A stretch of 64,000 nt of DNA from an uncultured Dokdonia sp. Its GTDB lineage: Bacteria > Bacteroidota > Bacteroidia > Flavobacteriales > Flavobacteriaceae. The position numbers were made by a program, and so were the translations under genes. The notes under the pieces were generated by a model. That model saw only the letters and a program-made list of their open reading frames with translations, was not told the origin of the DNA and did not search any database. Location: the NCBI GenBank assembly GCA_947503305.1, contig CANNDF010000002.1, positions 620,001-684,000 on the forward strand. Direction: 5' to 3'. Shown here in pieces: positions 1 through 64,000 of this stretch (position 1 is its first letter; every line of letters begins with the position of its first letter).

Positions 1-102
1 CTAATTATAGTTTAATTTTTCTATTACTGAAGCTTGTGTTTAATCTATAAATTGCAACATCCTCATTATTCCATTGTTTTTCCAGAAGCAAAAAAAGGAG
101 TT

Positions 103-246
103 ATGATTATGGTAAATAGCTATCGTGGGGAGAGTATCTATAAAGAATTATTAGAAATAACCCTACGAGATACATACACACCTTATGAATGGGGGAATTT
201 TATTCCATATAACAAAAGGACATATAAAATAAGTATGCTTCTGTAA
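103..246 (+). CDS. possible small hypothetical protein (47 aa)
   Basis: This is an open frame starting at an ATG that follows an AAAAGGAG stretch and ending at a stop at 244-246. I do not recognise the product. It is rich in Tyr and charged residues (for example YTPYEWGNF) and has no signal peptide or membrane segment. An upstream TTG at 34 would lengthen it to 70 residues, but nothing supports that start. The first 102 bases of the window show no other gene. It converges on the NADH dehydrogenase gene. It may be a chance ORF or the end of a decayed gene. Confidence 0.25.
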   Translation: MIMVNSYRGESIYKELLEITLRDTYTPYEWGNFIPYNKRTYKISMLL

Positions 247-279
247 GCCAATATAAAAGGTAGGCAGGAGTATGCTCTC

Positions 280-1587
280 TTATTCTATACTTTCTATTAT
301 AGGTGTACCTGTAGGTTTGGGTTTTTTATAAGGCCTTACGATCAGTCGTAATCCATTATTATACCTCACGTAATTCCATAGCCAGTTTACAAAAACGACT
401 ACTCGATTTCTAAAACCTACAAGAAGCATAAGATGTACAAACATCCAAACCAGCCAGGCAAAAAAACCTTGAAACTTGAATTTTTGAAGTTCGACAACAG
501 CTTTATTACGTCCTATAGTTGCCATTGTTCCTTTATCATTATAGATAAATGGTTGTATTTCTTTATTTCGGGCAAGTGCATTGAGAGCTTTAGCAAAGTA
601 GACACCTTGTTGCATGGCAACAGAAGCTAGCATAGGTAGGCCTTGTGGATATCGTTCTGATTGAATCAATCCTGCGTCTCCTATGACATACACATTTGTA
701 GTTCCTTGTGCTAGTCCATAGTCATCAGTAATAATTCGGTTACCACGACCTATCGTTGTTGCATCAATACCTTCTGGAAATTGTCCTTTGACACCTGCTG
801 CCCATATAAGGGTATCTGTCCTAAAAGTCTCCGAACCATTTGTTGTAACGAGATTGCCGGAATAGTCAGTGACAAAGGTTTCGGTCCATATATGGACTCC
901 AAGTTTTCGAAGAGCTGTAAATGCTTTTTCGGAAGATCGTTCACTCATAGGAGCAAGTACTCTAGGAGCAGCTTCTATCAAATGGATTTTCATAACGCGA
1001 AGATCTAGATCTGGGAAATCATTGGGAAGGATTTTATTTTTAAGTTCTGCAAGAGCACCTGCAAGTTCAACTCCTGTGGGTCCAGCACCTACAATCACAA
1101 AATTGGTCAGTTCTTCACGTAATTCTAAATCGGTAGTGTTTAATGCTTTTTCAAAATTACCTAAAATCTTAGATCGTAAATTAAGCGCATCTGTTAACGA
1201 CTTCATAGGAAGTGAATTTGCTGCGATATTATCATTACCAAAAAAATTATTATTTGCGCCTGTTGCAATAATAAGTTTATCATAAGATAATTCTCCGATA
1301 TCCGTATGTACAATGGAAGAAGATATATCTATACGTTGTACATCGGTAAGCCTATAAAAAGTATTCTTTTTTTTGCGTAACACTTTACGGATAGGATAAG
1401 CAATAGAGTCAGGTTCTAAACCTGCAGAGGATACTTGATATAAAAGGGGTTGAAATGTGTGATAATTATTTTTATCTAAAAGCACTAATTGATACTGACT
1501 TGTATCTAATTTTCTAGCTACTTGAAGCCCTGCAAATCCTGCCCCGATAACAACGATTCGAGGCAAATCGATAGTGGGAATATTCAT
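280..1587 (-). CDS. ndh: type II NADH dehydrogenase (NDH-2)
   Basis: Single-subunit, non-proton-pumping NADH:quinone oxidoreductase at the inner face of the cytoplasmic membrane, feeding electrons from NADH to menaquinone. The 435-residue protein has an FAD-binding GxGxxG motif at residues 15-20 (VVIGAGFAG), the family NYHTFQPLLYQV segment near 41-52, a second NADH-binding dinucleotide fold at 164-172 (VIVGAGPTG) and a late VYVIGDAG motif that contacts FAD. A hydrophobic C-terminal stretch around residues 375-408 probably anchors it to the membrane. Length and motifs are normal for the family. It is transcribed leftwards after the GH13 gene with a 68-base gap, so it could be cotranscribed or have its own promoter. 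Confidence 0.93.
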   Translation of the reverse strand: MNIPTIDLPRIVVIGAGFAGLQVARKLDTSQYQLVLLDKNNYHTFQPLLYQVSSAGLEPDSIAYPIRKVLRKKKNTFYRLTDVQRIDISSSIVHTDIGELSYDKLIIATGANNNFFGNDNIAANSLPMKSLTDALNLRSKILGNFEKALNTTDLELREELTNFVIVGAGPTGVELAGALAELKNKILPNDFPDLDLRVMKIHLIEAAPRVLAPMSERSSEKAFTALRKLGVHIWTETFVTDYSGNLVTTNGSETFRTDTLIWAAGVKGQFPEGIDATTIGRGNRIITDDYGLAQGTTNVYVIGDAGLIQSERYPQGLPMLASVAMQQGVYFAKALNALARNKEIQPFIYNDKGTMATIGRNKAVVELQKFKFQGFFAWLVWMFVHLMLLVGFRNRVVVFVNWLWNYVRYNNGLRLIVRPYKKPKPTGTPIIESIE

Positions 1588-1655
1588 TGAAAATATTTGC
1601 TATAAAGATACAAAATATCCTAGCGTATCTCTAGTTGTTTTACGATCAAAATATT

Positions 1656-3350
1656 TTAATTTTCTAATTTGTATACTACAGCTTGCCACGCACCTAACAT
1701 AAACTCTTTATAAGTCTGATCATCTAGGATAAGGTCATTAGAAATTATTTTTGTTTTACGATTGTACTGTATATGTGAGGGTAGAGAATATGTCACAGTA
1801 ACATCACTAAAATTCAACAAAATCAAGAAGCATTCACCCCCAAGAGTCCGCGTATAAGCATACACCTCTTCATGCTCTGGATGTAGACATTCATAATCAC
1901 CATAAACGAGTGCTAAGTTTGATTTTCTAACAGTTGTAATTTTTCTAAAGTAATGTAAGATAGAATACTCTTCAACTTCTTGAGAAGCCACATTAACACC
2001 AGAGGCATAATTAGGGTTTAAACGTATCCATGGTTCACCTGTTGTAAATCCTCCATGCTGACTAGCATCCCAATGCATAGGTGTTCGAGCATTTTCTCTA
2101 GCGGCATGTTTCTCACTCTCCATAAAGGCAATTAAATCTCCACCATTCTTTTTAATATTCTCATACCTATTAATGGTATTGATGTCTTTATAATCATCAA
2201 TATCAGTAAACCGAACATTAGACATCCCTATTTCATCACCTTGGTAAAAATAGGGGGTACCTCTCATGGTAAGTAAAAAAGTCTGTAATAACGTAGCACT
2301 ATTTTTCCAATAGGCGGCACTGTCATTTCCCCATCTACTTACTGCTCTTGGAAAATCATGGTTTGCCAAAAACAAGCTTCCCCAGCCCGCTTTCGCGAAA
2401 GCAGAATCCCAATCATTAAATATTTTTTTAAATTCTGAAAGCTTCCAAGGGGCTTTCCGCATCATAAAAACTTCTCCAGGTTGACGGTCTAGGGACATTA
2501 AGTCAAAATGAAAAAACATATCCATTTCCTTACGATCCTCATGAACAAAGTCTAATGCTTGATTAATACTAATTCCAGGCCCTTCACCTACAGTAAATGC
2601 ATCATATTTTGAAATAACTTCTCGGTTAAGTTCGTTGAGATACTCATGTATTTTAGGACCATTAGCATAAAAAGCGATAAACTCATGAGGTTCTTTTGCA
2701 TCGAGTTCAGGGTATGAAATATCCTTACTTATAAATGGAATGACATCCATACGGAAACCATCTACTCCCTTTTGAAACCAAAAATGCATCATATCATAGA
2801 TTTCTCTACGTACTTCTGGATTTTCCCATTTCAAATCGGGTTGTTTTACAGCAAAATAATGGAGGTAATAAGCATCTGTTTGAGCGTCGTATTTCCATGC
2901 ATTTTCGTCTACATCAAAATAACTCCATCGCTTAGGAGGAATTCCTTTTTCTGCAGGCCACCAATGGAAGTAATCCCTATAAGGATTATCACGACTTTTA
3001 CGAGATTCTTGAAACCATTGATGCTCATCACTACAATGATTTACAACAAGATCCATAACCAGACGTAATCCACGTGCTTTCATCTCAGTAAGCAGGAGAT
3101 TAAAATCTTCCATAGTTCCAAACTCTGTCATGATTTTACGATAATCTCGTATATCATACCCATTATCATCATTTGGAGAGTCATACACAGGATTGAGCCA
3201 TATAATGGTCACTCCTAAACTCGCGATATAGTCAAGCTTTTCAATAATCCCTTGTAAATCACCTACACCACTGCCCGTAGTATCTTTATAACTTCTTGGG
3301 TAGATTTGATATACAATACCTTCTTTCCACCAAGTTTGCTCACTAATCAT
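1656..3350 (-). CDS. GH13 alpha-glucosidase / oligo-1,6-glucosidase
   Basis: Glycoside hydrolase family 13 enzyme releasing glucose from short alpha-glucans such as maltose or isomaltose. It has no signal peptide, so it is probably cytoplasmic. All GH13 signatures are present in 564 residues: DLVVNH at 100-105, GFRMD with the nucleophile Asp202, VGEGP with the acid/base Glu256, and ANHD with the transition-state Asp332. The VVNH and MDVI forms fit the oligo-1,6-glucosidase/alpha-glucosidase group better than alpha-amylase. There is no maltose transporter or regulator next to it. A copy of the GCTTTCGCGAAAGC palindrome lies inside the gene and is read as AFAKA at residues 317-321, just before the ANHD motif. 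Exact linkage specificity cannot be read from sequence. Confidence 0.9.
   Translation of the reverse strand: MISEQTWWKEGIVYQIYPRSYKDTTGSGVGDLQGIIEKLDYIASLGVTIIWLNPVYDSPNDDNGYDIRDYRKIMTEFGTMEDFNLLLTEMKARGLRLVMDLVVNHCSDEHQWFQESRKSRDNPYRDYFHWWPAEKGIPPKRWSYFDVDENAWKYDAQTDAYYLHYFAVKQPDLKWENPEVRREIYDMMHFWFQKGVDGFRMDVIPFISKDISYPELDAKEPHEFIAFYANGPKIHEYLNELNREVISKYDAFTVGEGPGISINQALDFVHEDRKEMDMFFHFDLMSLDRQPGEVFMMRKAPWKLSEFKKIFNDWDSAFAKAGWGSLFLANHDFPRAVSRWGNDSAAYWKNSATLLQTFLLTMRGTPYFYQGDEIGMSNVRFTDIDDYKDINTINRYENIKKNGGDLIAFMESEKHAARENARTPMHWDASQHGGFTTGEPWIRLNPNYASGVNVASQEVEEYSILHYFRKITTVRKSNLALVYGDYECLHPEHEEVYAYTRTLGGECFLILLNFSDVTVTYSLPSHIQYNRKTKIISNDLILDDQTYKEFMLGAWQAVVYKLEN
2389..2402. repeat. palindromic repeat copy 1 (GCTTTCGCGAAAGC)
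   Basis: Perfect 14-base palindrome, flanked by C and A. It is inside the GH13 glucosidase gene and is translated as AFAKA. Confidence 0.9.
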
Positions 3351-3435
3351 AGCTTTTTTTTTGAGACACGAATTTATAAAAAAGTTGGGGAGTTAATGGG
3401 TAAGGGATTTTAAGAAATTTAAAGTTTTTTGACAT

Positions 3436-3457
3436 GCTTTTACAAAAGCATATGCTT
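3436..3457. repeat. two overlapping intergenic dyads
   Basis: GCTTTTACAAAAGC at 3436-3449 overlaps AAGCATATGCTT at 3446-3457 in the gap between the divergent GH13 and pyrR genes. The first dyad keeps the outer arms of the GCTTTCGCGAAAGC repeat but differs at three inner positions. It could be a decayed copy or an operator. Function is unknown. Confidence 0.35.
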
Positions 3458-3513
3458 CTAGATGGCCTATAGAACTGTAATAGATAAGATATATATGCTA
3501 AATCAAAAATAAC

Positions 3514-3521
3514 TATCTTTG
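3514..3521 (+). promoter_or_regulatory. candidate -7 element of pyrR operon
   Basis: TATCTTTG matches the Bacteroidetes -7 consensus TAnnTTTG. It would place the transcript start near 3526-3528. That is about 20 bases before the ATG at 3548 and too close to the alternative start at 3533. I see no well-spaced TTG -33 element, so the call rests on the -7 match and its position. Confidence 0.5.
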
Positions 3522-3547
3522 CTCTCCGAACATTGTTTGGAAACCCT

Positions 3548-4087
3548 ATGAGTCAAAAAGTATTACTTAATGCTGTCGAGGTAAATATTATCCTCAATCG
3601 ATTGGCTTGTCAACTTATTGAAAATCATGAAGATTTTATAGATACAGTTTTAATCGGAATACAACCCCGAGGAACATTTCTTGCTGAACGTCTCAAAAAA
3701 TTACTTGTTGAAGAATATAATATAGAAGCAGTAAAGTTGGGTTATTTGGATATTACATTTTACCGTGATGATTTTCGTAGGAATGAAAAAATACTTGAAG
3801 CCAATACCACTCAAATAGACTTTGTTGTAGAAAATAAAAAAGTAGTCTTTATAGACGATGTTTTATATACAGGGCGTAGTATCAATGCAGCACTTACTGC
3901 AATTCAAAGTTTTGGAAGACCTCTGGAAATTGAATTGCTATGCTTAATTGATAGACGTTTTAGAAGGCATTTACCCATACAACCTAATTATAGAGGACGT
4001 CAAGTAGATGCTATTAATGAAGAGAAAGTAAAAGTAAGTTGGGTAGAAAATGATGGCGAAGACAGTGTTTTTGTTGTAAATACGTAA
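3548..4087 (+). CDS. pyrR: PyrR-type uracil phosphoribosyltransferase / pyrimidine regulator
   Basis: PyrR family protein (179 aa from this start). Family members make UMP from uracil and PRPP and, in Gram-positives, bind pyr mRNA to control attenuation. The PRPP-binding loop VFIDDVLYTGRS is at about residues 100-111, and an RxDDFRR segment lies upstream. I prefer the ATG at 3548 over one at 3533 because the likely -7 element at 3514-3521 leaves almost no leader for the earlier start. The gene is six bases upstream of pyrB, which ties it to pyrimidine synthesis. The short leader has no room for a PyrR-dependent attenuator, so the regulatory role may be absent or exerted elsewhere. Confidence 0.88.
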   Translation: MSQKVLLNAVEVNIILNRLACQLIENHEDFIDTVLIGIQPRGTFLAERLKKLLVEEYNIEAVKLGYLDITFYRDDFRRNEKILEANTTQIDFVVENKKVVFIDDVLYTGRSINAALTAIQSFGRPLEIELLCLIDRRFRRHLPIQPNYRGRQVDAINEEKVKVSWVENDGEDSVFVVNT

Positions 4088-4093
4088 GAGCGA

Positions 4094-5023
4094 ATGAGCG
4101 AGTTAAGTGTCAACCATTTATTAGGCATAAAATATATCACAAAAGAGGATATTGATCTCATCTTTAAAACAGCAGATCATTTTAAAGAAGTGATTAACAG
4201 ACCTATTAAAAAAGTACCTTCTTTACGTGATATTACTATTGCAAACCTCTTTTTTGAAAATAGTACACGAACTAAACTTTCTTTTGAACTTGCAGAAAAG
4301 CGGTTAAGTGCCGATGTCATTAATTTTTCGGCGGCAGCTTCTTCTGTAAAAAAAGGAGAAACCCTTATAGATACTGTAAACAATATCCTATCTATGAAAG
4401 TAGATATGGTTGTAATGCGTCACCCCAATCCTGGTGCGGGTATTTTTCTGTCAAAACATATAGATGCGTGTATTATAAATGCAGGTGATGGAGCTCATGA
4501 ACACCCTACGCAAGCATTGCTGGATAGTTTTTCTATACGGGAACGATTAGGTGAAGTCGCTGGGAAAAAAGTAGTTATTGTAGGTGATATTTTACATAGT
4601 AGAGTTGCACTCTCAAATATTTATGCACTAAAATTACTAGGCGCCACTGTAAAAGTATGTGGGCCCAAAACGCTTATTCCAAAGCATATAGAAAGCTTAG
4701 GAGTAGAGGTAGAGCTAGATATACGTAAAGCACTTCAATGGTGTGATGTGGCCAATATGTTACGTGTTCAAAATGAACGTATGGATATTAGTTATTTTCC
4801 ATCCACTAGAGAATATACACAACAATATGGTGTCAATAAAGATATATTACAATCTCTTGATAAAGAGATTGTAATCATGCACCCAGGGCCTATTAATAGA
4901 GGTGTAGAGATTACAAGTGATGTAGCAGATTCTGGACAAGCTATTATTTTAGATCAGGTACAGAATGGTGTCGCTATACGAATGGCAGTGATCTATCTAC
5001 TAGCTTCAAAAATAAAACAGTGA
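4094..5023 (+). CDS. pyrB: aspartate carbamoyltransferase catalytic subunit
   Basis: Condenses carbamoyl phosphate and aspartate to N-carbamoyl-aspartate, the committed step of pyrimidine synthesis in the cytoplasm. At 309 residues it has the usual catalytic-chain length. The carbamoyl-phosphate loop STRTKLSFE starts at residue 57, HPNPGAG follows near 110, HEHPTQALLD is at 135-144, and HPGPINRG lies near the C-terminus. It starts six bases after pyrR and its TGA stop overlaps the next ATG by one base. No pyrI regulatory subunit is adjacent, so allosteric control of the E. coli type is not evident here. Confidence 0.95.
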   Translation: MSELSVNHLLGIKYITKEDIDLIFKTADHFKEVINRPIKKVPSLRDITIANLFFENSTRTKLSFELAEKRLSADVINFSAAASSVKKGETLIDTVNNILSMKVDMVVMRHPNPGAGIFLSKHIDACIINAGDGAHEHPTQALLDSFSIRERLGEVAGKKVVIVGDILHSRVALSNIYALKLLGATVKVCGPKTLIPKHIESLGVEVELDIRKALQWCDVANMLRVQNERMDISYFPSTREYTQQYGVNKDILQSLDKEIVIMHPGPINRGVEITSDVADSGQAIILDQVQNGVAIRMAVIYLLASKIKQ

Positions 5024-5358
5024 TGAAAATTACTCAAACAGATAGTTATACAGTTCTTACAGACGAATATGATGATGTTCTGAATTTTGCCTCCTATTTA
5101 TCACATATCATTCCTAAAAAATATAAAGAACATCATTTAGTCATTGATTTATTAAAATATGAGGCATTAGCATTAGATGAGCTTATAGCGTTTATACATA
5201 TTTCTAATGATCAACGTAGTAATAATAAATCGTTTGTATTTGTAAATACGGGAATAGATTACGATGTAATTCCAGAAGAAATGATCGTTGTTCCTACAGT
5301 ACAAGAAGCAGAAGATATTATTCAAATGGAAGAGATCGAGCGAGATCTTGGATTTTAA
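5023..5358 (+). CDS. unknown small protein, STAS-like, between pyrB and rnz
   Basis: This 111-residue soluble protein starts at an ATG sharing its first base with the pyrB stop (TGATG). A GTG one codon earlier is possible but less likely. It has no signal peptide or membrane segment. The alternation of short hydrophobic strands (LVIDLL, SFVFVNTG, MIVVPT) with helices and the acidic C-terminus (EAEDIIQMEEIERD) resembles STAS/anti-sigma-antagonist folds, but I see no diagnostic phosphorylatable Ser motif. It is translationally linked to pyrB and lies four bases before RNase Z, which points to coexpression but not to a defined role. Confidence 0.75.
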   Translation: MKITQTDSYTVLTDEYDDVLNFASYLSHIIPKKYKEHHLVIDLLKYEALALDELIAFIHISNDQRSNNKSFVFVNTGIDYDVIPEEMIVVPTVQEAEDIIQMEEIERDLGF

Positions 5359-5362
5359 GCTC

Positions 5363-6280
5363 ATGAGCACACAACTTTCTATATCTATTTTAGGCTGTTA
5401 TGCTGCTGCTCCTGGAAGTTTTAAAAACCCTACATCACAAGTATTAAATATACGCAATCATTTATTCCTTATAGATTGTGGTGAAGGTACACAAGTCGCC
5501 TTACGAAAGAATAAAATAAAATTTTCTCGTATTAAACATATTTTTATTTCCCATTTGCATGGCGATCATTTTTTTGGATTAATGGGAGTAATTACGACCT
5601 TCAGTTTATTAAAACGTAAAGCTCCACTTACGATCTATGGACCTAAGGGTATTAAAGAGATCTGTTTGGTACAGCTTAAATTGTCTGAAGGTTTTACGAG
5701 TTACCCATTACACTTTTGTGAAATCGAAACCAAAACCCCTACCATCGTTTATGAAGATGATAAGGTAGTAGTAACCACGATTCCTTTAAAGCATCGCATT
5801 TATGCAAATGGATACTATTTTGAAGAAAAAGTAGGAGAACGCAAATTAGATATTAATGCAGTTTTAAACTTAGATATTGATAAAGCGTATTATAGTAAAA
5901 TCAAACAAGGAGGAGATATTGTATTAGATAATGGGACAGTTATTGCAAATAGCAAACTTACATTTGATCCTAATCCTTCAAAAAGCTATGCCTACTGTAG
6001 TGATACAGCATATAAACCAGCTATTGCCGAGCAAGTTAAAAATGCCACTGTATTATACCATGAAGCTACTTTTTTAGAAAGTCATGCTCATTTATGCAAA
6101 CCCACGGGGCATAGTACTGCAAAACAAGCAGCTAGTATCGCAAAACAAGCTGGTGTAGAAACCCTCATTTTAGGGCATTACTCTACAAGGTATAATGGTC
6201 TAGAAGAATTTAAAGAAGAAGCAGAAACCATATTTCCAAATGTGCATCTGGCAGATGATGGGAAAGTATTTACGTTTTAA
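5363..6280 (+). CDS. rnz: ribonuclease Z (tRNA 3' processing)
   Basis: Metallo-beta-lactamase-fold endonuclease that removes 3' trailers from pre-tRNA in the cytoplasm. From the ATG at 5363 the protein has 305 residues, the normal short RNase Z length. The first metal motif HLHGDH is at 64-69, with YCSDTAY and later His residues (HSTAKQ, LILGHYS) completing the zinc site. A longer frame from 5288 overlaps the upstream gene and adds residues without family similarity, so I reject that start. It lies four bases after the STAS-like gene and nine before the next gene, in the pyrR-pyrB run. Confidence 0.92.
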   Translation: MSTQLSISILGCYAAAPGSFKNPTSQVLNIRNHLFLIDCGEGTQVALRKNKIKFSRIKHIFISHLHGDHFFGLMGVITTFSLLKRKAPLTIYGPKGIKEICLVQLKLSEGFTSYPLHFCEIETKTPTIVYEDDKVVVTTIPLKHRIYANGYYFEEKVGERKLDINAVLNLDIDKAYYSKIKQGGDIVLDNGTVIANSKLTFDPNPSKSYAYCSDTAYKPAIAEQVKNATVLYHEATFLESHAHLCKPTGHSTAKQAASIAKQAGVETLILGHYSTRYNGLEEFKEEAETIFPNVHLADDGKVFTF

Positions 6281-6289
6281 AAAGATCTC

Positions 6290-6694
6290 ATGGAAGAAAA
6301 GAAAAGAATTTCCAAAGCAACCGCTGCTCAACTACAAGAGCATTTTGATCAATTAATACCACGCAATCTTTTTTTAGTAAAAGAAGATACTTATCCTGAT
6401 CGTGTGTACCGTATTGCAGGATCTACTGCGGTTAAAAACAATATTACTATTGCCTTTAAAATCACAGAAGACAATGGATATGTTTGTGAATATTTCCTTG
6501 ACGCCGATAGCTATACAGAACACAGACGCTATTTTTTTGCTACCGATGAGGTAGAATTGCTCGAGAATTATGAAGCATTATATGATGATGAAGAGATGTC
6601 ATATGAAGAACATATGCGCGTGGTAAAGCATAATAAATCTATCCGTGATCTTCTTATTCAAAAGGGGTTTGTAAAAGGAAAGAAGAAAAAGTAA
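6290..6694 (+). CDS. conserved-looking hypothetical protein (134 aa)
   Basis: Unrecognised soluble protein encoded nine bases after rnz, probably in the same transcript. The N-terminal half has a helical KATAAQLQEHFDQL segment, the middle alternates beta-like stretches (ITIAFKI, YVCEYFLD), residues near 100 are very acidic (YDDEEMSYEEH) and the C-terminus is a Lys tail (GKKKK). No catalytic motif, signal peptide or membrane segment is visible. The charge pattern would suit a nucleic-acid or ribosome partner, but that is only a guess from position beside RNase Z. Confidence 0.7.
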   Translation: MEEKKRISKATAAQLQEHFDQLIPRNLFLVKEDTYPDRVYRIAGSTAVKNNITIAFKITEDNGYVCEYFLDADSYTEHRRYFFATDEVELLENYEALYDDEEMSYEEHMRVVKHNKSIRDLLIQKGFVKGKKKK

Positions 6695-6706
6695 TGGCGA
6701 GTTTTT

Positions 6707-6720
6707 GCTTTCGCGAAAGC
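6707..6720. repeat. palindromic repeat copy 2 (GCTTTCGCGAAAGC)
   Basis: Perfect copy flanked by T and A, in the 53-base gap between two convergent genes. There is no T-run directly after it, so it is not a standard intrinsic terminator, although it could fold into a hairpin in RNA. Confidence 0.9.
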
Positions 6721-6747
6721 ATACAAAAAAATAGAGATCACCTCGCT

Positions 6748-8325
6748 TTAAACGATAGGTCCCAGAATAGTATCTAGTCCACAACGTTCTATAAATTTAC
6801 TTGAAAATATAGGTGCTACATTGTTAGATAATAGTGTATTACGTGCATCTATCCATGCATTTACCTTAGAAGTTCCATACATGTTTTTAATGCGTGTCTT
6901 ATTTAAATTAAAATTGATTTTACCCCAGTGTAATGTATAAGGAATCTGTAAAGCCTCAAGTTTATTCCATACAGCTTCATAAAAATCACGAGCCGCATTA
7001 CTATCTACACCATCCATTTCTAAGACACATGTATGTGTAAATTTTGTAAAACCTAAAGTCGCTTTTGTCCCTTTTACATACCGTAAGGAAAGGCCTCCCG
7101 GAAAGGCAATTTGTTGGTTTACTTTCATAATTTCTTCTACTACTCTTGCGGCATCTTTGATATCGATTCCTATAGCTGCACTAGCCACTTTTCCTCTAAA
7201 TTTTGTGTAGTTAAAAAGTTCTTTTATAGTTCCAGTTTGTGGGGGTTGGGGTGCAAAGGCAAGTCCAAACATGGTATTGACCATCGGTGGAATAAGTAAT
7301 TGAGAAATACTCCCTATGGTGTCTAATACGGTAGACATAATTCCTAAAAGATCATCTCCATAGGTGAATGTATTATCTCTTTGTACAGGCGTATAGGGAA
7401 GTTGATATGGTTTCTTATACATATACTTTAAAAATGCCCCTTTTTGAGAGTTGTTTTCCTCAAACTTATGGAGGTTAAAGAGTACTTCAAAGTGATATAG
7501 CTCTTTTCCTAGGCCACCACCAGGTAGCTGCAAATCTGTAAAATCTAATGCCGTCATTGCTTTTTTGAGCGCATCGTTGTAGGCTACATCTCCTATTCTG
7601 TGCTCTTCTAATAAGAAGGCAGGTTCTGTTTCTATCATTACGCCATGAATAAAACCAAAACTCCCAAAACTTACTAATGCAGCTTCAAATATAGCATCGT
7701 CCTTAATCATCTTTGCATCTAACCATGTTACAAAATCTGGAGTTGCAACAGGGTATGAAGCTCTCTCTATCCATATATGTTCATTAGGTCCTGTAATGAT
7801 ATGTAACCCTACTACAAAGTCTTGAATGGCTCCTACTTGAAAAGCAGCACCATGGGTACCTGTAGATAAAGCACCAGCTATCGTTTGTCCATTACTGGCT
7901 CCGGAAGCTTTTATAGATCGCGGTGGGTTTTTGGCAGCGAGTCTATTATTAAGTTCATAAATAATAGTACCACATTGAACAAAGTAAAGATCTTGAGGGG
8001 TTTTGGGGTATTGAGGCGAAACATATTTTTGTGTAAGCGGGAATGAAAAGTTTAATGCTGCGGTATCTATAAGTCCCCCTTCGGTTACCGATACTTTTGT
8101 AAATGACCAACCACTACCCATAGCACGTATTTTGGTATTTGTGTCCAAGGCATTTTGGATAAGCCACTGGAAATTTTTTGTCGTTTTTAAATAACGCTCA
8201 CGACGATTTACAGCAGGAGGATTGCGAAGTTTGAACGAAGTATCTTTTACGAGATCGTGTGTAAAATTTTCATGCTTATTTGTCCATTGTTCAATCGGTA
8301 ATTTTTGGAGTCCTTCGGGTATCAT
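6748..8325 (-). CDS. FAD-dependent oxidase, aldonolactone oxidase-like (VAO fold)
   Basis: A 525-residue flavoprotein of the vanillyl-alcohol-oxidase fold, nearest by eye to sugar-lactone oxidases (L-gulono- or D-arabinono-lactone oxidase, alditol oxidase). The FAD domain shows IRAMGSGWSF near residues 67-75 and the pyrophosphate loop with STGTHG near 154-159. The C-terminal LHWGKINFN matches the HWxK substrate-site motif of aldonolactone oxidases. The His that carries covalent FAD in many relatives (G-x-x-H-S) is Trp here, so the flavin is probably bound non-covalently. No signal peptide. It is the second gene of a minus-strand pair with the lipoprotein at 8337, eleven bases upstream. The true substrate is unknown. 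Confidence 0.75.
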   Translation of the reverse strand: MIPEGLQKLPIEQWTNKHENFTHDLVKDTSFKLRNPPAVNRRERYLKTTKNFQWLIQNALDTNTKIRAMGSGWSFTKVSVTEGGLIDTAALNFSFPLTQKYVSPQYPKTPQDLYFVQCGTIIYELNNRLAAKNPPRSIKASGASNGQTIAGALSTGTHGAAFQVGAIQDFVVGLHIITGPNEHIWIERASYPVATPDFVTWLDAKMIKDDAIFEAALVSFGSFGFIHGVMIETEPAFLLEEHRIGDVAYNDALKKAMTALDFTDLQLPGGGLGKELYHFEVLFNLHKFEENNSQKGAFLKYMYKKPYQLPYTPVQRDNTFTYGDDLLGIMSTVLDTIGSISQLLIPPMVNTMFGLAFAPQPPQTGTIKELFNYTKFRGKVASAAIGIDIKDAARVVEEIMKVNQQIAFPGGLSLRYVKGTKATLGFTKFTHTCVLEMDGVDSNAARDFYEAVWNKLEALQIPYTLHWGKINFNLNKTRIKNMYGTSKVNAWIDARNTLLSNNVAPIFSSKFIERCGLDTILGPIV

Positions 8326-8336
8326 ATCATAAAAAT

Positions 8337-8708
8337 TTAATCATCAAGACCGCCATCCCCATTTTGAGGTCGCGCACATCCATAAGAAACCGTTCTATGA
8401 TTTACGGTACCTACAGTAACTAGGCTCAATAAAAAATCCCCTAGTGATGTTTTTGTTTCTACCCAGCTCATGGCTTGATCGGCACATGGACATATAGTTC
8501 CGGTTACTTCTGGGTTTGCGTCAACACGTTTTTGTTTAAGTCCCCAAAAATAACTCCAACTGCTTTTGGTCTGGCACTCTATATTTTCGGCAGTATCCTG
8601 ATAGGGACTCGCTTCTACGCGAGTACTTACACATGAAGAAATCATATAAGATATTATAAGGCCTAGGAGTATCTGAACGGGGCGTCTGGCATGTTGTGTA
8701 CGATTCAT
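8337..8708 (-). CDS. Bor-like lipoprotein
   Basis: Putative lipoprotein of 123 residues. I chose the second Met (MNRTQHARR) because it gives a proper signal peptide: positive start, hydrophobic LLGLIISYM, then lipobox ISSC. The mature part carries an SYFWGLKQK segment, a CPC pair, LGDFLLSLVTVGTV and a final VSYGCA. This order resembles the lambda Bor / Iss family (FFxxGlgQ, C, hydrophobic helix, R-V-x-Y-C), small outer-membrane lipoproteins linked to serum resistance in enterobacteria. The link is by eye and weak at residue level. It is followed by the FAD oxidase gene. Confidence 0.6.
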   Translation of the reverse strand: MNRTQHARRPVQILLGLIISYMISSCVSTRVEASPYQDTAENIECQTKSSWSYFWGLKQKRVDANPEVTGTICPCADQAMSWVETKTSLGDFLLSLVTVGTVNHRTVSYGCARPQNGDGGLDD

Positions 8709-8845
8709 TTTATAAAAGTATGATTCACAATAGCTTGTGTCAAGAGTCAAATGCCCCTTTTTTCTAATGTAATGGAATGATTAAATCTTTGACAAAGCGT
8801 ATTTACTCCTTTTAACTTACTAGGGTTTCTTGTACCTTAGCTTTT

Positions 8846-9490
8846 ATGAATCGTGACTTACATCATTATCGAAAATCATACGAGCATGGAGAGTTATTAC
8901 TAACCACTACAAATAGTGATCCTATACGCCAATTTTCTATATGGTTTGAGGAGGTTGAAACTGAGGGGGGTATTGAGGAGCCTAATGCTATGACTCTAGC
9001 AACGATTGGTATTGATGGGCTTCCTAAATCTAGAATCGTTTTACTTAAAGGTTTTGATAAAGAAGGGTTTAAATTTTATACCAATTATCAGAGTGAGAAA
9101 GGTAAAAGCATGGAGAAGAATCCGCGAGTGAGCCTCTCATTTTTTTGGCCTACTATGGAACGACAAGTTATTATCCAAGGAGAAGTCTCTAAATTAGACT
9201 CAAAAGATTCTGACAAGTATTTTCATTCTAGACCTATAGAAAGTCAATTAGGAGCTCTAGTTTCTGATCAGAGTAGGGTTATAAAAAACCGCCAGGTGCT
9301 TGAAGATAAAATGAATTTATTCAAAGCAACTTATGCTGATAAACCTATTCCAAGACCATCGCATTGGGGAGGATATATTGTTAAACCTATGATTATGGAA
9401 TTTTGGCAAGGGAGACCTAGTCGATTGCACGATAGAATACGTTATCATGTTACAAATGGAAATTGGATTAAAGAACGTTTAGCCCCTTAA
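8846..9490 (+). CDS. pdxH: pyridoxamine/pyridoxine 5'-phosphate oxidase
   Basis: FMN enzyme that oxidises pyridoxine or pyridoxamine phosphate to pyridoxal 5'-phosphate in the cytoplasm. Its 214 residues include the FMN-contacting RIVLLKGFDKEGFKFYTNY segment near 61-80 followed by SEKGK, and the C-terminal signature EFWQGRPSRLHDR. The N-terminal LHHYRKSYEHGEL matches the family's usual opening. It is divergent from the lipoprotein gene across about 137 bases and lies only three bases upstream of the sixA-like gene, so it heads the polyphosphate run. Confidence 0.95.
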   Translation: MNRDLHHYRKSYEHGELLLTTTNSDPIRQFSIWFEEVETEGGIEEPNAMTLATIGIDGLPKSRIVLLKGFDKEGFKFYTNYQSEKGKSMEKNPRVSLSFFWPTMERQVIIQGEVSKLDSKDSDKYFHSRPIESQLGALVSDQSRVIKNRQVLEDKMNLFKATYADKPIPRPSHWGGYIVKPMIMEFWQGRPSRLHDRIRYHVTNGNWIKERLAP

Positions 9491-9493
9491 AAA

Positions 9494-9982
9494 ATGAAGA
9501 CATTATACCTAGTTCGTCATGCAAAATCTAGTTGGGAGTTTAATCTCACAGATCATGAGCGCCCTTTGAATGATAGAGGACTTAATGATGCTCCTCGTGT
9601 AGCGGCATATGTTGCTTCAAAGATGCCTAAACCTGATCTTATCATGAGTAGTGATGCATTACGGGCAAAGACGACTGCTTTTGCTTTCGCGAAAGCGTAT
9701 AACATATCAGAAGATGCTATTGTACTCGATTATAAGCTTTATGACTTTGAGGGTAGAGATCTGATACGCACAATCCTCGATTGTGACGATTCTATAGATT
9801 GTCTAATGGTTTTTGGACATAATAATGCAATGACTCATATTGTAAATGTATATGGGAATAAACCCATAGATAATGTTCCAACATCTGGATTTACTGCTAT
9901 TGAGTTTTCTACCGAACAATGGGCTAGCATAAGTCAAGGAAATACAATTTTTACCTGTACACCTAAAGAGTTATCAAAATGA
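9494..9982 (+). CDS. SixA-like phosphohistidine phosphatase
   Basis: Histidine phosphatase of the short SixA group, 162 residues. The catalytic motif LVRHAKS lies at residues 6-12, with His9 as nucleophile, and HERPLNDRG follows. A second conserved His is in VFGHNNAM. SixA removes phosphate from phosphohistidine of phosphorelay or PTS proteins. Here the substrate may differ, because the gene sits three bases after pdxH and overlaps ppk1 by four bases, and PPK1 itself works through a phosphohistidine. A palindromic repeat is read inside it as FAFAKA, near residues 63-68. Confidence 0.85.
   Translation: MKTLYLVRHAKSSWEFNLTDHERPLNDRGLNDAPRVAAYVASKMPKPDLIMSSDALRAKTTAFAFAKAYNISEDAIVLDYKLYDFEGRDLIRTILDCDDSIDCLMVFGHNNAMTHIVNVYGNKPIDNVPTSGFTAIEFSTEQWASISQGNTIFTCTPKELSK
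9683..9696. repeat. palindromic repeat copy 3 (GCTTTCGCGAAAGC)
   Basis: Perfect copy flanked by T and G, inside the sixA-like gene. It is translated as AFAKA, the same frame as in the GH13 gene but on the other strand of the chromosome. Confidence 0.9.
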
Positions 9983-12042
9983 ACGAAGTACAAAAAGAAA
10001 AATATATCAATAGAGAGTTAAGTTGGCTACAATTTAATGGTCGAGTTTTACAGGAAGCCGCAGATGAGACTGTTCCGTTGATTGAGCGTCTTCGGTTTTT
10101 AGGGATATTCTCAAATAATCTAGATGAATTTTTTAGAGTTCGTTATGCTACCGTACGTCGTATTGTGCGTGCAGGGAAAAAAGGGAGAAAGGCTTTAGGA
10201 GTTTATACTGCTGAGGAATTATTACCTATGATTACTGAGATTGTTATTCAGCAACAGTCAGAGAGTTTAAAAATTTTAGATGATATCTATAAAAGGTTGG
10301 CTTCTGAAAATATTTATATGGTCAATGAGTCTCAAATTGAGCATAAAAAGCATAAAAAATTTTTAAAAGACTTTTTTACTGAAGAAGTGAGCCCTGCTAT
10401 AGAAACAATTATTCTAAGGGAGGAACTCGAACTTCCTCGTATTCAGGATCTAGATGCATACCTTACTGTCAAAATGCAAATGCGCAATAGTGATACTCCT
10501 TTATATGCATTGTTAGAGATCCCAAGTAGTATAGATAGGTTTATTGTATTGCCTAAAATAGATGGCATGAATTGTATCATTATGCTTGATGATGTTATCA
10601 GGTATAACCTAGATAGTATTTTTAATATTTTTGATTATGAGTCTATTTCTGCTCATATGATTAAAATTACTAGAGACGCAGAACTAGATATAGAATCTGA
10701 TTTAGGAAAGAGCCTTATTGAAAAGCTTTCAAAATCTGTAAAAGGAAGAGAAGACGGCGCTCCTGTACGTTTTGTGTATGATAAAACAATAGCTCCGGAA
10801 ACTCTTGACTTTTTACTTAAAAAATTAGATATAGAAAATGATGATAGTATTATCCCAGGTGGTAGATATCATAATAGGAAGGATTATATGGGTTTCCCTA
10901 GTTTAGGGAGAAAAGATTTATTGTATGCTTCACAAAAACCTTTACCTATAAAAGGGATTACTTTGGATTGCAGTATGTTTGAAAAAGTAGCTAAAAAAGA
11001 TTTTCTACAGTATGCTCCTTATCATACATTTTCATATACGATAAAGTTTTTAAGAGAAGCGGCATTAGACCCAGCTGTAACCTCTATTAAGATCACCATT
11101 TATAGACTTGCAAAAGTATCCCATATTGCTAGCGCATTGATTAATGCAGCGCAAAACGGGAAAGAAGTGACAGTACAAATAGAACTTCGAGCGCGTTTTG
11201 ATGAAACTTCTAACATGATGTATGCTAAGAAGATGGAAGACCAAGGCGTAAAACTTATTTTTGGTGTACCCGGTTTAAAAGTACATAGCAAGGTATGTGT
11301 TATAGAACGGGAAGAGAAAGGCAAAATTGTACGATATGGATTTATAAGTACGGGTAATTTTAATTACAAAACAGCAAAGATTTATACAGATTATACGTTG
11401 TTTACATCTAGTCAAAAAATCCTTAAAGATCTTTCAAAACTGTTTAATTTCTTTGATACTAATTATATAGTAAATACCTATAAACACCTTATAGTTTCAC
11501 CTCATTATGCAAGAAATACGTTTTATCGTTTAATTGATAAAGAGATTCAAAAAGTCAGAGATGGAGGTCAGGGATATATACAACTTAAACTCAATAGCAT
11601 CTCAAATTATGCTATGATTGATAAGTTATATGAGGCAAGTCAAGCAGGTGTCAAGATAGAAATGATTGTACGAGGTATTTGTTGCTTGATTCCTGGAATT
11701 TCTGGGTTGAGTGAGCATATCAAAGTGATAAGTATCATAGACAAGTTTTTGGAGCATCCACGCGTTTATGTTTTTGGCAAAGGAAAAGATGCAAAAGTAT
11801 TTATTTCCTCTTCAGATTGGATGTCACGTAACTTGGATAATAGGGTAGAGGTTACCTGTCCAATTTATGATGAAGATATTAAAAAGGAAATCTTAGAAAC
11901 CTTAGATATTTGTTGGAATGATAATGTAAAGGCTAGAGAGTTAAATATAAGGCAGGACAATGCTTATGTCAAAAATGACAAAGAAGTTATTAGATCTCAA
12001 TTTGCTACTTATGATTATTATTTGAACCCTAAAGAGAGTTAA
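9979..12042 (+). CDS. ppk1: polyphosphate kinase 1
   Basis: Makes inorganic polyphosphate from ATP through an autophosphorylated histidine, usually peripheral to the inner membrane. The 687-residue chain has the N-terminal YINRELSWLQFNGRVLQEA signature, the catalytic region with VHSKVCVIER (candidate phospho-His at residue 436) and STGNFNYKTA, and a C-terminal second phospholipase-D-like half (SSDWMSRNLDNRVEV). Length fits the family. Its start overlaps the sixA-like gene by four bases and its stop overlaps ppx by one base, so the three are translationally coupled. Confidence 0.96.
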   Translation: MNEVQKEKYINRELSWLQFNGRVLQEAADETVPLIERLRFLGIFSNNLDEFFRVRYATVRRIVRAGKKGRKALGVYTAEELLPMITEIVIQQQSESLKILDDIYKRLASENIYMVNESQIEHKKHKKFLKDFFTEEVSPAIETIILREELELPRIQDLDAYLTVKMQMRNSDTPLYALLEIPSSIDRFIVLPKIDGMNCIIMLDDVIRYNLDSIFNIFDYESISAHMIKITRDAELDIESDLGKSLIEKLSKSVKGREDGAPVRFVYDKTIAPETLDFLLKKLDIENDDSIIPGGRYHNRKDYMGFPSLGRKDLLYASQKPLPIKGITLDCSMFEKVAKKDFLQYAPYHTFSYTIKFLREAALDPAVTSIKITIYRLAKVSHIASALINAAQNGKEVTVQIELRARFDETSNMMYAKKMEDQGVKLIFGVPGLKVHSKVCVIEREEKGKIVRYGFISTGNFNYKTAKIYTDYTLFTSSQKILKDLSKLFNFFDTNYIVNTYKHLIVSPHYARNTFYRLIDKEIQKVRDGGQGYIQLKLNSISNYAMIDKLYEASQAGVKIEMIVRGICCLIPGISGLSEHIKVISIIDKFLEHPRVYVFGKGKDAKVFISSSDWMSRNLDNRVEVTCPIYDEDIKKEILETLDICWNDNVKARELNIRQDNAYVKNDKEVIRSQFATYDYYLNPKES

Positions 12043-12941
12043 TGCTTGCAATAGAAAAATATGCCGCTATTGATATAGGATCGAATGCAATCCGATTATT
12101 AGTAGCAAATGTCATTGAACAAAAAAATGCACCTACGCTTTTTCGAAAAAATGAATTGATCCGTGTCCCTATACGACTAGGAGAAGATGTTTTTACAAAG
12201 GGTGAAATTTCTGAAAAAAACATTGATAGAATGGTAGATGCGATGCAAGCGTTTCGATTATTAATGAATGCGCATCAAGTAAAGCATTATAGAGCCTGTG
12301 CTACTTCGGCAATGCGCGAAGCGTCTAATGGTCTTACTATTACAAAACTTATTAAAGAAAGAACTACGATTGCTATTGAGATCATTGACGGAGAAGAAGA
12401 AGCTTCTATTATTGCGGCTACAGATTTACATAGTCTTATCCGCAATGATATTACTTACTTATATGTAGATGTAGGAGGGGGGAGTACAGAATTTACTATA
12501 TACGATAAAGGAAACATAACGGTTTCTAAGTCTTTTAAAATAGGTACAGTTCGTATTCTAAATGACTTGGTTAGTAAAAATACATGGAATGATGTCTCTA
12601 GGTGGATTCAAGAGCATACAGATGGATTATCAGGAATTAAGGTTATAGGTTCTGGAGGTAATATCAATAAGATCTTTAAAATGAGTGGTAAAAAGACTGG
12701 TAAATCAATGTCTTATTTATATCTATCTAATTTTTATAAGGAATTAGATACATTGACATATGATGAACGTGTCGTACAACTTTCACTTAATCCAGATCGC
12801 GCAGATGTAATTATCCCTGCTTTACGTATTTATTTACTGGCTATGAAATGGTCTAATGCAGAAACAATATTTGTTCCTAAAATTGGACTGTCTGATGGAA
12901 TCATCAAAAGCTTATATCAGGAAGTAGTAAATAAATTATAA
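12042..12941 (+). CDS. ppx: exopolyphosphatase / Ppx-GppA family
   Basis: Degrades polyphosphate from its ends, or hydrolyses pppGpp, in the cytoplasm. The 299-residue protein is the short form with only the two actin-like ASKHA lobes: AAIDIGSNAIRLLV at the N-terminus, ATSAMREASNG near 87-97, a DVGGGSTEFTIY phosphate-2 loop near residue 145, and IGSGGNINKI near 205. The C-terminal HD-like domains of the E. coli enzyme are missing, as in other short members. It starts on the last base of the ppk1 stop, so synthesis and degradation enzymes are made together. Confidence 0.92.
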   Translation: MLAIEKYAAIDIGSNAIRLLVANVIEQKNAPTLFRKNELIRVPIRLGEDVFTKGEISEKNIDRMVDAMQAFRLLMNAHQVKHYRACATSAMREASNGLTITKLIKERTTIAIEIIDGEEEASIIAATDLHSLIRNDITYLYVDVGGGSTEFTIYDKGNITVSKSFKIGTVRILNDLVSKNTWNDVSRWIQEHTDGLSGIKVIGSGGNINKIFKMSGKKTGKSMSYLYLSNFYKELDTLTYDERVVQLSLNPDRADVIIPALRIYLLAMKWSNAETIFVPKIGLSDGIIKSLYQEVVNKL

Positions 12942-13162
12942 AGCGACATTAGCCATAATTTACTCAATTATTCATTTAATTTCTAAGAAATATCATAGAA
13001 CATATACCTGATTTTGTGCATTGATCGATGATTTTGGTAATTTAAAAGATTAATAGATTATATTCTTGTGATTCGTTTTTAAACTAAATTCATAGATTAT
13101 ATCTTTACACAAGATATACGCTCCCTAACCCTTTGTATATCTTCTATTAAAATCATGTTATT

Positions 13163-13810
13163 ATGAATAAAAAGGTACTATTACTCTGTTTTTTTGCAGT
13201 CTGTATAAGTTCGGTTTCTATTGGACAAGGTATACGTTATGGATTTAAATTAGGTCTTAATGTAAGTCAGATAAGTAGTTTTTCATCAGATATTGCAAAT
13301 CTTAATGGAAACGCAATACTTAATCCTTCTTCTTCATTTGAAGATAGTCGTTTTGGATTTGCAGCGTCTTTTATTGCAGAGTTTCCTATCAACGATAAAT
13401 TAAGTTTTCAACCAGAGTTTGGATATGCTACACAAGGTAATAAGGCAGAGAGTGTACGTTATGAAAATCTTATCCTACCATTAGCTCTTAAAATTAATTT
13501 TAATAAGCTATTTGTAAATATAGGGCCACAAGCGAGCCTTAAGATTTCTGCATTTGAACAATCAGATAATTTTAAAAGTTTTGATTTTTCTGGTTTTGGA
13601 GGAATAGGTTATAAGTTTACAGAAAACATTTTTATAGAAGCAAGGTATACAATTGGTTTTATTGAGGTTTTTGAAGATGGGTCATTTGTACCATTGGCTA
13701 TGCCTTCTGGGAATGCAGCTGATGGAATCACTCCGAATGTAGATAATATTGCTACTAACTTATCTGGAAATAATAGCTTTTTTACCTTAAGTATCGGCTA
13801 TCAATTGTAA
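13163..13810 (+). CDS. outer membrane beta-barrel protein (PorT-like)
   Basis: Secreted outer-membrane protein of 215 residues. The N-terminus is a clear Sec signal peptide (MNKKVLLLCFFAV, cleavage after SIGQG-like residues 19-23). The mature chain opens with IRYGFKLGLNVSQ, typical of the beta-barrel domain found in Bacteroidetes PorT-type porin-like proteins. It continues as alternating amphipathic strands and ends in an aromatic-rich FFTLSIGYQL, the usual barrel C-terminus. It stands alone, followed by a strong bidirectional terminator. Substrate and role are unknown. Confidence 0.8.
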   Translation: MNKKVLLLCFFAVCISSVSIGQGIRYGFKLGLNVSQISSFSSDIANLNGNAILNPSSSFEDSRFGFAASFIAEFPINDKLSFQPEFGYATQGNKAESVRYENLILPLALKINFNKLFVNIGPQASLKISAFEQSDNFKSFDFSGFGGIGYKFTENIFIEARYTIGFIEVFEDGSFVPLAMPSGNAADGITPNVDNIATNLSGNNSFFTLSIGYQL

Positions 13811-13827
13811 TATAGAGATATAGTTTG

Positions 13828-13867
13828 ACTAAAAAAGGTTCATCTTATAAGATGAACCTTTTTTAGT
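13828..13867. terminator. bidirectional intrinsic terminator
   Basis: A perfect 40-base palindrome with arms 13828-13847 and 13848-13867 and no unpaired loop as written. It has an A-run on the left and a T-run on the right, and lies between the convergent barrel gene and the miaE-like gene. It should stop transcription from both sides. Confidence 0.9.
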
Positions 13868-13869
13868 AT

Positions 13870-14475
13870 CTATCCATGCATGGTTTCATTTACACTGAGT
13901 TCTTTCATAACCTCAGCTTCAAATGCTAGTAATTCTTGCCATTTTTTATCTACAACTTCACGTTCTCCGTACTTTCTAGCAAAAGATAAAAACATCGTAT
14001 AATGTCCAGCTTCACTGATCATTAATTTTCTATAAAAACGGGCCAGTTTTTTATCTTCTAATTCTTCTGATAGTAATCTAAAACGTTCACAACTTCTTCC
14101 TTCTATCAATGCAGCAACTAGCAATCTATTGACAAGACTCTCTACTCTAGAACCTCCTTTAGGAAAATAAAAGCGTAATTTATGTACATAGGCATCTTTA
14201 CGTTCTCTACCTAAAGTCATACCACGTTCTTTCATGATATCATGCACCATTTTAAAATGACTCATTTCTTCTTGTGCAAGATCACTCATCTCAGAGACAA
14301 GTTCTGTATATTCAGGAAAACCTATAATGAATGAAATTGCAGATGAAGCTGCTTTTTGCTCACAATATGCATGGTCTGTAAGTATTTCTTCAATATTCAT
14401 TTCTACAATATTTACCCATCTTGGATCTGTAGGTAATTTAAGATGTAGCATTTGTATAGGATCTTTCTTGTCCAT
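13870..14475 (-). CDS. miaE: tRNA-(ms2io6A)-hydroxylase-like diiron protein
   Basis: MiaE family, a non-haem diiron enzyme that hydroxylates the isopentenyl group of 2-methylthio-N6-isopentenyl-adenosine at position 37 of some tRNAs. The 201-residue all-helical chain carries ligand-type Glu and ExxH patterns: EILTDHAYCEQKAAS near 29-43, AQEEMSHFKMVHD near 67-79, EGRSCERF near 120, and SEAGHYTMF near 150. It follows dnaX by three bases and ends almost on the shared terminator, so it is the last gene of a dnaX-miaE transcript. Whether its substrate is ms2i6A is inferred from family. Confidence 0.85.
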   Translation of the reverse strand: MDKKDPIQMLHLKLPTDPRWVNIVEMNIEEILTDHAYCEQKAASSAISFIIGFPEYTELVSEMSDLAQEEMSHFKMVHDIMKERGMTLGRERKDAYVHKLRFYFPKGGSRVESLVNRLLVAALIEGRSCERFRLLSEELEDKKLARFYRKLMISEAGHYTMFLSFARKYGEREVVDKKWQELLAFEAEVMKELSVNETMHG

Positions 14476-14478
14476 AAG

Positions 14479-16245
14479 TTATAATTCTAAGTCAAAAGCG
14501 CGTTTTAGAATATCCAGATCTGGATTTTGCTCTTTGAGTTTTTCATATTTTTCTAGAGGGGTATAGGCATATTTACGTTGCACTTCTTCATTTACTGTAA
14601 TATCTAAGGTGATATCATAGTTACTGAGTTTACGCTTAAGATACTCTAATAATGGGCCTTGCGCTCTCTCTACTTCTACTTTCATAGTAGCATTGGGGTA
14701 TTCTAATGTAATAGTGGTTCCGTTAAGTTTTGGAGTATCCGCTTCTAGATTTGAAGCAATTATTTTTTCTCCCCGCTCAGAAAGCTTATTTACATACTCT
14801 TGCCAAGTTGCTTGCATGGCAATTTCTGTAAAGGGTTCACGAGGTAGGTTTGTGATATCTACTTTTTGTTCCTCTAATTTTTCTTGTAATTCTTTTTTGT
14901 GACGTAGCCCTTTAAGTGAAAGCCCAGAAACCCTTTCTTTAGTAATCTCTATTTTTGGAAGGACTGGTTTTGGTTCGGCAGCTATCGTATTTGTGGCTGT
15001 TGCTTCAATAGGGGCGGTATATGTTACAGGAGAAGGGCTTGTCCTTTCCTGTTGTATAGGTTCAGGAGCTGTTTTTTTAACACTCTTTTCTGAAGATTTA
15101 GGAATATTCTGAACTGCCTTTAGTGTATCTGGTGCAACTTTGTAAAATGAAGGCGGAATTATGAATGAGTTGTCATTTTTTTTTTCTCCATCATAATTGA
15201 TGGAGGCTATTTGCATTAAACAAAGTTCGACATGTAATCGTTGATTTCGGCTTGTTTTGTAACTGAGATCACAAGTATTTGCTTTTTCTATTGCGTTTAA
15301 TAGAAAGGGCATATCTGTTTTCTGAGATTGCTCATAGTACTTCTTTTTTGTGCTATCACCTACTTCTAATAAATGGATTGTAGGTGGGTTTTTGCATACC
15401 ATAAGGTCTCTAAAGTGGGAAGCTAAACCAGCAATAAAATGATGTCCATCAAAACCTCTGGATAAAATATCATTATACTGCACTAATAACTGTGGGATAT
15501 CATTTGTAAGGATGTAGTCTGTTGCTAGAAAATAAGTTTCATAGTCAAGGACATTGAGGTTTTCTGTGACTGCTTTTCGAGAAAGAGTTGTACCACTAAA
15601 GCTAACGACTCTGTCAAAAATAGAGAGTGCATCTCGCATTGCTCCATCTGCTTTTTGAGCAATAATATGAAGTGCTTCTTCATCTGCCTCTATATTTTCT
15701 TCTTTTGCTATCTGTATAAGATGTTGTCTTGCATCTGCGACAGTAATCCGTTTAAAATCAAAAATTTGACAACGTGATAAAATTGTAGGTATTATTTTAT
15801 GTTTTTCTGTAGTCGCTAGTATGAAAATAGCATGCTTTGGAGGTTCTTCTAAGGTTTTAAGAAATGCATTAAAAGCTGCTTGTGACAACATATGTACCTC
15901 ATCTATAATATACACTTTATATGTTCCTACCTGAGGTGGAATACGTACCTGATCAATAAGATTTCTAATATCATCTACAGAATTGTTTGAAGCAGCATCC
16001 AGTTCAAAAATATTAAATGCAAAATCTTCATCAGGACGTGTGTTTTCATCTTGATTGATACGTTTTGCGAGGATACGTGCACAACTTGTTTTACCTACAC
16101 CTCGAGGACCACAAAATAATAAAGCTTGAGCAAGGTGATTGTTTGCAATGGCATTTTCTAATGTATTTGTAATCGCTTGTTGCCCCACAACATCTTTAAA
16201 TGTTTGCGGACGGTATTTACGAGCAGATACAATGAAGTGTTCCAT
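14479..16245 (-). CDS. dnaX: DNA polymerase III subunit gamma/tau
   Basis: Clamp-loader ATPase and organiser of the replisome. The 588-residue protein starts with the conserved FIVSARKYRPQTF, has Walker A GPRGVGKTS at 46-54 and Walker B IIDEVH at 114-118, then sensor and lid regions. A low-complexity Pro/Glu linker near 395-430 precedes a tau-like C-terminal domain. The four-Cys zinc module that normally follows Walker A is absent: the equivalent stretch (ARILAKRINQDENTRPDEDF) has one Cys at most in the region. TATCTTTG at 16251-16258 on the minus strand, only five bases before the ATG, is a possible -7 element and would give a nearly leaderless transcript. Confidence 0.95.
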   Translation of the reverse strand: MEHFIVSARKYRPQTFKDVVGQQAITNTLENAIANNHLAQALLFCGPRGVGKTSCARILAKRINQDENTRPDEDFAFNIFELDAASNNSVDDIRNLIDQVRIPPQVGTYKVYIIDEVHMLSQAAFNAFLKTLEEPPKHAIFILATTEKHKIIPTILSRCQIFDFKRITVADARQHLIQIAKEENIEADEEALHIIAQKADGAMRDALSIFDRVVSFSGTTLSRKAVTENLNVLDYETYFLATDYILTNDIPQLLVQYNDILSRGFDGHHFIAGLASHFRDLMVCKNPPTIHLLEVGDSTKKKYYEQSQKTDMPFLLNAIEKANTCDLSYKTSRNQRLHVELCLMQIASINYDGEKKNDNSFIIPPSFYKVAPDTLKAVQNIPKSSEKSVKKTAPEPIQQERTSPSPVTYTAPIEATATNTIAAEPKPVLPKIEITKERVSGLSLKGLRHKKELQEKLEEQKVDITNLPREPFTEIAMQATWQEYVNKLSERGEKIIASNLEADTPKLNGTTITLEYPNATMKVEVERAQGPLLEYLKRKLSNYDITLDITVNEEVQRKYAYTPLEKYEKLKEQNPDLDILKRAFDLEL

Positions 16246-16303
16246 AAAAACAAAGATAAAATAGGCAACTTAAAAATTCCAGTATACACGAAGGTATTCT
16301 TGT

Positions 16304-16477
16304 TTATTTATTAACAGAAAGTATAGCGATTTCTTTTTCTATCATTGCTGCTTTTGCGTAACATTTATCGCTTTCTGATCTATTGGTTTTGGAGAGTTTA
16401 AAAGCTTCTTCTAGTAACTTTTTATGTTGCTCTTGTAACTTTTCTATAGGAGTTTTTTTGTTGAATAGTCCAAACAT
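16304..16477 (-). CDS. Lacal_2735-like small protein (57 aa)
   Basis: A short gene found by translating the gap upstream of dnaX. It reads ATG at 16477 to a TAA at 16304. The protein begins MFGLFNKKTPIEKLQEQ, continues with a helical KLLEEAFKLSKTNRSESDK and ends EKEIAILSVNK. The MFGLFxKK opening followed by an EKLQ helix and an LS-TNRxxSD segment matches my memory of the small flavobacterial Lacal_2735 / DUF6435-type family, whose function is unknown. It is soluble and largely helical, with no signal peptide. It lies about 58 bases upstream of dnaX on the same strand and might be cotranscribed with it. Confidence 0.8.
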   Translation of the reverse strand: MFGLFNKKTPIEKLQEQHKKLLEEAFKLSKTNRSESDKCYAKAAMIEKEIAILSVNK

Positions 16478-16783
16478 TGCTTTTAGTGTAAATGTACGTC
16501 TATATTTCTATAAAATTAATTTTAAAAGCGCATTACTATATATTGTGAGCTTGTAAGTCCTTTTTTTCTATTACCGATTGTATCGCTTTAGCATAATTTT
16601 GATTATATAGCCAGGGAATACAGACTCATTAAAAAGTATATATCATGACTTTAATTCGTAAAATAGGATAGATAGATTTACTTTTTTACAATTCGTCCTA
16701 TAAAAATAACAGTTGACTCTTTCATAATTTCTAAGCCGATTAGATTGTATCATATTTACATCATAATTTTAAAACACAACGTC
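16478..16783. other. intergenic region upstream of the 2TM operon
   Basis: About 306 AT-rich bases between two divergent transcription units. I find no convincing ORF on either strand. It must hold the promoters of the 57-residue gene (minus) and of the first 2TM gene (plus). A TTGACT at about 16712 is present, but no TAnnTTTG lies at the right distance, so I do not assign a promoter. Confidence 0.5.
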
Positions 16784-17071
16784 ATGAGTAATACTACAAT
16801 ACATGATAAATTAAAGTATGAAAGAGCCAAAGAATATGTGGACAACCTTAAGGAGTTTTACCCGCATTTAATTTCATACCTTATTATGGTTCCTGTCTTT
16901 ATTCTTATCAACTATTATACTACTTCATTTCCATGGGCTATATTTCCTATTGCAGGATGGGGAATAGGTGTTTTAGGGCACGCTAGCTATGTATTTAATT
17001 GGAATCCTTTTTATAATAGAGCGTGGGAAAAAAGAAAAATAGAAGAACTGCTTAATAGAGATGACTTTTAA
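16784..17071 (+). CDS. 2TM domain protein 1
   Basis: Small membrane protein of 95 residues from the ATG at 16784. An in-frame start at 16745 would add an implausible N-terminus. It has an N-terminal helix (KLKYERAKEYVDNLKEFYPHL), two transmembrane segments (about 27-45 and 50-68) with a WGIGVLGHASYVF turn, and a C-terminal WEKRKIEELL. This is the 2TM domain pattern known from Bacteroidetes, either as single small proteins or as the sensory part of LytS-type histidine kinases. It is the first of three tandem paralogues upstream of an amidohydrolase and a LytTR regulator. Confidence 0.85.
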   Translation: MSNTTIHDKLKYERAKEYVDNLKEFYPHLISYLIMVPVFILINYYTTSFPWAIFPIAGWGIGVLGHASYVFNWNPFYNRAWEKRKIEELLNRDDF

Positions 17072-17084
17072 TATCGTAAAAACT

Positions 17085-17375
17085 ATGGAATTTAAAGATG
17101 ATAAATATAAACGGGCTGTATCCAGAGTAAGTGCGATACGTAAATATTATGGAAGTGTAATAATGTTTATTCTTTTTACAATCATTTTTGTAAGTGTAAA
17201 TTATTATAGTAATGGGTTACGATACCCTTGGTTCTTATGGATTATAGGATTTTGGGGACTGGGGATATTTATAGAAGGATTTAAATTATTTGGCCTTGAT
17301 CTTATGCTAGGGCGTAACTGGGAGAAGCGTAAAATAAAAGAAGTAATGAGGAAAGAAGACGATATTAGATTTTAA
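17085..17375 (+). CDS. 2TM domain protein 2
   Basis: Second tandem paralogue, 96 residues from the ATG at 17085. It has the same plan: charged N-terminal helix with KRAVSRVSAIRKYYG, two membrane segments (FILFTIIFVSVNYY and WFLWIIGFWGLGIFIEGF) and a final NWEKRKIKEVM. It starts 13 bases after gene 1. Similarity to genes 1 and 3 in the WEKRKI end suggests local duplication and divergence. Membrane sensing or partner binding is an inference from kinases that carry this domain; no enzymatic motif is present. Confidence 0.85.
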   Translation: MEFKDDKYKRAVSRVSAIRKYYGSVIMFILFTIIFVSVNYYSNGLRYPWFLWIIGFWGLGIFIEGFKLFGLDLMLGRNWEKRKIKEVMRKEDDIRF

Positions 17376-17388
17376 AAAGCATAAAGAA

Positions 17389-17736
17389 ATGGAGTTTGAT
17401 CAAAAAAAATATGAACGTGTTAAAAAACGTATAGAAGATGAAAAAGAATGGTACACACACCTGTCTATTTATATAGTTATAAATACACTTTTACAGCTAT
17501 TTTATGCAGGCGTATTTGATCAAGGGAGAATCACAGATTATATGCCTTGGTGGGTTCATTTTACAACTCCTTTTTTCTGGGGAATAGGACTTCTAGGACA
17601 TTGGGTTTATGTATTCAAAGGATTTCGGTTTAATAAATTTTATAAAGACTGGGAACAACGTAAAATTAAAGAGTTCATGGATAAGGAGGAAGAAGAGTAT
17701 ATAATACACGACACCAATTTTAAATCAAAAAAATAA
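17389..17736 (+). CDS. 2TM domain protein 3
   Basis: Third paralogue, 115 residues, 13 bases after gene 2. It opens FDQKKYERVKKRIEDEKEWYTHL, then has two membrane segments (SIYIVINTLLQLFYAG and TTPFFWGIGLLGHWVYVF) and WEQRKIKEFM. It has a longer acidic and Lys-rich tail (KEEEEYIIHDTNFKSKK) than the other two. The GLLGHWVYVF turn matches gene 1 closely. It is followed after 13 bases by the amidohydrolase, so the four genes look like one operon. Confidence 0.86.
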   Translation: MEFDQKKYERVKKRIEDEKEWYTHLSIYIVINTLLQLFYAGVFDQGRITDYMPWWVHFTTPFFWGIGLLGHWVYVFKGFRFNKFYKDWEQRKIKEFMDKEEEEYIIHDTNFKSKK

Positions 17737-17749
17737 TACTATTTATATT

Positions 17750-18889
17750 ATGATATTTATAAAACGATTTCTACCCATAGTCATTCTGTTTTTTACAATT
17801 ACTGCATATACACAAGATGCATTTGTCATAAAGGATGTGACACTTTTTGATGGCAATACACTTATTACAAAGACATCTGTCCTTGTTGAAAATGGAAAAA
17901 TAAGTCAGATCAAAAAGAAGATCGCAGGAACCTATAAAACGATAGATGGAGAAGGGAAGTTTTTAATGCCTGCATTAACAAACAGCCATGTACATACTTT
18001 TATGATGCCGCAACTTATAGAAGCTGCAAAAGCAGGTGTACTTAATGTTTTAGACATGCATGGATTAGAACCTATGCAAAAATTTATGACAGACATTAGA
18101 GATCAAGCTGGAGTTGCTCGTATGTATAGAGCAGGATATGCAGCTACAGCACCTGGTGGTCATGGCACACAATATGGTTTTGAAGTTCCAACTCTTGAAA
18201 AGCCTGAAGACGCAAAACAATGGGTAGCAGACCGGGTTGCATCAGGAGTAGATCACATTAAGATTATTGTAGAGCCATGGCGTACTACAATATCTCATGA
18301 TATTGCAAAGGCAGTTATAGAAGAAGCACATGCTCATGATAAAGTTGCTGTGGTTCATATATCAAAAAAAGAAGATGCATATCAAGTACTTTCTAACGAA
18401 GCCGATGGTCTTGTACATATATGGAGAGATGGGGCTATGTCTCAAGAATATCTAGATGATTTGGTAGAAAATCAAGATTTTTTTGTGATACCAACGGTGC
18501 TTACAACAGTACGTGTTCAATCTGTATTTTATAATAAGAATGAAGAAGAAGTCGCACAAGTAGAACATGAAATCCTTAAAGAAGTAAAACGTATATATGA
18601 TGCAGGTGTTCCTATACTTGCGGGTACAGATCCTCCTAATGCAAATATTAACATGGGAACAGATATCTATAAAGAACTTATATTATTTAGTAAGGCAGGA
18701 ATCCCTAATATAGATGTATTAAAAACAGCCACATCAATACCCGCAACTAAGTTTAAACTAGAAAATACGGGATTTATAAAAGTAGGATATATCGCAGATA
18801 TGTTACTTTTAGATAAAAATCCTATAGAAAATATGGAAAACATTGCTTCGATAACTGCTATATGGAAAGCTGGATTACTTATTGAGTAA
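17750..18889 (+). CDS. exported metal-dependent amidohydrolase
   Basis: Imidazolonepropionase-like member of the amidohydrolase superfamily, 379 residues, exported by a Sec signal peptide (MIFIKRFLPIVILFFTITAYTQ, residues 1-22). The TIM-barrel metal site is visible as NSHVHTF near 78-84, later His residues in KVAVVHIS and GLVHIW, and the final Asp in LAGTDPPN. A small beta-sandwich flanks the barrel at both ends (VLVENGKISQI; MLLLDKNPIENM). Family members hydrolyse cyclic amides, lactams or prolyl peptides; the substrate is not predictable. It sits between the 2TM genes and a LytTR regulator. A palindromic repeat follows its stop by four bases. Confidence 0.85.
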   Translation: MIFIKRFLPIVILFFTITAYTQDAFVIKDVTLFDGNTLITKTSVLVENGKISQIKKKIAGTYKTIDGEGKFLMPALTNSHVHTFMMPQLIEAAKAGVLNVLDMHGLEPMQKFMTDIRDQAGVARMYRAGYAATAPGGHGTQYGFEVPTLEKPEDAKQWVADRVASGVDHIKIIVEPWRTTISHDIAKAVIEEAHAHDKVAVVHISKKEDAYQVLSNEADGLVHIWRDGAMSQEYLDDLVENQDFFVIPTVLTTVRVQSVFYNKNEEEVAQVEHEILKEVKRIYDAGVPILAGTDPPNANINMGTDIYKELILFSKAGIPNIDVLKTATSIPATKFKLENTGFIKVGYIADMLLLDKNPIENMENIASITAIWKAGLLIE

Positions 18890-18893
18890 TTAC

Positions 18894-18907
18894 GCTTTCG
18901 CGAAAGC
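18894..18907. repeat. palindromic repeat copy 4 (GCTTTCGCGAAAGC)
   Basis: Perfect copy with extended arms (TACGCTTTCGCGAAAGCATA). It lies four bases after the amidohydrolase stop and 39 bases before the LytTR regulator start. Confidence 0.9.
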
Positions 18908-18946
18908 ATAATTTAAATTATTTTCGAATATTAAAAATTAAGAATT

Positions 18947-19705
18947 ATGAATGTACTTATCATAGAAGACGAAAAACCATCTGCTCGAAGACTTCATCGA
19001 ATGCTTGCAGAACTAGATGTAGAAGTAAATGAAATGTTACATTCTGTCGAAGAAGCAATTGCATGGTTTACTCAAAATGAACATCCAGATTTAATATTTT
19101 TAGATATCCAGTTGTCTGATGGACTTTCTTTTGAAATTTTTGATGCAGTAGAAGTGAAGAGTGCTATTATTTTTACAACAGCATTTGATGAATATGCATT
19201 ACAAGCTTTCAAGCTCAATAGTGTAGACTACTTACTAAAGCCAATTGATGATGAAGATTTAGAAAAAGCTGTAATCAAGTTTAAAGAACGCGTTCCTAAA
19301 CAACAAAATGTTGCACTCAACTTTGAAGATATAAAAAAACTACTTGGTGTTACTCCTATAGAACGCGAGTATAAGACACGGTTTACTACAAAAATAGGAC
19401 AGCATTTAAAGATGATCTCAATAGATGAAATTGAATGTTTTTATAGCGAAAATAAAGGTACATATGCAGCGACAAAAGAGGGGAGAAACTATCTGCTAGA
19501 TACAACATTAGAGCATCTTGAAGATGAATTAGAACCTAAAACTTTTTTTCGAGTAAGTAGAAAATACTTTATAAATATAAATGCTATAAAGGATATTGTT
19601 TCCTATACAAACTCACGATTACAGATAAAACTCAATAACTGGAGTGAACAAGAAATTATTGTAAGTCGTGAACGTGTTAAAGATTTTAAAACGTGGATAG
19701 AATAA
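18947..19705 (+). CDS. LytTR-family response regulator
   Basis: Two-component response regulator of 252 residues. The receiver domain has the acidic patch EDE at 7-9, phospho-acceptor Asp53 (FLDIQLSDG), the Thr switch in IFTTAFDEYAL and the conserved Lys in LLKPID. The C-terminal LytTR DNA-binding domain covers about 150-252 (FRVSRKYFININAI, LQIKLNNW). Such regulators are normally encoded beside a LytS-type membrane histidine kinase, often one with a 2TM domain. No kinase is present within the window. The three 2TM proteins upstream are the only obvious sensory candidates. Confidence 0.93.
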   Translation: MNVLIIEDEKPSARRLHRMLAELDVEVNEMLHSVEEAIAWFTQNEHPDLIFLDIQLSDGLSFEIFDAVEVKSAIIFTTAFDEYALQAFKLNSVDYLLKPIDDEDLEKAVIKFKERVPKQQNVALNFEDIKKLLGVTPIEREYKTRFTTKIGQHLKMISIDEIECFYSENKGTYAATKEGRNYLLDTTLEHLEDELEPKTFFRVSRKYFININAIKDIVSYTNSRLQIKLNNWSEQEIIVSRERVKDFKTWIE

Positions 19706-19712
19706 CCAACGA

Positions 19713-20906
19713 TTAGTTTATTTGGTTTTCATTAAAAGCACTAGGGAGTAATTGAGGAATATATTTCATCAATAATGGTAATAAAATAGTCCCTCCTGGA
19801 AGTAAGAATATGGCAAGGGAGGGAATTGTTTTACAAATGTCTAATAATTGATTTCGCACAACTTTTTTCTCTTTTTCCGAAAGATCTCTTACTGTCGAAT
19901 TCCCTAGTAATATTACAAGTTCTTTGCTCTGGGATATTTCTTTGATCAATCTTTTTTTATTTCGAAGAACAAGGGTAGAAACAGTCCTACTAGTCTGATT
20001 GTAAAAATGTTTTACAGGATTACTATAATTGAGATAAGAGATATCTTCTCTATGCAGTGCTATAAACTGTTCAACAGCTTCTAGCGATTCTTGACTTCTT
20101 ATTTGGGGTATTTTCAAGACATCGGTGATGTCTTTCATAAATTGCAATTCCTGTGCATCTGCTTGTTCATCATCCCATATGGATAAGGCACATAGGTCTA
20201 GTGTATACAGTTGTTCTAAAGGTTGATTAATTGTATGAACTTGTAAGTCTGTAATCGAACGGATATCACTTTTTATAGTTGTATTGTACCGTATAGAACT
20301 TTCAAACAGTTTAATTAATAACTCGTTATAGGGATCCTTTTTTTCTTTTTTAGTAAGTGCAAACCAAACAGTCTGAGTAAGACTTTCCTCAAGACATATT
20401 GCATAGGGTAATGGGTCCTCTCCAGTGATGAGGTAATGATCAAAGCTTAAAACATCTAAAAATAGTAATGCATTTGTAATCAAATGGCTAAAATTTTTTT
20501 TGAGAATTGGTTCATTGGTTTGGATACGCTCTTGAATAATCTTTTCTAGAATTCTGTAATTAGAATCTTCGGTATTTTTTCCCGTAGTGATATGTTCTTG
20601 TTTTTTATTGAGTTTATGGTAAAAATCAATAATACTAGCAATACAATCTAAAGGTTTTGCATTTTCTATACATTCATAATAGGTAAATGTAAGGGCATCA
20701 AAAAGATTAACTTTTGTTTTTTCTTCTTCTGTCCATTTAAGTTGCTCACTTTCTTCATCACATAATGTTTTAACACAGGTGCCATATATAAAACCATTAG
20801 CTCTAAGTCTGTGATACATTGTCTCTTCATCCATAGGATGTGATGAGAGGTATGTTAAAAAATAAGGGAGGTGTTTTTTAATCCAGCCTATAGCAGATGG
20901 GTTCAT
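19713..20906 (-). CDS. LETM1-related protein
   Basis: A 397-residue protein from the ATG at 20906. I prefer this start to a GTG at 20924 because a -7 type element overlaps that GTG. Most of the chain is helical and soluble. The C-terminal part LLDICKTIPSLAIFLLPGG, followed by TILLPLLMKYIPQLLPSAF, resembles the LETM1 signature of mitochondrial ion-exchange or ribosome-binding proteins. Flavobacterial homologues are annotated as LETM1-related and biofilm-associated; I cannot verify that role here. It converges on the LytTR regulator with only seven bases between stops. Confidence 0.75.
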   Translation of the reverse strand: MNPSAIGWIKKHLPYFLTYLSSHPMDEETMYHRLRANGFIYGTCVKTLCDEESEQLKWTEEEKTKVNLFDALTFTYYECIENAKPLDCIASIIDFYHKLNKKQEHITTGKNTEDSNYRILEKIIQERIQTNEPILKKNFSHLITNALLFLDVLSFDHYLITGEDPLPYAICLEESLTQTVWFALTKKEKKDPYNELLIKLFESSIRYNTTIKSDIRSITDLQVHTINQPLEQLYTLDLCALSIWDDEQADAQELQFMKDITDVLKIPQIRSQESLEAVEQFIALHREDISYLNYSNPVKHFYNQTSRTVSTLVLRNKKRLIKEISQSKELVILLGNSTVRDLSEKEKKVVRNQLLDICKTIPSLAIFLLPGGTILLPLLMKYIPQLLPSAFNENQIN

Positions 20907-21211
20907 TATATACGCCTTTGTCACAAATTTAATCCAAATGTTTGAGTTAAGCGTATAATAACTTAAAACCTTAGATGTTCTCTACAATAATTTTTGTAAT
21001 AAAAGTACTACAAAAGCAAAATATTCGATGAAATACACAATTTTATCTTTAAAATACACTAAATTAGCATCCTAAATATTTTAAATGTTAAAATTAGTGT
21101 AGCAACTTTTTAACTAAATAATGACCATTAATTATATAAAAACACGATAAAAATTACATAAAAACGAATATTTTATCTCCGTTTTTAAGAAAATATAAAT
21201 CCCCATTTATT
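20907..21211. other. intergenic region between divergent genes
   Basis: About 305 AT-rich bases between the LETM1-related gene and the metalloprotease gene. I see no ORF. It holds the candidate minus-strand -7 element at 20924-20931. A loose inverted repeat around 21055-21105 pairs ACACTAA with TTAGTGT. No matching plus-strand promoter was identified. Confidence 0.5.
20924..20931 (-). promoter_or_regulatory. candidate -7 element of LETM1-related gene
   Basis: Read on the minus strand this is TAAATTTG, matching TAnnTTTG. It sits 17 bases upstream of the ATG at 20906. No TTG occurs at the usual distance upstream, so confidence is limited. Confidence 0.4.
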
Positions 21212-24200
21212 ATGAAAAAGATCTACTCTTGCCTTTTATTGGTTCTTTTCTTTTCATTGACTTTAGTATCTCAAAATGAAGTAAAGCAAGTTCAAGCAGC
21301 TTTACAGAAACAGTTAGTTCAAGGAAAGCTCACAGCACAGGATGTTACAGATTGGACAATCACAAGTTCGCATAGAAGTAGCATTAGTGATGTATTACAT
21401 ATTTATTATCGTCAACAAGTTGAAGGTATTGAGATTTATGGTACAGATGCCAGCATTCATATTGCATCTAGTGGAAAAACAATTGCTAGTCATACAAATT
21501 TTATACAAAACGCATTATCAGAACTACCTAGTGAGAAAAGTGCAAGTATATCTCCTGCAGAAGCACTTCAGAGTGCAATGTCTCAATTAGGTTATGGAGG
21601 AGCTTCTGCTAGAATTACAACCCCAGCTAGTGGTGTAAAACAAGCAGGTATCATGGAAGATAATATACTATCTAGAAGTGCTATCCCTTTTAAGTTAATG
21701 TATCATTATTCAGAAAAAGACGGGCTTCGTTTGGTTTGGGATATGTCTATAGAAATGCGACAAGTTGTAAACTGGTGGAATGTGAGAATAGATGCTATAA
21801 CTGGAGAAGTATTGGATAAAATAGATTGGACAGTACAATGTACATCCGAAGAAAATCATGTACATGATTTAAGTGCTGGTCCTAGAATTTCAGATGAATT
21901 ACTTGAAAATGATCATATCGATGATAATGAAGAATTACTTATAGGAAATTATGAAGTATTTGCAATGCCGGATGAGAGCCCTCAAAATGGATCTGGAAGT
22001 AGAGTTATTGTCTCAAATCCAGACGATGGTTCTGTAGCTGGATCTCCTTTTGGATGGCATGATACTAATGGTATTCCCGGCGCTGAGTTTACAATAACTA
22101 GAGGTAATAATGCACATGCATATGATGATGGTAATAATGCAGGGTTTAGCCCTAACGGCGGTGGATCTCTTGATTTTACAGGATATTCATTCAATCCTTT
22201 TTATACTAATGGGAATCAATCGGAAAGTGCAGCCATAACAAATTTGTTTTATTGGACAAATATAATTCATGATATAATATATGTTTATGGTATGGATGAA
22301 GCTGCTGGAAATTTTCAGCAGAATAATTATGGAAATGGCGGTGCTGGTAATGATTATGTGCGTTCTGAAGCTCAAGATGGTTCTGGAACTTGTAATGCAA
22401 ACTTTAGTACACCTACAGATGGGAGTCTTCCTCGTATGCAGATGTATGTATGTAATAATCGTGATGGTGATTTTGATAATGGTGTAATTGTACATGAATA
22501 TGGACATGGAATCTCAATTCGTCTTACGGGCGGTGGAGGGAACTCTGGATGTTTATTTGGCTCTGAACGAATGGGAGAAGGATGGAGTGATTGGTATGCA
22601 CTTATGCTTACATTAGAACCTGGTGATACAGGTGAAGATAAAAGAGGTATTGGGATGTGGTTAGTAGGACAAGGTCCTAATGGAAATGGAATAAGACCAC
22701 AACCTTATAGTACTGATAACACAACCGCCGATGGTGATCCAGCTATAAATACATATACCTATAATACAATTGGATCTGGAGTATCTATTCCACATGGAGT
22801 AGGTTCTGTATGGTCACAAATATTATGGGAAGTTACATGGGCATTGATAGATGAACACGGTTTTGATCCAGATATTTATAACTTTACTGGAGATGTAAGT
22901 CAGGATGCTGGGAATGTTCAGGCAATGGCATTAGTCACTGAAGGATTAAAACTACAACCATGCGGACCTGGATTTGTAACAGGTAGAGATGCTATTATTG
23001 CAGCAGATGCCGCTATCTATGGTGGTGCAAATCAATGTGTCTTATGGGAAGCATTTGCAAAACGTGGTTTAGGTTTTAGTGCAGATCAAGGTTCTGTAAA
23101 TAGTAATACAGACGGAACAGAGGCATTTGATTTACCAACCACTATATTGCAAATAGATGATACTATTTGTGTAAATCAATCTAATGAAATCTTAGGAGGG
23201 GGAATTCCTCAAGGAGGTGTTTATAGTGGTCCAGGAGTAACAGATAATGGTGATGGTGCTACATTTACTTTTGATCCAAGTGGACTGGGAACAGGAATCT
23301 ATACAATTTCATATGTTGCTCCCGTAGAGTGTAGTGCTTCAGATACCGCGACAGATACAATAGAAGTTATAGATGCCATTCCGCAAATAACATGTCAAGA
23401 CATATCTGTAGATCTTGATGTTGATGGGGTAGCGACAATTTCGCAAGAAGATCTAGTGACTAACCTAATTCCTGGGGGATATATATCCGATCAATCAGGT
23501 ACTTTTACTCCTATTAATATTACACCTGGTGGGACTACAGTAAGTCTTGCAGATGATCAAGTATCTAATGCTTTACCAATAGGTTTTAGTTTTGATTTTT
23601 ATGGGATAGAATATTCTAATTTTTATATCTCCTCTAATGGGTTTATAACCTTTACTTCAGGAAGTGATAATGCGTGTTGTAATGGATTAAATATCCCGAC
23701 AGCTGGTGGAGAATCTGATAACTTTATTGCCTTCGCCTGGGATGATATTAATCCATCTGTAGGAGGAACTATACGATATCAGACAGTAGGAACAGCTCCT
23801 AATAGAAAACTTGTTATGGAGTTTGATGGAGTGCCTTTTTATGGTACAAGTAACTTAGTAACATCACAAATTCACCTTTTTGAAGGATCAAATCGGATTG
23901 AAATTCATAGTGAAGCAATTCCATCAAATGGAAATGTAAGTCAAGGAATTGAAAATATCAATGGTACTTCTGGAGTTGCAACTCCAGGCCGTAATGCACA
24001 AGTTTGGAGTACCACTAATGATTATGTTGCATTTTATCGAACTCCAGCTACATCACCTATAAATTGTGGAGCTACGACTTCAATATCATTAAGTCAAGAC
24101 ACTTTTGGATGTAGTGATATAGGCGATACTAGTGTAACGATTACTATTACAGATGAAAATGGAGTGTCTAATACCTGTACGAGTACAGTAACAGTAAATG

Positions 24201-25942
24201 CTGGGGATGCACCTCTTGCAGCTACTGCTGTATGTCAGGATATGACTGTAGAGTTAGATACAAACGGCAATGCATCAATTACTGCCGAAGAAATAGATAA
24301 CGGTTCTACCATAGATTGTGGTTCTCCGGCTAATATTACGAATATTTCAATAAACCAAAGTGAGTTTACCTGTGCGAATATAGGAGAAAACCAAGTGACC
24401 CTAACGGTCTTTGATGGGGCTGGTAATTCTGATAGTTGTGTGGCTGCAGTTACAGTAGTAGATACTATCGCACCTACAGTAGTTTGTCAAAATATTACTC
24501 TAGAACTGGATGGGAATGGAATTGGATCTATAACACCAGATCAAGTTGATAATGGATCTAATGATCTATGTGGTATTGGATCTATGTCTTTGAGTCAAAC
24601 CTCATTTACGTGTGAGAATTTAGGGCAACAAACGGTAACACTTACAGTAACAGACACAAATGGAAATACGGCCAGTTGTAATACAATAATAACAGTAACA
24701 GATACAACAGCACCCGAAGCTATATGTCAAAGTATAACAGTAGTACTAGACGAAAATGGGCAAGCACTTGTTTCACCAGATCAAATAGATAATGGTTCTA
24801 CTGATGCATGTGGTATAGGATCTATGTCGTTAAGTCAGACATCGTTTACATGTGAAGATATAGGAACTCAATCTGTTCAATTTACGGTTACAGATACAAA
24901 TGGAAATACAAATACATGTACAACTACAGTGACAGTAATAGATGAAATAAACCCTACTGTGGTTTGTCAAAATATAACTGTCTTATTAGATGAAAACGGA
25001 GAAACAACAATTTCACCAGATCAAATAGATAATGGTTCGACAGATTCTTGCGGTATACAATCTATGTCGTTGAGTCAGACATTATTTACATGCGAAGATA
25101 TAGGAACTCAATCTATAGAATTTACAACTACAGATATAAATGGCAATACAAATACATGTACGGCTATGGTGACCATAGTAGATAATGTAAACCCTATTGC
25201 TTTATGTTTAAATATAACTGTTGAGTTAGATGAAAATGGACAAGCACTTATCACATCAGATCAAATAGATAACGGTTCTACCGATGCATGTGGTATTGTT
25301 GCAACAACACTAAGTCAGACGTCATTTACTTGTGATGATATAGGTGAGCAATCTGTCGTGATGTCTGTAACAGATAGCAATGAAAATATTACAGGTTGTG
25401 TTGCAGTGGTTACAGTTGTAGATGCTATTGCACCTAATATTGTAAGTTGTTTAGAAGATACTACAGAGCTTATAGAGTCAGGAGATACATTTATAATTCC
25501 AGATTATACAGTTGAAGTAGTTGCAACAGATAATTGTAGCACTGCTGTTACGCTTATACAATCACCAGAAGCAGGCACTGTTGTAGAAGCAGGAACAACA
25601 ATCCCTATAGTATTTTTTGCAAGTGATGATTCTGGGAATGAGGTTTCTTGTGAATTTAATCTTACTGTAGATCAAACACTATCCAATGAAGATTTTAATA
25701 CATTGGAAACTGCATTACGTATATATCCTATACCAACAGCAGATCAATTAACAATTGATTATACTGGAACAGAATCTATAGAACGTATTATGGTATTTGA
25801 TTTTACAGGAAAGAAAGTAAAGGAAATTATAAACGCAAGTGCAATTCAAGACATATCAATGCAACAACTGGCAAATGGAGTATATTTTGTACAAATTAAT
25901 ACAGCAACAGCCAGTATAGTAAAACGTATTATAAAACGATAA
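21212..25942 (+). CDS. secreted M36 (fungalysin-type) metalloprotease with repeats and T9SS tail
   Basis: Large exported zinc protease of 1576 residues. A Sec signal peptide (residues 1-20) is followed by an FTP/PepSY-like propeptide to about residue 200. The M36 catalytic domain has HEYGH with zinc ligands His428 and His432 and catalytic Glu429, and the third ligand Glu456 in GEGWSD. After about residue 640 come beta-sandwich modules. One Cys-containing repeat is split by a domain with NFYISSNGFITF (about residues 755-950). Five further repeats of about 80 residues follow from residue 1008, then an HYR-like module. The C-terminal 80 residues (LRIYPIPTADQLTIDY to IVKRIIKR) are a type A T9SS sorting domain, so the enzyme should be released or anchored on the cell surface. 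Confidence 0.92.
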   Translation: MKKIYSCLLLVLFFSLTLVSQNEVKQVQAALQKQLVQGKLTAQDVTDWTITSSHRSSISDVLHIYYRQQVEGIEIYGTDASIHIASSGKTIASHTNFIQNALSELPSEKSASISPAEALQSAMSQLGYGGASARITTPASGVKQAGIMEDNILSRSAIPFKLMYHYSEKDGLRLVWDMSIEMRQVVNWWNVRIDAITGEVLDKIDWTVQCTSEENHVHDLSAGPRISDELLENDHIDDNEELLIGNYEVFAMPDESPQNGSGSRVIVSNPDDGSVAGSPFGWHDTNGIPGAEFTITRGNNAHAYDDGNNAGFSPNGGGSLDFTGYSFNPFYTNGNQSESAAITNLFYWTNIIHDIIYVYGMDEAAGNFQQNNYGNGGAGNDYVRSEAQDGSGTCNANFSTPTDGSLPRMQMYVCNNRDGDFDNGVIVHEYGHGISIRLTGGGGNSGCLFGSERMGEGWSDWYALMLTLEPGDTGEDKRGIGMWLVGQGPNGNGIRPQPYSTDNTTADGDPAINTYTYNTIGSGVSIPHGVGSVWSQILWEVTWALIDEHGFDPDIYNFTGDVSQDAGNVQAMALVTEGLKLQPCGPGFVTGRDAIIAADAAIYGGANQCVLWEAFAKRGLGFSADQGSVNSNTDGTEAFDLPTTILQIDDTICVNQSNEILGGGIPQGGVYSGPGVTDNGDGATFTFDPSGLGTGIYTISYVAPVECSASDTATDTIEVIDAIPQITCQDISVDLDVDGVATISQEDLVTNLIPGGYISDQSGTFTPINITPGGTTVSLADDQVSNALPIGFSFDFYGIEYSNFYISSNGFITFTSGSDNACCNGLNIPTAGGESDNFIAFAWDDINPSVGGTIRYQTVGTAPNRKLVMEFDGVPFYGTSNLVTSQIHLFEGSNRIEIHSEAIPSNGNVSQGIENINGTSGVATPGRNAQVWSTTNDYVAFYRTPATSPINCGATTSISLSQDTFGCSDIGDTSVTITITDENGVSNTCTSTVTVNAGDAPLAATAVCQDMTVELDTNGNASITAEEIDNGSTIDCGSPANITNISINQSEFTCANIGENQVTLTVFDGAGNSDSCVAAVTVVDTIAPTVVCQNITLELDGNGIGSITPDQVDNGSNDLCGIGSMSLSQTSFTCENLGQQTVTLTVTDTNGNTASCNTIITVTDTTAPEAICQSITVVLDENGQALVSPDQIDNGSTDACGIGSMSLSQTSFTCEDIGTQSVQFTVTDTNGNTNTCTTTVTVIDEINPTVVCQNITVLLDENGETTISPDQIDNGSTDSCGIQSMSLSQTLFTCEDIGTQSIEFTTTDINGNTNTCTAMVTIVDNVNPIALCLNITVELDENGQALITSDQIDNGSTDACGIVATTLSQTSFTCDDIGEQSVVMSVTDSNENITGCVAVVTVVDAIAPNIVSCLEDTTELIESGDTFIIPDYTVEVVATDNCSTAVTLIQSPEAGTVVEAGTTIPIVFFASDDSGNEVSCEFNLTVDQTLSNEDFNTLETALRIYPIPTADQLTIDYTGTESIERIMVFDFTGKKVKEIINASAIQDISMQQLANGVYFVQINTATASIVKRIIKR
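24233..25444 (+). repeat. tandem coding repeats of about 240 bases
   Basis: Five in-frame units inside the protease gene start with a TGT Cys codon at 24233, 24485, 24725, 24965 and 25205, so spacing is 252, 240, 240 and 240 bases. Each encodes a CQNITVxLDENG opening, DQIDNGSTDxCGI, a SLSQTxFTCEDIG segment and a DTNGNTxTC end. The third and fourth units are the most alike in DNA, which suggests recent duplication. A diverged unit starts at 23393 and is interrupted. Confidence 0.85.
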
Positions 25943-25995
25943 TATAGGATGCTTTATGCATGAGTATTATCGAGTGTATAACTTATATAAAAAGC

Positions 25996-26030
25996 AAATC
26001 GCCCAGAATATAATTCTGGGCGATTTTTTT
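25996..26030. terminator. intrinsic terminator, likely bidirectional
   Basis: A 14-base stem (25996-26009 with 26013-26026) and a three-base loop, followed by a T-run, lie between the convergent protease and HU genes. An A-rich left flank lets it also work for the minus strand. Confidence 0.88.
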
Positions 26031-26053
26031 GAACTTAATTATATAAATTCTGC

Positions 26054-26326
26054 TTAGTTTACTGAATTTCCTAATTCAGAACCAGCCTTGAACTTTACTA
26101 CATTTTTAGCAGCAATTTGGATTGTTTTTCCTGTTTGTGGGTTTCTACCTTCACGTGCATTACGCTTAGATACAGACCAAGATCCAAAACCTACAAGAGA
26201 AACACGTCCTCCTTTTTTAAGAGTCCCTTCTACGTTACCTAGAAAAGATTCTAATGCTTTTTTTGCTGCTGCTTTAGTGATTCCTGCATGCTCCGCCATT
26301 CCATCGATTAATTCTGATTTGTTCAT
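26054..26326 (-). CDS. HU-family DNA-binding protein
   Basis: Histone-like nucleoid protein of 90 residues that bends and compacts DNA as a dimer. It has the usual helical N-terminus (MNKSELIDGMAEHAGITKAA), a GRVSLVGFGSWSV strand region and the beta-arm with RNPQTGKTI carrying the intercalating Pro. Length and sequence are canonical. It has its own well-formed Bacteroidetes promoter upstream and ends in a terminator, so it is probably monocistronic and highly expressed. Confidence 0.96.
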   Translation of the reverse strand: MNKSELIDGMAEHAGITKAAAKKALESFLGNVEGTLKKGGRVSLVGFGSWSVSKRNAREGRNPQTGKTIQIAAKNVVKFKAGSELGNSVN

Positions 26327-26380
26327 AATGTAAATTTTAATTAATTAATTGTTGGTTAAACCTATTGTTTAATTCTCCAA

Positions 26381-26410
26381 CAAATTTATACGGAATATCT
26401 TCTCATGCAA
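26381..26410 (-). promoter_or_regulatory. promoter of the HU gene
   Basis: On the minus strand a TTG at 26410-26408, a 19-base spacer and TAAATTTG at 26388-26381 match the Bacteroidetes sigma-A pattern (TTG, 17-23 bases, TAnnTTTG). The ATG is about 55 bases downstream. This is the best promoter match I found in the window. Confidence 0.75.
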
Positions 26411-26513
26411 GTAATAGCAAGGGAAATCGCCATTTTTGTTAATAAATCAAGGCGATTGTTAATAAAGAGGAGCGAATTTTGGTAAATCCGACAACGTCAA
26501 TAGCCATGCGGGT

Positions 26514-27464
26514 TTAGCGCATTTTTGCATTTTTTGAGAATTTATATCCATTTAAAAGTGCTTTTACATCCATTTTTCGCTTACCTGGAAGTTGGATTTC
26601 AGTGATGAAAATGTATCCATTTGTAACAGTGACTTTTATAGAATTTTCTTCTATTTCTACACTACCTATAGTAGCAGTTGTATCTTTTTCCGCTTTCGCG
26701 AAAGCAGAAAACACCTTCACCCGTTCTTCTTTTTCATTATTGATTAGGTAACACCATGCTCCTGGATATGGACTAAGACCTCGGATATGATTATGTATAG
26801 TCATTAATGGGGCATTCCAATCAATTTTTGTGTTTTCGTTATGAAGCTTGTACGCGGTCTTAAGTTCGGTAGATCTGGGCTGTATTTTTGTAGATACAGA
26901 TTTATGTGCGATAGCGTCTACCGTTTTAATGACGAGTTCTGATCCTTTATGCATTAATCGGTCGTGTAGACTTCCTGCATTTTCATTAGGACCTATCTCA
27001 AGTGTTTCTTGTAATATAATAGCTCCTGTATCAATTTTTTCATCAATAAAGAAAGTGGTAACCCCCGTTTGTGTCTCTCCATTAATTATAGCCCAGTTGA
27101 TTGGAGCTGCTCCTCTATACTGTGGAAGTAAAGAGGCATGTAAATTAAAGGTTCCATACACAGGCATCTTCCATACAACTTCGGGTAACATTCTAAAGGC
27201 AACTACGACTTGAAGATTTGCTTGTAAGGCACTTAGTTCTGAGAGAAAATCTTCATCCTTTAAATTTGTAGGCTGTAATAGAGTAAGCCCTTTTGATTCA
27301 GCATATGTTTTTACAGCGCTTTTACGTAGCTTCTGACCGCGACCTGCAGGTCGGTCAGGTGCAGTTATTACACCAACAATGTTGTATTCTTTATCTAATA
27401 AACCTTGTAATATGGTAACTGCAAAATCGGGAGTGCCCATAAAAACAATGCGTAAGTCATTCAT
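26514..27464 (-). CDS. fmt: methionyl-tRNA formyltransferase
   Basis: Formylates the initiator Met-tRNA using 10-formyl-tetrahydrofolate. The 316-residue protein has the formyltransferase core: RIVFMGTPDFAV at the N-terminus, ITAPDRPAGRGQKL near 34-47, and the active-site NLHASLLPQYRGAAPI near 107-122. A C-terminal OB-like domain (from about residue 215) binds tRNA. Its start overlaps the recQ stop by four bases. A palindromic repeat is inserted in the C-terminal domain and read as SAFAKAEKD. This position is a surface loop by alignment logic, so it is likely tolerated. Confidence 0.95.
   Translation of the reverse strand: MNDLRIVFMGTPDFAVTILQGLLDKEYNIVGVITAPDRPAGRGQKLRKSAVKTYAESKGLTLLQPTNLKDEDFLSELSALQANLQVVVAFRMLPEVVWKMPVYGTFNLHASLLPQYRGAAPINWAIINGETQTGVTTFFIDEKIDTGAIILQETLEIGPNENAGSLHDRLMHKGSELVIKTVDAIAHKSVSTKIQPRSTELKTAYKLHNENTKIDWNAPLMTIHNHIRGLSPYPGAWCYLINNEKEERVKVFSAFAKAEKDTTATIGSVEIEENSIKVTVTNGYIFITEIQLPGKRKMDVKALLNGYKFSKNAKMR
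26692..26705. repeat. palindromic repeat copy 5 (GCTTTCGCGAAAGC)
   Basis: Perfect copy flanked by C and A, inside the C-terminal part of fmt, translated as AFAKA. Confidence 0.9.
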
Positions 27465-29356
27465 AGTATTCTATATGTATTTGCTGGGGTTATAGTAATC
27501 TTTTTTTGATCCAAAAGCAATTTTAATGCCGAGATAATTTCTGTTTCAGAAAAGGGGAGAGCTGTAAGATCTCTGGAACTTTGAGGCCGTATTTGTAATT
27601 CACGTATAATACTTTCGGTAATAGATGACGTAGTATTTATAAGGGGTTTTAGTTGTGTTTTGCAACTATCACATAATCTGCAGGGAGTATGAGTTTTTTC
27701 TCCAAAATAAGACAGTAATTGCTTATTTCTACATTCCTCTTTAGTAAGGACATATCTTTTGACAGCATCTACTTGCCTTTTTTTATAATTAGCCTGTGTT
27801 TTAATATAAGGTATGATAACATTAATTGTACGTTCATCCTCACGTGGGACTAAAAATGTAATGGCGGTATCATAACTTTGATAGTCATATTCGATAATGT
27901 CATCTTTTGAGAGCGTAAGTAATGTTGTGTGTACATGGTTTACAGATGCCCCTGATTTATTAGCAATAATTCCATAGTTGATAGTAACTACCTGATCAAA
28001 AATACCTCCATAAGTTCTAAGAACTGTTTTTACGATAGCATCCCATTGTGGATTTTTTATCAAATAATAGGTGAGCGCTACATCTGATACTTTAAAGGTT
28101 ACTGTAGCTCTTTTTGTAAATTCCTGTGATAAGCTTATAATACTATTCCTGTCTAGTAATAACAATGTATTATAAGTTAAGACAGTTTTTAAATTATATG
28201 CCTGACAGAAAGCACTAAAATTAAAGTGATGACTAGTTTGTTCTCCTTCGCCATAAGAAATTTGGAAATAGTTGGTTAGACGTTTATAAATTTCCTTAAC
28301 ATCTTTTACTTGTGGAATTACTTTTATAAATTGATTATCCAACCGCAATAAGTCGTTCTGATTATATAGTAAAATTGCAGTGGCCTTTTGACCTGCTCTT
28401 CCCGCTCTTCCCGCTTCTTGGAAATAATTCTCTAGGCTATCAGGAATTTCTATATGAATGACGGTATCTACATTTGCCTTATCGATACCCATCCCAAAGG
28501 CACTAGTACTTACCATGACCTTAGTTATATCTTCTCTCCAGCTACGATAGTTTTTATGACGTTCTTCCCTGGGCATACCTCCATGATAATAGGTGGCTTT
28601 TATTCCTCTGCTATTTAAAAACTGCGAAGTGTTTGTAGTTGCTTTTCTATTCCGTACATATACAATAGCACTCCCTTTGGTTTTTCTTAATGCTTGCTCA
28701 AGGCGATAGTTCTTATCTGCACTTTCGATGAGAGTATAGATAAGATTTTTTCTATAATAAGAGCCTTTGAATAGATGATGATTTTCTAATATAAGTTCGT
28801 TAGAAATATCGTCAAGTACTTTTTGAGTAGCCGTAGCTGTAAGTGCTATAACTGGAGTATTAGGCTGTAGAGTACGTAATTGAGAAATCTTGCGATAGGC
28901 TGGTCTAAAATCATGTCCCCATTGTGAGATACAGTGTGCTTCATCTACTGCAATTAATGAAACATTCATTTGCTTGATACGTTCTACGACAAGTTCTTGT
29001 TGCAGTCGTTCTGGAGAAAGGTATAGCAGTTTATAGTTGCCATAGATACAATTATCAAGCATCGCATCAAGATCTGTATACTTTATACCGCTAGTTATTG
29101 CAAGGGCTTTGATTCCTTTTTCTTGAAGTGCCAGCACTTGATCTTTCATCAATGCAATAAGAGGAGAGATAACAATGGCAATCCCTTCTGAGGCTATGGC
29201 TGGGATTTGGTAACAAATAGATTTTCCACCCCCAGTTGGAAGTAAAGCAATCGTATCCTGATCTTTTAAAATACTCTCAATAATTTCTTCTTGAAGAGGT
29301 TTAAAAGAAGTATATCCCCAATAGGTTTTTAATATGTCTTTTGGGTCTGTTTTCAA
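27461..29356 (-). CDS. recQ: RecQ-family ATP-dependent DNA helicase
   Basis: 3'-5' DNA helicase of superfamily 2, used in recombination and fork repair. The 631 residues carry the Q-motif region YTSFKPLQEEII, Walker A LLPTGGGKS near 38-46, a DEAH box (AVDEAHCISQWGHDF), SAT-like ALTATAT, and the helicase C motifs (AFGMGIDKANV, QEAGRAGRAGQ). A four-Cys zinc subdomain (CRNKQLLSYFGE, CRLCDSC) is near residue 540. The winged-helix/HRDC end is short. It overlaps the AAA ATPase gene upstream and fmt downstream by four bases each, so all three are coupled. A second RecQ may exist elsewhere in the genome. Confidence 0.92.
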   Translation of the reverse strand: MKTDPKDILKTYWGYTSFKPLQEEIIESILKDQDTIALLPTGGGKSICYQIPAIASEGIAIVISPLIALMKDQVLALQEKGIKALAITSGIKYTDLDAMLDNCIYGNYKLLYLSPERLQQELVVERIKQMNVSLIAVDEAHCISQWGHDFRPAYRKISQLRTLQPNTPVIALTATATQKVLDDISNELILENHHLFKGSYYRKNLIYTLIESADKNYRLEQALRKTKGSAIVYVRNRKATTNTSQFLNSRGIKATYYHGGMPREERHKNYRSWREDITKVMVSTSAFGMGIDKANVDTVIHIEIPDSLENYFQEAGRAGRAGQKATAILLYNQNDLLRLDNQFIKVIPQVKDVKEIYKRLTNYFQISYGEGEQTSHHFNFSAFCQAYNLKTVLTYNTLLLLDRNSIISLSQEFTKRATVTFKVSDVALTYYLIKNPQWDAIVKTVLRTYGGIFDQVVTINYGIIANKSGASVNHVHTTLLTLSKDDIIEYDYQSYDTAITFLVPREDERTINVIIPYIKTQANYKKRQVDAVKRYVLTKEECRNKQLLSYFGEKTHTPCRLCDSCKTQLKPLINTTSSITESIIRELQIRPQSSRDLTALPFSETEIISALKLLLDQKKITITPANTYRIL

Positions 29357-29889
29357 CCCTTAAGTGTATTTATGATAAAGTTTACTCTAGACGCAACAGG
29401 GCCTATAGGTACTTCAATAAGATCATATCCATACTGTCTGTAAGTGTCTATAAGATGTTTTTGAATATGCTGAGCGAGTTCAAAATTTTCATAACGTTCA
29501 CCATCTGTCTTATGGATGTCTTTCCATAATGGTAATATAAATATGACATCATATCTATATTTTTTACAATCGTCTATGAATTCTTGTGGATATTCTTGAC
29601 CTATAAAGTCCATATATGCCATTGTGTCAGGAATTCCTCTATCTAAGAATACAAAGTCATTTAGAAATGAAGGTACTTGGTTAAATTGCTTAATACGAGC
29701 ATCTTTAAGTAATTGACTGAAAAGTAATGGATTTTCTAAAAAAAGTTGATCTATACCTTGTTCTTGTGCCTCTTTAGTAACCTCTCTAGATACCTCATCC
29801 ATGCACGGATAGCCCATTTGTTTAAGATGATTAATCAGTGTTGTTTTTCCTGTAGAAGGTCCCCCAGTAAGTAAAATGCTTTTTGGCAT
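29353..29889 (-). CDS. AAA-type ATPase / NadR-like P-loop protein
   Basis: A 178-residue P-loop NTPase from the ATG at 29889, which places ILLTGGPSTGKTTL at residues 4-17. An in-frame start 16 codons earlier adds nothing conserved. Further motifs are MDEVSRE near 34 and VFLDRGIPDTMAYM, the nucleoside-kinase-like lid typical of the AAA_28 family (Ttd14/NadR C-terminal type). These proteins bind or phosphorylate small nucleosides or bind phosphoinositides. The substrate is unknown. It heads the AAA-recQ-fmt run with four-base overlaps. I considered a defence role and found no support. Confidence 0.82.
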   Translation of the reverse strand: MPKSILLTGGPSTGKTTLINHLKQMGYPCMDEVSREVTKEAQEQGIDQLFLENPLLFSQLLKDARIKQFNQVPSFLNDFVFLDRGIPDTMAYMDFIGQEYPQEFIDDCKKYRYDVIFILPLWKDIHKTDGERYENFELAQHIQKHLIDTYRQYGYDLIEVPIGPVASRVNFIINTLKG

Positions 29890-29981
29890 AAAATTGGTAC
29901 TATATCTAGCAAAATTAGGTAAAGAAAGAATAACCACAAATTTATTAGCAAGTGGTATATTTACCTACTTAATATTGAATT

Positions 29982-30272
29982 ATGACTCCTGATAAAAAAC
30001 CAGAAGAATTTTACATAAAGTTAAAGGCACAATTGAGTGATACATCAATATGGCCTTCTCCTTATTTATATAAATTTATTGTCCCTTCAGAAGATAGTAA
30101 AATCCTAGCAATAGAAGGTATATTTGATCATACTGGAGCTGTAATATCTAAAAAAGAATCTCGCACAGGAAAGTATACCAGTATTTCTGTAAATGTACGC
30201 ATGAAAAACCCCGATGCAGTCATTGCCAAATATAAAGAGGTAGGACAGATCGAGGGCGTGATATCATTATAG
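29982..30272 (+). CDS. DUF493 (YbeD-like) protein
   Basis: Small cytoplasmic protein of 96 residues with the ferredoxin-like beta-alpha-beta arrangement of DUF493: YKFIVPSEDSKILAIEGIF, a GKYTSISVNVRMKN strand pair and an AVIAKYKEVGQIEGVISL end. In E. coli YbeD lies near lipoyl genes and has been suggested to act as a regulator; here no lipoate gene is near. It is divergent from the AAA ATPase gene and converges on sdpI-like with six bases between stops. Confidence 0.85.
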   Translation: MTPDKKPEEFYIKLKAQLSDTSIWPSPYLYKFIVPSEDSKILAIEGIFDHTGAVISKKESRTGKYTSISVNVRMKNPDAVIAKYKEVGQIEGVISL

Positions 30273-30278
30273 TAGTAT

Positions 30279-30926
30279 CTAAGCTATTTCTTTTTCTTCC
30301 TTATAAAGAATGTATGAATAGACAAGGGGTATTAATGTAATGGTTGTTATGATACTTATGAAGGCAACATAATTTTGCTGTTGTGTTAAGAATAAGGTTA
30401 ACACCAAAATTAAAATCCCTCCAAGCACCCATAATTTACCTGCAAATCGGTGTGTCTTTTTCCATACCGAAGCACTTTCTAAGGTCCAGGGAGAACGTAG
30501 GCCTATAAAATAGTTAGGCTTTACGGAAGGCATATAATTACCTAATGCAGTAATAAAAACACCTATAATCACAAATATAAGCTGTGGACTTGACATTTGC
30601 TGTTGTTGGGTAACATATAAAACATAGAGTGCCAACGCCGAAAGAAACAGCACAAGTACAAATTTGAGTTTATAAAACTTAGCTCCCATTTGTTTGATTT
30701 GACCTTTAGGATCAATTTTTGGTGCAATACTCAATAAAATATAGGCAAATAGAGTCGTAGCAAAAGGAATAATCCATAAGATGCTTTTTGATCCCCAGTT
30801 ATCTATCTCTCCTTTGATATTCCAATGCGTAGGAACAGTTTCTGGTAAATCACCATATACATATCCTAAATACACAAACGGTAATGCAACAATGATTAAT
30901 AAAGGGAATTCTTTACGTAAGTTCAT
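30279..30926 (-). CDS. SdpI-family membrane protein
   Basis: Polytopic membrane protein of 215 residues with about six transmembrane segments. The N-terminal DUF1648 signature LPETVPTHWNIKGEIDNWGSK-like block follows the first segment (kept short here as THWNIKGEIDNWG). SdpI in Bacillus is the immunity protein against the SdpC toxin and also sequesters the repressor SdpR. Here it is five bases downstream of an ArsR-type regulator, the same pairing as sdpRI, but no sdpC-like toxin gene is in the window. In non-Bacillus genomes the pair may answer other membrane stress. Confidence 0.82.
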   Translation of the reverse strand: MNLRKEFPLLIIVALPFVYLGYVYGDLPETVPTHWNIKGEIDNWGSKSILWIIPFATTLFAYILLSIAPKIDPKGQIKQMGAKFYKLKFVLVLFLSALALYVLYVTQQQQMSSPQLIFVIIGVFITALGNYMPSVKPNYFIGLRSPWTLESASVWKKTHRFAGKLWVLGGILILVLTLFLTQQQNYVAFISIITTITLIPLVYSYILYKEEKEIA

Positions 30927-30931
30927 GATTT

Positions 30932-31186
30932 CTATTTTTTAAGGTTGATAATCCACTGCATCACTTCATCAAGAATGGTTGTATTAATACTATAAACAAC
31001 AAATTGTCCTTTCTTTATACTACTTACCAAGTCGGCTCGCTTAAGTAGATCAAGGTGATGTGATATACTGGGTTTAGAAATATTAAAAGCATCTGCAATT
31101 TCACCTGCTGTCAGATCTTTCTCTTTGAGAAGATTAAGAATTTCTCTGCGGGTTTCATCGTTTAAGGCTTTAAATAATGAGTTCAT
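30932..31186 (-). CDS. ArsR/SdpR-like winged-helix regulator
   Basis: An 84-residue repressor of the ArsR family without the metal-binding CxC motif. It shows NDETRREILNLLKEKDLTAG, the recognition helix SKPSISHHLDLLKRADLV and the wing KKGQFVVYSI. This size and form match SdpR autorepressors. It is the promoter-proximal gene of a pair with the SdpI-like protein. A perfect dyad at 31199-31214, 12 bases upstream of its ATG, is a good operator candidate, implying autoregulation released when SdpI captures the regulator. Confidence 0.88.
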   Translation of the reverse strand: MNSLFKALNDETRREILNLLKEKDLTAGEIADAFNISKPSISHHLDLLKRADLVSSIKKGQFVVYSINTTILDEVMQWIINLKK

Positions 31187-31198
31187 TCTATTAGTTAT

Positions 31199-31214
31199 TT
31201 AGATAAATATCTAA
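31199..31214. promoter_or_regulatory. candidate SdpR/ArsR operator
   Basis: TTAGATAAATATCTAA has seven-base arms around a two-base centre. It lies just upstream of the sdpR-like start codon, where an autorepressor would block transcription or initiation. Function is inferred. Confidence 0.5.
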
Positions 31215-31269
31215 TTAATAGACGCAAATTCCAAAAAATGTTACAAAAATTCCAGTTTTTCTTTGGTAC

Positions 31270-31283
31270 GCTTTCGCGAAAGC
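31270..31283. repeat. palindromic repeat copy 6 (GCTTTCGCGAAAGC)
   Basis: Perfect copy with extended arms (TACGCTTTCGCGAAAGCATA), in the 288-base gap between sdpR-like (minus) and the DUF4290 gene (plus). It is 83 bases from the sdpR start. The rest of this gap holds only the operator candidate and AT-rich sequence. Confidence 0.9.
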
Positions 31284-31474
31284 ATACAAAGCCACATCAT
31301 TATATGGTAACTTAACCCCTGGTTATTATTAAATTTTGATGAGCATAAAACATGAATTAATAGGGAAGTAGTATATAATTTATGTACGGATCAAAATTTA
31401 AACTTCCATTTGGACAATTTTTAGTATTTTGCAACTGTTTACATACGTAAGCAACTTCACTTAATTTTTTACTG

Positions 31475-32119
31475 TTGATAGATCAATTACAATACAATAC
31501 AGAGAGAGATCATCTGATTATCCCAGAATACGGTCGCCATATTCAAAAAATGGTAGATCAAGCGTCTGCTATGGAAAATCGTGATGAGCGTAATAAAACA
31601 GCAAAAGCTATTATTGCGGTAATGGGAAATTTACAACCTCATTTAAGAGATGTACCAGATTTCCAGCATAAGTTATGGGATCAATTATTTATTATGTCAG
31701 ATTTTGAGTTGGATGTAGATTCCCCATTTGGGAAGCCTTCTCGGGAAGAGCTTGCGGAGCGACCAGAACCTTTAGGATATCCTCAAAACTTTCCTAAGTA
31801 TCGTTTTTACGGTAATAATATTAAACGTATGATTGATATTGCTGTAAACTGGGAAGCAGGTGAGATGAGAGAAGCTCTTGAATTTACAATAGCAAATCAC
31901 ATGAAAAAGTGCTTCCTTAATTGGAATAAAGACACTGTAGAAGATGATGTGATTTTTGATCATCTTTTTGAATTGAGTAAAGGCCTTATTAATTTAAGGG
32001 AAAAAGGAGAGGCACTTCGTGATTCTGAACGTTTAATAAGAGCTACTAAAAAAGCAAAAGCCTCAGACAATCCTGTAAAAAAATCAAAAAATAATTATTC
32101 TCGTAAAAAGCGATACTAA
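31475..32119 (+). CDS. DUF4290 protein
   Basis: Cytoplasmic protein of 214 residues known only from Bacteroidetes. The N-terminus IDQLQYNTERDHLIIPEYGRHIQKMVDQA is typical of DUF4290 and needs the TTG start at 31475, because the next in-frame ATG (Met26) would remove the conserved YNTER and PEYGRH blocks. The C-terminal 40 residues are Lys/Arg rich (KKAKASDN, SRKKRY), suggesting RNA or DNA contact. It lies 18 bases before murA, and this pairing suggests coexpression with cell wall synthesis. No function is known. Confidence 0.85.
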   Translation: MIDQLQYNTERDHLIIPEYGRHIQKMVDQASAMENRDERNKTAKAIIAVMGNLQPHLRDVPDFQHKLWDQLFIMSDFELDVDSPFGKPSREELAERPEPLGYPQNFPKYRFYGNNIKRMIDIAVNWEAGEMREALEFTIANHMKKCFLNWNKDTVEDDVIFDHLFELSKGLINLREKGEALRDSERLIRATKKAKASDNPVKKSKNNYSRKKRY

Positions 32120-32137
32120 CACCCTTTCTATAAATTT

Positions 32138-33451
32138 ATGAGTACATTTCAGATCGAAGGAGGACATCAACTTAAAGGCGATATCCAACCGCAAGGTGCA
32201 AAAAACGAAGCGTTACAAATTTTATGCGCAGTATTACTCACCCCTGAAAAAGTCACTATAAATAATATTCCTGATATACGGGATGTCAATAAACTTATTC
32301 AAATTCTTGGAAATTTAGGAGTAAAAATCCAAAAACTAGGAAAAGGCTCATATACCTTTAAAAGCGATGCTCTTAATCTAGATTATTTGGAGAGTGAGCA
32401 ATTTAAAGAAGAAGGAAGTGGTTTACGAGGTTCTATAATGATTGTAGGTCCTTTATTATCCAGATTTGGAAAAGGATATATTCCTCGTCCTGGAGGAGAT
32501 AAAATAGGGCGTCGTCGTTTGGATACTCATTTTGAAGGATTTATACGCTTAGGTGCAGATTTTAGATATAATAAAGAAGAACGCTTTTATGGAGTAGAAG
32601 CTCCTAATGGTCTTACGGGTACGTATATGCTGCTTGACGAAGCCTCAGTAACCGGAACTGCAAATATTGTGATGGCTGCTGTCCTTGCAAAGGGAAAAAC
32701 GACTATCTATAATGCAGCTTGTGAACCCTATTTACAACAACTTTGTAAAATGCTTAATAGCATGGGTGCAAATATTACAGGAGTAGGTTCTAATATGCTA
32801 CATATAGAAGGTGTTACAGAGCTTGGAGGATGTGAGCATCGCATACTGCCAGATATGATTGAAATAGGATCATGGATTGGACTTGCGGCCATGACTAAAA
32901 GTGAAGTAACAATAAAGAATGTAAGTTGGGATGACTTAGGTGTTATTCCTAACACATTTAGAAAACTAGGAATACAATTAGAACGTAAAGGGGATGATAT
33001 CTTTATTCCAGCGCATACAGACGGGTATCAAATAGAAAGTTATATTGATGGTTCGTTTATGACGATAGCAGATGCTCCATGGCCTGGATTTACACCAGAC
33101 TTATTGAGTATTATATTAGTCGTGGCAACACAGGCTAGAGGCGAAGTAATGGTACATCAAAAGATGTTTGAAAGTCGTTTGTTCTTTGTAGATAAACTTA
33201 TTGATATGGGGGCCAAAATTATTCTTTGCGACCCACATAGAGCAACGATTATTGGTCATGACTTTAAATCTACACTTAAAGCAACTACGATGGTTTCTCC
33301 AGATATACGTGCTGGGATATCATTACTCATAGCAGCGCTAAGTGCAAAGGGGACATCAACTATTCATAATATAGAACAGATCGATCGGGGGTATGAAAAT
33401 ATCGACGAGCGCTTAAGAGCTATTGGTGCTAAAATTATACGAATAGCCTAA
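32138..33451 (+). CDS. murA: UDP-N-acetylglucosamine 1-carboxyvinyltransferase (Cys-to-Asp form)
   Basis: First committed step of peptidoglycan synthesis: transfers enolpyruvate from PEP to UDP-GlcNAc in the cytoplasm. The 437-residue protein has the QGAKNEALQ opening (residues 19-27), LRGSIMIVGPLL near 97-108, an RPGGDKIGRRRLDTH loop near 117-131 and IRAGISLLIAALSAKG near 387. In E. coli the loop reads GGCTIGARP with catalytic Cys115, the target of fosfomycin. Here that residue is Asp121 (codon GAT at 32498-32500). Asp-type enzymes are active and fosfomycin-insensitive in Mycobacterium. It follows DUF4290. Confidence 0.96.
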   Translation: MSTFQIEGGHQLKGDIQPQGAKNEALQILCAVLLTPEKVTINNIPDIRDVNKLIQILGNLGVKIQKLGKGSYTFKSDALNLDYLESEQFKEEGSGLRGSIMIVGPLLSRFGKGYIPRPGGDKIGRRRLDTHFEGFIRLGADFRYNKEERFYGVEAPNGLTGTYMLLDEASVTGTANIVMAAVLAKGKTTIYNAACEPYLQQLCKMLNSMGANITGVGSNMLHIEGVTELGGCEHRILPDMIEIGSWIGLAAMTKSEVTIKNVSWDDLGVIPNTFRKLGIQLERKGDDIFIPAHTDGYQIESYIDGSFMTIADAPWPGFTPDLLSIILVVATQARGEVMVHQKMFESRLFFVDKLIDMGAKIILCDPHRATIIGHDFKSTLKATTMVSPDIRAGISLLIAALSAKGTSTIHNIEQIDRGYENIDERLRAIGAKIIRIA

Positions 33452-33567
33452 TTCTTACACATTCATTATTTCCTATAAAAACAGCCTTGTAAGAAGAATC
33501 TGAAAGGGGAGGTATGGGTATCATTTTAAGAATAATTTAGTAACTTACCCTACTAAACCTAACTAAA

Positions 33568-35322
33568 ATGAAGAGAACATTACTTTGTATTTCTAGTATT
33601 GTATGCTGTTATTTATCGCAAGCACAAACTTATTTTGAAAATCAGGCAGCCTCTTTAGGAGCTGATATTGTTTTTGAAGGTAATATCCTGGGAGCAGGAA
33701 TCTCTTTTTATGATTATAATGGAGATGGACTCGATGATATCACACTCGCTTCGGCTCCCGATAATAATCATAAATTTTTACGAAATGAAGGAGGCTTTTT
33801 TGTCGAAGATGATTTGGCAATTTCTAATGGAGGAGAGCAAGGAAAACAAGTGACTTGGGTTGATTTTGATAATGATGGTGATGTAGATTTTTTCTCAGCA
33901 AATGATAAAAGCAAATGTCGTTTATATCGTAATGATGGCGATGGAGTCTATACAGATATAAGTGCTGACAGTGGAATGCCAGTAGAAGTTTTTGATTTTT
34001 TTGGAGCATCATGGGGTGATTATAATAATGATAGTTATCTAGATGTATTTCTAAGTGTACGCGACCCTAATCAGGAAGATCCTAATTTACTATATAGAAA
34101 TAATGGAGATGGAACTTTTACAAATGTAACAGAAGAAGCAGGACTAGATCTTACAGGATTTTTATCTTTTTGTAGCGCATTCTTTGATTATGATAAAGAT
34201 GGTTTTCAAGACATTTATATAGCCAATGATAAATTCTCTACTCCTAATTTATTATACCATAATAATGGAGATGGTACTTTTGAAAGTGTAGGAATAGCTA
34301 CGGGGACTAATCTCTATATGGGAGCCATGTCGACGACTATCGATGATTATAATAATGACGGCTGGTTAGATATTTATGTTACAAATTTTTACCCACCAGA
34401 AAGCGATAGCGAAGATGGTGTTATAGGAAATGCCTTTTTACGAAACAATGGTGATGGGACTTTTACTAATATTGCCGAAGAAAACGGAACCCGATTTGAT
34501 AGTGTAGGATGGGGGGCGGTATTCTTAGATGCAGATAATGATACAGACCATGATCTTTATGTGAGTGGTAATATAAGTAATCAAAGTGATTTTCTTGAAG
34601 CAGCTTATTATGAGAATCAAGGTGATGGTAATTTTATAATACCAGAAACTGCAGGTTTTGTTGGGGATGATGGGAGTAGTTTTTCAAATGCTATAGGAGA
34701 TGTAGAGAATGATGGTTACCCAGAAATTATTGTGATGAACAATAGTTTTGAAGAAATTTATCTTTGGAAAAACGAAAGCCCTCAAGATAATAACTGGTTA
34801 AAAGTTAAGCTAGAAGGAACCGAAAGCAATCGTATGGGTATAGGATCTTGGATTCGAATAAGCGCAGGAGGACAGGAACAATATCATTATACGCTTTGTG
34901 GAGAAGGCTATCTGGGACAGAACAGTGCCTATGAGTTTTTTGGACTAGGAGAGGCAACAACCATAGATTTTATTGAAGTCACTTGGTTAAGTGGTCATGT
35001 AGATTTTTATGAAAATATAGATGCAAATGTATCTCTTACTATTGTAGAAGGAGAATTGCTTAGTATAGAAGAAACCGCTCCAACTATTGATTTTAGTATA
35101 TATCCTAATCCAGTAGATTCTGATGGAACATTTTTCTTTAAAAGTAAGAATCCTATGGAAGGAAACCTTACGATATATACCACAACAGGCAAAGAAGTGT
35201 TACGTACTTCCATAAATGGAGATACAGCAACTCTCAATGTTCAGGGATTGTCTTCAGGTTTTTATATCGTGCACGTAGAAACCAGAGACCGTATTGAATC
35301 TATGAAACTGTTTATAAAGTAG
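33568..35322 (+). CDS. secreted CRTAC1/ASPIC-UnbV protein with FG-GAP repeats and T9SS tail
   Basis: Exported protein of 584 residues with a signal peptide (MKRTLLCISSIVCCYLSQAQ). Residues 40-400 form a beta-propeller-like array of FG-GAP/VCBS repeats, each with a calcium-type loop such as DYNGDGLDD, DFDNDGDVD, DYNNDSYLD or DYDKDGFQD. An ASPIC/UnbV domain follows near 400-490 (GIGSWIRISAGG, GLGEATTIDFIEVTWLSG). The last 75 residues (FSIYPNPVDSDG to SMKLFIK) are a T9SS sorting domain. Surface adhesion or glycan binding is plausible. A paralogue lies at 35832 in opposite orientation. Confidence 0.88.
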   Translation: MKRTLLCISSIVCCYLSQAQTYFENQAASLGADIVFEGNILGAGISFYDYNGDGLDDITLASAPDNNHKFLRNEGGFFVEDDLAISNGGEQGKQVTWVDFDNDGDVDFFSANDKSKCRLYRNDGDGVYTDISADSGMPVEVFDFFGASWGDYNNDSYLDVFLSVRDPNQEDPNLLYRNNGDGTFTNVTEEAGLDLTGFLSFCSAFFDYDKDGFQDIYIANDKFSTPNLLYHNNGDGTFESVGIATGTNLYMGAMSTTIDDYNNDGWLDIYVTNFYPPESDSEDGVIGNAFLRNNGDGTFTNIAEENGTRFDSVGWGAVFLDADNDTDHDLYVSGNISNQSDFLEAAYYENQGDGNFIIPETAGFVGDDGSSFSNAIGDVENDGYPEIIVMNNSFEEIYLWKNESPQDNNWLKVKLEGTESNRMGIGSWIRISAGGQEQYHYTLCGEGYLGQNSAYEFFGLGEATTIDFIEVTWLSGHVDFYENIDANVSLTIVEGELLSIEETAPTIDFSIYPNPVDSDGTFFFKSKNPMEGNLTIYTTTGKEVLRTSINGDTATLNVQGLSSGFYIVHVETRDRIESMKLFIK

Positions 35323-35373
35323 TCCGATAGGATAAAAATAGATCTGATCGGGGTATTTATTATTTTAGGCTAT

Positions 35374-35829
35374 TTAATTAGCATCATTTACTTCAATCCA
35401 GTATCCATCGGGATCTTGTAAATAGAGTTGTTTTACACCATCTGGACGTATTGATACTTTGTTTTCTTTTCCTGGCCAATCAGAATAAGGAATATTTTTC
35501 TTTAGTAAGCTTTTACGAAAACCTTCAAAATCCTTTGTTCGTAAGGCTAGATGCACTCCTTTAGGAAGTTTTTTATCAAGGCTATCTACTTGAATAATAT
35601 GTAATTCTTCTGAAGTACCTAGTCGAAACCAGCGTATATGATCTAGCTCGGTGCCATTTTTGATTTCTATAAGCCCAAAAATATCTTGGTAAAATGAAAC
35701 ACTTTTTTCAAGGCTTGTAACATTGATGGCATAATGATCTATAGAAAATCCCATACGTATCGTATTTTCCTGCCCATAATTAACATAAGATGTCGTTATG
35801 AGCAGGAATATAAAGCACCAAAAGCGCAT
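35374..35829 (-). CDS. exported VOC (glyoxalase-fold) protein
   Basis: A 151-residue protein of the vicinal oxygen chelate superfamily. It is unusual in carrying a signal peptide (MRFWCFIFLLITTSYVNYGQ). The mature domain begins FSIDHYAINVTSLEKSVSFYQDIFGL, with a His metal ligand, and ends YLQDPDGYWIEVND with a Glu ligand. This is a single module with two beta-alpha-beta-beta-beta units. It starts two bases after the CRTAC1-like gene stop, so the two are cotranscribed on the minus strand. Family members isomerise or open rings, or bind small molecules; the periplasmic substrate is unknown. Confidence 0.8.
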   Translation of the reverse strand: MRFWCFIFLLITTSYVNYGQENTIRMGFSIDHYAINVTSLEKSVSFYQDIFGLIEIKNGTELDHIRWFRLGTSEELHIIQVDSLDKKLPKGVHLALRTKDFEGFRKSLLKKNIPYSDWPGKENKVSIRPDGVKQLYLQDPDGYWIEVNDAN

Positions 35830-35831
35830 AT

Positions 35832-37559
35832 TTAGTTTTTAATAAATTTTTGTACCGTATCTGCTACCGAAACGAAGTAAACTCCAGCATTAAGTCTTGT
35901 AATATCTATAGATTGCTCTCCTATAGTTTTGATTTCTTGATCAATTACTTGTCTCCCTAATATATCATATACAAGTACTTTAGAACCTATACTAGTATTT
36001 GTAAGGTTAAAGTTAATTGTAGAGGTAGCTGGATTTGGGAATAACGTAAATACATCCGTAGTCGTAACATCGTTAACACTTAAATTACCTTCTCCTTCTA
36101 CAACAGTTAGTGTCTCATTGATATTTGGATTTTCTATAGTATCTTCTATACCTGAAGGCCATTTTACAACAATAGTTTCTATCTCAGTAGCGTCTGCAAG
36201 ACCAAAATGACCAATAAGAGAATTTTGAGTACCATAACTTTCTCCTGCACGTACCTCACGTACCTGAACTCCCCAATCACCATAAATCTCAATACGAGCA
36301 CCTATTCCATTAATGTTACTCTCAACACCTGTAAGTTTTATTTTTGACCAATTGTTATCATTACCATCATTTATAAAGAGTTGATCATTTACCGAAGATG
36401 GATTATTGAACCCATTTGCATATCCAGCAATCATATCAATAAAACCATCATTATTAAGATCACCTAGTGCACCACTTTGAATTGTAGCTCCTCCCGTTGT
36501 AGGAAATACATTTGCAAAAGATGTAAATGTCATATCTCCATCATTTAAAAAAAGACGATCATCACCACTTGTAGTCGTCATAATGATATCTATAAAAGTA
36601 TCATTATTAAAATCTTCCATCATTACCTGTATTCCAAAATCTACATTTAAAAGGTCATTTTCAATTCCTGTAGAAGAAGTAATGTCTGTAAAAGTACCAT
36701 CTCCATTATTTTCAAATATTTGATGATTTTCAAAGTGATTTACCATTACTACATCAAAGTCTCCATCGTTGTCTATATCTTCAAAGTTACTCGACCATGT
36801 TTGTCTCATAGGGCGTAATCCGGCGGCTTCTGCAACGTCTGTAAAGTTATTATTACCATCATTTTGGAATAAAAGATTAAGACGTCTTCCATCCATTGGG
36901 TTATCTACCCCTTGTCTACATTTTGAGATGTATAAATCTAAATCTCCATCATTATCATAGTCTGTCCAAATAGAGCCATAGTTCCCAGAATTATCTGAAG
37001 ATACAGTACTTTCTGCATTGATAAGTCCTGTGTCATATGTGAAAGATCCGCTTCCATTATTTCTATAAGGAGACGCAAGGCCATCATCATGACACCCAAA
37101 AAAATCAATGTTCCCATCATTATCGATATCAGCAAAATTTGCATTTTGAAGGAAAATATCCGGACCTCCTAATGCAGTTTCAGTAACAGTACCCCCACCA
37201 TTATCAATAGTAATCAGGGTAAGCCCGTCATAAAAACCACCTACTATAATATCATTCAAGCCATTTTGATCTACATCGGCGATAGTCATTCCCCATGCTT
37301 CATCATTGAGGTTTGCTACAGTAGGAAGTAAACCAAAACCTCCTGAGCTTTGTTGTAATTCTATTTCAATAGAAGTTGCATTATCTAGTCGTATAATATC
37401 ATCTAATCCATCATCATTCATATCTGTGATAGCCATGGCAACCCCGCTATTTAATGTTTCATTAACTAGTAAGGATGAGCCATCTGAGAAGGATACTTGC
37501 GCTTTCGCGAAAGCGGATACAAATAGGATTGCTGTAAAAATGTGTAATTTCTTTTTCAT
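35832..37559 (-). CDS. second CRTAC1-like FG-GAP protein with T9SS tail
   Basis: Paralogue of the protein at 33568, 575 residues, exported (signal peptide ending AFAKAQ). FG-GAP/VCBS repeats between about 40 and 390 show calcium-type loops (DMNDDGLDD, DVDQNGLND, DIDNDGNID, DYDNDGDLD, DFNNDTFID, DLNNDGFID). An ASPIC/UnbV domain follows (GIGARIEIYGDWG, GLADATEIETIVVKWPSG), then a T9SS tail starting FTLFPNPATSTINF. The palindromic repeat encodes the end of the signal peptide. It lies between an M20 peptidase gene (38 bases upstream) and the VOC gene. Confidence 0.88.
   Translation of the reverse strand: MKKKLHIFTAILFVSAFAKAQVSFSDGSSLLVNETLNSGVAMAITDMNDDGLDDIIRLDNATSIEIELQQSSGGFGLLPTVANLNDEAWGMTIADVDQNGLNDIIVGGFYDGLTLITIDNGGGTVTETALGGPDIFLQNANFADIDNDGNIDFFGCHDDGLASPYRNNGSGSFTYDTGLINAESTVSSDNSGNYGSIWTDYDNDGDLDLYISKCRQGVDNPMDGRRLNLLFQNDGNNNFTDVAEAAGLRPMRQTWSSNFEDIDNDGDFDVVMVNHFENHQIFENNGDGTFTDITSSTGIENDLLNVDFGIQVMMEDFNNDTFIDIIMTTTSGDDRLFLNDGDMTFTSFANVFPTTGGATIQSGALGDLNNDGFIDMIAGYANGFNNPSSVNDQLFINDGNDNNWSKIKLTGVESNINGIGARIEIYGDWGVQVREVRAGESYGTQNSLIGHFGLADATEIETIVVKWPSGIEDTIENPNINETLTVVEGEGNLSVNDVTTTDVFTLFPNPATSTINFNLTNTSIGSKVLVYDILGRQVIDQEIKTIGEQSIDITRLNAGVYFVSVADTVQKFIKN
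37501..37514. repeat. palindromic repeat copy 7 (GCTTTCGCGAAAGC)
   Basis: Perfect copy flanked by C and G inside a signal peptide coding region. It is translated as AFAKA immediately before the predicted cleavage site, where an A-x-A motif suits signal peptidase I. Confidence 0.9.
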
Positions 37560-37597
37560 TGTATAGGATTTAATTAATAATTGAGATGTTTAGTTTT

Positions 37598-39028
37598 TTA
37601 ATTTCCATTGATAGGTGGTGGACCAGGAGGCACAATTGCCTCGTATACTGCATCACCTTTTCGTTCTTTATATTCGGCTTTTACTTCTTTTACAAGTTCT
37701 GGATCTTCAAATAGGTCTAACATAGTCATACCCATGGCTTTACTTGCATAGGTCATTCCTTTATGTCCTATAGACATACCTCCACAGGCTACAACGGCCC
37801 ATGAATGCCAAGGGGTGTCTTTGGGTGCAGTCGTTACTCCTAAATTAATATTTGCAACATTCCAACTTACATCACCTACATCAGTACTCCCACCTCCAGG
37901 ATGTTCTTTTGTAGCTTCTAATGGATTGATTTTACTGTCCATACCTACTTGAGGTTTTCCCGTTACTTCTTGTATTTTTTTTCCAAAAGCTTCTTCTTCG
38001 GGAGTATATTCTATAGGCCCTAGAAGCTCTAAGTTATTTTGCATTACTTGCCCTCCAGTACGATTTACTAAAACTTCATAGATTCCCGAAATTAAAGATA
38101 CTTTATATTCTACATTTGCCATAATGGCTGCACCTTCGGCCATTTTTTGTACACGCTCGTACACAGGCATCATCCCTTCACGTTTTGTATCTCTCACACG
38201 CATCCATAAACGTGCATAATCGGGAACGACATTTACCACCTGTCCGCCATCTTGTATATGATAATGCATACGTACAGTAGGTTTTACATGCTCTCTGTAA
38301 TAATTTATACCGGTTGTATAAATTTCTAATGCATCAGATGCACTACGTCCATTCCAAGGGTCTGCACTTGCATGTGCAGCTTGTCCGAAGAATTCTATTT
38401 TGAAGTCTACCAATGCTAGAGAACTTTGAACATCTGCCTGCGTAGAAGCAGATGGGTGCCATGATACATTGACATCTACATCATCCCATATACCTTCACG
38501 TACCATCCATATTTTGCCAAAGAATTTTTCTTCAGATGGGGTTCCCATAAACTTAACAGTTCCATTAATTTTTCCAGCTTCTATTAGCTCTTTTATAGCT
38601 ATTGCTGCTCCAAGGCTTCCTGCTCCAAATAAATTATGACCACATCCATGACCAGCGGCACCTTCATTAAGTGCTTCTTTTGTCGGTTTGGCTTTTTGAG
38701 AAATTCCTGGAAGTGCATCAAATTCTCCTAAAACACTAATAACGGGACTACCAGAGCCATAGGATGCAACAAATGCTGTAGGCATCCCTGCCACACCTCG
38801 TTCTACTTTAAAGCCTTGAGATTCTGCATAATTAGCAAGGATTTTACTGGATTGGGTTTCCTCAAAAGCAGTTTCGGCTAGAGCCCATATATTATCTGAG
38901 ATTTCTATTAATGCATTTTCATGCTTTTCTACAGAGGCAATAATAGCTTTTTTATTGGCTGTAAGTGTTTGTGCATTAGTGCCTAAGGTCACTAATGAGA
39001 AACATAATATAAGGTACCATTGTTTCAT
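37598..39028 (-). CDS. exported M20-family amidohydrolase (AbgB-like)
   Basis: Zinc-dependent peptidase/amidohydrolase of 476 residues with a signal peptide (MKQWYLILCFSLVTLGTNAQ). Motifs include EFDALPGIS near 102-110, GAAGHGCGHNLFGAG near 124-138, the catalytic GTPSEEKF and a late HSWAVVACGGMSIGHKG. This set matches the aminobenzoyl-glutamate hydrolase B / amidohydrolase branch of M20 rather than dipeptidases. It is probably periplasmic. It heads a minus-strand set with the second CRTAC1-like and VOC genes. Substrate is unknown. Confidence 0.88.
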   Translation of the reverse strand: MKQWYLILCFSLVTLGTNAQTLTANKKAIIASVEKHENALIEISDNIWALAETAFEETQSSKILANYAESQGFKVERGVAGMPTAFVASYGSGSPVISVLGEFDALPGISQKAKPTKEALNEGAAGHGCGHNLFGAGSLGAAIAIKELIEAGKINGTVKFMGTPSEEKFFGKIWMVREGIWDDVDVNVSWHPSASTQADVQSSLALVDFKIEFFGQAAHASADPWNGRSASDALEIYTTGINYYREHVKPTVRMHYHIQDGGQVVNVVPDYARLWMRVRDTKREGMMPVYERVQKMAEGAAIMANVEYKVSLISGIYEVLVNRTGGQVMQNNLELLGPIEYTPEEEAFGKKIQEVTGKPQVGMDSKINPLEATKEHPGGGSTDVGDVSWNVANINLGVTTAPKDTPWHSWAVVACGGMSIGHKGMTYASKAMGMTMLDLFEDPELVKEVKAEYKERKGDAVYEAIVPPGPPPINGN

Positions 39029-39200
39029 AAGAAATACTTTTTAATGCTGGCTTCTAAGATAAGTAAAAGCTAGCAGTAATTACATATTTCTATTCTGGTA
39101 ATAGTTACAAAGGATTGTATACATGGTTTTTAGTTCAAAAAACCAATAAAACATATACGTTTATATAAAATAAAACCTCTTTTTGTTCCTAACATATGTA

Positions 39201-39239
39201 AAAAAATAGCACGTACACATTCTAGGATGTGTACGTGCT
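39201..39239 (-). terminator. intrinsic terminator after the SPW-like gene
   Basis: A 13-base perfect stem (39208-39220 with 39227-39239) has a six-base loop and, on the minus strand, an AT-rich T-run after it (39201-39207). It sits 45 bases past the stop of the gene at 39284. The remaining gap to the M20 gene shows nothing else. Confidence 0.85.
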
Positions 39240-39283
39240 TACATAGATACTGATATAGTGTTATTACATCAATTCATCTATTC

Positions 39284-39637
39284 TCAAACAACTTGTTCTG
39301 GCTTGTGTAAACTTACAACACTTAGTACCGCTGCTCCATTGATCCAATAGTAATACATGTCAATTCCTTGAAAAGAGAAAATAAAAGGAGCTAAGATAAA
39401 TATGATAGCTACCGAAAAGTCTACGATCAGGTGATACTTGTACGGAATAACTCGAAATGCTCCTAAATGATGGTCTGTGAGTAGTGTTAACATAAATGCT
39501 GCAATTCCTGTTGCTACTGATAATTGTAGCGCTAGAGGATGTGAACTTCCTAATCCTAATAAAAATGGGAGAATAATTAATGCAATAGCAACTGGATAAT
39601 CTAAAAACGCGTGTATTCTTTTTGTTATAAATTTCAT
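39284..39637 (-). CDS. SPW-repeat-like membrane protein
   Basis: Small membrane protein of 117 residues with four predicted transmembrane segments in two similar halves. The halves are RIHAFLDYPVAIALIILPFLLG with LSVATGIAAFMLTLLTD, and KYHLIVDFSVAIIFILAPFIFSF with INGAAVLSVVSL. The (H)xxxDxxVAxxxxxxPF pattern in each half matches the SPW repeat family. Function is unknown. It is monocistronic with a terminator just downstream. Confidence 0.7.
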   Translation of the reverse strand: MKFITKRIHAFLDYPVAIALIILPFLLGLGSSHPLALQLSVATGIAAFMLTLLTDHHLGAFRVIPYKYHLIVDFSVAIIFILAPFIFSFQGIDMYYYWINGAAVLSVVSLHKPEQVV

Positions 39638-39803
39638 AGTATAAATTTTTATGGTTGATATGATGAGTTATTGAATATGTTGAATTAATAACTCTTAAAC
39701 TATACTACAAAGATGGAGTGAAGTGCATATTTTATTGGTACCAAAAATGCGCTAGATATTGTACTTTTTAAATTGGTAGATTTTGAAGTGTTGTATTTGG
39801 CGG

Positions 39804-40217
39804 TTATTTTGATAGTTTTTTGGCAAAGCTAATTCCAATTAAAGCCATTGGAATATATGCAATAAAGATATCTAGTAACGTGAACCATAAAGGGCCAGGT
39901 AACATATAATTGACCATAATGCCTCCTAAGAGAAACAATACCCCTATACTTAATGCAAATTTCATTTTATGATTTGCCGCAATTAGATAGGCTATAGCCG
40001 CTCCTACTAGCGTACCTAATGCATGTGCTAAAAACGGAAAGATAAAATAGGTATAATCTAATGTAGGCATTACCGTTGCTAGTGCATCCATATCATTTGG
40101 ATCTATGCCTTCTATAGGAAATAGGGTATGACCTATCTGAATAAGCCCCATATTTACAATACTACCTGCTAACCAACCTATAATAACGGCTAAAATATTT
40201 TTAAGAATAGGACCCAT
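39804..40217 (-). CDS. four-helix membrane protein, unknown
   Basis: Hydrophobic protein of 137 residues. It has transmembrane segments near 5-24 (ILAVIIGWLAGSIVNMGLI), 58-80 (FPFLAHALGTLVGAAIAYLIA), 87-106 and 112-132, and an acidic GIDPNDMDALATVMP loop likely outside. I do not recognise a named family. The segment GWLAGSIVNM resembles small integral proteins seen beside stress genes in Flavobacteriia, but that is an impression. It is flanked by the SPW-like and RidA-like genes on the same strand with 100-base gaps. Confidence 0.7.
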   Translation of the reverse strand: MGPILKNILAVIIGWLAGSIVNMGLIQIGHTLFPIEGIDPNDMDALATVMPTLDYTYFIFPFLAHALGTLVGAAIAYLIAANHKMKFALSIGVLFLLGGIMVNYMLPGPLWFTLLDIFIAYIPMALIGISFAKKLSK

Positions 40218-40324
40218 ACATTACTTTTTTACAATTTTATATAAGAAAGCTATAAAAGCTTTTATTTCAATAGAAAGATAGTAAAATAGGATGTAATTGG
40301 TTTAACATATTGCTTATTAGTGCT

Positions 40325-40786
40325 TTAATTATTTTTAATTGTGAACGTAGTTGTTAAGCCTACACAGAAATTCCTAGGAAGTCTTTCAACACCAAATATG
40401 GCTCTTGAGTGTTTGCCCTTTTCCTCCAAAATATGTGCAAATAGATCAGAGGCGCCATTAACAACTATGGGAGAATCATCCCAGTCTGTTTCTGCTTGAA
40501 AATAGGCATCTATATGATTTAAGCCTATGATATTATTGAGCCCTATTTTCTTTTCTATATGAGCAAGTACATTCAAAGCACATAATTGCATGGCTTCATA
40601 TCCTTGCTCTGTTGTAATTTCATTACCTAATTTTCCCAAATATAAATACGCATCATTGTGTATAGGGAATTGAATAGCGACATAGGCGATAGCCCCTCGT
40701 ATATTTACAGATACGTAGTTTCCTCCTGGGGCAGAAACTTCAGGTAATTTTAAATTTAGCTTTGCAAGGTTTTCCTTTATATTCAT
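40325..40786 (-). CDS. RidA/YjgF-like protein
   Basis: A 153-residue member of the RidA superfamily in the longer branch with an N-terminal extension (NLAKLNLKLPEVSAPGGNYV). RidA proteins form trimers and hydrolyse reactive enamine/imine intermediates. Here ALNVLAHIEKKIG, GLNHIDAYF and the C-terminal HSRAIFGVERLPRN block, which includes the usual Arg, support the fold. Active-site conservation is partial, so deaminase activity is not certain. It is alone on the minus strand. Confidence 0.82.
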   Translation of the reverse strand: MNIKENLAKLNLKLPEVSAPGGNYVSVNIRGAIAYVAIQFPIHNDAYLYLGKLGNEITTEQGYEAMQLCALNVLAHIEKKIGLNNIIGLNHIDAYFQAETDWDDSPIVVNGASDLFAHILEEKGKHSRAIFGVERLPRNFCVGLTTTFTIKNN

Positions 40787-40843
40787 AGGATTTTTTCTGA
40801 GTACTAATGGGTTTATTATTTAATGGGTTTATAGTAATGGGTA

Positions 40844-40857
40844 GCTTTTGCTAAAGC
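40844..40857. repeat. degenerate palindromic repeat (two mismatches)
   Basis: GCTTTTGCTAAAGC differs from GCTTTCGCGAAAGC at two inner positions. It lies in the gap between the RidA-like gene and a serine hydrolase gene. It is probably a decayed copy. Confidence 0.5.
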
Positions 40858-40904
40858 GTTTAAAACCTATAAGCCTATACATATTCATTAGAGTTATAAG
40901 TAAA

Positions 40905-42233
40905 TTACTCAATTTTTGTTCCTTCATATGATTTTACACCGTATTGATAAAGGATAACTGAGGTAAATTGATTTTGAGAATTTTTGACAAACTCTAATTT
41001 TAATTCTTCATTGACTACAAATTCTTTTTCGGATTGTGCAATTAGTTTGTAGGGAGATTGACCAGGAATAATTAAATCTAATTTTTCATTATTTTCTTCA
41101 ATAGAAAAAGTAACATTCTCTTTTATTTGATATGTGCCTGTATATTTTACGATATCTTGTGCTGGAATCTCATACTTTGCTTGTGGGATTATTTTTTTAT
41201 TTTTTATTTCAAAAATTTCTGCTCCTTCTGGCAGATATGATTTTACGATATGATCGTATACTTTATACCCTTCATCTGCATTTGTAAAAATTACCATCCC
41301 TCTTTTTGATGAAGGGATTAATACAGTAAATGTTTTAATGCCATTTTCATCTCCAGAGTGCATAATCACTCTTTCTTTATTAGATAGTGCAGGGATTACT
41401 TCCCATCCTAACCCATAAAATAGATTTTCTTTTACGGTTACTTGTGGTGAGATCATCTCATTAAATAAGGCTGTAGATAATCCCCCTCCGTTTAATGTAT
41501 AAGCACATACTTTTGTATAGTCTTCTATAGTAGTGAGTAATCCTGCAGCTGCATTTAACTCTGTTCTAGGAGCATATTCATAGGTTTCTAGGTTTTTATT
41601 GTGTGGAATAGCGACCTTATTTATATCCCAACTTGTGTTCCAGGTAAATGCAATGTTATTGAGATCTAGTGGTTTAAAAAGTAATTCTTCTGCAAGTGTA
41701 GGTAAATCTTTCCCAGTTTTATTTTCTATAGCACGTCTTAAATATTCATAACCTTCTCCTGAGTATAGATATTGATCTCCAGGGGTAAAATTAAATTCTA
41801 ACTTTTTTGAAGGACTCATGTTCCTCCAGTTTACAAAACCAGATTGATGACTTAATACAAACCGAGCATTTAATTTTGTAAGGCGTTTGTCCTCTTTTAC
41901 GTCGGGGTCTATATGATATGCGCTTATAGATTCATCTAGTTGTAAATCACCTTTTTCTACTAGATTGAGTGCTACCATTGCAAATATAGGTTTGGTAAGT
42001 GATGCAACTGTAAAAATGGTTTGATCATTTGCAGGGATTCCCGTTTTTTGTTCTCCAAAGACATTGGTATAGATTACTTGTCCATCTTCAATAATCCCTA
42101 TTCCTACTGCGGGGACATTATATTGCTTTTGCCATTGGGGCATCATTTTTTCAAATTCATATATAGTTTTTTGCTGAGCATATATAGAGAATATAGAGAT
42201 GCATATGAAAAGAAGAGTACAGTAATGTTTCAT
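40905..42233 (-). CDS. exported serine hydrolase, beta-lactamase/DD-peptidase fold (1)
   Basis: Class C beta-lactamase-like (S12) enzyme of 442 residues with a signal peptide (MKHYCTLLFICISIFSIYAQ). The nucleophile motif is SLTK (VASLTKPIF, near residue 73). The Tyr motif region is YSGEGYEYL, where the expected YxN is YSG. The third motif is HSGDENG. The C-terminal 100 residues form a lipocalin-like extension (YTGTYQIKENVTFSIEE). Probable periplasmic DD-peptidase, esterase or peptidase; lactamase activity is unlikely to be the main role. It is the first of three such enzymes in 7 kb. Confidence 0.88.
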   Translation of the reverse strand: MKHYCTLLFICISIFSIYAQQKTIYEFEKMMPQWQKQYNVPAVGIGIIEDGQVIYTNVFGEQKTGIPANDQTIFTVASLTKPIFAMVALNLVEKGDLQLDESISAYHIDPDVKEDKRLTKLNARFVLSHQSGFVNWRNMSPSKKLEFNFTPGDQYLYSGEGYEYLRRAIENKTGKDLPTLAEELLFKPLDLNNIAFTWNTSWDINKVAIPHNKNLETYEYAPRTELNAAAGLLTTIEDYTKVCAYTLNGGGLSTALFNEMISPQVTVKENLFYGLGWEVIPALSNKERVIMHSGDENGIKTFTVLIPSSKRGMVIFTNADEGYKVYDHIVKSYLPEGAEIFEIKNKKIIPQAKYEIPAQDIVKYTGTYQIKENVTFSIEENNEKLDLIIPGQSPYKLIAQSEKEFVVNEELKLEFVKNSQNQFTSVILYQYGVKSYEGTKIE

Positions 42234-42327
42234 AATTTGGTATTGTTAGGAATTTTATTTTATGACGGGAACCTAGTACTTAAGGTTACAAAAATAGGAT
42301 CATCTTTTCCATAGTAGATTGTAACCC

Positions 42328-43479
42328 TTACTCTAAAATTCCTGCATCAAATAGGATATCTGCAATTCCATTTACTTTTCTAAATGCTTCTCCTGTTCCT
42401 AAATTTGATAAAACAACTATTGCAACTCCTTGATCTGGAAAGCGCAATAATTGCGAACTTATTCCCCAATCTCCTCCATCCCAAGCGACAATTTTTCGAC
42501 CATTAAAATCTCCTATATATAATCCAAATGCTTGATTATCTCTATCATGATTGAACGTAATAGTTTTATGCATGATATCATAAAACGCTTGTCCGCCAAA
42601 AGTTTTATCTACCATATTTGCACTCCATACAAGGAGATCATCTATTGTAGTTACAACACCACTTCCTCCGTAATGAGGTGAGTTTCTGGGATGTTGAATA
42701 TAATCGCCTTCATTTTTGAGCGTTATCCCATATTCTGAGTATCCAGTTATATTTTCTTTTGTACGTACATTATAAGGCGTCACTCGATTTTTGATCACAC
42801 TAGTGATATCATCATTGATAAGTGTGTGATGCATTCCTAGAGGTTCAAATAAATATGTTTTTGCATATTCACTAAATGTCTGACCGCTTATTTTTTCGAC
42901 AATTTTTGTGAGTAACATAAAATTTACATTGCAATAGTCCCATTGATCGCCTGGTGTAAACTGAAGTTCTTTTTGTGCTAGTGAGGTTGCTATACATTCA
43001 TCGATATCAAAGTAATTGAATGTGACCCATGACTTTCCGCTTTTCCTATTAAGTCTGGGATAATCTGTAATACCACTTGTATTATAAATAAGATGTTTGA
43101 TTAAAATGGGGTCTTTATATTTTTTTAATTCTGGAATAAAATCTGAAGCTGGCGTATCTAGTGAAACTTTATTTTCTAAAATCAATAGTGCTATACAAGC
43201 AGCCGTAAATTGTTTGGAAACCGATGCGATACTAAACATTGATTTTGAAGTAATAGGGGTATTATAATCCAAGTTTGCAGCACCATACCCATTTTTATAT
43301 AGTGTATTTCCATTTTTAGAAATTCCAATTGCATACCCAGGAGAATTCAGGTTGTCAAAGTCAGTAAATAAAGAATCAATCTTGGTTTTGATAGCAATGG
43401 GGAAGTCAGTATTTAATGAATTTTGGCTATAAATAGTTACAGAAAAAAGGAAACAAAAGATAATGGTTAGAATTTTCAT
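42328..43479 (-). CDS. exported serine hydrolase, beta-lactamase/DD-peptidase fold (2)
   Basis: S12-type hydrolase of 383 residues, exported (MKILTIIFCFLFSVTIYSQ). Motifs are SVSK (SIASVSKQFTAAC near 84-92), YCN in WDYCNVNFML, and DGGDWG in place of the usual HxG. It has no C-terminal lipocalin extension, unlike the first and third enzymes. Sequence identity to the neighbours looks low outside the motifs, so this is not a fresh tandem duplication. It follows a palindromic repeat region and lies 94 bases upstream of enzyme 1. Confidence 0.88.
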   Translation of the reverse strand: MKILTIIFCFLFSVTIYSQNSLNTDFPIAIKTKIDSLFTDFDNLNSPGYAIGISKNGNTLYKNGYGAANLDYNTPITSKSMFSIASVSKQFTAACIALLILENKVSLDTPASDFIPELKKYKDPILIKHLIYNTSGITDYPRLNRKSGKSWVTFNYFDIDECIATSLAQKELQFTPGDQWDYCNVNFMLLTKIVEKISGQTFSEYAKTYLFEPLGMHHTLINDDITSVIKNRVTPYNVRTKENITGYSEYGITLKNEGDYIQHPRNSPHYGGSGVVTTIDDLLVWSANMVDKTFGGQAFYDIMHKTITFNHDRDNQAFGLYIGDFNGRKIVAWDGGDWGISSQLLRFPDQGVAIVVLSNLGTGEAFRKVNGIADILFDAGILE

Positions 43480-43610
43480 TTGTTAGGTTTTTAGATTACT
43501 GATTTTGATGACGGGGGTTTAACAGCAAACGCTACAAAATGCATGACATTGTCTTTTTTATTGTTATATGTGATTAATGGATATAAATTTAATTGAGGGT
43601 TAATGAGTAT

Positions 43611-43624
43611 GCTTTCGCGAAAGC
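43611..43624. repeat. palindromic repeat copy 8 (GCTTTCGCGAAAGC)
   Basis: Perfect copy flanked by T and G, in the gap between the stop of the membrane gene at 43651 and the start of serine hydrolase 2. It might fold in a readthrough RNA, but no T-run follows on the minus strand. Confidence 0.9.
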
Positions 43625-43650
43625 GGAATACAATTTTTAAATACGTACTC

Positions 43651-44097
43651 TTATTTCTTTTTTTTGAAGAATAATGATATCCAATATATAAGTAATACAA
43701 GAATTGACCCTATAGCGATACTATAGCTAAAACGCCAAAACCATTTCATAGCCAGTTGCCCTCCTTGAAAAGTATCTTTTTCGGTAAATGTAAAAGAAAG
43801 ATTTCCAGAAAGAAGATAGCATATAGGTACCCACAGCATGGCTAGAACTACTAGTGTTTTTAAGATGTAGGCAAGGTATGTATAGAGTTTTGTTGATGGC
43901 TTCCTCAATTCTTTTATGCCCCAATAGATACTCAGAGGTAGACAGATCATTCCTAGCCAAGTTATAAATGTCCCAAGGGGGATTGTGTTTGTAGTATTTA
44001 ATGATACTGTCAATAGAGGAGATGTGGTAACCAGTAAAATAAGTATGATTAGCATAGCTGTACATGCGCTAAAAAACTTAACTTTTCTAGTATTCAT
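43651..44097 (-). CDS. membrane protein, unknown (148 aa)
   Basis: I start this gene at MNTRKVKFF (44097). A start 10 codons earlier would add Tyr-rich residues without function. The protein has four hydrophobic segments: about 10-30 (FSACTAMLIILILLV), 43-62, 82-105 and 125-143, then a Lys-rich KKKK end. A periplasmic loop (SFTFTEKDTFQGGQLAM) separates the last two. I do not recognise the family. It is upstream of the serine hydrolases on the same strand. Confidence 0.68.
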   Translation of the reverse strand: MNTRKVKFFSACTAMLIILILLVTTSPLLTVSLNTTNTIPLGTFITWLGMICLPLSIYWGIKELRKPSTKLYTYLAYILKTLVVLAMLWVPICYLLSGNLSFTFTEKDTFQGGQLAMKWFWRFSYSIAIGSILVLLIYWISLFFKKKK

Positions 44098-44217
44098 AGT
44101 ATATCTGTTAGTATAGACAAGATACAATAGTATTTATTTTTTTGCTTCTCTTTTTTAAGAGATATTATATAGAAATGCTTATAACCTAATAAATATCTTA
44201 TAGAAAATGTTACGTAT

Positions 44218-44676
44218 TTATGATACGCTGTCTTCTTTTTGAAGTTTATAATAGGCATACAAGCTTGTAATAATAGCGAGGAAAGAAATAATGGTCATAA
44301 TACTTCCCGGTACAAATTTTGAATAACCTCCTAAATCTATAAATAGGAAATATCCAAGATCTGTCAGGCCTCCAGAAATAGCTGCTAGATAAATGGCATT
44401 TTTTGATCCATTCCATATAAATAATGCGCAAATAAAAGTTACACTACCAACCCAAAATAGATTAAACCCATGTTGCCCTATAATTGCACCAGATGCTTTA
44501 GGATAATCTATTTGTAAAGTGGCAGGATCAATTGCATCTGCAATTCCTATAACCGAAGCGGCAATATCTTCTGTCAAGACTCCTTTCATTGTCATCACTC
44601 CTGCTAGTACGTGGACAAGTCCCCATAGAATCCATAAAATTGAAGAAATTTTTAATAATAGCGATATATTTTTCAT
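44218..44676 (-). CDS. membrane protein, unknown (152 aa)
   Basis: Four-segment integral membrane protein. The segments are about 5-28 (LLKISSILWILWGLVHVLAGVM), 70-88 (GFNLFWVGSVTFICALFIW), 93-112 and 120-143. A conserved-looking GQHGFNLFW follows an extramembrane loop. The GLVHVLAGV plus GQHGxNLxW pattern is common in small bacterial proteins of unknown function. It precedes no obvious partner; the Crp-like gene lies 84 bases upstream on the same strand. Confidence 0.7.
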   Translation of the reverse strand: MKNISLLLKISSILWILWGLVHVLAGVMTMKGVLTEDIAASVIGIADAIDPATLQIDYPKASGAIIGQHGFNLFWVGSVTFICALFIWNGSKNAIYLAAISGGLTDLGYFLFIDLGGYSKFVPGSIMTIISFLAIITSLYAYYKLQKEDSVS

Positions 44677-44760
44677 TTGATCATATAATTAATGGGATCA
44701 AATATCTTACGCTATATATTGCTATGCATTCATGTAGATTAATAAATGAGTATATACATG

Positions 44761-45225
44761 TTACTTAAAACGTTCTCTTTTGATATTGCTCAGTGCTTGT
44801 GGTGTTATTCCTAAATAGGAGGCGATCATTTTTTGAGTGACTCTTTGAACAATATTAGGATAGGTCTTTTCAAAATGCTCATAACGTTCTATAGCCGAAG
44901 CACTCATGAGCATCACTACTCTTTTTTGTAATACTGCAAGGCGTTTTATAAAGGCTTCTGCATTTTGCTGTTCTCTTTTTAGATCTTTAGGTAAAACATG
45001 GATGATAGAATCTTCAATAGCATCAATATATAGATCACAGGGTTCTTCTTTAGGCAAGCTATCTGCTACTATCCAATTTTCAGGAGCAAACATAAAAATA
45101 TGTTCTTTTCCTTTGTCGTCTATGGTATAGCTTCTTAAAAGGCCAGAAATAACATAATATACTTTACTATTTGTATCACCACTTCGTTGTAATATCTCAC
45201 CTTTTTTTATAGTAAGTTGTTTCAA
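44761..45225 (-). CDS. short Crp/Fnr-family regulator with TTG start
   Basis: Cyclic-nucleotide-binding-domain regulator of 154 residues, about 35 shorter than usual. It begins directly at the beta-roll (KQLTIKKGEILQRSG) with a TTG start, and an in-frame stop lies 12 codons upstream (TAA at 45261-45259) with no ATG between. The usual N-terminal helical segment (first 30 residues) is therefore missing. The long central helix (LQKRVVMLMSASAIERYEHF) and the winged-helix end (MIASYLGITPQALSNIKRE) are intact. No Arg/Ser phosphate-binding motif for cAMP is evident. It follows a DUF1428 gene by 48 bases. Confidence 0.78.
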   Translation of the reverse strand: MKQLTIKKGEILQRSGDTNSKVYYVISGLLRSYTIDDKGKEHIFMFAPENWIVADSLPKEEPCDLYIDAIEDSIIHVLPKDLKREQQNAEAFIKRLAVLQKRVVMLMSASAIERYEHFEKTYPNIVQRVTQKMIASYLGITPQALSNIKRERFK

Positions 45226-45273
45226 TTTTGGTCGCTTTATAATTATTGTGTAATACGTTTATAGAGATACTAA

Positions 45274-45654
45274 TTATATAGTAGATTGAATGAGTGATTG
45301 AAAACCACCATATACCATTCTTTTAGCATCAAAAATAACTTTTGATGAATTTATTAATGGAGCGATTAAATCTGTCATTCTTGGATCATCTGCGACTCTT
45401 TTATTTGCTAAATCACGGGTTTGACGGGACTCAAAAACTACCCATCCAAATATAATAGCTTCGTTTTCTTCTGTATGTATGAGTTCTGAAAAAGAGCGTG
45501 TACCTTCTAGTGTTAAATCTTCACTCACATATTCAAAGTAGGCAAGTGCCCCGTGTTCTTTCCATACCTCTGCCACTGCTTCGGCTACCTGTTTATATTC
45601 ATTCAAGTGTTTTTTGGGAATAGGTAGAACAAACCCATCTATGTAATTTGCCAT
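45274..45654 (-). CDS. DUF1428 protein
   Basis: Cytoplasmic protein of 126 residues from the ATG at 45654 (MANYIDGFVLPIPKK), which matches the DUF1428 N-terminus. A longer frame adds 17 unrelated residues. The dimeric alpha-beta barrel type fold is suggested by YFEYVSEDL, AIIFGWVVFESRQTRD and the terminal DAKRMVYGGFQSL. Members are small monooxygenase-fold proteins of unknown function. It is just upstream of the Crp-like gene, the only likely partner. Confidence 0.85.
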   Translation of the reverse strand: MANYIDGFVLPIPKKHLNEYKQVAEAVAEVWKEHGALAYFEYVSEDLTLEGTRSFSELIHTEENEAIIFGWVVFESRQTRDLANKRVADDPRMTDLIAPLINSSKVIFDAKRMVYGGFQSLIQSTI

Positions 45655-45877
45655 GTTCTCTATTTTATAATTATTTTGATGTGTGTTTATAGTGCTGTAT
45701 ATCAACCTTGAATAGCTCTATATTCATTGCTTTAAGTTACAGGTTTTTTGATTTAATCATAGTCTCCTCTTTGCTTTAGAATTAAAAAGGGATCGTTTTT
45801 GGTATGAATCTTAGGTTGCCAGAGAGCGGTTACTACAAATATTTTTGTTAGAAAGATAATTTGTTTATGGCGGTAAG

Positions 45878-47194
45878 CTAATTTTTAATTCCTTTTAATT
45901 TAACTCCTTTCCATCCCATCATAACATAAAAATCGCCATTTTCACTTTCAATAAATTCGAAGGATTCTGGTTCTTTTGGATCGTCAAAAAAGGTGTTTTC
46001 TGACGCTGCTTTAAGTGTTGCAATTAACTCCCCGTCTTGATAAATAGTAAGATTTTTATTTTCAACTTTGAAGGTTAATTCTAGATTGCCCATATCAGAA
46101 AAGGCATACGTTCCTATGTATTTTGTCAGTAAACTTTCGGGAATTACTATTTGTTTTCGATTGATTTCTTTTGGAATTTCATATGCTTTTTTTTCTAATA
46201 TTTTTGTAAAATCATCGATCGTTTTTTGAAATGGGATTTCTTCATAATTACATAATAAAACAAAGTTATAGTTATGATCTAGATGAGTATAGATTTCAAC
46301 TCTTATACCGTCTGATCCACCACTTTTTTCAATGACATTGTCTTCATTTTTTAATAGGGAGGCGTATGGTTCTATTTTAATATGATTTAAAAATTTGTTT
46401 AAGTCATGAGCTGTAGAAAATATCCTTGCCGTTTTTAATTCATCCTTTAAAATATTATCTACTGGGACGATTATTGAATCTTCTTTCTCGTGATTCTTAG
46501 CCAGATTTTGGATGTTTTTTTCGTTGAGATAAAAATGTGCTCCAGAATTCTTCATTCCTAATGGCTTAAATACTTCATCAGATAAGCATTGTGCAAAAGT
46601 CTTTTTTGAAATTTTTTGAATTATAAAATAAATAATTTCATAGCCTACATTAGAATATTGAGTATCTGTTCCTGGTTTGAATAACAACTCCTGTTTTTTT
46701 GCATACTCAATTATTTGATCTGATGATAAGTTTATCTCATCTCCTTCTACATTATCTAATCCTCTTGGTAATCCTGAAGTATGATTTAACAACATATCAA
46801 TAGTTATAATATTTCCTTTTGGAAAATCAGGGATGTATTCATTTAGAGTTTGGTTTTTATTAAGTTTTCCATCGAGTTCAAATTTCACGATTAAATAATG
46901 GGACATTAACTTGGAAACAGAATGAATATCAAATTGACTTTCGATACTGATATGTGTAGTACTTTTTTTACTTGAGTCTAAGTTGTATGCTTTATGGATA
47001 ACTTCAGTATCATTTTTGAGCGCATAAATTACTCCATTGAATTTTTTAAGTTTTGTAAGTGCAGAAAAATAGGTGTCAATCTTTTCTTCTAATTCGCTCT
47101 TTACTAGTGGCTTATTTTTATAACCTTTGTTGCTTTTTTCTTTACAAGAAATGAGTAGTAAGCTAGATAGGAAAAATATAAAGAATTGTTTCAT
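45878..47194 (-). CDS. lipoprotein serine hydrolase, beta-lactamase fold (3)
   Basis: S12-type hydrolase of 438 residues anchored as a lipoprotein (MKQFFIFFLSSLLLISC, lipobox LISC). Motifs: SVSK in IHSVSKLMSH near 91-100, YSN in TQYSNVGYE and KSGGSDG. A C-terminal lipocalin-like extension (YIGTYAFSDMGNLELTF) resembles enzyme 1. The N-terminal region after the lipid Cys is Lys rich. Probable outer-membrane or periplasmic-face peptidase or esterase. Codon composition is very AT rich. Confidence 0.88.
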   Translation of the reverse strand: MKQFFIFFLSSLLLISCKEKSNKGYKNKPLVKSELEEKIDTYFSALTKLKKFNGVIYALKNDTEVIHKAYNLDSSKKSTTHISIESQFDIHSVSKLMSHYLIVKFELDGKLNKNQTLNEYIPDFPKGNIITIDMLLNHTSGLPRGLDNVEGDEINLSSDQIIEYAKKQELLFKPGTDTQYSNVGYEIIYFIIQKISKKTFAQCLSDEVFKPLGMKNSGAHFYLNEKNIQNLAKNHEKEDSIIVPVDNILKDELKTARIFSTAHDLNKFLNHIKIEPYASLLKNEDNVIEKSGGSDGIRVEIYTHLDHNYNFVLLCNYEEIPFQKTIDDFTKILEKKAYEIPKEINRKQIVIPESLLTKYIGTYAFSDMGNLELTFKVENKNLTIYQDGELIATLKAASENTFFDDPKEPESFEFIESENGDFYVMMGWKGVKLKGIKN

Positions 47195-47258
47195 TTATAG
47201 TTTTATTATAAACTCTAAATATAATGTATACCTAACTATTGTGAGGCAAAGTCCTGTT

Positions 47259-47283
47259 ATTGTTTTAACTGATTTAAAACAAT
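47259..47283. promoter_or_regulatory. inverted repeat upstream of serine hydrolase 3
   Basis: ATTGTTTTAA, a five-base centre and TTAAAACAAT form a perfect 10-base dyad about 65 bases upstream of the gene starting at 47194. It is a candidate operator or transcript hairpin. It has no T-run. Confidence 0.35.
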
Positions 47284-47416
47284 GTCTTTATACCAAATTT
47301 CATAAGGTTCGCCAGAAATCGTTACTTTTTAGTTAGTAACAATCTCTCTACTGTTGGTTATGGTTTTTAAGGTATCAATTTTTGGTGTAGGATCTATTAC
47401 TATTTATGATATAGAA

Positions 47417-48070
47417 TTACTTAGGGAGCTTTTTTAATCCATATTTATAGACATAGATTATAAACCCAATTATAATCAGGATTCCGATAAGTGATGGAAG
47501 GTATTGACTATGTGGTTGATATTTTTCAAAGACAGTACCTGTAAATGCAGCAAAAAGAGCAGAAAAAGCGCTAGTCATTTTATAAATATGCTCATAGATC
47601 CAAATTCGATGTTTTTTGTATCTTTTTTTTGGAATTAAATATCTTAATAAATCATAAGTAATTATAAAAAGTATGGCCCCTACTGTACTATAGATAATAA
47701 TTGGAGACCATATCATACCAATAGACTTAAAGTAGTATAAAAAGTAAACTAATGTCAAAAGGCTAATTATCGCAGCTAAAAGGTCAATTTTTTTTGGAGT
47801 ATTTGATTTTAATAATAAGATTCTATACCCCGAAAAAGAAACATAACCACTTAGTACAGTTATAACCAGTAAAAATGTGTTTCTTCCAAAGACAAAAACA
47901 CCAATTAAACCTGTTAAAATAACGATCAGGATTAATCGCAAAAAATATTTTCCACTCGTATTATGTGTTTTCCCACCCTTTGTGCTTACTAAGGCAATTA
48001 TTCCAAGTAATAATGCAATTGAACCAGTTATAATATGAAGTAGGATGTTTGATTTATGTACTATTTCCAT
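47417..48070 (-). CDS. DUF2306-like membrane protein
   Basis: Integral membrane protein of 217 residues with about seven hydrophobic segments. The N-terminus (LLHIITGSIALLLGIIALVSTKGG followed by KTHNTSGKYF) has the His-containing helix and HxxxGKxF loop common to DUF2306-type proteins, and a later KKHRIWIYEHIYKM carries more His residues. These His could bind a haem or metal, but that is unproven. It stands between the third serine hydrolase and a LytTR membrane regulator, all on the minus strand. Confidence 0.72.
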   Translation of the reverse strand: MEIVHKSNILLHIITGSIALLLGIIALVSTKGGKTHNTSGKYFLRLILIVILTGLIGVFVFGRNTFLLVITVLSGYVSFSGYRILLLKSNTPKKIDLLAAIISLLTLVYFLYYFKSIGMIWSPIIIYSTVGAILFIITYDLLRYLIPKKRYKKHRIWIYEHIYKMTSAFSALFAAFTGTVFEKYQPHSQYLPSLIGILIIIGFIIYVYKYGLKKLPK

Positions 48071-48229
48071 TTCTTAAACTTGTATAATTAGTAGTGAATA
48101 TCTCTAGTACAAGTAGATGAAATATGATGAGTTATAAAAGCTAAATATGGTGAGTGGACTAGAAAATAAGTGAGTGATAAGAAAAAAGGAGTGAATGAAT
48201 AGTACTATTATTCTATCAATGGTCGTACA

Positions 48230-49135
48230 CTACTCAATTTTAATAAGTTTTCGAATAATTGATGCGTATCCTTTACTACTAGAAATAGGATCTAATCCAA
48301 TACTGAATTCTATAAGGTAACGACCATTTATATGAGGTTTGATTTGTTTAATATAATTTTCATTTACAATATATTTCCTATGGACTCTTGAGAAATTTTT
48401 GTCCAATCTTTTTTCAAGAAAAAGAAGCGAATAGTCACAGAGCTTTTTTTCTCTCGTTATGGTGTATACAAAAGAGTAATTGTCAAAAGCCTCAAAATAT
48501 GCAATATCTTTAATAGGAATTAAGAGAATATTTTCACCTTGTTTTACTGGAATACTCGTAATAGAATCAGGATCACTAGAAAGTTTGTTAGTGTGATTTA
48601 TTTCACTTTGTACTTTTTCTTTGTTTTTGGTAAGCTTAAGATTTTCTTTATTGGTAAAATTATTTTGAAAAAAACTATAGCCTAGTACTAAAGAGATAAT
48701 ACCATTAAACAAATACATTTTTCCAGCAGAGATAGGTTGGAATTGCTGACTGTGAAATATTAATGATCTGATTATATGTTCTACCTCTGTAGCTAATACA
48801 CCTATTAAAAAAAAAGCTATAAATATGAATGTATATAGTTTTCCTTTGGTTTTAAAATAGCATTTAAACCATGGTTTATTTAATCCAATAATAAGTAAGG
48901 TGTATCCGATTAAGAAACTTGTAGATACAGATTGAAGAATCCATTGAATCCAATTAAGATCACCGTTTATTATATAATTTGCAGTTCCTATTCCTACACC
49001 AACAAATACAATATGTGGAAAAAATCGATTTGCTGATTTAAAATAAAAAGGAACTGTAGTCATTAGTATATTATCTATTTTATAGACAGCCTTGGAAGTG
49101 TACTTCTCTATTGGTTTTAACAGTGTCTTATTCAA
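48230..49135 (-). CDS. membrane-bound LytTR transcription regulator
   Basis: A 301-residue one-component regulator. The N-terminal half has about four transmembrane segments (near 43-60, 70-88, 97-117, 140-160). A linker rich in Asn/Lys follows, then the C-terminal LytTR DNA-binding domain (about 205-301; IKDIAYFEAFDNYSFVYT, FSRVHRKYIVNENYI). No receiver domain is present, so it is controlled directly from the membrane. Such proteins often regulate adjacent membrane or peptide genes. Its targets here are unknown. Confidence 0.87.
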   Translation of the reverse strand: MNKTLLKPIEKYTSKAVYKIDNILMTTVPFYFKSANRFFPHIVFVGVGIGTANYIINGDLNWIQWILQSVSTSFLIGYTLLIIGLNKPWFKCYFKTKGKLYTFIFIAFFLIGVLATEVEHIIRSLIFHSQQFQPISAGKMYLFNGIISLVLGYSFFQNNFTNKENLKLTKNKEKVQSEINHTNKLSSDPDSITSIPVKQGENILLIPIKDIAYFEAFDNYSFVYTITREKKLCDYSLLFLEKRLDKNFSRVHRKYIVNENYIKQIKPHINGRYLIEFSIGLDPISSSKGYASIIRKLIKIE

Positions 49136-49227
49136 AATCGATTTGCTGAAGACGATATAACTTCCTTAGGGTAATATACAAATTAATGATTGATTTCCTG
49201 TAGTTAACGATAGATAGATAGGAGGTT

Positions 49228-49587
49228 TTAATCACTACTTAGTTTTCTATCTTCTCGTATATCACCAATATGATAATAAGCTATTACTTTTGTAATTAGG
49301 CCCTCTTTAAAATAGTACCATTCACTTACATCTAAAGAGAAATTTTCTCCTTGTTTTGCAGTATAACGGACACATGCTTTAGAAGTCTCATAAATGCTGT
49401 CATGTATTTGAAAGATATATCCTAAGAATTTCTCTTTATTGCTTTCAACTAGATTAAGATAGGCCTTTTTGCCATTTATCGTTCCAAATGGACTTACATG
49501 AGTAAAGTCTTCAGTAATAGGTAAATTAAGAAAATCTCCTATTCTCCATATAGTAAACCATTCTTGAACTACTTTTTCTGAATTCAT
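49228..49587 (-). CDS. SnoaL/NTF2-like protein
   Basis: Small cone-shaped alpha-beta barrel protein of 119 residues: VVQEWFTIWRIGDFLNLPITEDFTH at the start, a VSPFGTINGKKAYLNL block and an alternating sheet with FSLDVSEWYYFKEGLITKVIAYY. This is the SnoaL/NTF2-like pattern used by ketosteroid-isomerase-type enzymes and by non-catalytic binders. No catalytic Asp/Asp pair can be assigned by eye. It stands alone between the LytTR regulator and VanZ. Confidence 0.78.
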   Translation of the reverse strand: MNSEKVVQEWFTIWRIGDFLNLPITEDFTHVSPFGTINGKKAYLNLVESNKEKFLGYIFQIHDSIYETSKACVRYTAKQGENFSLDVSEWYYFKEGLITKVIAYYHIGDIREDRKLSSD

Positions 49588-49642
49588 TTAATTTCAATTT
49601 AATCAGTTAAGGTTTTAGATTGGGTATAGTCATCAATCAATT

Positions 49643-50218
49643 TTATTCCTTTAACTTTTTGTTTCTACTCAAAAATAATCGTTGTAATTTACTTACACTA
49701 AAACGCATTAAGACACCCATTGCTGATGCCAAATAGTTGAAACCAATATCAACATAATCAAAAACTCTATAAGGTAAAAAATATTGAATACACTCGTCTA
49801 ATAACCCAATGCTTCCCGCGATCATACTAGAAGCTAGCATTGGTAATTTGACATCTACCCCATTTTGTCTCCTTTCAATCATAGCCTCATAAAGTAAGAT
49901 TGAAAGCAATCCATATTCAAACATATGAGAGCGCTCGCTTGAGGTAAGATCCATTCTTAATAAAGCCATTCCATATACAGCTATTACTCCAGCATACACC
50001 CAATATTCTAATCTCTTTGTAGAACTTCTCCACCCACTTAATAGGAATGTTACTATCAAAATAAGAAATAAATAAAAAGTACTTTGTTCTATGATTCGAC
50101 GTTCTACCATAAAATTTATGAATCGCCCACCCAAAAATAGAGATGCATAAATAGCAATAAAAACGACCAGTGCCGAAACCCATAAATTCTGTTCCTTTTT
50201 AGATGTGAAATTACACAT
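49643..50218 (-). CDS. VanZ-family membrane protein
   Basis: A 191-residue membrane protein with about five transmembrane segments. The pattern SSERSHMFEYGLLSILLYEA near 92-111, with its H-x-x-E-Y-G-L core, and the later SIGLLDECIQYFLPYR with VFDYVDIGFNYL match the VanZ-like family, named after the teicoplanin-resistance accessory protein. In most bacteria the function is unknown. It is monocistronic as far as I can tell. No van cluster is nearby. Confidence 0.83.
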   Translation of the reverse strand: MCNFTSKKEQNLWVSALVVFIAIYASLFLGGRFINFMVERRIIEQSTFYLFLILIVTFLLSGWRSSTKRLEYWVYAGVIAVYGMALLRMDLTSSERSHMFEYGLLSILLYEAMIERRQNGVDVKLPMLASSMIAGSIGLLDECIQYFLPYRVFDYVDIGFNYLASAMGVLMRFSVSKLQRLFLSRNKKLKE

Positions 50219-50402
50219 ATGCTATTACTAGGTAAACCAAAATCTTAGGTTATCTTTTTTATATGAAGTATATCAATAATTATATAACCTTCAATTATCC
50301 GATTTGAAGTTACGGATTTTTGATTGCGAACTAAATTTTTGAGGTTTACATGCAACAAAAAAAGGGGAGGCTAAAAAGATAATACCATTAAATAGAAATC
50401 TG

Positions 50403-50957
50403 CTATTGATTGCCATACTTATTTGTCTTTCTGTTTCTTAAAACGATAAGTGTAATCGTATAAATAAGAACGATCCCAAATGGAATAGAAACAAATCTGT
50501 ATTCTGGAAGTAAGTACCATAGCAACAGAATCAAAAGGGTTCTAGTAAGTGAATGAAAAATACCAACCCAGTGATTAATTATCCACGAAAATGGAAGCCA
50601 CATTAATCCTGTCAATATACCTACGGTAAGAGGTAAAGAAGAATAGTCAGCAATAAAAAATGGAATGGCAATAGAATAAACAAAAACTGCTTGCCCAACT
50701 GTAAAATAGAAGAGCGTATCAAATTCATTTTTAGGTTTGCTTTTATCTAAGAAATCTTCACCAGTGAATTTTGAGAGAAATATACCTAGATAAACAATGC
50801 TTCCGGTTCCTATAAAAATAGACCAAACAGCTATATAATCTGAAGAAAAAATACTAATCCCTCCAATAATAGTCCAAACAATTAAGCCAGCTAAGGGTGT
50901 AGCGATAAACTTTTTATTAGAAAATTCAATCCGTTGTTCTTCAAGTGTTCTTTTCAT
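50403..50957 (-). CDS. DUF7010-like membrane protein in sigma operon
   Basis: A 184-residue membrane protein with about six hydrophobic segments in pairs (LAGLIVWTIIGGISIFSS, AVWSIFIGTGSIVYLGIFLS, FYFTVGQAVFVYSIAIPFFIAD, LTVGILTGLMWLPFSWIIN and two more). The N-terminal EEQRIEFSNKKF and the WLPFSWIINHWVG segment resemble the DUF7010 group. It lies 13 bases after the second gene of an ECF sigma operon and is probably its last gene. The role may be membrane stress related, by context only. Confidence 0.68.
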   Translation of the reverse strand: MKRTLEEQRIEFSNKKFIATPLAGLIVWTIIGGISIFSSDYIAVWSIFIGTGSIVYLGIFLSKFTGEDFLDKSKPKNEFDTLFYFTVGQAVFVYSIAIPFFIADYSSLPLTVGILTGLMWLPFSWIINHWVGIFHSLTRTLLILLLWYLLPEYRFVSIPFGIVLIYTITLIVLRNRKTNKYGNQ

Positions 50958-50970
50958 TTGTCTTCTTCTT

Positions 50971-51525
50971 TTAGGATTTTTTATTTAGTTGTTGTAGAAA
51001 ACGGTTTTCTTTAATAATACTATTCCTAATAATAGCTATTAATATAAGTAGCGAAATACCTCCAGAAACTACGATGTAATTATAAAAACCCTCAGAAAGT
51101 TCCTGTTTGAAATACGGTAATAATTTTATAAAACCAACTACATAAACCAGAAAACAAATAGGTGTGATTATATAATTAATTCTTAACCTTAATTGATAAT
51201 GTTTTTTAAGGTATGTTTTAAAAGATTTATTATCTAATGAGATGAGTTGACTCTCTTTACGATAAAGAGAAATAAACTCTAAGAAAATTCTAAACACGAG
51301 ACTAGAAATCATCATGGTTAATCCTAATGTAAAGTTATTCCATTGATTACCAGAATAATAAAAAGTAAATAGGATTACAATTGCAACAGTAATTATCAAA
51401 ATGAGTATTGTTATATATTGTCCATTTCGCTGGTTTTTAGCTTTCTTAATAATATCATTTGGGCTTTCACTGGATAAATCATGATCTTGACTATTCCATA
51501 GTTGATGTAACTTATCATTTTCCAT
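50971..51525 (-). CDS. membrane protein linked to ECF sigma factor (possible anti-sigma)
   Basis: A 184-residue protein overlapping the sigma gene by 11 bases. The cytoplasmic N-terminus (NDKLHQLWNSQDHDLSSESPNDIIKKAK, about 33 residues) is followed by four transmembrane segments (38-58, 63-83, 110-130, 143-165). An N-terminal cytosolic region with a DKLxxLW pattern beside an ECF sigma gene suggests an anti-sigma or sensor role. It lacks the zinc-type HxxxCxxC anti-sigma motif, so this is inference from translation coupling and topology. Confidence 0.72.
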   Translation of the reverse strand: MENDKLHQLWNSQDHDLSSESPNDIIKKAKNQRNGQYITILILIITVAIVILFTFYYSGNQWNNFTLGLTMMISSLVFRIFLEFISLYRKESQLISLDNKSFKTYLKKHYQLRLRINYIITPICFLVYVVGFIKLLPYFKQELSEGFYNYIVVSGGISLLILIAIIRNSIIKENRFLQQLNKKS

Positions 51526-52003
51526 TTGTAATACATTTTAAAAGAACTTTTCGTATTCTGCTTAATCTCGTTCGTACAGCACCATGAGCAATTCCTACTG
51601 TTTCCGCAATGATAGCTTGCGGCACTTCTTCTAATTCTAGAATAATAAGTGCCTTATTTTGCTCAGTAAGCTGGTCGATACAGTGATACATTTTTTTTAT
51701 TTTGTTATCATATTTATTTTCATCATCCGTAGTGATTGAGGATAAGATGCTTTCATTGATTTGATAATGTTTCTTAGATTTTCGTAAATCACTCAAACAT
51801 ACATTTACAGCAATTCTATAAATCCAAGTTCCAATAGATGATTTTTCTTTAAAAGACTTTCTGTAATTCCAGACTTTAATAAACGTTTCTTGCAACCATT
51901 CTTTTGCAAGTTCATCATTACCAGAAGCATATCCCAAACACAACCGATAAACTTTAGGAGCGTGTGTGTGGTAGATTTTAGTAAAATCCTTTTCTAAATT
52001 CAT
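51515..52003 (-). CDS. ECF RNA polymerase sigma factor
   Basis: Sigma-70 family ECF factor of 162 residues from the ATG at 52003, whose TGA overlap with the hydrolase stop (ATGA) supports the start. Region 2 is YHTHAPKVYRLCLGYASGN, with AKEWLQETFIKVWNYR and GTWIYRIAVNVCLSDLRK. Region 4 is LIILELEEVPQAIIAETVGIAHGAVRTRLSRIRK. It sits between an exported hydrolase gene and two membrane protein genes, all translationally coupled or nearly so. The target promoter is unknown, but autoregulation of this operon is likely. Confidence 0.92.
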   Translation of the reverse strand: MNLEKDFTKIYHTHAPKVYRLCLGYASGNDELAKEWLQETFIKVWNYRKSFKEKSSIGTWIYRIAVNVCLSDLRKSKKHYQINESILSSITTDDENKYDNKIKKMYHCIDQLTEQNKALIILELEEVPQAIIAETVGIAHGAVRTRLSRIRKVLLKCITNGK

Positions 52004-52851
52004 TCTTTTGAAAGTAAAATACGTTGAATTTGATCCATAAACCACTCGGGCTTGTCATACATAATAAAATGAGCAGCGTTCTCTGCAACAACTAAGTTAT
52101 AGTCATGTAAATTTGCATACTGATCTTTATAGGTTTTGATAATCATTTCTTTTCCATAAGGTTGATCTGCAGCAATTATAGACACGGGGATAGAAATATT
52201 TTTTAAATCTTCTCTAAGATCTAATTTAAGATAATCAGTGTAACCATACACATACGTTTTTCGATCAGCTTCAAGGATCCATTTTTTAATTTGCTTTTGA
52301 GCGTCACTATTAGTACTCATACCTTTGGACATATTATTGGCGAGTTGTTCAAAATCTGCCTCATTCATAGCAAGTTGTTGATTATTATACGGACTATCAT
52401 ACTTTAAATAATCAGGATTAAAATTTGGAAACATAATTGCTCCAGAAGCAGGTAATGCATCAACTAGTATGATTTTTGATAACTTAGAACCTTCTCTACT
52501 AGCAAGCCATGTAGCAACAGTTCCTCCTAAGCTATGACCTATAACCGTTATGTCATTTAATTCGTTCATACGAATATAATCCTCAAGAGCTTCATTTACT
52601 TTAGGAAGCCATGGGAATTCTATGGGTTCTTTTCCTCCAAAACCTGCAAGAGTGACTACGTGACATTCATGGCTTTTTTCTAATTGTTTAACAACTGCCT
52701 CCCAACTATCGCCAGGAACTGTAAATCCAGGGATTAGTAATACAGGATCCCCTTGACCCGTTACTTCTACATAGATAGCCTGGTTGTTTTTTTGAGCTTG
52801 AAGCGAAAAGGAAAGCATAGCTACTAAAAATAAAAAGATGATATTTTTCAT
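52000..52851 (-). CDS. exported alpha/beta hydrolase
   Basis: An alpha/beta-hydrolase of 283 residues with a signal peptide (MKNIIFLFLVAMLSFSLQAQ). The oxyanion region reads LLIPGFTVPGDSWE, the nucleophile elbow is GHSLGG (Ser near residue 107) and the catalytic His is near the end in NAAHFIMYDKPEWF. Esterase, lipase or peptidase activity is possible; substrate unknown. It is the first gene of a four-gene operon with an ECF sigma factor, so it may be part of a surface stress response. Confidence 0.88.
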   Translation of the reverse strand: MKNIIFLFLVAMLSFSLQAQKNNQAIYVEVTGQGDPVLLIPGFTVPGDSWEAVVKQLEKSHECHVVTLAGFGGKEPIEFPWLPKVNEALEDYIRMNELNDITVIGHSLGGTVATWLASREGSKLSKIILVDALPASGAIMFPNFNPDYLKYDSPYNNQQLAMNEADFEQLANNMSKGMSTNSDAQKQIKKWILEADRKTYVYGYTDYLKLDLREDLKNISIPVSIIAADQPYGKEMIIKTYKDQYANLHDYNLVVAENAAHFIMYDKPEWFMDQIQRILLSKE

Positions 52852-52987
52852 GATTTCTGTATTTAAATTTTGCTTTAGATGCAGAAATCAAAAAATGTTA
52901 CATCCATAGATAAGCATATTTTATTTTATCCCAATACTATATAAACCTTCCATCAGTTTATTATGTAATGCGATATCGATATGAGAC

Positions 52988-54310
52988 TTATCCCACTGCC
53001 TCTTTATAGACCTTTAAGCAGCGTTCCCGAGCGAGTTTATGATCGACCATCATAGGTGGGTAGGAGAGTTCTTGTAGATCGGGCACCCACTGATGGATAT
53101 ATGCTTTTTGAGCATCAAATTTATCGATCTGTGTAATAGGATTAAAAATTCTGAAATAAGGAGCAGCATCTACACCCGATCCAGCAGCCCATTGCCAGTT
53201 ACCTACATTGGCACTCTGGTCATAATCCAGAAGTTTCTCTGCAAAATAGGCTTCTCCCCATCGCCAGTCAATCAGGAGGTGCTTGCATAAAAAACTAGCC
53301 ACCAGCATCCGTACGCGATTGTGCATAAACCCTGTAGTATTAAGCTCCCGCATTCCCGCATCTACAAAAGGATATCCTGTCTGCCCATCACACCATTTTT
53401 TAAACTCAGCTTCATTATTGCGCCATAAGATCCGATCGTATTTAGGTTTAAACGCTTTGTGTGTTGTATGCGGAAAATGCCATAAGATCTGCATAAAAAA
53501 TTCTCGCCAGATGAGTTCGCTCCAGAAGACTGTATTCTCTTCGGCAATGGCTTTCTGGACCATTTTTCGGATACTTACAGTCCCAAACCGTAGATGAGGT
53601 CCCAGTCGGGAAGTTCCGTTTTTTATCGCAGGGTAATTGCGTGTCGCTTCATACTGTTGTATGAGATGGGACGTTGCGGTATACGGAGGTACTTTGATCG
53701 TGGCCATCTCAAACCCCATCGCTGCCAGAGTAGGAGCAGGGAAGGAGATCCCCGTCACCAACGTATCAAAATAGGGATGCGTATCATAGGCCTGTACATC
53801 GGTTGCAGCCTTAAAAGTCGCCATCCATTTCCGTTTATAAGGAGTATAGACCACATACGGATTACCGTCATCTTTGGTAATCTCGTTCTTTTCAAAAATC
53901 ACCTGATCTTTATAGGAGTAGTAAGCAATACGCTTTCGCGAAAGCATACTCATCACCCTCGTATCCCTTGCAATAGCATTCGGTTCATAGTCATGGTTGG
54001 TATAGACAGCTGCAATCTCAAATTCCTGAGAAAGGCGTTCAAAAACAGTTTCGGGCGTCCCATAATAACGAGCAATACCAGATTGTACATTATCTTCCAG
54101 AACCTTATGTAAATCCTGTAATTGCTCATAGATAAAGGTAACTCGGGCATCTTTTTTAGGAAGCCTATCCAGAATAGTCGTATCAAAAATAAAAATAGGT
54201 AATACAGGTAACCCAGCTTGTAATGCCTTAGAAAACCCTACATTATCCTCCAGCCGCAGATCTCTGCGAAACCAAAAAATACTGATACGAGAAGAAGCTA
54301 CTATATGCAT
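52988..54310 (-). CDS. cryptochrome/deoxyribodipyrimidine photolyase
   Basis: FAD-dependent photolyase or cryptochrome of 440 residues, probably repairing UV-induced pyrimidine dimers with blue light. The N-terminal antenna domain begins SIFWFRRDLRLEDN. The C-terminal FAD domain has WSELIWREFFMQ, the FVDAGMRELNTTGFMHNRVRM segment (17-20 residues at a time here) and DYDQSANVGNWQWAAGSGVD, then PYFRIFNP. Trp residues of the electron path are present. I cannot decide the antenna cofactor or between CPD photolyase and cryptochrome. The palindromic repeat near residue 122 is read as LSRKR, out of frame with other coding copies. Confidence 0.93.
   Translation of the reverse strand: MHIVASSRISIFWFRRDLRLEDNVGFSKALQAGLPVLPIFIFDTTILDRLPKKDARVTFIYEQLQDLHKVLEDNVQSGIARYYGTPETVFERLSQEFEIAAVYTNHDYEPNAIARDTRVMSMLSRKRIAYYSYKDQVIFEKNEITKDDGNPYVVYTPYKRKWMATFKAATDVQAYDTHPYFDTLVTGISFPAPTLAAMGFEMATIKVPPYTATSHLIQQYEATRNYPAIKNGTSRLGPHLRFGTVSIRKMVQKAIAEENTVFWSELIWREFFMQILWHFPHTTHKAFKPKYDRILWRNNEAEFKKWCDGQTGYPFVDAGMRELNTTGFMHNRVRMLVASFLCKHLLIDWRWGEAYFAEKLLDYDQSANVGNWQWAAGSGVDAAPYFRIFNPITQIDKFDAQKAYIHQWVPDLQELSYPPMMVDHKLARERCLKVYKEAVG
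53932..53945. repeat. palindromic repeat copy 9 (GCTTTCGCGAAAGC)
   Basis: Perfect copy with extended arms (ATACGCTTTCGCGAAAGCATA), inside the photolyase gene between the antenna and catalytic domains. It is read in a different frame, as LSRKR. This is the only coding copy that does not encode AFAKA. Confidence 0.9.
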
Positions 54311-54333
54311 TTCATAACCGTTGTATTATACGT

Positions 54334-55032
54334 TTATCGTACCTGTAAAGTACTCATACCACCATCGACTCCAAGAACCTGCCCAGTAATCCAATTACTC
54401 TCATCACTGATAAGAAAAGCCGCCACATTTGCAATATCCTCAGGATTTCCAATCCGTTTTAAAGGATGTCGGGCATCCATGAGTTCTTTTTTCTTATCGT
54501 TACTCAGAAGACGTTTGGCAAGTGTCGTATCGGTAAGAGAAGGCGCAATCACATTGACTCGAAGGCTAGGTGCATACTCTGCCGCTAGTGCTTTTGCAAA
54601 ACCTTCAATAGCCCCTTTGGCAGCTGCGACACTGGTATGAAAAGGCATTCCTACTTTTACAGCTACTGTACTAAAAAATACTAAACTTGATTGTTTGGAA
54701 TTTTTAAGCCTATCCATAACTTGATGCACGCAAGAAACGAGACTTATAAAATTAAGCTCTATATCTTCTCTAAATGTTTCGGTTTTAAGAGCAGTAAATG
54801 GCTTGAGATTAATACTCCCAGGACAATATACAAAAGCATCCAGACAGTCTGGTAAAGATGATTGATCAAGCGTATCGTTTTCTACATCGTAAGCGATATG
54901 GTTAACATCCAGATTGCCTAAGTTCTCATTGGTACGTGATGCAATATAGACATTGTGCTTTTCGTGGAGTAAGCGTGCGAGTTCAAATCCAATCCCGTGA
55001 CTACCACCTATTAATAGAATATTTTTTACCAT
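54334..55032 (-). CDS. SDR-family protein lacking the catalytic Tyr
   Basis: Short-chain dehydrogenase/reductase of 232 residues. It has a Rossmann-type GGSHGIGFELA (residues 8-18), a strand-5 motif FFSTVAVKVG and the usual C-terminus (SNWITGQVLGVDGG). The active-site YxxxK reads VAAAK (SVAAAKGAIEG), so the Tyr is Val while the Lys is kept. Such forms occur in a subset of SDRs beside photolyases and may be binding or inactive enzymes, or use another base. Gaps of 23 and 33 bases to the photolyase and SRPBCC genes on the same strand suggest one operon. Confidence 0.88.
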   Translation of the reverse strand: MVKNILLIGGSHGIGFELARLLHEKHNVYIASRTNENLGNLDVNHIAYDVENDTLDQSSLPDCLDAFVYCPGSINLKPFTALKTETFREDIELNFISLVSCVHQVMDRLKNSKQSSLVFFSTVAVKVGMPFHTSVAAAKGAIEGFAKALAAEYAPSLRVNVIAPSLTDTTLAKRLLSNDKKKELMDARHPLKRIGNPEDIANVAAFLISDESNWITGQVLGVDGGMSTLQVR

Positions 55033-55065
55033 ACCTAATATTTTGTGTATTATAAATTATTTTAA

Positions 55066-55542
55066 TCAATCATGTGTGGGTTGATACTCTCCAAAAAGCT
55101 CAACCAGTTTTTCTTTTCGATACGAAAATATTGCTTCTAACTTAGGTTTTACCAGAATGGGATGTACGAGTTGCCCCAAAATTCCCATGGGGACCTTATA
55201 ATCTATGATATCTTCCATCTCTACACCTCCAGGAATTTCTTTGATAAAATGTTTGTGGTGCCATAAAGCATAAGGACCAAAACGTTGTTCATCTACAAAA
55301 TATGATTGATCCTGTACATGGGTAATTTCTGTAACCCATTTTGTTTTAATTCCTAACATAGGTGTGACGATATATTGTATGATCTGTCCAGGATACATGG
55401 GACGGTCTGCGCCAGAAAGAATATAAAAACCCATATAATCGGGAGTAATCGTTTTTAGATTTTTTGGATCAGACAGAAAATCCCAAGCCTGTGCGACTGT
55501 AATGGGCAAATTTTGTTTGGCGTGAAGCGTGTATATTTTCAT
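55066..55542 (-). CDS. SRPBCC-family ligand-binding protein
   Basis: A 158-residue START/Bet v1-like helix-grip protein from the ATG at 55542 (MKIYTLHAKQNLPI). Features include AWDFLSDPKNLKTITPDYMGF near 20-40, GQIIQYIVTPMLGIKTKWVTEI, VDEQRFGPYALWHHKHFIKE and the C-terminal helix AIFSYRKEKLVELFG. Such proteins bind lipids, polyketides or pigments in a deep cavity. It sits upstream of the SDR and photolyase genes. The ligand is unknown. Confidence 0.85.
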   Translation of the reverse strand: MKIYTLHAKQNLPITVAQAWDFLSDPKNLKTITPDYMGFYILSGADRPMYPGQIIQYIVTPMLGIKTKWVTEITHVQDQSYFVDEQRFGPYALWHHKHFIKEIPGGVEMEDIIDYKVPMGILGQLVHPILVKPKLEAIFSYRKEKLVELFGEYQPTHD

Positions 55543-55613
55543 AGAGTATAAAAATACAATCAAATTGTTTAACAAAAAAGCATTTTGGGTTAAACAAAAT
55601 GTAATAAGTACAA

Positions 55614-56729
55614 TTAGCCTAAGTTCAATGGAATTTTTGTTCCACCTTCTTTTATAGATTTATAAATAGCTTCTACTATTTTTAAATCTCTCAGTCCCAT
55701 ACTTCCGGGTACTTTATTAGGAGCCCCTTGCGTAATATGCAGGGCAAAATCATCCATTTGTAAAGCCTGTTGTCGTTTATGAGGAAATGTAATTTCATCT
55801 CCTCTGGAGGTACGTCCATGCAACGGCCCATAAGTATACGCGATATCGAGTTCATACCACCCTTTTTCGCAAGATGCATACAATCGGTCGGCTTTGGCAT
55901 TATGAGACGTAAATATACTTCCTACAGCTCCACTGGGAAATTCAAACTGGGCGGTAATGGTCTCATCGGTATCTTTATAATAAGCAGGGTTGGTACTAAA
56001 TTCCTGTGCACGTACCGATATAGGATTTTCACCTATCCCGTATATAGCCCCTTGTATAGCATAGACTCCCATATTCATTAAAGCACCACCTCCCGATAAG
56101 GCCTTATTAAGTCGCCATTGATTTGGAAATCCATTAGAAGGATATCCCGCTTCGGTAGCAATATAAGTTACTTTTCCGAAGGTTTTTTCTCGTGCAAACC
56201 GTTGTATTTCCTGCGTATGCGGTTCAGAATGTAATCGGTAACCTACACTTAGTTTTACATTTGCTTTTTTACAGGCCGCGATGATAGCTTCACATTCGGT
56301 AACACTTACAGCCATAGGTTTTTCACAGATTACATGCTTACCAGCCTTTGCCGCGCGTATGCAAAAATCGGCATGCATCGCATTGGGAAGGACGACATAT
56401 ACGATATCTATCGCATCATTTGTTACAATGCTGTCAAAGGTATCATAGTTATAGATATTATCTTCCGGGATGTTGTACTTCTCTTTCCAGATTTTTTCTT
56501 TTTCAGGAGTACCTGTAACAATCCCTGCGAGATGACAATGGGTTGTCTCCAGTAAGGAGGGAGCGAGTTCATAGGTACTATAAGTACCCAGTCCTACGAG
56601 AGCAACTCCGAGGCCTTTTTTTTGAGTATCAGGGAGGGCACATGCCATAGGCATTGTACTCATTAAGGCCACTCCTCCTATTGCTTTGGTAAGGGTTTTA
56701 TTAAATGTTCTTCGGGATACAGTTGTCAT
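55614..56729 (-). CDS. Tat-exported GFOR-like oxidoreductase (Gfo/Idh/MocA)
   Basis: A 371-residue NAD(P)-dependent sugar oxidoreductase from the ATG at 56729. The N-terminus is a twin-arginine signal (SRRTFNKTL, then GGVALMSTMPMACA), so it is folded with cofactor and exported. The Rossmann fold begins GVALVGLGTYSTYELA, and the catalytic Lys is in CEKPMAV. The GYRLHSEPH block matches glucose-fructose oxidoreductase-like proteins. A later LSGGGALMNMGVYAI block is also typical. The substrate is probably a sugar or cyclitol. It heads the SRPBCC-SDR-photolyase set, with a 71-base gap. Confidence 0.88.
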   Translation of the reverse strand: MTTVSRRTFNKTLTKAIGGVALMSTMPMACALPDTQKKGLGVALVGLGTYSTYELAPSLLETTHCHLAGIVTGTPEKEKIWKEKYNIPEDNIYNYDTFDSIVTNDAIDIVYVVLPNAMHADFCIRAAKAGKHVICEKPMAVSVTECEAIIAACKKANVKLSVGYRLHSEPHTQEIQRFAREKTFGKVTYIATEAGYPSNGFPNQWRLNKALSGGGALMNMGVYAIQGAIYGIGENPISVRAQEFSTNPAYYKDTDETITAQFEFPSGAVGSIFTSHNAKADRLYASCEKGWYELDIAYTYGPLHGRTSRGDEITFPHKRQQALQMDDFALHITQGAPNKVPGSMGLRDLKIVEAIYKSIKEGGTKIPLNLG

Positions 56730-56796
56730 TTTTTTGTAGGTGAAAATTAGTACTTTAAGGTACATAATTTCCACTAAAATGAGCTGTCAATATTGC

Positions 56797-57462
56797 TTAG
56801 CAATCAGGATCATCACAACATTGATCATCTTTGACCAGTTTACAGCTTACCACAGCGAGCCATGCGCCTATAAAAGGAGCCGTAAGGTAGAGCCATAAGT
56901 GTTGTAAATTACCTGATAGTAAGGCAGGTCCCAGAGATCGTGCAGGATTCATAGAAGCTTTGGTCATAGGGCCAGCAAACATAGCTTCCAGGAGTACTAC
57001 ACTCCCGATTGCAATCCCGGCAATTACCCCAATTTCTTTGGAACCAGTAGATACATTGATAATTACTAGCATTAAGAAAAAGGTGAGTAATAATTCCAGA
57101 ATAAAAGCTTTATAAGGTTCAAAAGAGGGGAGGGTTGCACCTAGGAACTGACTCTCAGGAAATAAAAATAATAGGATACTACTTGCCATAATAGCCCCTA
57201 TACATTGTGCTATGATGTATTTGGGAACTTCGCGCCAGCTGAATTTTTTGGCATAAGCAAAGGCAACTGTGACTGCAGGATTAAAATGTGCTCCAGAGAT
57301 ATCTCCAAAAGCATAAATCATAGCCATTACAATAAGCCCCCACGTAATAGCAATTCCAGGATGAGTGACATCACCCCCTGTTATTTCATTAATGGTCATT
57401 GCACCTGTTCCACAAAAAACCATGGAAAATGTGCCTATAATTTCGGCGATATAACGCTTCAT
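56797..57462 (-). CDS. aquaporin / MIP-family channel
   Basis: Six-helix channel of 221 residues with both NPA half-helix motifs: SGAHFNPAVTV near 57-67 and ASMNPARSLGP near 171-181. An Arg after the second NPA completes the selectivity filter. Sequence type and the SGAH start suit water or small-solute (bacterial NIP-like) channels, but pore specificity cannot be fixed. The C-terminus has an odd DDQCCDDPDC tail that could bind metal. It is upstream of the GFOR-like gene on the same strand with a 67-base gap. Confidence 0.9.
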   Translation of the reverse strand: MKRYIAEIIGTFSMVFCGTGAMTINEITGGDVTHPGIAITWGLIVMAMIYAFGDISGAHFNPAVTVAFAYAKKFSWREVPKYIIAQCIGAIMASSILLFLFPESQFLGATLPSFEPYKAFILELLLTFFLMLVIINVSTGSKEIGVIAGIAIGSVVLLEAMFAGPMTKASMNPARSLGPALLSGNLQHLWLYLTAPFIGAWLAVVSCKLVKDDQCCDDPDC

Positions 57463-57536
57463 TTGGGTAGATTTTTTGCAAATATACGGGATGCTTTATT
57501 AAGGTTTCGTTAACATTCATTGATTGTGAGGTTTGG

Positions 57537-57544
57537 TATTTTTG
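57537..57544 (+). promoter_or_regulatory. candidate -7 element of DUF2911 gene
   Basis: TATTTTTG matches TAnnTTTG, about 65 bases upstream of the ATG at 57609. A TTG lies too close (14 bases) to be a normal -33 element. Confidence 0.4.
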
Positions 57545-57557
57545 TAGGGTTACATCC

Positions 57558-57571
57558 GCTTTTGCGAAAGC
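57558..57571. repeat. near-perfect palindromic repeat (one mismatch)
   Basis: GCTTTTGCGAAAGC differs from the repeat at one base. Its arms extend outward (TCCGC to GCGGA). It would lie in the 5' leader of the DUF2911 transcript, so it may be read as an RNA hairpin. Confidence 0.75.
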
Positions 57572-57608
57572 GGACACTTAGTAAACAACTTAATTTAAAA
57601 CAAAAACC

Positions 57609-58454
57609 ATGAAAAAATTACTTCTTATTGCTGCATTAGGGCTTTTTACAATCGGAGCTTATGCGCAAATTAAAACTCCTGCACCGAGTCCACTTGCCAA
57701 AATGGAACAGGTTGTAGGTCTTACAGACATTGCTATTGAATATTCTCGCCCTGCGATGCGTGGGAGAACTATTTTTGGAGATTTAGTACCTTATGGAAAA
57801 GTATGGCGTACGGGTGCAAACGCAAATACAAAGATTTCTTTTTCTACAGATGTAACCATAGGAGGAGGTACTGTAAAAGCTGGTGAATATGCTATATATA
57901 CAAAGCCTTCTAAAGATTCTTGGGAAGTAATGTTCTATAGTGATGCGTCTAACTGGGGAACACCTCAGGAATGGGATGATAGTAAAGTAGCTGCTAAAGT
58001 AAAAGTAAACACAATGGCAATGCCTATGGATATAGAGACGTTTACAATCACTATGGATGACCTTACCAATAATGGAGGGAATCTTGGGATCTTATGGGAA
58101 AATACGTATGTAGCGGTTCCTATCGGAGTTCCTGCAGATGAGACTGTAATGGCGAGTATCGATAAAGTAATGAACGGGCCTAGCGCTGGCGATTACTATA
58201 CGGCAGCTGTATATCTTTCTTCTAACGATAAGGATATCAATAAAGCAAAAGAGTATATGGATAAGGCAATGTCATTAATAGAAAAGCCACGTTTCTGGCA
58301 ATTACGTCAGCAATCATTAATTCTAGCAAAGAGTGGTGATAAAGCGGGTGCTATCAAAACAGCAAAAGCGTCTCTTGCAGGTGCAAAAGAGGCGGGTAAC
58401 GATGACTATGTAAAATTAAATACAGATTCTCTTAAAGAGTGGGGAGGACTATAA
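57609..58454 (+). CDS. secreted DUF2911 protein
   Basis: Exported protein of 281 residues with a Sec signal peptide (MKKLLLIAALGLFTIGAYAQ). The DUF2911 domain covers about 30-180: VGLTDIAIEYSRPAMRGRTIF, LVPYGKVWRTGANANTKISF and GEYAIYTKPSKDSWEVMFY. The C-terminal region from about 195 (AAVYLSSNDKDINKAKEYMDKA) is helical and TPR-like, with repeated AKxxMDKA-type helices. DUF2911 proteins are common, abundant and functionally unknown in Bacteroidetes. It is monocistronic and ends at a strong terminator. Confidence 0.9.
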   Translation: MKKLLLIAALGLFTIGAYAQIKTPAPSPLAKMEQVVGLTDIAIEYSRPAMRGRTIFGDLVPYGKVWRTGANANTKISFSTDVTIGGGTVKAGEYAIYTKPSKDSWEVMFYSDASNWGTPQEWDDSKVAAKVKVNTMAMPMDIETFTITMDDLTNNGGNLGILWENTYVAVPIGVPADETVMASIDKVMNGPSAGDYYTAAVYLSSNDKDINKAKEYMDKAMSLIEKPRFWQLRQQSLILAKSGDKAGAIKTAKASLAGAKEAGNDDYVKLNTDSLKEWGGL

Positions 58455-58476
58455 GTCACTCTTTTTATATCTTATT

Positions 58477-58506
58477 AAAAACGCCTCCAGATCTGGAGGC
58501 GTTTTT
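58477..58506. terminator. bidirectional intrinsic terminator
   Basis: A perfect 30-base palindrome with 15-base arms, an A-run on the left and a T-run on the right, lies between the convergent DUF2911 and PH-like genes. Confidence 0.92.
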
Positions 58507-58511
58507 TTGTA

Positions 58512-58988
58512 TTATGTACTTTGTAGTTCTTCTATTAAACGAATGATTTCTTCTGCATGACGAGTGCCTACATAAAACTCTGATAGCTTATTTTTTGTTT
58601 TTATATATACTGCACTTCCTGGTTTTGTATTAAAAAATGTGCCACGGTTATTTATTCTATAGCCGATTCCTGCATACCATGGAATTTTTACAATTTGTGC
58701 CGTAGTAAGGTCTAAGTCATGTATAGCAATACTCCTTTTTAACCACCCAATTCCAAAACGTACTGAAGCTGTTTTGGTATCGATTACAATTTTCATGTTA
58801 TAAAATAGAAAAACGGGGAGGGTTGTCACTATTGAAAGTATAATGGCTAGTCCCCATGAACTAATGGGGTTACGCCCCCATTGAAAATAAGTCGAAGCTA
58901 GCATTCCTAGAGTAATCAATATAAAAAATGCCACAAACCCATACATAGGTTGTGTCTCTTCAAAAATTGTATTTCTTTTAGTATTCAA
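58512..58988 (-). CDS. membrane protein with PH-like domain
   Basis: A 158-residue protein with two transmembrane segments near 17-35 (YGFVAFFILITLGMLAS) and 45-64, then a soluble C-terminal half of alternating strands and a terminal helix (MKIVIDTKTASVRFGIG, SAVYIKTKNKLSEFYVG, HAEEIIRLIEELQ). This layout suits a bacterial PH-like domain after two membrane helices. Its start overlaps the Gfo/Idh/MocA stop by four bases, so it ends the sugar-type operon. Function is unknown. Confidence 0.78.
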   Translation of the reverse strand: MNTKRNTIFEETQPMYGFVAFFILITLGMLASTYFQWGRNPISSWGLAIILSIVTTLPVFLFYNMKIVIDTKTASVRFGIGWLKRSIAIHDLDLTTAQIVKIPWYAGIGYRINNRGTFFNTKPGSAVYIKTKNKLSEFYVGTRHAEEIIRLIEELQST

Positions 58989-59953
58989 TAGTGTACTCCT
59001 ATTTTTTCTCGTATTTGATCTAAGATATGAATAAGTTGTCGACTTTTCTCAAAAGTCATTATGGGGCTTTCTGTTTTGTTTTGAGAAAGCATCTCTTGAC
59101 AATGTAGTATTTCATAGTGATACCCTAGTACGCTTACAGGAAATTCATGAGTTTGTGAGTTCCCATCTGTAATAACGGTAACCCTAGTAGGCTCATGAAA
59201 GCGGCTATTAATATGTATTTTACCTTTTTCTAAAGTGATATGGCAGGTCGTAGAAGTATTTTTATTAATAGCACTGTATAATTGGGCCTTTACTGAATTT
59301 TTATAATCTAGCGTAATGGTACAGTTATGGTCGACTCCTGTAGGTCCTATTGTTGCCGTGGCATTGATTGCTTCAGGAACCCCTATTAAACTGAGCGCTG
59401 CAAATACCGGATAGATACCTACATCCAAGAGGCTTCCTCCTCCCAGACTTTTATTGTAAAGTCTACTACTGGCATTATATGGAGCGTCAAATCCAAAATC
59501 GGCCTCCAAATGCGTGATGTCGCCTAGTTTTTTAGAATGGACCAAATCCAATACAAAAGTATAATGCGGTAAGAAATGTGTCCATAAGGCTTCCATGAGG
59601 AAGGTGTTTTTTGCTTTCGCGAAAGCAATCATCTCCTCGACCTCCTGACCATTCATAGCAAATGCTTTTTCGCAAAGGACCGCTTTTCCGTATTGGAGGC
59701 ATAACAAGGTATGCTCTTTATGAAACATATGGGGAGTCGCAATGTATACAATATCGATATCTGGATCTTGGGCTAGTTCTTCATACGTACCATATGCCTT
59801 GATCGCTTGATAGGTGTCTTTAAATTGTGTGGCTTTCTCAAGGTTTCTACTTCCTACCGCATGAAGGAGTCCTCCTTCTGTTTTGAGAAGGTCTTGTGAA
59901 AATTCATGTGCAATTTTACCACATCCTAAAATTCCCCAGCGAGTTTTATGCAT
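58985..59953 (-). CDS. Gfo/Idh/MocA-family NAD(P) oxidoreductase
   Basis: Cytoplasmic sugar-type dehydrogenase of 322 residues. The N-terminal Rossmann motif is WGILGCGKIAHEF at 6-18. The catalytic region holds VLCEKAFAMN (Lys near 97) and the later SLGGGSLLDVGIYPV. The motif set is that of dihydrodiol dehydrogenase-like and D-xylose-type enzymes. It overlaps the symporter stop by eight bases and the PH-like gene by four. The palindromic repeat is read as AFAKAK near residue 111. It likely oxidises a sugar delivered by the symporter, an inference from context. Confidence 0.9.
   Translation of the reverse strand: MHKTRWGILGCGKIAHEFSQDLLKTEGGLLHAVGSRNLEKATQFKDTYQAIKAYGTYEELAQDPDIDIVYIATPHMFHKEHTLLCLQYGKAVLCEKAFAMNGQEVEEMIAFAKAKNTFLMEALWTHFLPHYTFVLDLVHSKKLGDITHLEADFGFDAPYNASSRLYNKSLGGGSLLDVGIYPVFAALSLIGVPEAINATATIGPTGVDHNCTITLDYKNSVKAQLYSAINKNTSTTCHITLEKGKIHINSRFHEPTRVTVITDGNSQTHEFPVSVLGYHYEILHCQEMLSQNKTESPIMTFEKSRQLIHILDQIREKIGVHY
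59613..59626. repeat. palindromic repeat copy 10 (GCTTTCGCGAAAGC)
   Basis: Perfect copy flanked by T and A, inside the Gfo/Idh/MocA gene and translated as AFAKA. Confidence 0.9.
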
Positions 59954-61658
59954 TTTCTATAGTAGATGAAGGGGTTGAAGATCTAAAAAGGGTTTCTATA
60001 ATGATAGCTATTCCCATAACTAAGACACATCCGAATAGGTTAAGCCATAAATACGGCATCCAATCTCCAAAATACCCTATTAATACAATAACCTGTGTAA
60101 TAAGCGCTGCTATAAATACAGCATTACTACGTACATATTTTATAAAAAAGGCAAGTAAGAATATCCCTAAAATATTACCGTAGAATATTGACCCTATAAT
60201 ATTGACAAGTTGGATTAAATTTTCAAATAAGCTAGCGGTACAAGCAACGATAATTGCAAGAATTCCCCATAGCAGTGTAAATCCTTTTGTAGCATTTACA
60301 TAGTGAGAATCCTCTTTTTCCTCACGGACATTACGTTTATATAAGTCGATGGCTGTTGTTGCTCCCAGTGCATTGAGCTCCGAGGCTGTAGATGACATAG
60401 CTGCCGAGAGGATAACTGCTAGCAGGAGGCCTATGAGGCCTTTAGGTAAATTGTTAAGAATAAAATGGATAAATACATAGTCTTTATCATTAGACTCCAC
60501 ACTTGCCGATGCTTTTTTAATAAGCTCTTTTCCTTTGGCTCTTAATTCTTTGTCTTCCTTAGCATATTTTGCAATATAGGACCCTGTCACGCCAGCTTCT
60601 TCAAAAACGTCGTTTGTTGGATTTTTTGCATAATTAAAGGCAGCTCCTTTTTGATATTTTTGATTGAGTTTTAATTGTCTTTCTATAGCTTTATAGTCTT
60701 CTGCATATGTAGAGTTATATACAGCTTCTGTAGCCATAGGGTTAAAATTTAATGGTGTTGCATTAAACTGATAGAAAACAAAAACCATCACACCTACCAA
60801 TAAGATAAAGAATTGCATAGGAATCTTAAGGAGGCCATTAAAAATAAGGCCCAGTCTCATTTCTCTTATATTTTTTCCAGATAGATAACGTTGTACCTGA
60901 CTTTGATCGGTACCAAAATACGAAAGCATTAAAAAGGTTCCTCCTATGAGTCCGCTCCATACCGTATATCGATTGTTAAAATCAAAAGAAAAATCTAAGA
61001 GTTCCATTTTTTCTCCTGCGCCTGCTATACTCAGTGCATCTGTAAATGAGACTTCATCTGGTAAATATTGCAAAATGAGATAGAAGGCAATAAACATCCC
61101 TATGAAAATAACGGCCATTTGTTGTTTTTGAGTGACACTTACTGCTTTTGTCCCTCCAGATACGGTATAGATAATTACTACGATTCCAATAACGATATTA
61201 AGTAGGGTAAGATCCCATCCTAGTACCGCAGAGAGAATGATTGCCGGGGCATATATCGTTATTCCTGCTGCGAGACTGCGTTGTATTAAAAATAGTATAG
61301 CGGCCAGTGATCGTGTCTTAAGATCAAATCTACTTTCCAGATATTCATAGGCTGTAAAAACTTTAAGTCGATGATAGATGGGTATAAATACAAGGCAAAT
61401 GATCACCATAGCAATAGGCAATCCAAAATAAAACTGGACAAAGCCCATCCCACTATAGAATCCTTGTCCTGTAGTAGATAAGAAAGTAATAGCACTTGCT
61501 TGAGTAGCCATTACAGAAAGGCCTACAGTCCACCATTTGGAGGTATTACCACCACGTATATAATCTTCTACATTTTTACTTCCCTGTGTTTTATAGACTC
61601 CATATAAAACAATAAAAATAAGTGTTGCACTTAAGACAATCCAATCAATCAGTTCCAT
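59946..61658 (-). CDS. sodium/solute symporter (SSS family)
   Basis: Sodium-coupled uptake transporter of 570 residues with about 13-14 transmembrane segments. The first helix (WIVLSATLIFIVLYGVY) is followed by the family's YIRGGNTSKWWTVGLSVMAT segment (Na+ site near TQASAITFLS) and by GGTKAVSVTQKQQM near 167-180. A long soluble insertion near 310-385 (KAIERQLKLNQKYQKGAAFN) is on one face. The family carries sugars, sialic acid, amino acids or vitamins. Neighbouring PIG-L and dehydrogenase genes suggest a sugar. A 35-residue membrane peptide is encoded directly upstream. Confidence 0.93.
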   Translation of the reverse strand: MELIDWIVLSATLIFIVLYGVYKTQGSKNVEDYIRGGNTSKWWTVGLSVMATQASAITFLSTTGQGFYSGMGFVQFYFGLPIAMVIICLVFIPIYHRLKVFTAYEYLESRFDLKTRSLAAILFLIQRSLAAGITIYAPAIILSAVLGWDLTLLNIVIGIVVIIYTVSGGTKAVSVTQKQQMAVIFIGMFIAFYLILQYLPDEVSFTDALSIAGAGEKMELLDFSFDFNNRYTVWSGLIGGTFLMLSYFGTDQSQVQRYLSGKNIREMRLGLIFNGLLKIPMQFFILLVGVMVFVFYQFNATPLNFNPMATEAVYNSTYAEDYKAIERQLKLNQKYQKGAAFNYAKNPTNDVFEEAGVTGSYIAKYAKEDKELRAKGKELIKKASASVESNDKDYVFIHFILNNLPKGLIGLLLAVILSAAMSSTASELNALGATTAIDLYKRNVREEKEDSHYVNATKGFTLLWGILAIIVACTASLFENLIQLVNIIGSIFYGNILGIFLLAFFIKYVRSNAVFIAALITQVIVLIGYFGDWMPYLWLNLFGCVLVMGIAIIIETLFRSSTPSSTIENA

Positions 61659-61659
61659 A

Positions 61660-61767
61660 TTATGCGAATCGATTCATTAATAAGAAAAATATAATAAAAT
61701 AGATAAGGTTTACGATTAAAACCAAGGTATATGTTTTCCGCCAGACGTACGTTGCTTCTTTATTCAT
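61660..61767 (-). CDS. 35-residue single-span membrane peptide
   Basis: A short gene between the PIG-L and symporter genes. It starts at ATG 61767, three bases after the PIG-L stop, and ends in TAA one base before the symporter ATG. The product begins MNKEATYVWRKTYTL and has one transmembrane helix of about 19 residues (VLIVNLIYFIIFFLLM) ending in NRFA. Charges (K, R, R, K) at the N-terminus suggest the N-terminus is cytoplasmic. Tight packing of three genes with no spare bases makes translation likely. It may be a small accessory subunit or regulator of the symporter, by context only. Confidence 0.75.
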   Translation of the reverse strand: MNKEATYVWRKTYTLVLIVNLIYFIIFFLLMNRFA

Positions 61768-61770
61768 AGT

Positions 61771-64000
61771 TTATCCTTTGATTTTTTCGGTTTTTTCTTT
61801 TCCTATTGATAGCATATTTGCAAAAAGTCTATAGGCACCAGAGACTCCTGCAGGAAGCTCTCTAAAGAAACTTAAACCTGTATAAATATAATGCCCTTCT
61901 CCATAGGGTGCAACAAGTAGACTTCCGTCTTTTGCAGGTTCTCCTTTGTCGTTCATAGATAAAATAGGGGTGTACTCTTCTGACCATTCATTTGGGAAGT
62001 AAAGACCTCGCTCTTGTGTCCACCCTTCAAAATCTTGTTGTGTAATTTTGTTTGGAAAATTCATGAGAGCATGGTCTTTGGCCAAAATACGAACATCACT
62101 ATACTCATCTGTAACACGATCTCTAGAGAGTTTCATAGGGTAAGGTGGACCAAATTTGGTATTTGCCCAACGTCCACTAGTATTATATTGTACAATCATA
62201 GTTCCTCCTTCTTGTACATATTCTAGTAATGCTGGTTGTTTACCTACCAACTCATCGACTACGTTATAAGCACGGATCCCTACAACTACAGCATCAAATT
62301 GTGATAGGGTTTCCTTTGTAATTTCTTCGGGTTTGATAATGGCTACCTGATAACCTATTTGTTCTAGGTTTTGAGGTACCGCATCTCCTGCTCCTTGAAT
62401 ATAGCCTATATAATCCCCTTTACGTTGGATATCTAAGCGTACTACTTTTGCCTGGGCAGGAAGGAATAATGATTGTAATGGAATATGACTGTAGTCTATA
62501 GTTACTAGTTCTTTGTCATAGCTAGTATTCCCTATAGTAACTTTTGGGGTGATAATACCTTCACTTTGTGTTGATGGTGGAGTTACTGTAAAATCTATAG
62601 TTTGTTTTTCTCCTTTTAGAGTAGTTGTAATAGCTACATTTTGAGGAGATACCGTCCAGTTTTTTGGAACTTCTAATGATAAAGTACCCGCTATTGTGTC
62701 TTTGTGTGCAGTATAAGTAACTGGAATCTTTTTTGAGCTAGCATCGGCAAAAATGAGTACTTTATCTTTTATGGCCACAGATATTTCTGGCACAATCTCA
62801 AAGGGTTGATAAACTTCTCCTTTTACACGGTCATTGTATTTGTAAACAATAGGTTTTTCAAAAGTAAAGGGGACTCCAGAAATTAAAATTTCAAAAGTAG
62901 CCCTATTTGTTTTTGGTGTTTCCGGGTTTCCAATTAGTTTTTGATCATCAACACGATACATTCCTAAGGTTCCTGGATTATTTAACCAATACGCATTGGT
63001 TGGTTTAAAATTTTGAGTAATAGGGAATGCTCCTTTGCCTTTATATCCTTTATTATGAGAAAGTTTTTCTGTAACTGTAATACGTTCTCCAGATGGAAGT
63101 GTAATGGCGTTGAGAGTCATTTGTTCAGAACTTCTATTGATGGCTTCTAGCTGTAGAGATATTTCTTCTCCTTGAGTTGCTGTAGCCGTATTTGCTCTGG
63201 CTTCGAGATATAATCCCGAACAAGCAGCTATCAAATCTTGTATTTCCTTACTTTTTATGGTTTTCCAATGTTTATCATCTAATTTTTGTAGCGCAGTATA
63301 CGCTTTTACAAGATTGGGGATACTTTTCTCAGGATGTGCATGATCATAATTTTCTTCTACAGATTTCAGAAGTGTAGCGACTGTCTGGCTTCCTTTTACA
63401 CGACCCCATGATGTATCTATTCCTTCAAACACATCTCCATTACTAGGCATGGTTCCTCGTAGTAACTCAAAATAAGTGTCACTAGTACCTCGTGTTCCTG
63501 TATTTCCAAAGCCTTGGGACTTATGTTGACTACGACTTAATGATGAAATTTCTGTATTTGATAATCCATATCCAGGATAATAGGTACCTACATCTACTTT
63601 GACTAGATTAGATTTATCTGCTTTTGCAAAGGCTTCTCTCCCTCCATAAAACCACCAGCTGGTATTAAAGAATTGTCGTTGTGCTTGCCATAGTTCTGTA
63701 TGTTGTAATTGGTCTGCATATTTTGATGGATCATTAGTAAGATCAAATGCTTCAACACTAAGCATAGCACTGGACGTATGATGACCATGGGTAGAACCTG
63801 GAGACCTATGATCAAAACGGTTGATAATCACATCTGGCTTGAATGTACGAATAGCCCATACGACGTCACTTAACACTTCATCTTTATTCCAAATAGTTAA
63901 GGTTTCATCAGGATGTTTTGAATATCCAAAGTCATTGGCTCTGGTAAAACGTTGTTCACCACCATCTGTTGCACGAGCAGCAAGTAATTCTTGAGTACGT
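61771..64000 (-). CDS. PIG-L family deacetylase, 5' end beyond the window
   Basis: LmbE/PIG-L-type zinc deacetylase of at least 742 residues. The frame stays open to the right edge, so the true start and the AHPDDE zinc motif lie outside. A GTG at 63876 is internal, because the upstream codons encode family-like RATDGGEQRFTRANDFGYSK. Visible parts are the NRFDHRSPGSTHGHH zinc loop, a long beta-sandwich region (about 290-500) and a C-terminal ThuA/amidotransferase-like domain (YNTSGRWANTKFGPPYP, YGEGHYIYTGLSFFREL). Deacetylation of an N-acetyl sugar is likely. Operon with the small membrane peptide, symporter and dehydrogenase. Confidence 0.9.
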   Translation of the reverse strand, partial: RTQELLAARATDGGEQRFTRANDFGYSKHPDETLTIWNKDEVLSDVVWAIRTFKPDVIINRFDHRSPGSTHGHHTSSAMLSVEAFDLTNDPSKYADQLQHTELWQAQRQFFNTSWWFYGGREAFAKADKSNLVKVDVGTYYPGYGLSNTEISSLSRSQHKSQGFGNTGTRGTSDTYFELLRGTMPSNGDVFEGIDTSWGRVKGSQTVATLLKSVEENYDHAHPEKSIPNLVKAYTALQKLDDKHWKTIKSKEIQDLIAACSGLYLEARANTATATQGEEISLQLEAINRSSEQMTLNAITLPSGERITVTEKLSHNKGYKGKGAFPITQNFKPTNAYWLNNPGTLGMYRVDDQKLIGNPETPKTNRATFEILISGVPFTFEKPIVYKYNDRVKGEVYQPFEIVPEISVAIKDKVLIFADASSKKIPVTYTAHKDTIAGTLSLEVPKNWTVSPQNVAITTTLKGEKQTIDFTVTPPSTQSEGIITPKVTIGNTSYDKELVTIDYSHIPLQSLFLPAQAKVVRLDIQRKGDYIGYIQGAGDAVPQNLEQIGYQVAIIKPEEITKETLSQFDAVVVGIRAYNVVDELVGKQPALLEYVQEGGTMIVQYNTSGRWANTKFGPPYPMKLSRDRVTDEYSDVRILAKDHALMNFPNKITQQDFEGWTQERGLYFPNEWSEEYTPILSMNDKGEPAKDGSLLVAPYGEGHYIYTGLSFFRELPAGVSGAYRLFANMLSIGKEKTEKIKG
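63620..63633. repeat. degenerate palindromic repeat in PIG-L gene
   Basis: GCTTTTGCAAAGGC differs from the repeat at three positions and is still read as AFAKA in the PIG-L protein (EAFAKADKSN). It may be a drifting copy whose codons kept the peptide. Confidence 0.45.

Follow-up and report, generated by a model that had tools for sequence, protein, structure and literature searches.

Which process keeps a long palindrome perfect in many places of one chromosome, inside genes as well as between them? The question is raised by the 14-base palindrome GCTTTCGCGAAAGC, ten perfect copies of which are dispersed over the window, that is, the whole 64-kb stretch of Dokdonia DNA analysed here.

A perfect palindrome dispersed in the window

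Each of the ten copies reported by the first-pass annotation was recovered exactly at its coordinate. Its estimate that far less than one copy would be expected by chance also held, since none of 100 dinucleotide shuffles of the window contained GCTTTCGCGAAAGC (expected copies, 0.00) and base composition alone predicts 6e-5 copies per strand. In all ten copies, C or T stands immediately before the palindrome and A or G immediately after it, as described, and all ten occurrences of TTCGCGAA and 10 out of 11 of TCGCGA in the window fall within the palindrome. Imperfect copies are limited to one with a single mismatch at 57558 and one with two mismatches at 40844. As previously noted, the copies lie in genes on both strands and in gaps: according to gene calls based on ORFs rather than on a trained gene finder, six are within ORFs, five of them on the - strand and one on the + strand, and the other four are intergenic, as listed below.

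2389..2402, palindrome copy, in ORF 1656-3350 (-), reads A-F-A-K-A
6707..6720, palindrome copy, intergenic, 27 nt past the stop of ORF 6748-8325 (-)
9683..9696, palindrome copy, in ORF 9494-9982 (+), reads A-F-A-K-A
18894..18907, palindrome copy, intergenic, 4 nt past the stop of ORF 17750-18889 (+)
26692..26705, palindrome copy, in ORF 26514-27464 (-), which we take to be fmt-like, reads A-F-A-K-A
31270..31283, palindrome copy, intergenic between ORFs 30279-30926 (-) and 31475-32119 (+), upstream of murA
37501..37514, palindrome copy, in ORF 35832-37559 (-), in an apparent signal peptide (...VSAFAKAQ)
43611..43624, palindrome copy, intergenic between ORFs 42328-43479 (-) and 43651-44127 (-)
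53932..53945, palindrome copy, in ORF 52988-54310 (-), presumably photolyase-like, reads L-S-R-K
57558..57571, one-mismatch copy GCTTTTGCGAAAGC, intergenic
59613..59626, palindrome copy, in ORF 58985-59953 (-), reads A-F-A-K-A

Distribution among genomes

The host genome contains 570 copies of the 14-mer in 4.26 Mb and not a single copy of the reversed pattern used as a control; therefore neither of the two outcomes that the annotation had named as refuting its reading, a count near random level and confinement of the copies to one region, applies. Together with the shuffles, this count rules out chance or a purely local repeat. The search in relatives proposed by the annotation gave the same picture: all 17 congeners searched carry the 14-mer (369-905 copies each), so that it is present in each of the 18 Dokdonia genomes when the host is included, with 899 copies in the 3.29 Mb of the complete congener G016. 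Density is about one copy per 3.7-7.6 kb, with values of about 134 copies per Mb for G000 and 273 for G016. Outside Dokdonia, two genera, g210 and g11, are also classed as dense, while the other sampled Flavobacteriaceae have at most 19 copies and members of other families at most one. In a single MurA tree, with which DnaE identities agree, g11 is phylogenetically separate from Dokdonia and g210. Some phage contigs also bear several sites.

The murA neighbourhoods of 80 named Flavobacteriaceae contigs contained neither the palindrome nor other repeated palindromes at the thresholds used. A non-palindromic iterated motif, ATTTCCGAAG, was found in murA neighbourhoods of the family.

Anatomy of the site

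Sequence-level analysis covered 1.2 of the 3.29 Mb of G016, with 341 of its 899 copies, together with 0.4 Mb of G008. In the G016 portion, the 341 perfect copies are accompanied by only 21 copies with a single mismatch. The conserved unit, previously given as 16 bases, proved to be longer, because arms of biased composition extend about 20 bases on either side of the core, as determined from the 341 copies less two near piece ends. The outer Y/R pair is C/G in 88% and A/T in 4% of the copies in the sampled congener. The arms are symmetric, T-rich and C-poor (on each strand the arm 5' of the site is G/T-rich and C-poor), and they accompany both intergenic and coding copies, more weakly in the latter, whose arms are poorer in C only, with overall G+C not lower. 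TTCGCGAA is nearly restricted to the palindrome, with 388 of 390 occurrences within TTTCGCGAAA, and asymmetric TTTCGCGAAA sites make up 46 of 386 in G016 and 27 of 113 in G008.

No consistent covariation was detected between the arms of the G016 copies; among intergenic ones, arm complementarity at offset 5 was even below that of shuffled arms (0.22 vs 0.38). Because the site is two-fold symmetric and its arms do not covary consistently, it is probably read as a duplex by a protein.

Spacing, position and conservation of the copies

The nine gaps of the window are too few to judge regularity, and in the two sampled congeners the spacing is more regular than random. The coefficient of variation (CV) of gap length is 0.61 in G016 and 0.66 in the 0.4 Mb of G008, against 1.02 in both cases under a coding-weighted null, and gaps shorter than 1 kb represent 5% vs 32% expected in G016 and 3.5% vs 21% in G008. 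Coding sequence, as defined by the same ORF-based gene calls, is avoided, with 1.52 copies per kb of non-coding vs 0.17 per kb of coding DNA in G016 (about nine-fold) and 0.97 vs 0.14 in G008; even so, 190 of the 341 G016 copies lie within ORFs, where three frames are used. Many intergenic copies are located shortly downstream of a stop codon, at a median distance of 18 nt in tandem gaps, and the sequence past the site is A-rich and has no T run.

Position along the G016 chromosome showed weak trends from origin to terminus that did not reach significance (Spearman p 0.053 and 0.080 from its two skew switches). Full copies have no orientation, and the 46 asymmetric G016 copies showed no replication polarity (Fisher p=1). 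Therefore a chromosome-segregation mark, one of the roles listed by the annotation, is not supported, nor is a chromosome-dimer, terminus or polar guide site, which we discarded for lack of a significant trend and of polarity; 14 of 16 dense genomes also have no extra ParB.

When 41 sites were compared between species, 31 were shared and 10 unshared. Flank identity, from ungapped alignments of 18 of the 31 shared sites, was 79.3%, a level at which 11% of all 14-mers are identical. Sites were gained or lost mostly without a gap in the core (7 of the 10 unshared), and the other three did show such a gap. Around murA, site positions vary by subclade and sites persist in most of the congeners shown.

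Possible role of the palindrome

What the genomes show directly is how many copies of the site there are and where they lie, how perfect and how regularly spaced they are, their avoidance of coding sequence, their flanks and conservation, gain or loss mostly with an ungapped core, and the clades to which the site is limited. The best reading, to which we assign a probability of roughly 0.45, is that of a palindromic self-DNA recognition sequence working like an uptake sequence, and among the roles listed by the annotation an uptake signal does appear to fit best on genomic grounds. We infer a reader protein, an uptake step and biased copying. GCTTTCGCGAAAGC would be the core of a site of approximately 50 bp, recognised as double-stranded DNA by a putative sequence-specific protein, probably dimeric, in Dokdonia and the two other flavobacterial genera. 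DNA of relatives carrying the site would be preferentially taken up, or retained and recombined, and as a result of this preference mutated sites would be overwritten by intact ones through copying. Such biased copying could keep copies by the hundred perfect and evenly spread, for the most part at places where the encoded proteins can accommodate them.

Like the Dokdonia 14-mer, the Haemophilus USS (AAGTGCGGT) and the Neisseria DUS (GCCGTCTGAA) are present in hundreds of copies. In the parts of Redfield et al. 2006 (PMC1626085) from which their genomic attributes are taken, both also have perfect copies far in excess of single mismatches, spacing more regular than random, a preference for non-coding DNA despite many coding copies, no orientation bias and a distribution common to a genus or family, and the AT-rich flanks of the USS (the DUS has none) recall the T-rich, C-poor arms. 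As described in the same parts of that paper, known uptake sequences are non-palindromic and occur about once per kb, whereas the Dokdonia site is a palindromic 14-mer with symmetric arms found once per 3.7-7.6 kb. A PilB/GspE-type ATPase of the kind that serves pilus-type uptake, the one competence component covered by the search (PF00437 over the family cut-off), was detected in only 6 of 16 dense genomes, which counts against uptake; among single-contig genomes it is absent from G006, G008, G009 and G016, and G004 has one. The several sites on some phage contigs are likewise not predicted by uptake alone. Close site pairs, examined in case they marked an autoregulated reader gene, revealed nothing evidently recurrent, and no uptake or transformation data for Dokdonia were encountered in the open-access literature searched.

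A nucleoid-protein site, also listed by the annotation, keeps its place as a somewhat unlikely alternative: a sequence-specific chromosome-organising protein of Dokdonia and its relatives might bind as a dimer, wrapping or bridging DNA roughly every 4-7 kb, which would explain why the sites are evenly spaced, favour non-coding DNA and have arms of about 20 bp. The probable duplex recognition, the regular spacing with its scarcity of pairs under 1 kb, the lack of a significant ori-ter gradient or of polarity and the presence on some phage contigs are all consistent with it. However, the 341:21 ratio is stricter than the relaxed consensus of regulatory sites, following an argument in the consulted part of PMC1626085, and the separate occurrence in g11 would require transfer of a core chromosome protein. 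Of 16 dense genomes, 14 have a single ParB_N match; the additional match of G011 and G015 belongs to a 616-aa frame that non-dense genomes possess as well, so that a Noc/ParB paralogue was rejected as the reader. The Noc site NBS (ATTTCCCGGGAAAT) and the ParB site parS (TGTTTCACGTGAAACA) resemble the 14-mer as palindromes of 14-16 bases with TTTC...GAAA half-sites, but the 14-mer has hundreds of copies and no significant ter or ori bias. It is improbable, though conceivable, that the site is a non-polar recombination or repair signal of the Chi type, at which an AddAB-like nuclease would stop degrading and load RecA, the palindromic form letting the signal work from either side. Chi sites also occur once per few kb, RecA prefers G/T-rich DNA and would be favoured by the 5' arms, the sites on some phage contigs would fit, and a PF12705 nuclease of AddB size is encoded in 26 of 26 genomes examined. 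Known Chi sites are short and polar, unlike the long, unpolarised palindrome, whose asymmetric variants show no replication polarity either. The AddB/MurA distance ratios are mixed: those within Dokdonia (6.7) and between Dokdonia and g210 (7.6) exceed that between non-dense genomes (4.6), but they coincide with small MurA distances, and the ratio of Dokdonia to non-dense genomes is only 5.2. As the dense genomes form an unsupported group (48/87) in the AddB tree and the alternative is not rejected, AddB was set aside as the reader.

The annotation had likened the repeat to the cyanobacterial highly iterated palindrome HIP1 (GCGATCGC) rather than to a mobile repeat. The likeness holds in that HIP1, alternate HIPs and the 14-mer are palindromes overrepresented genome-wide across a clade, and the 14-mer does not look mobile; it fails for unit size, density and methyltransferase. 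In the portions consulted of PMC4390886, HIP units have 5-8 bases and number 1000-2000 per Mb, so the 14-mer is longer and sparser, besides having long biased arms. That an orphan DNA methyltransferase, combined with mismatch repair directed by methylation, created the site and keeps it up, as in Elhai's model, seems very unlikely, despite the near confinement of TTCGCGAA to the palindrome. Among 16 dense genomes, PF00145 is found in seven and PF01555 over the cut-off in two, and eight have neither over the cut-off, in a search restricted to these two families. Hence no cytosine or N6/N4 methyltransferase of the families searched is conserved, a methylation mark read by one is unsupported and these enzymes were dismissed as universal readers. 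Least credible of all is that the repeat is a dispersed mobile or REP-like element, or that it acts as a transcription terminator or RNA hairpin. In favour of this group, the 28-base consensus folds at -11.6 kcal/mol, many intergenic copies closely follow a stop codon and a gap interrupts the core at three unshared sites. Nevertheless, REP/BIME repeats are extragenic and hairpin-forming, whereas more than half of the sampled copies lie in ORFs, and location, alignments and the lack of consistent arm covariation all disfavour mobile insertion or a hairpin; the site is followed by A-rich sequence instead of a T run.

Novelty and implications

Dokdonia, with strains MED134, PRO95 and 4H-3-7-5, is a marine proteorhodopsin genus that has been the subject of study. 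Its perfectly kept 14-mers appear to be unreported so far. No paper with the 14-mer was found in the open-access literature searched, and it is not described in the passages on palindromes of open-access Dokdonia papers or in those on uptake sequences of open-access flavobacterial papers. No word starting with "palindrom" occurs in the main text of the paper on the PRO95 genome (PMC3587595), and the consulted main-text portions of a survey covering spaced motifs of prokaryotes (PMC5217627) name neither Dokdonia nor Krokinobacter.

We suggest, as a rather doubtful extension of the uptake reading, that this may be the first palindromic self-DNA recognition (uptake) sequence, in Dokdonia and two other flavobacterial lineages. 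Its reader would have moved between lineages (g11 vs Dokdonia and g210), each time building hundreds of genomic copies, and the mark would be carried by phages and mobile islands of these hosts as well. The non-palindromic motif ATTTCCGAAG of other Flavobacteriaceae would then represent a further dialect of such a system. An uptake-type role would give Bacteroidota a tractable system for finding a DNA receptor and would allow the origin of dispersed perfect sites to be tested in a further phylum; a role in nucleoid organisation or repair would make the 14-mer a mark of a new kind. Whatever its role, the 14-mer can be used as a tracer of gene transfer from the dense lineages, an example of which is provided by metal-resistance islands in other genera.

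Copies in the window and the host genome

All ten perfect copies of the 14-base palindrome that the first-pass annotation had placed in the window were recovered at exactly the positions it gave, against an expectation of 0.00 in the shuffled window. Imperfect copies number two, one with one mismatch and one with two, and all ten occurrences of the inner word TTCGCGAA fall inside the palindrome. The iteration that the same annotation had likened to HIP1, the cyanobacterial highly iterated palindrome, extends through the host genome, with 570 copies in 4.26 Mb (57 contigs) and none of the reversed control. The palindrome is a real, genus-wide and well kept feature, and all 17 Dokdonia congeners searched hold 369-905 copies; no earlier report of it was found in the open-access literature searched. 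Two stretches of the host genome, of 63 and 76 kb (C1:326200-389700 and C1:747500-823770), are free of copies and are perhaps acquired islands.

Taxonomic range and origin

Among 18 genomes from other genera of the family, G027, of genus g11, was the sole dense one (578 copies), while G029 held six copies and the remaining 16 none; all 23 genomes from other families of the order had none. When 397 family genomes were surveyed, host included, dense ones were the host (G000), G012, G027, G281, G433 (g11) and G230 (genus g210), the remainder having at most 19 copies, and among 394 genomes of the phylum, host included, those outside the family carried at most one copy each. On a MurA tree g210 groups with Dokdonia and g11 is placed elsewhere, a single clade of all dense genomes being rejected (AU p 0.0066). 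DnaE points in the same direction, setting g11 apart from Dokdonia, since similarity to the complete congener G016 is lowest in the three g11 genomes (70%), as compared with 72-76% in 16 non-dense genera and 77% in g210. Given these placements, two separate origins or acquisitions of the identical palindrome are likely, a claim that rests mostly on one gene tree.

Anatomy of the site

In 60 pieces of 20 kb from G016 (899 copies genome-wide) perfect copies numbered 341, and those departing from the palindrome at one, two or three positions 21, 51 and 58, respectively. In this sample TTCGCGAA lay within the longer word TTTCGCGAAA in 388 of 390 cases, and the TTTCGCGAAA sites with readable flanks (n=386) comprised 340 fully symmetric and 46 asymmetric ones, the latter showing no polarity. 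The corresponding numbers in 0.4 Mb of another congener, G008, were 86 and 27 (n=113), and the changed left half of its asymmetric sites (L327-L346) has a consensus of its own near TTTCAMAT. Outward from the core, G016 copies favour C (88%), then A, T and T, beyond which the arm is rich in T and poor in C as far as about 20 bases; the copies read in g11 and g210 have similar flanks. Coding and intergenic copies have arms of like composition, less marked in the coding ones, and the arms show no consistent covariation: complementarity is slightly above the shuffled level at offset 2 among coding copies (0.40 vs 0.33) and below it at offset 5 among intergenic ones (0.22 vs 0.38). These features favour a symmetric protein-DNA site over an RNA hairpin, even though the consensus is able to fold.

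Spacing and turnover

The palindrome is regularly spaced. With sites placed by the observed coding/non-coding weights as the null, the CV of gaps in G016 was 0.61 vs 1.02 and gaps shorter than 1 kb made up 5% vs 32%, and G008 behaves in the same regular way. Density is 0.17 per kb within ORFs and 1.52 per kb outside them, and 106 of 190 ORF copies encode A-F-A-K-A. Intergenic density is highest in convergent gaps (1.56 per kb) and lowest in divergent ones (0.82), a pattern that speaks against a role as promoter operator. The distribution of copies has no significant trend with distance from the two skew switches of G016 (p 0.053 and 0.080). At 37501-37514 of the window, and in loci L227, L229, L230 and L233, the palindrome encodes an apparent signal-peptide end (...VSAFAKAQ), apparently a tolerated position.

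Over a 124.7-kb alignment of G016 with two congeners (79.3% identity), 31 palindrome sites were shared and 10 unshared, as against 11% of identical 14-base windows overall. In seven of the unshared sites the core is free of gaps, and one of these seven is a cluster of substitutions within an apparent open frame; the other three have core gaps and are ambiguous. Around murA, palindrome positions vary among Dokdonia subclades, and a 4.3-kb stretch there has none in congener G014 and in g210. Judged from the shared and unshared sites and these subclade differences, sites are kept in place at moderate divergence and turn over at larger.

Maintenance of the palindrome

Biased acquisition is the most economical mechanism of maintenance: a putative reader protein would favour DNA bearing the palindrome, and recombination would then restore broken copies. 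The palindrome shares the attributes that Redfield et al. 2006 list for the uptake sequences of Haemophilus and Neisseria, save palindromy and density. Against biased acquisition, a pilus-type (PilB-like) ATPase is patchy: of 16 dense genomes searched six have it, among them five of the 12 Dokdonia and one of the three g11 genomes. In G000, G017 and G281, the three examined for this, it adjoins what we read as prepilin-like and secretin-like frames (L379, L381 and L383), resembling a type II secretion or type IV pilus-like gene set. Because palindromy, density and the ATPase depart from uptake sequences proper, we suggest that the palindrome may work like one and do not claim membership. The competent relative Riemerella columbina is reported to prefer its own DNA, and a k-mer count reported with it left the signal unsettled (PMC7965970).

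A nucleoid protein site remains the chief rival to biased acquisition. A Noc/ParB reading was disfavoured after a ParB search of the dense genomes. Under a HIP1-type model a methyltransferase would keep the palindrome and would be required in every carrier (PMC4390886), but 8 of 16 dense genomes lack both PF00145 and PF01555 over cut-off. The palindrome may alternatively have a Chi-like role, which AddB comparisons neither favour nor rule out.

A second iterated motif, the non-palindromic ATTTCCGAAG, reaches 605 copies in G116; G326 and G323 have 345 each, with 238 in G306, 225 in G318 and 181 in G029, against 14-26 of the reversed control in the same six genomes. Its flanks are AT-rich (L085, L090 and the genomes), and it is possibly an uptake-type motif of other Flavobacteriaceae, with mixed evidence from spacing and near-misses.

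Copies in islands and viruses

From 20 palindrome-bearing stretches of non-dense genera, ORFs were examined in six, where 19 of 20 copies lie within ORFs. By our reading, most of these ORFs are RND metal-efflux, TolC-like, P-type ATPase and Fur-like genes, with ACR_tran and E1-E2_ATPase confirmed by Pfam in the two that were scanned; a pair of palindromes 933 bases apart recurs in one TolC-like gene across several genera. The clusters at L227-L235 are read as apparent metal-resistance islands moved out of dense lineages, and such clusters could serve as a tracer of this transfer. In G029 (C18:76088-85805) palindromes lie a few kb from a ParB-domain gene (616-aa frame) of a kind also present in Dokdonia G011 and G015, which suggests a common mobile element.

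In IMG/VR the 16-mer form CGCTTTCGCGAAAGCG occurs in 41 stretches, with six copies on one 37-kb contig; these viral contigs were picked by the motif itself and are not a measure of phage-wide density. Several palindromes each are carried by L192, L190, L127, L158, L226 and IMGVR_UViG_3300040781_000495. Scans of single ORFs from L127, L158, L226 and L141 gave no Pfam match, a tape-measure gene was confirmed in L190, and L192 combines three palindromes in 12 kb with confirmed portal and capsid genes.
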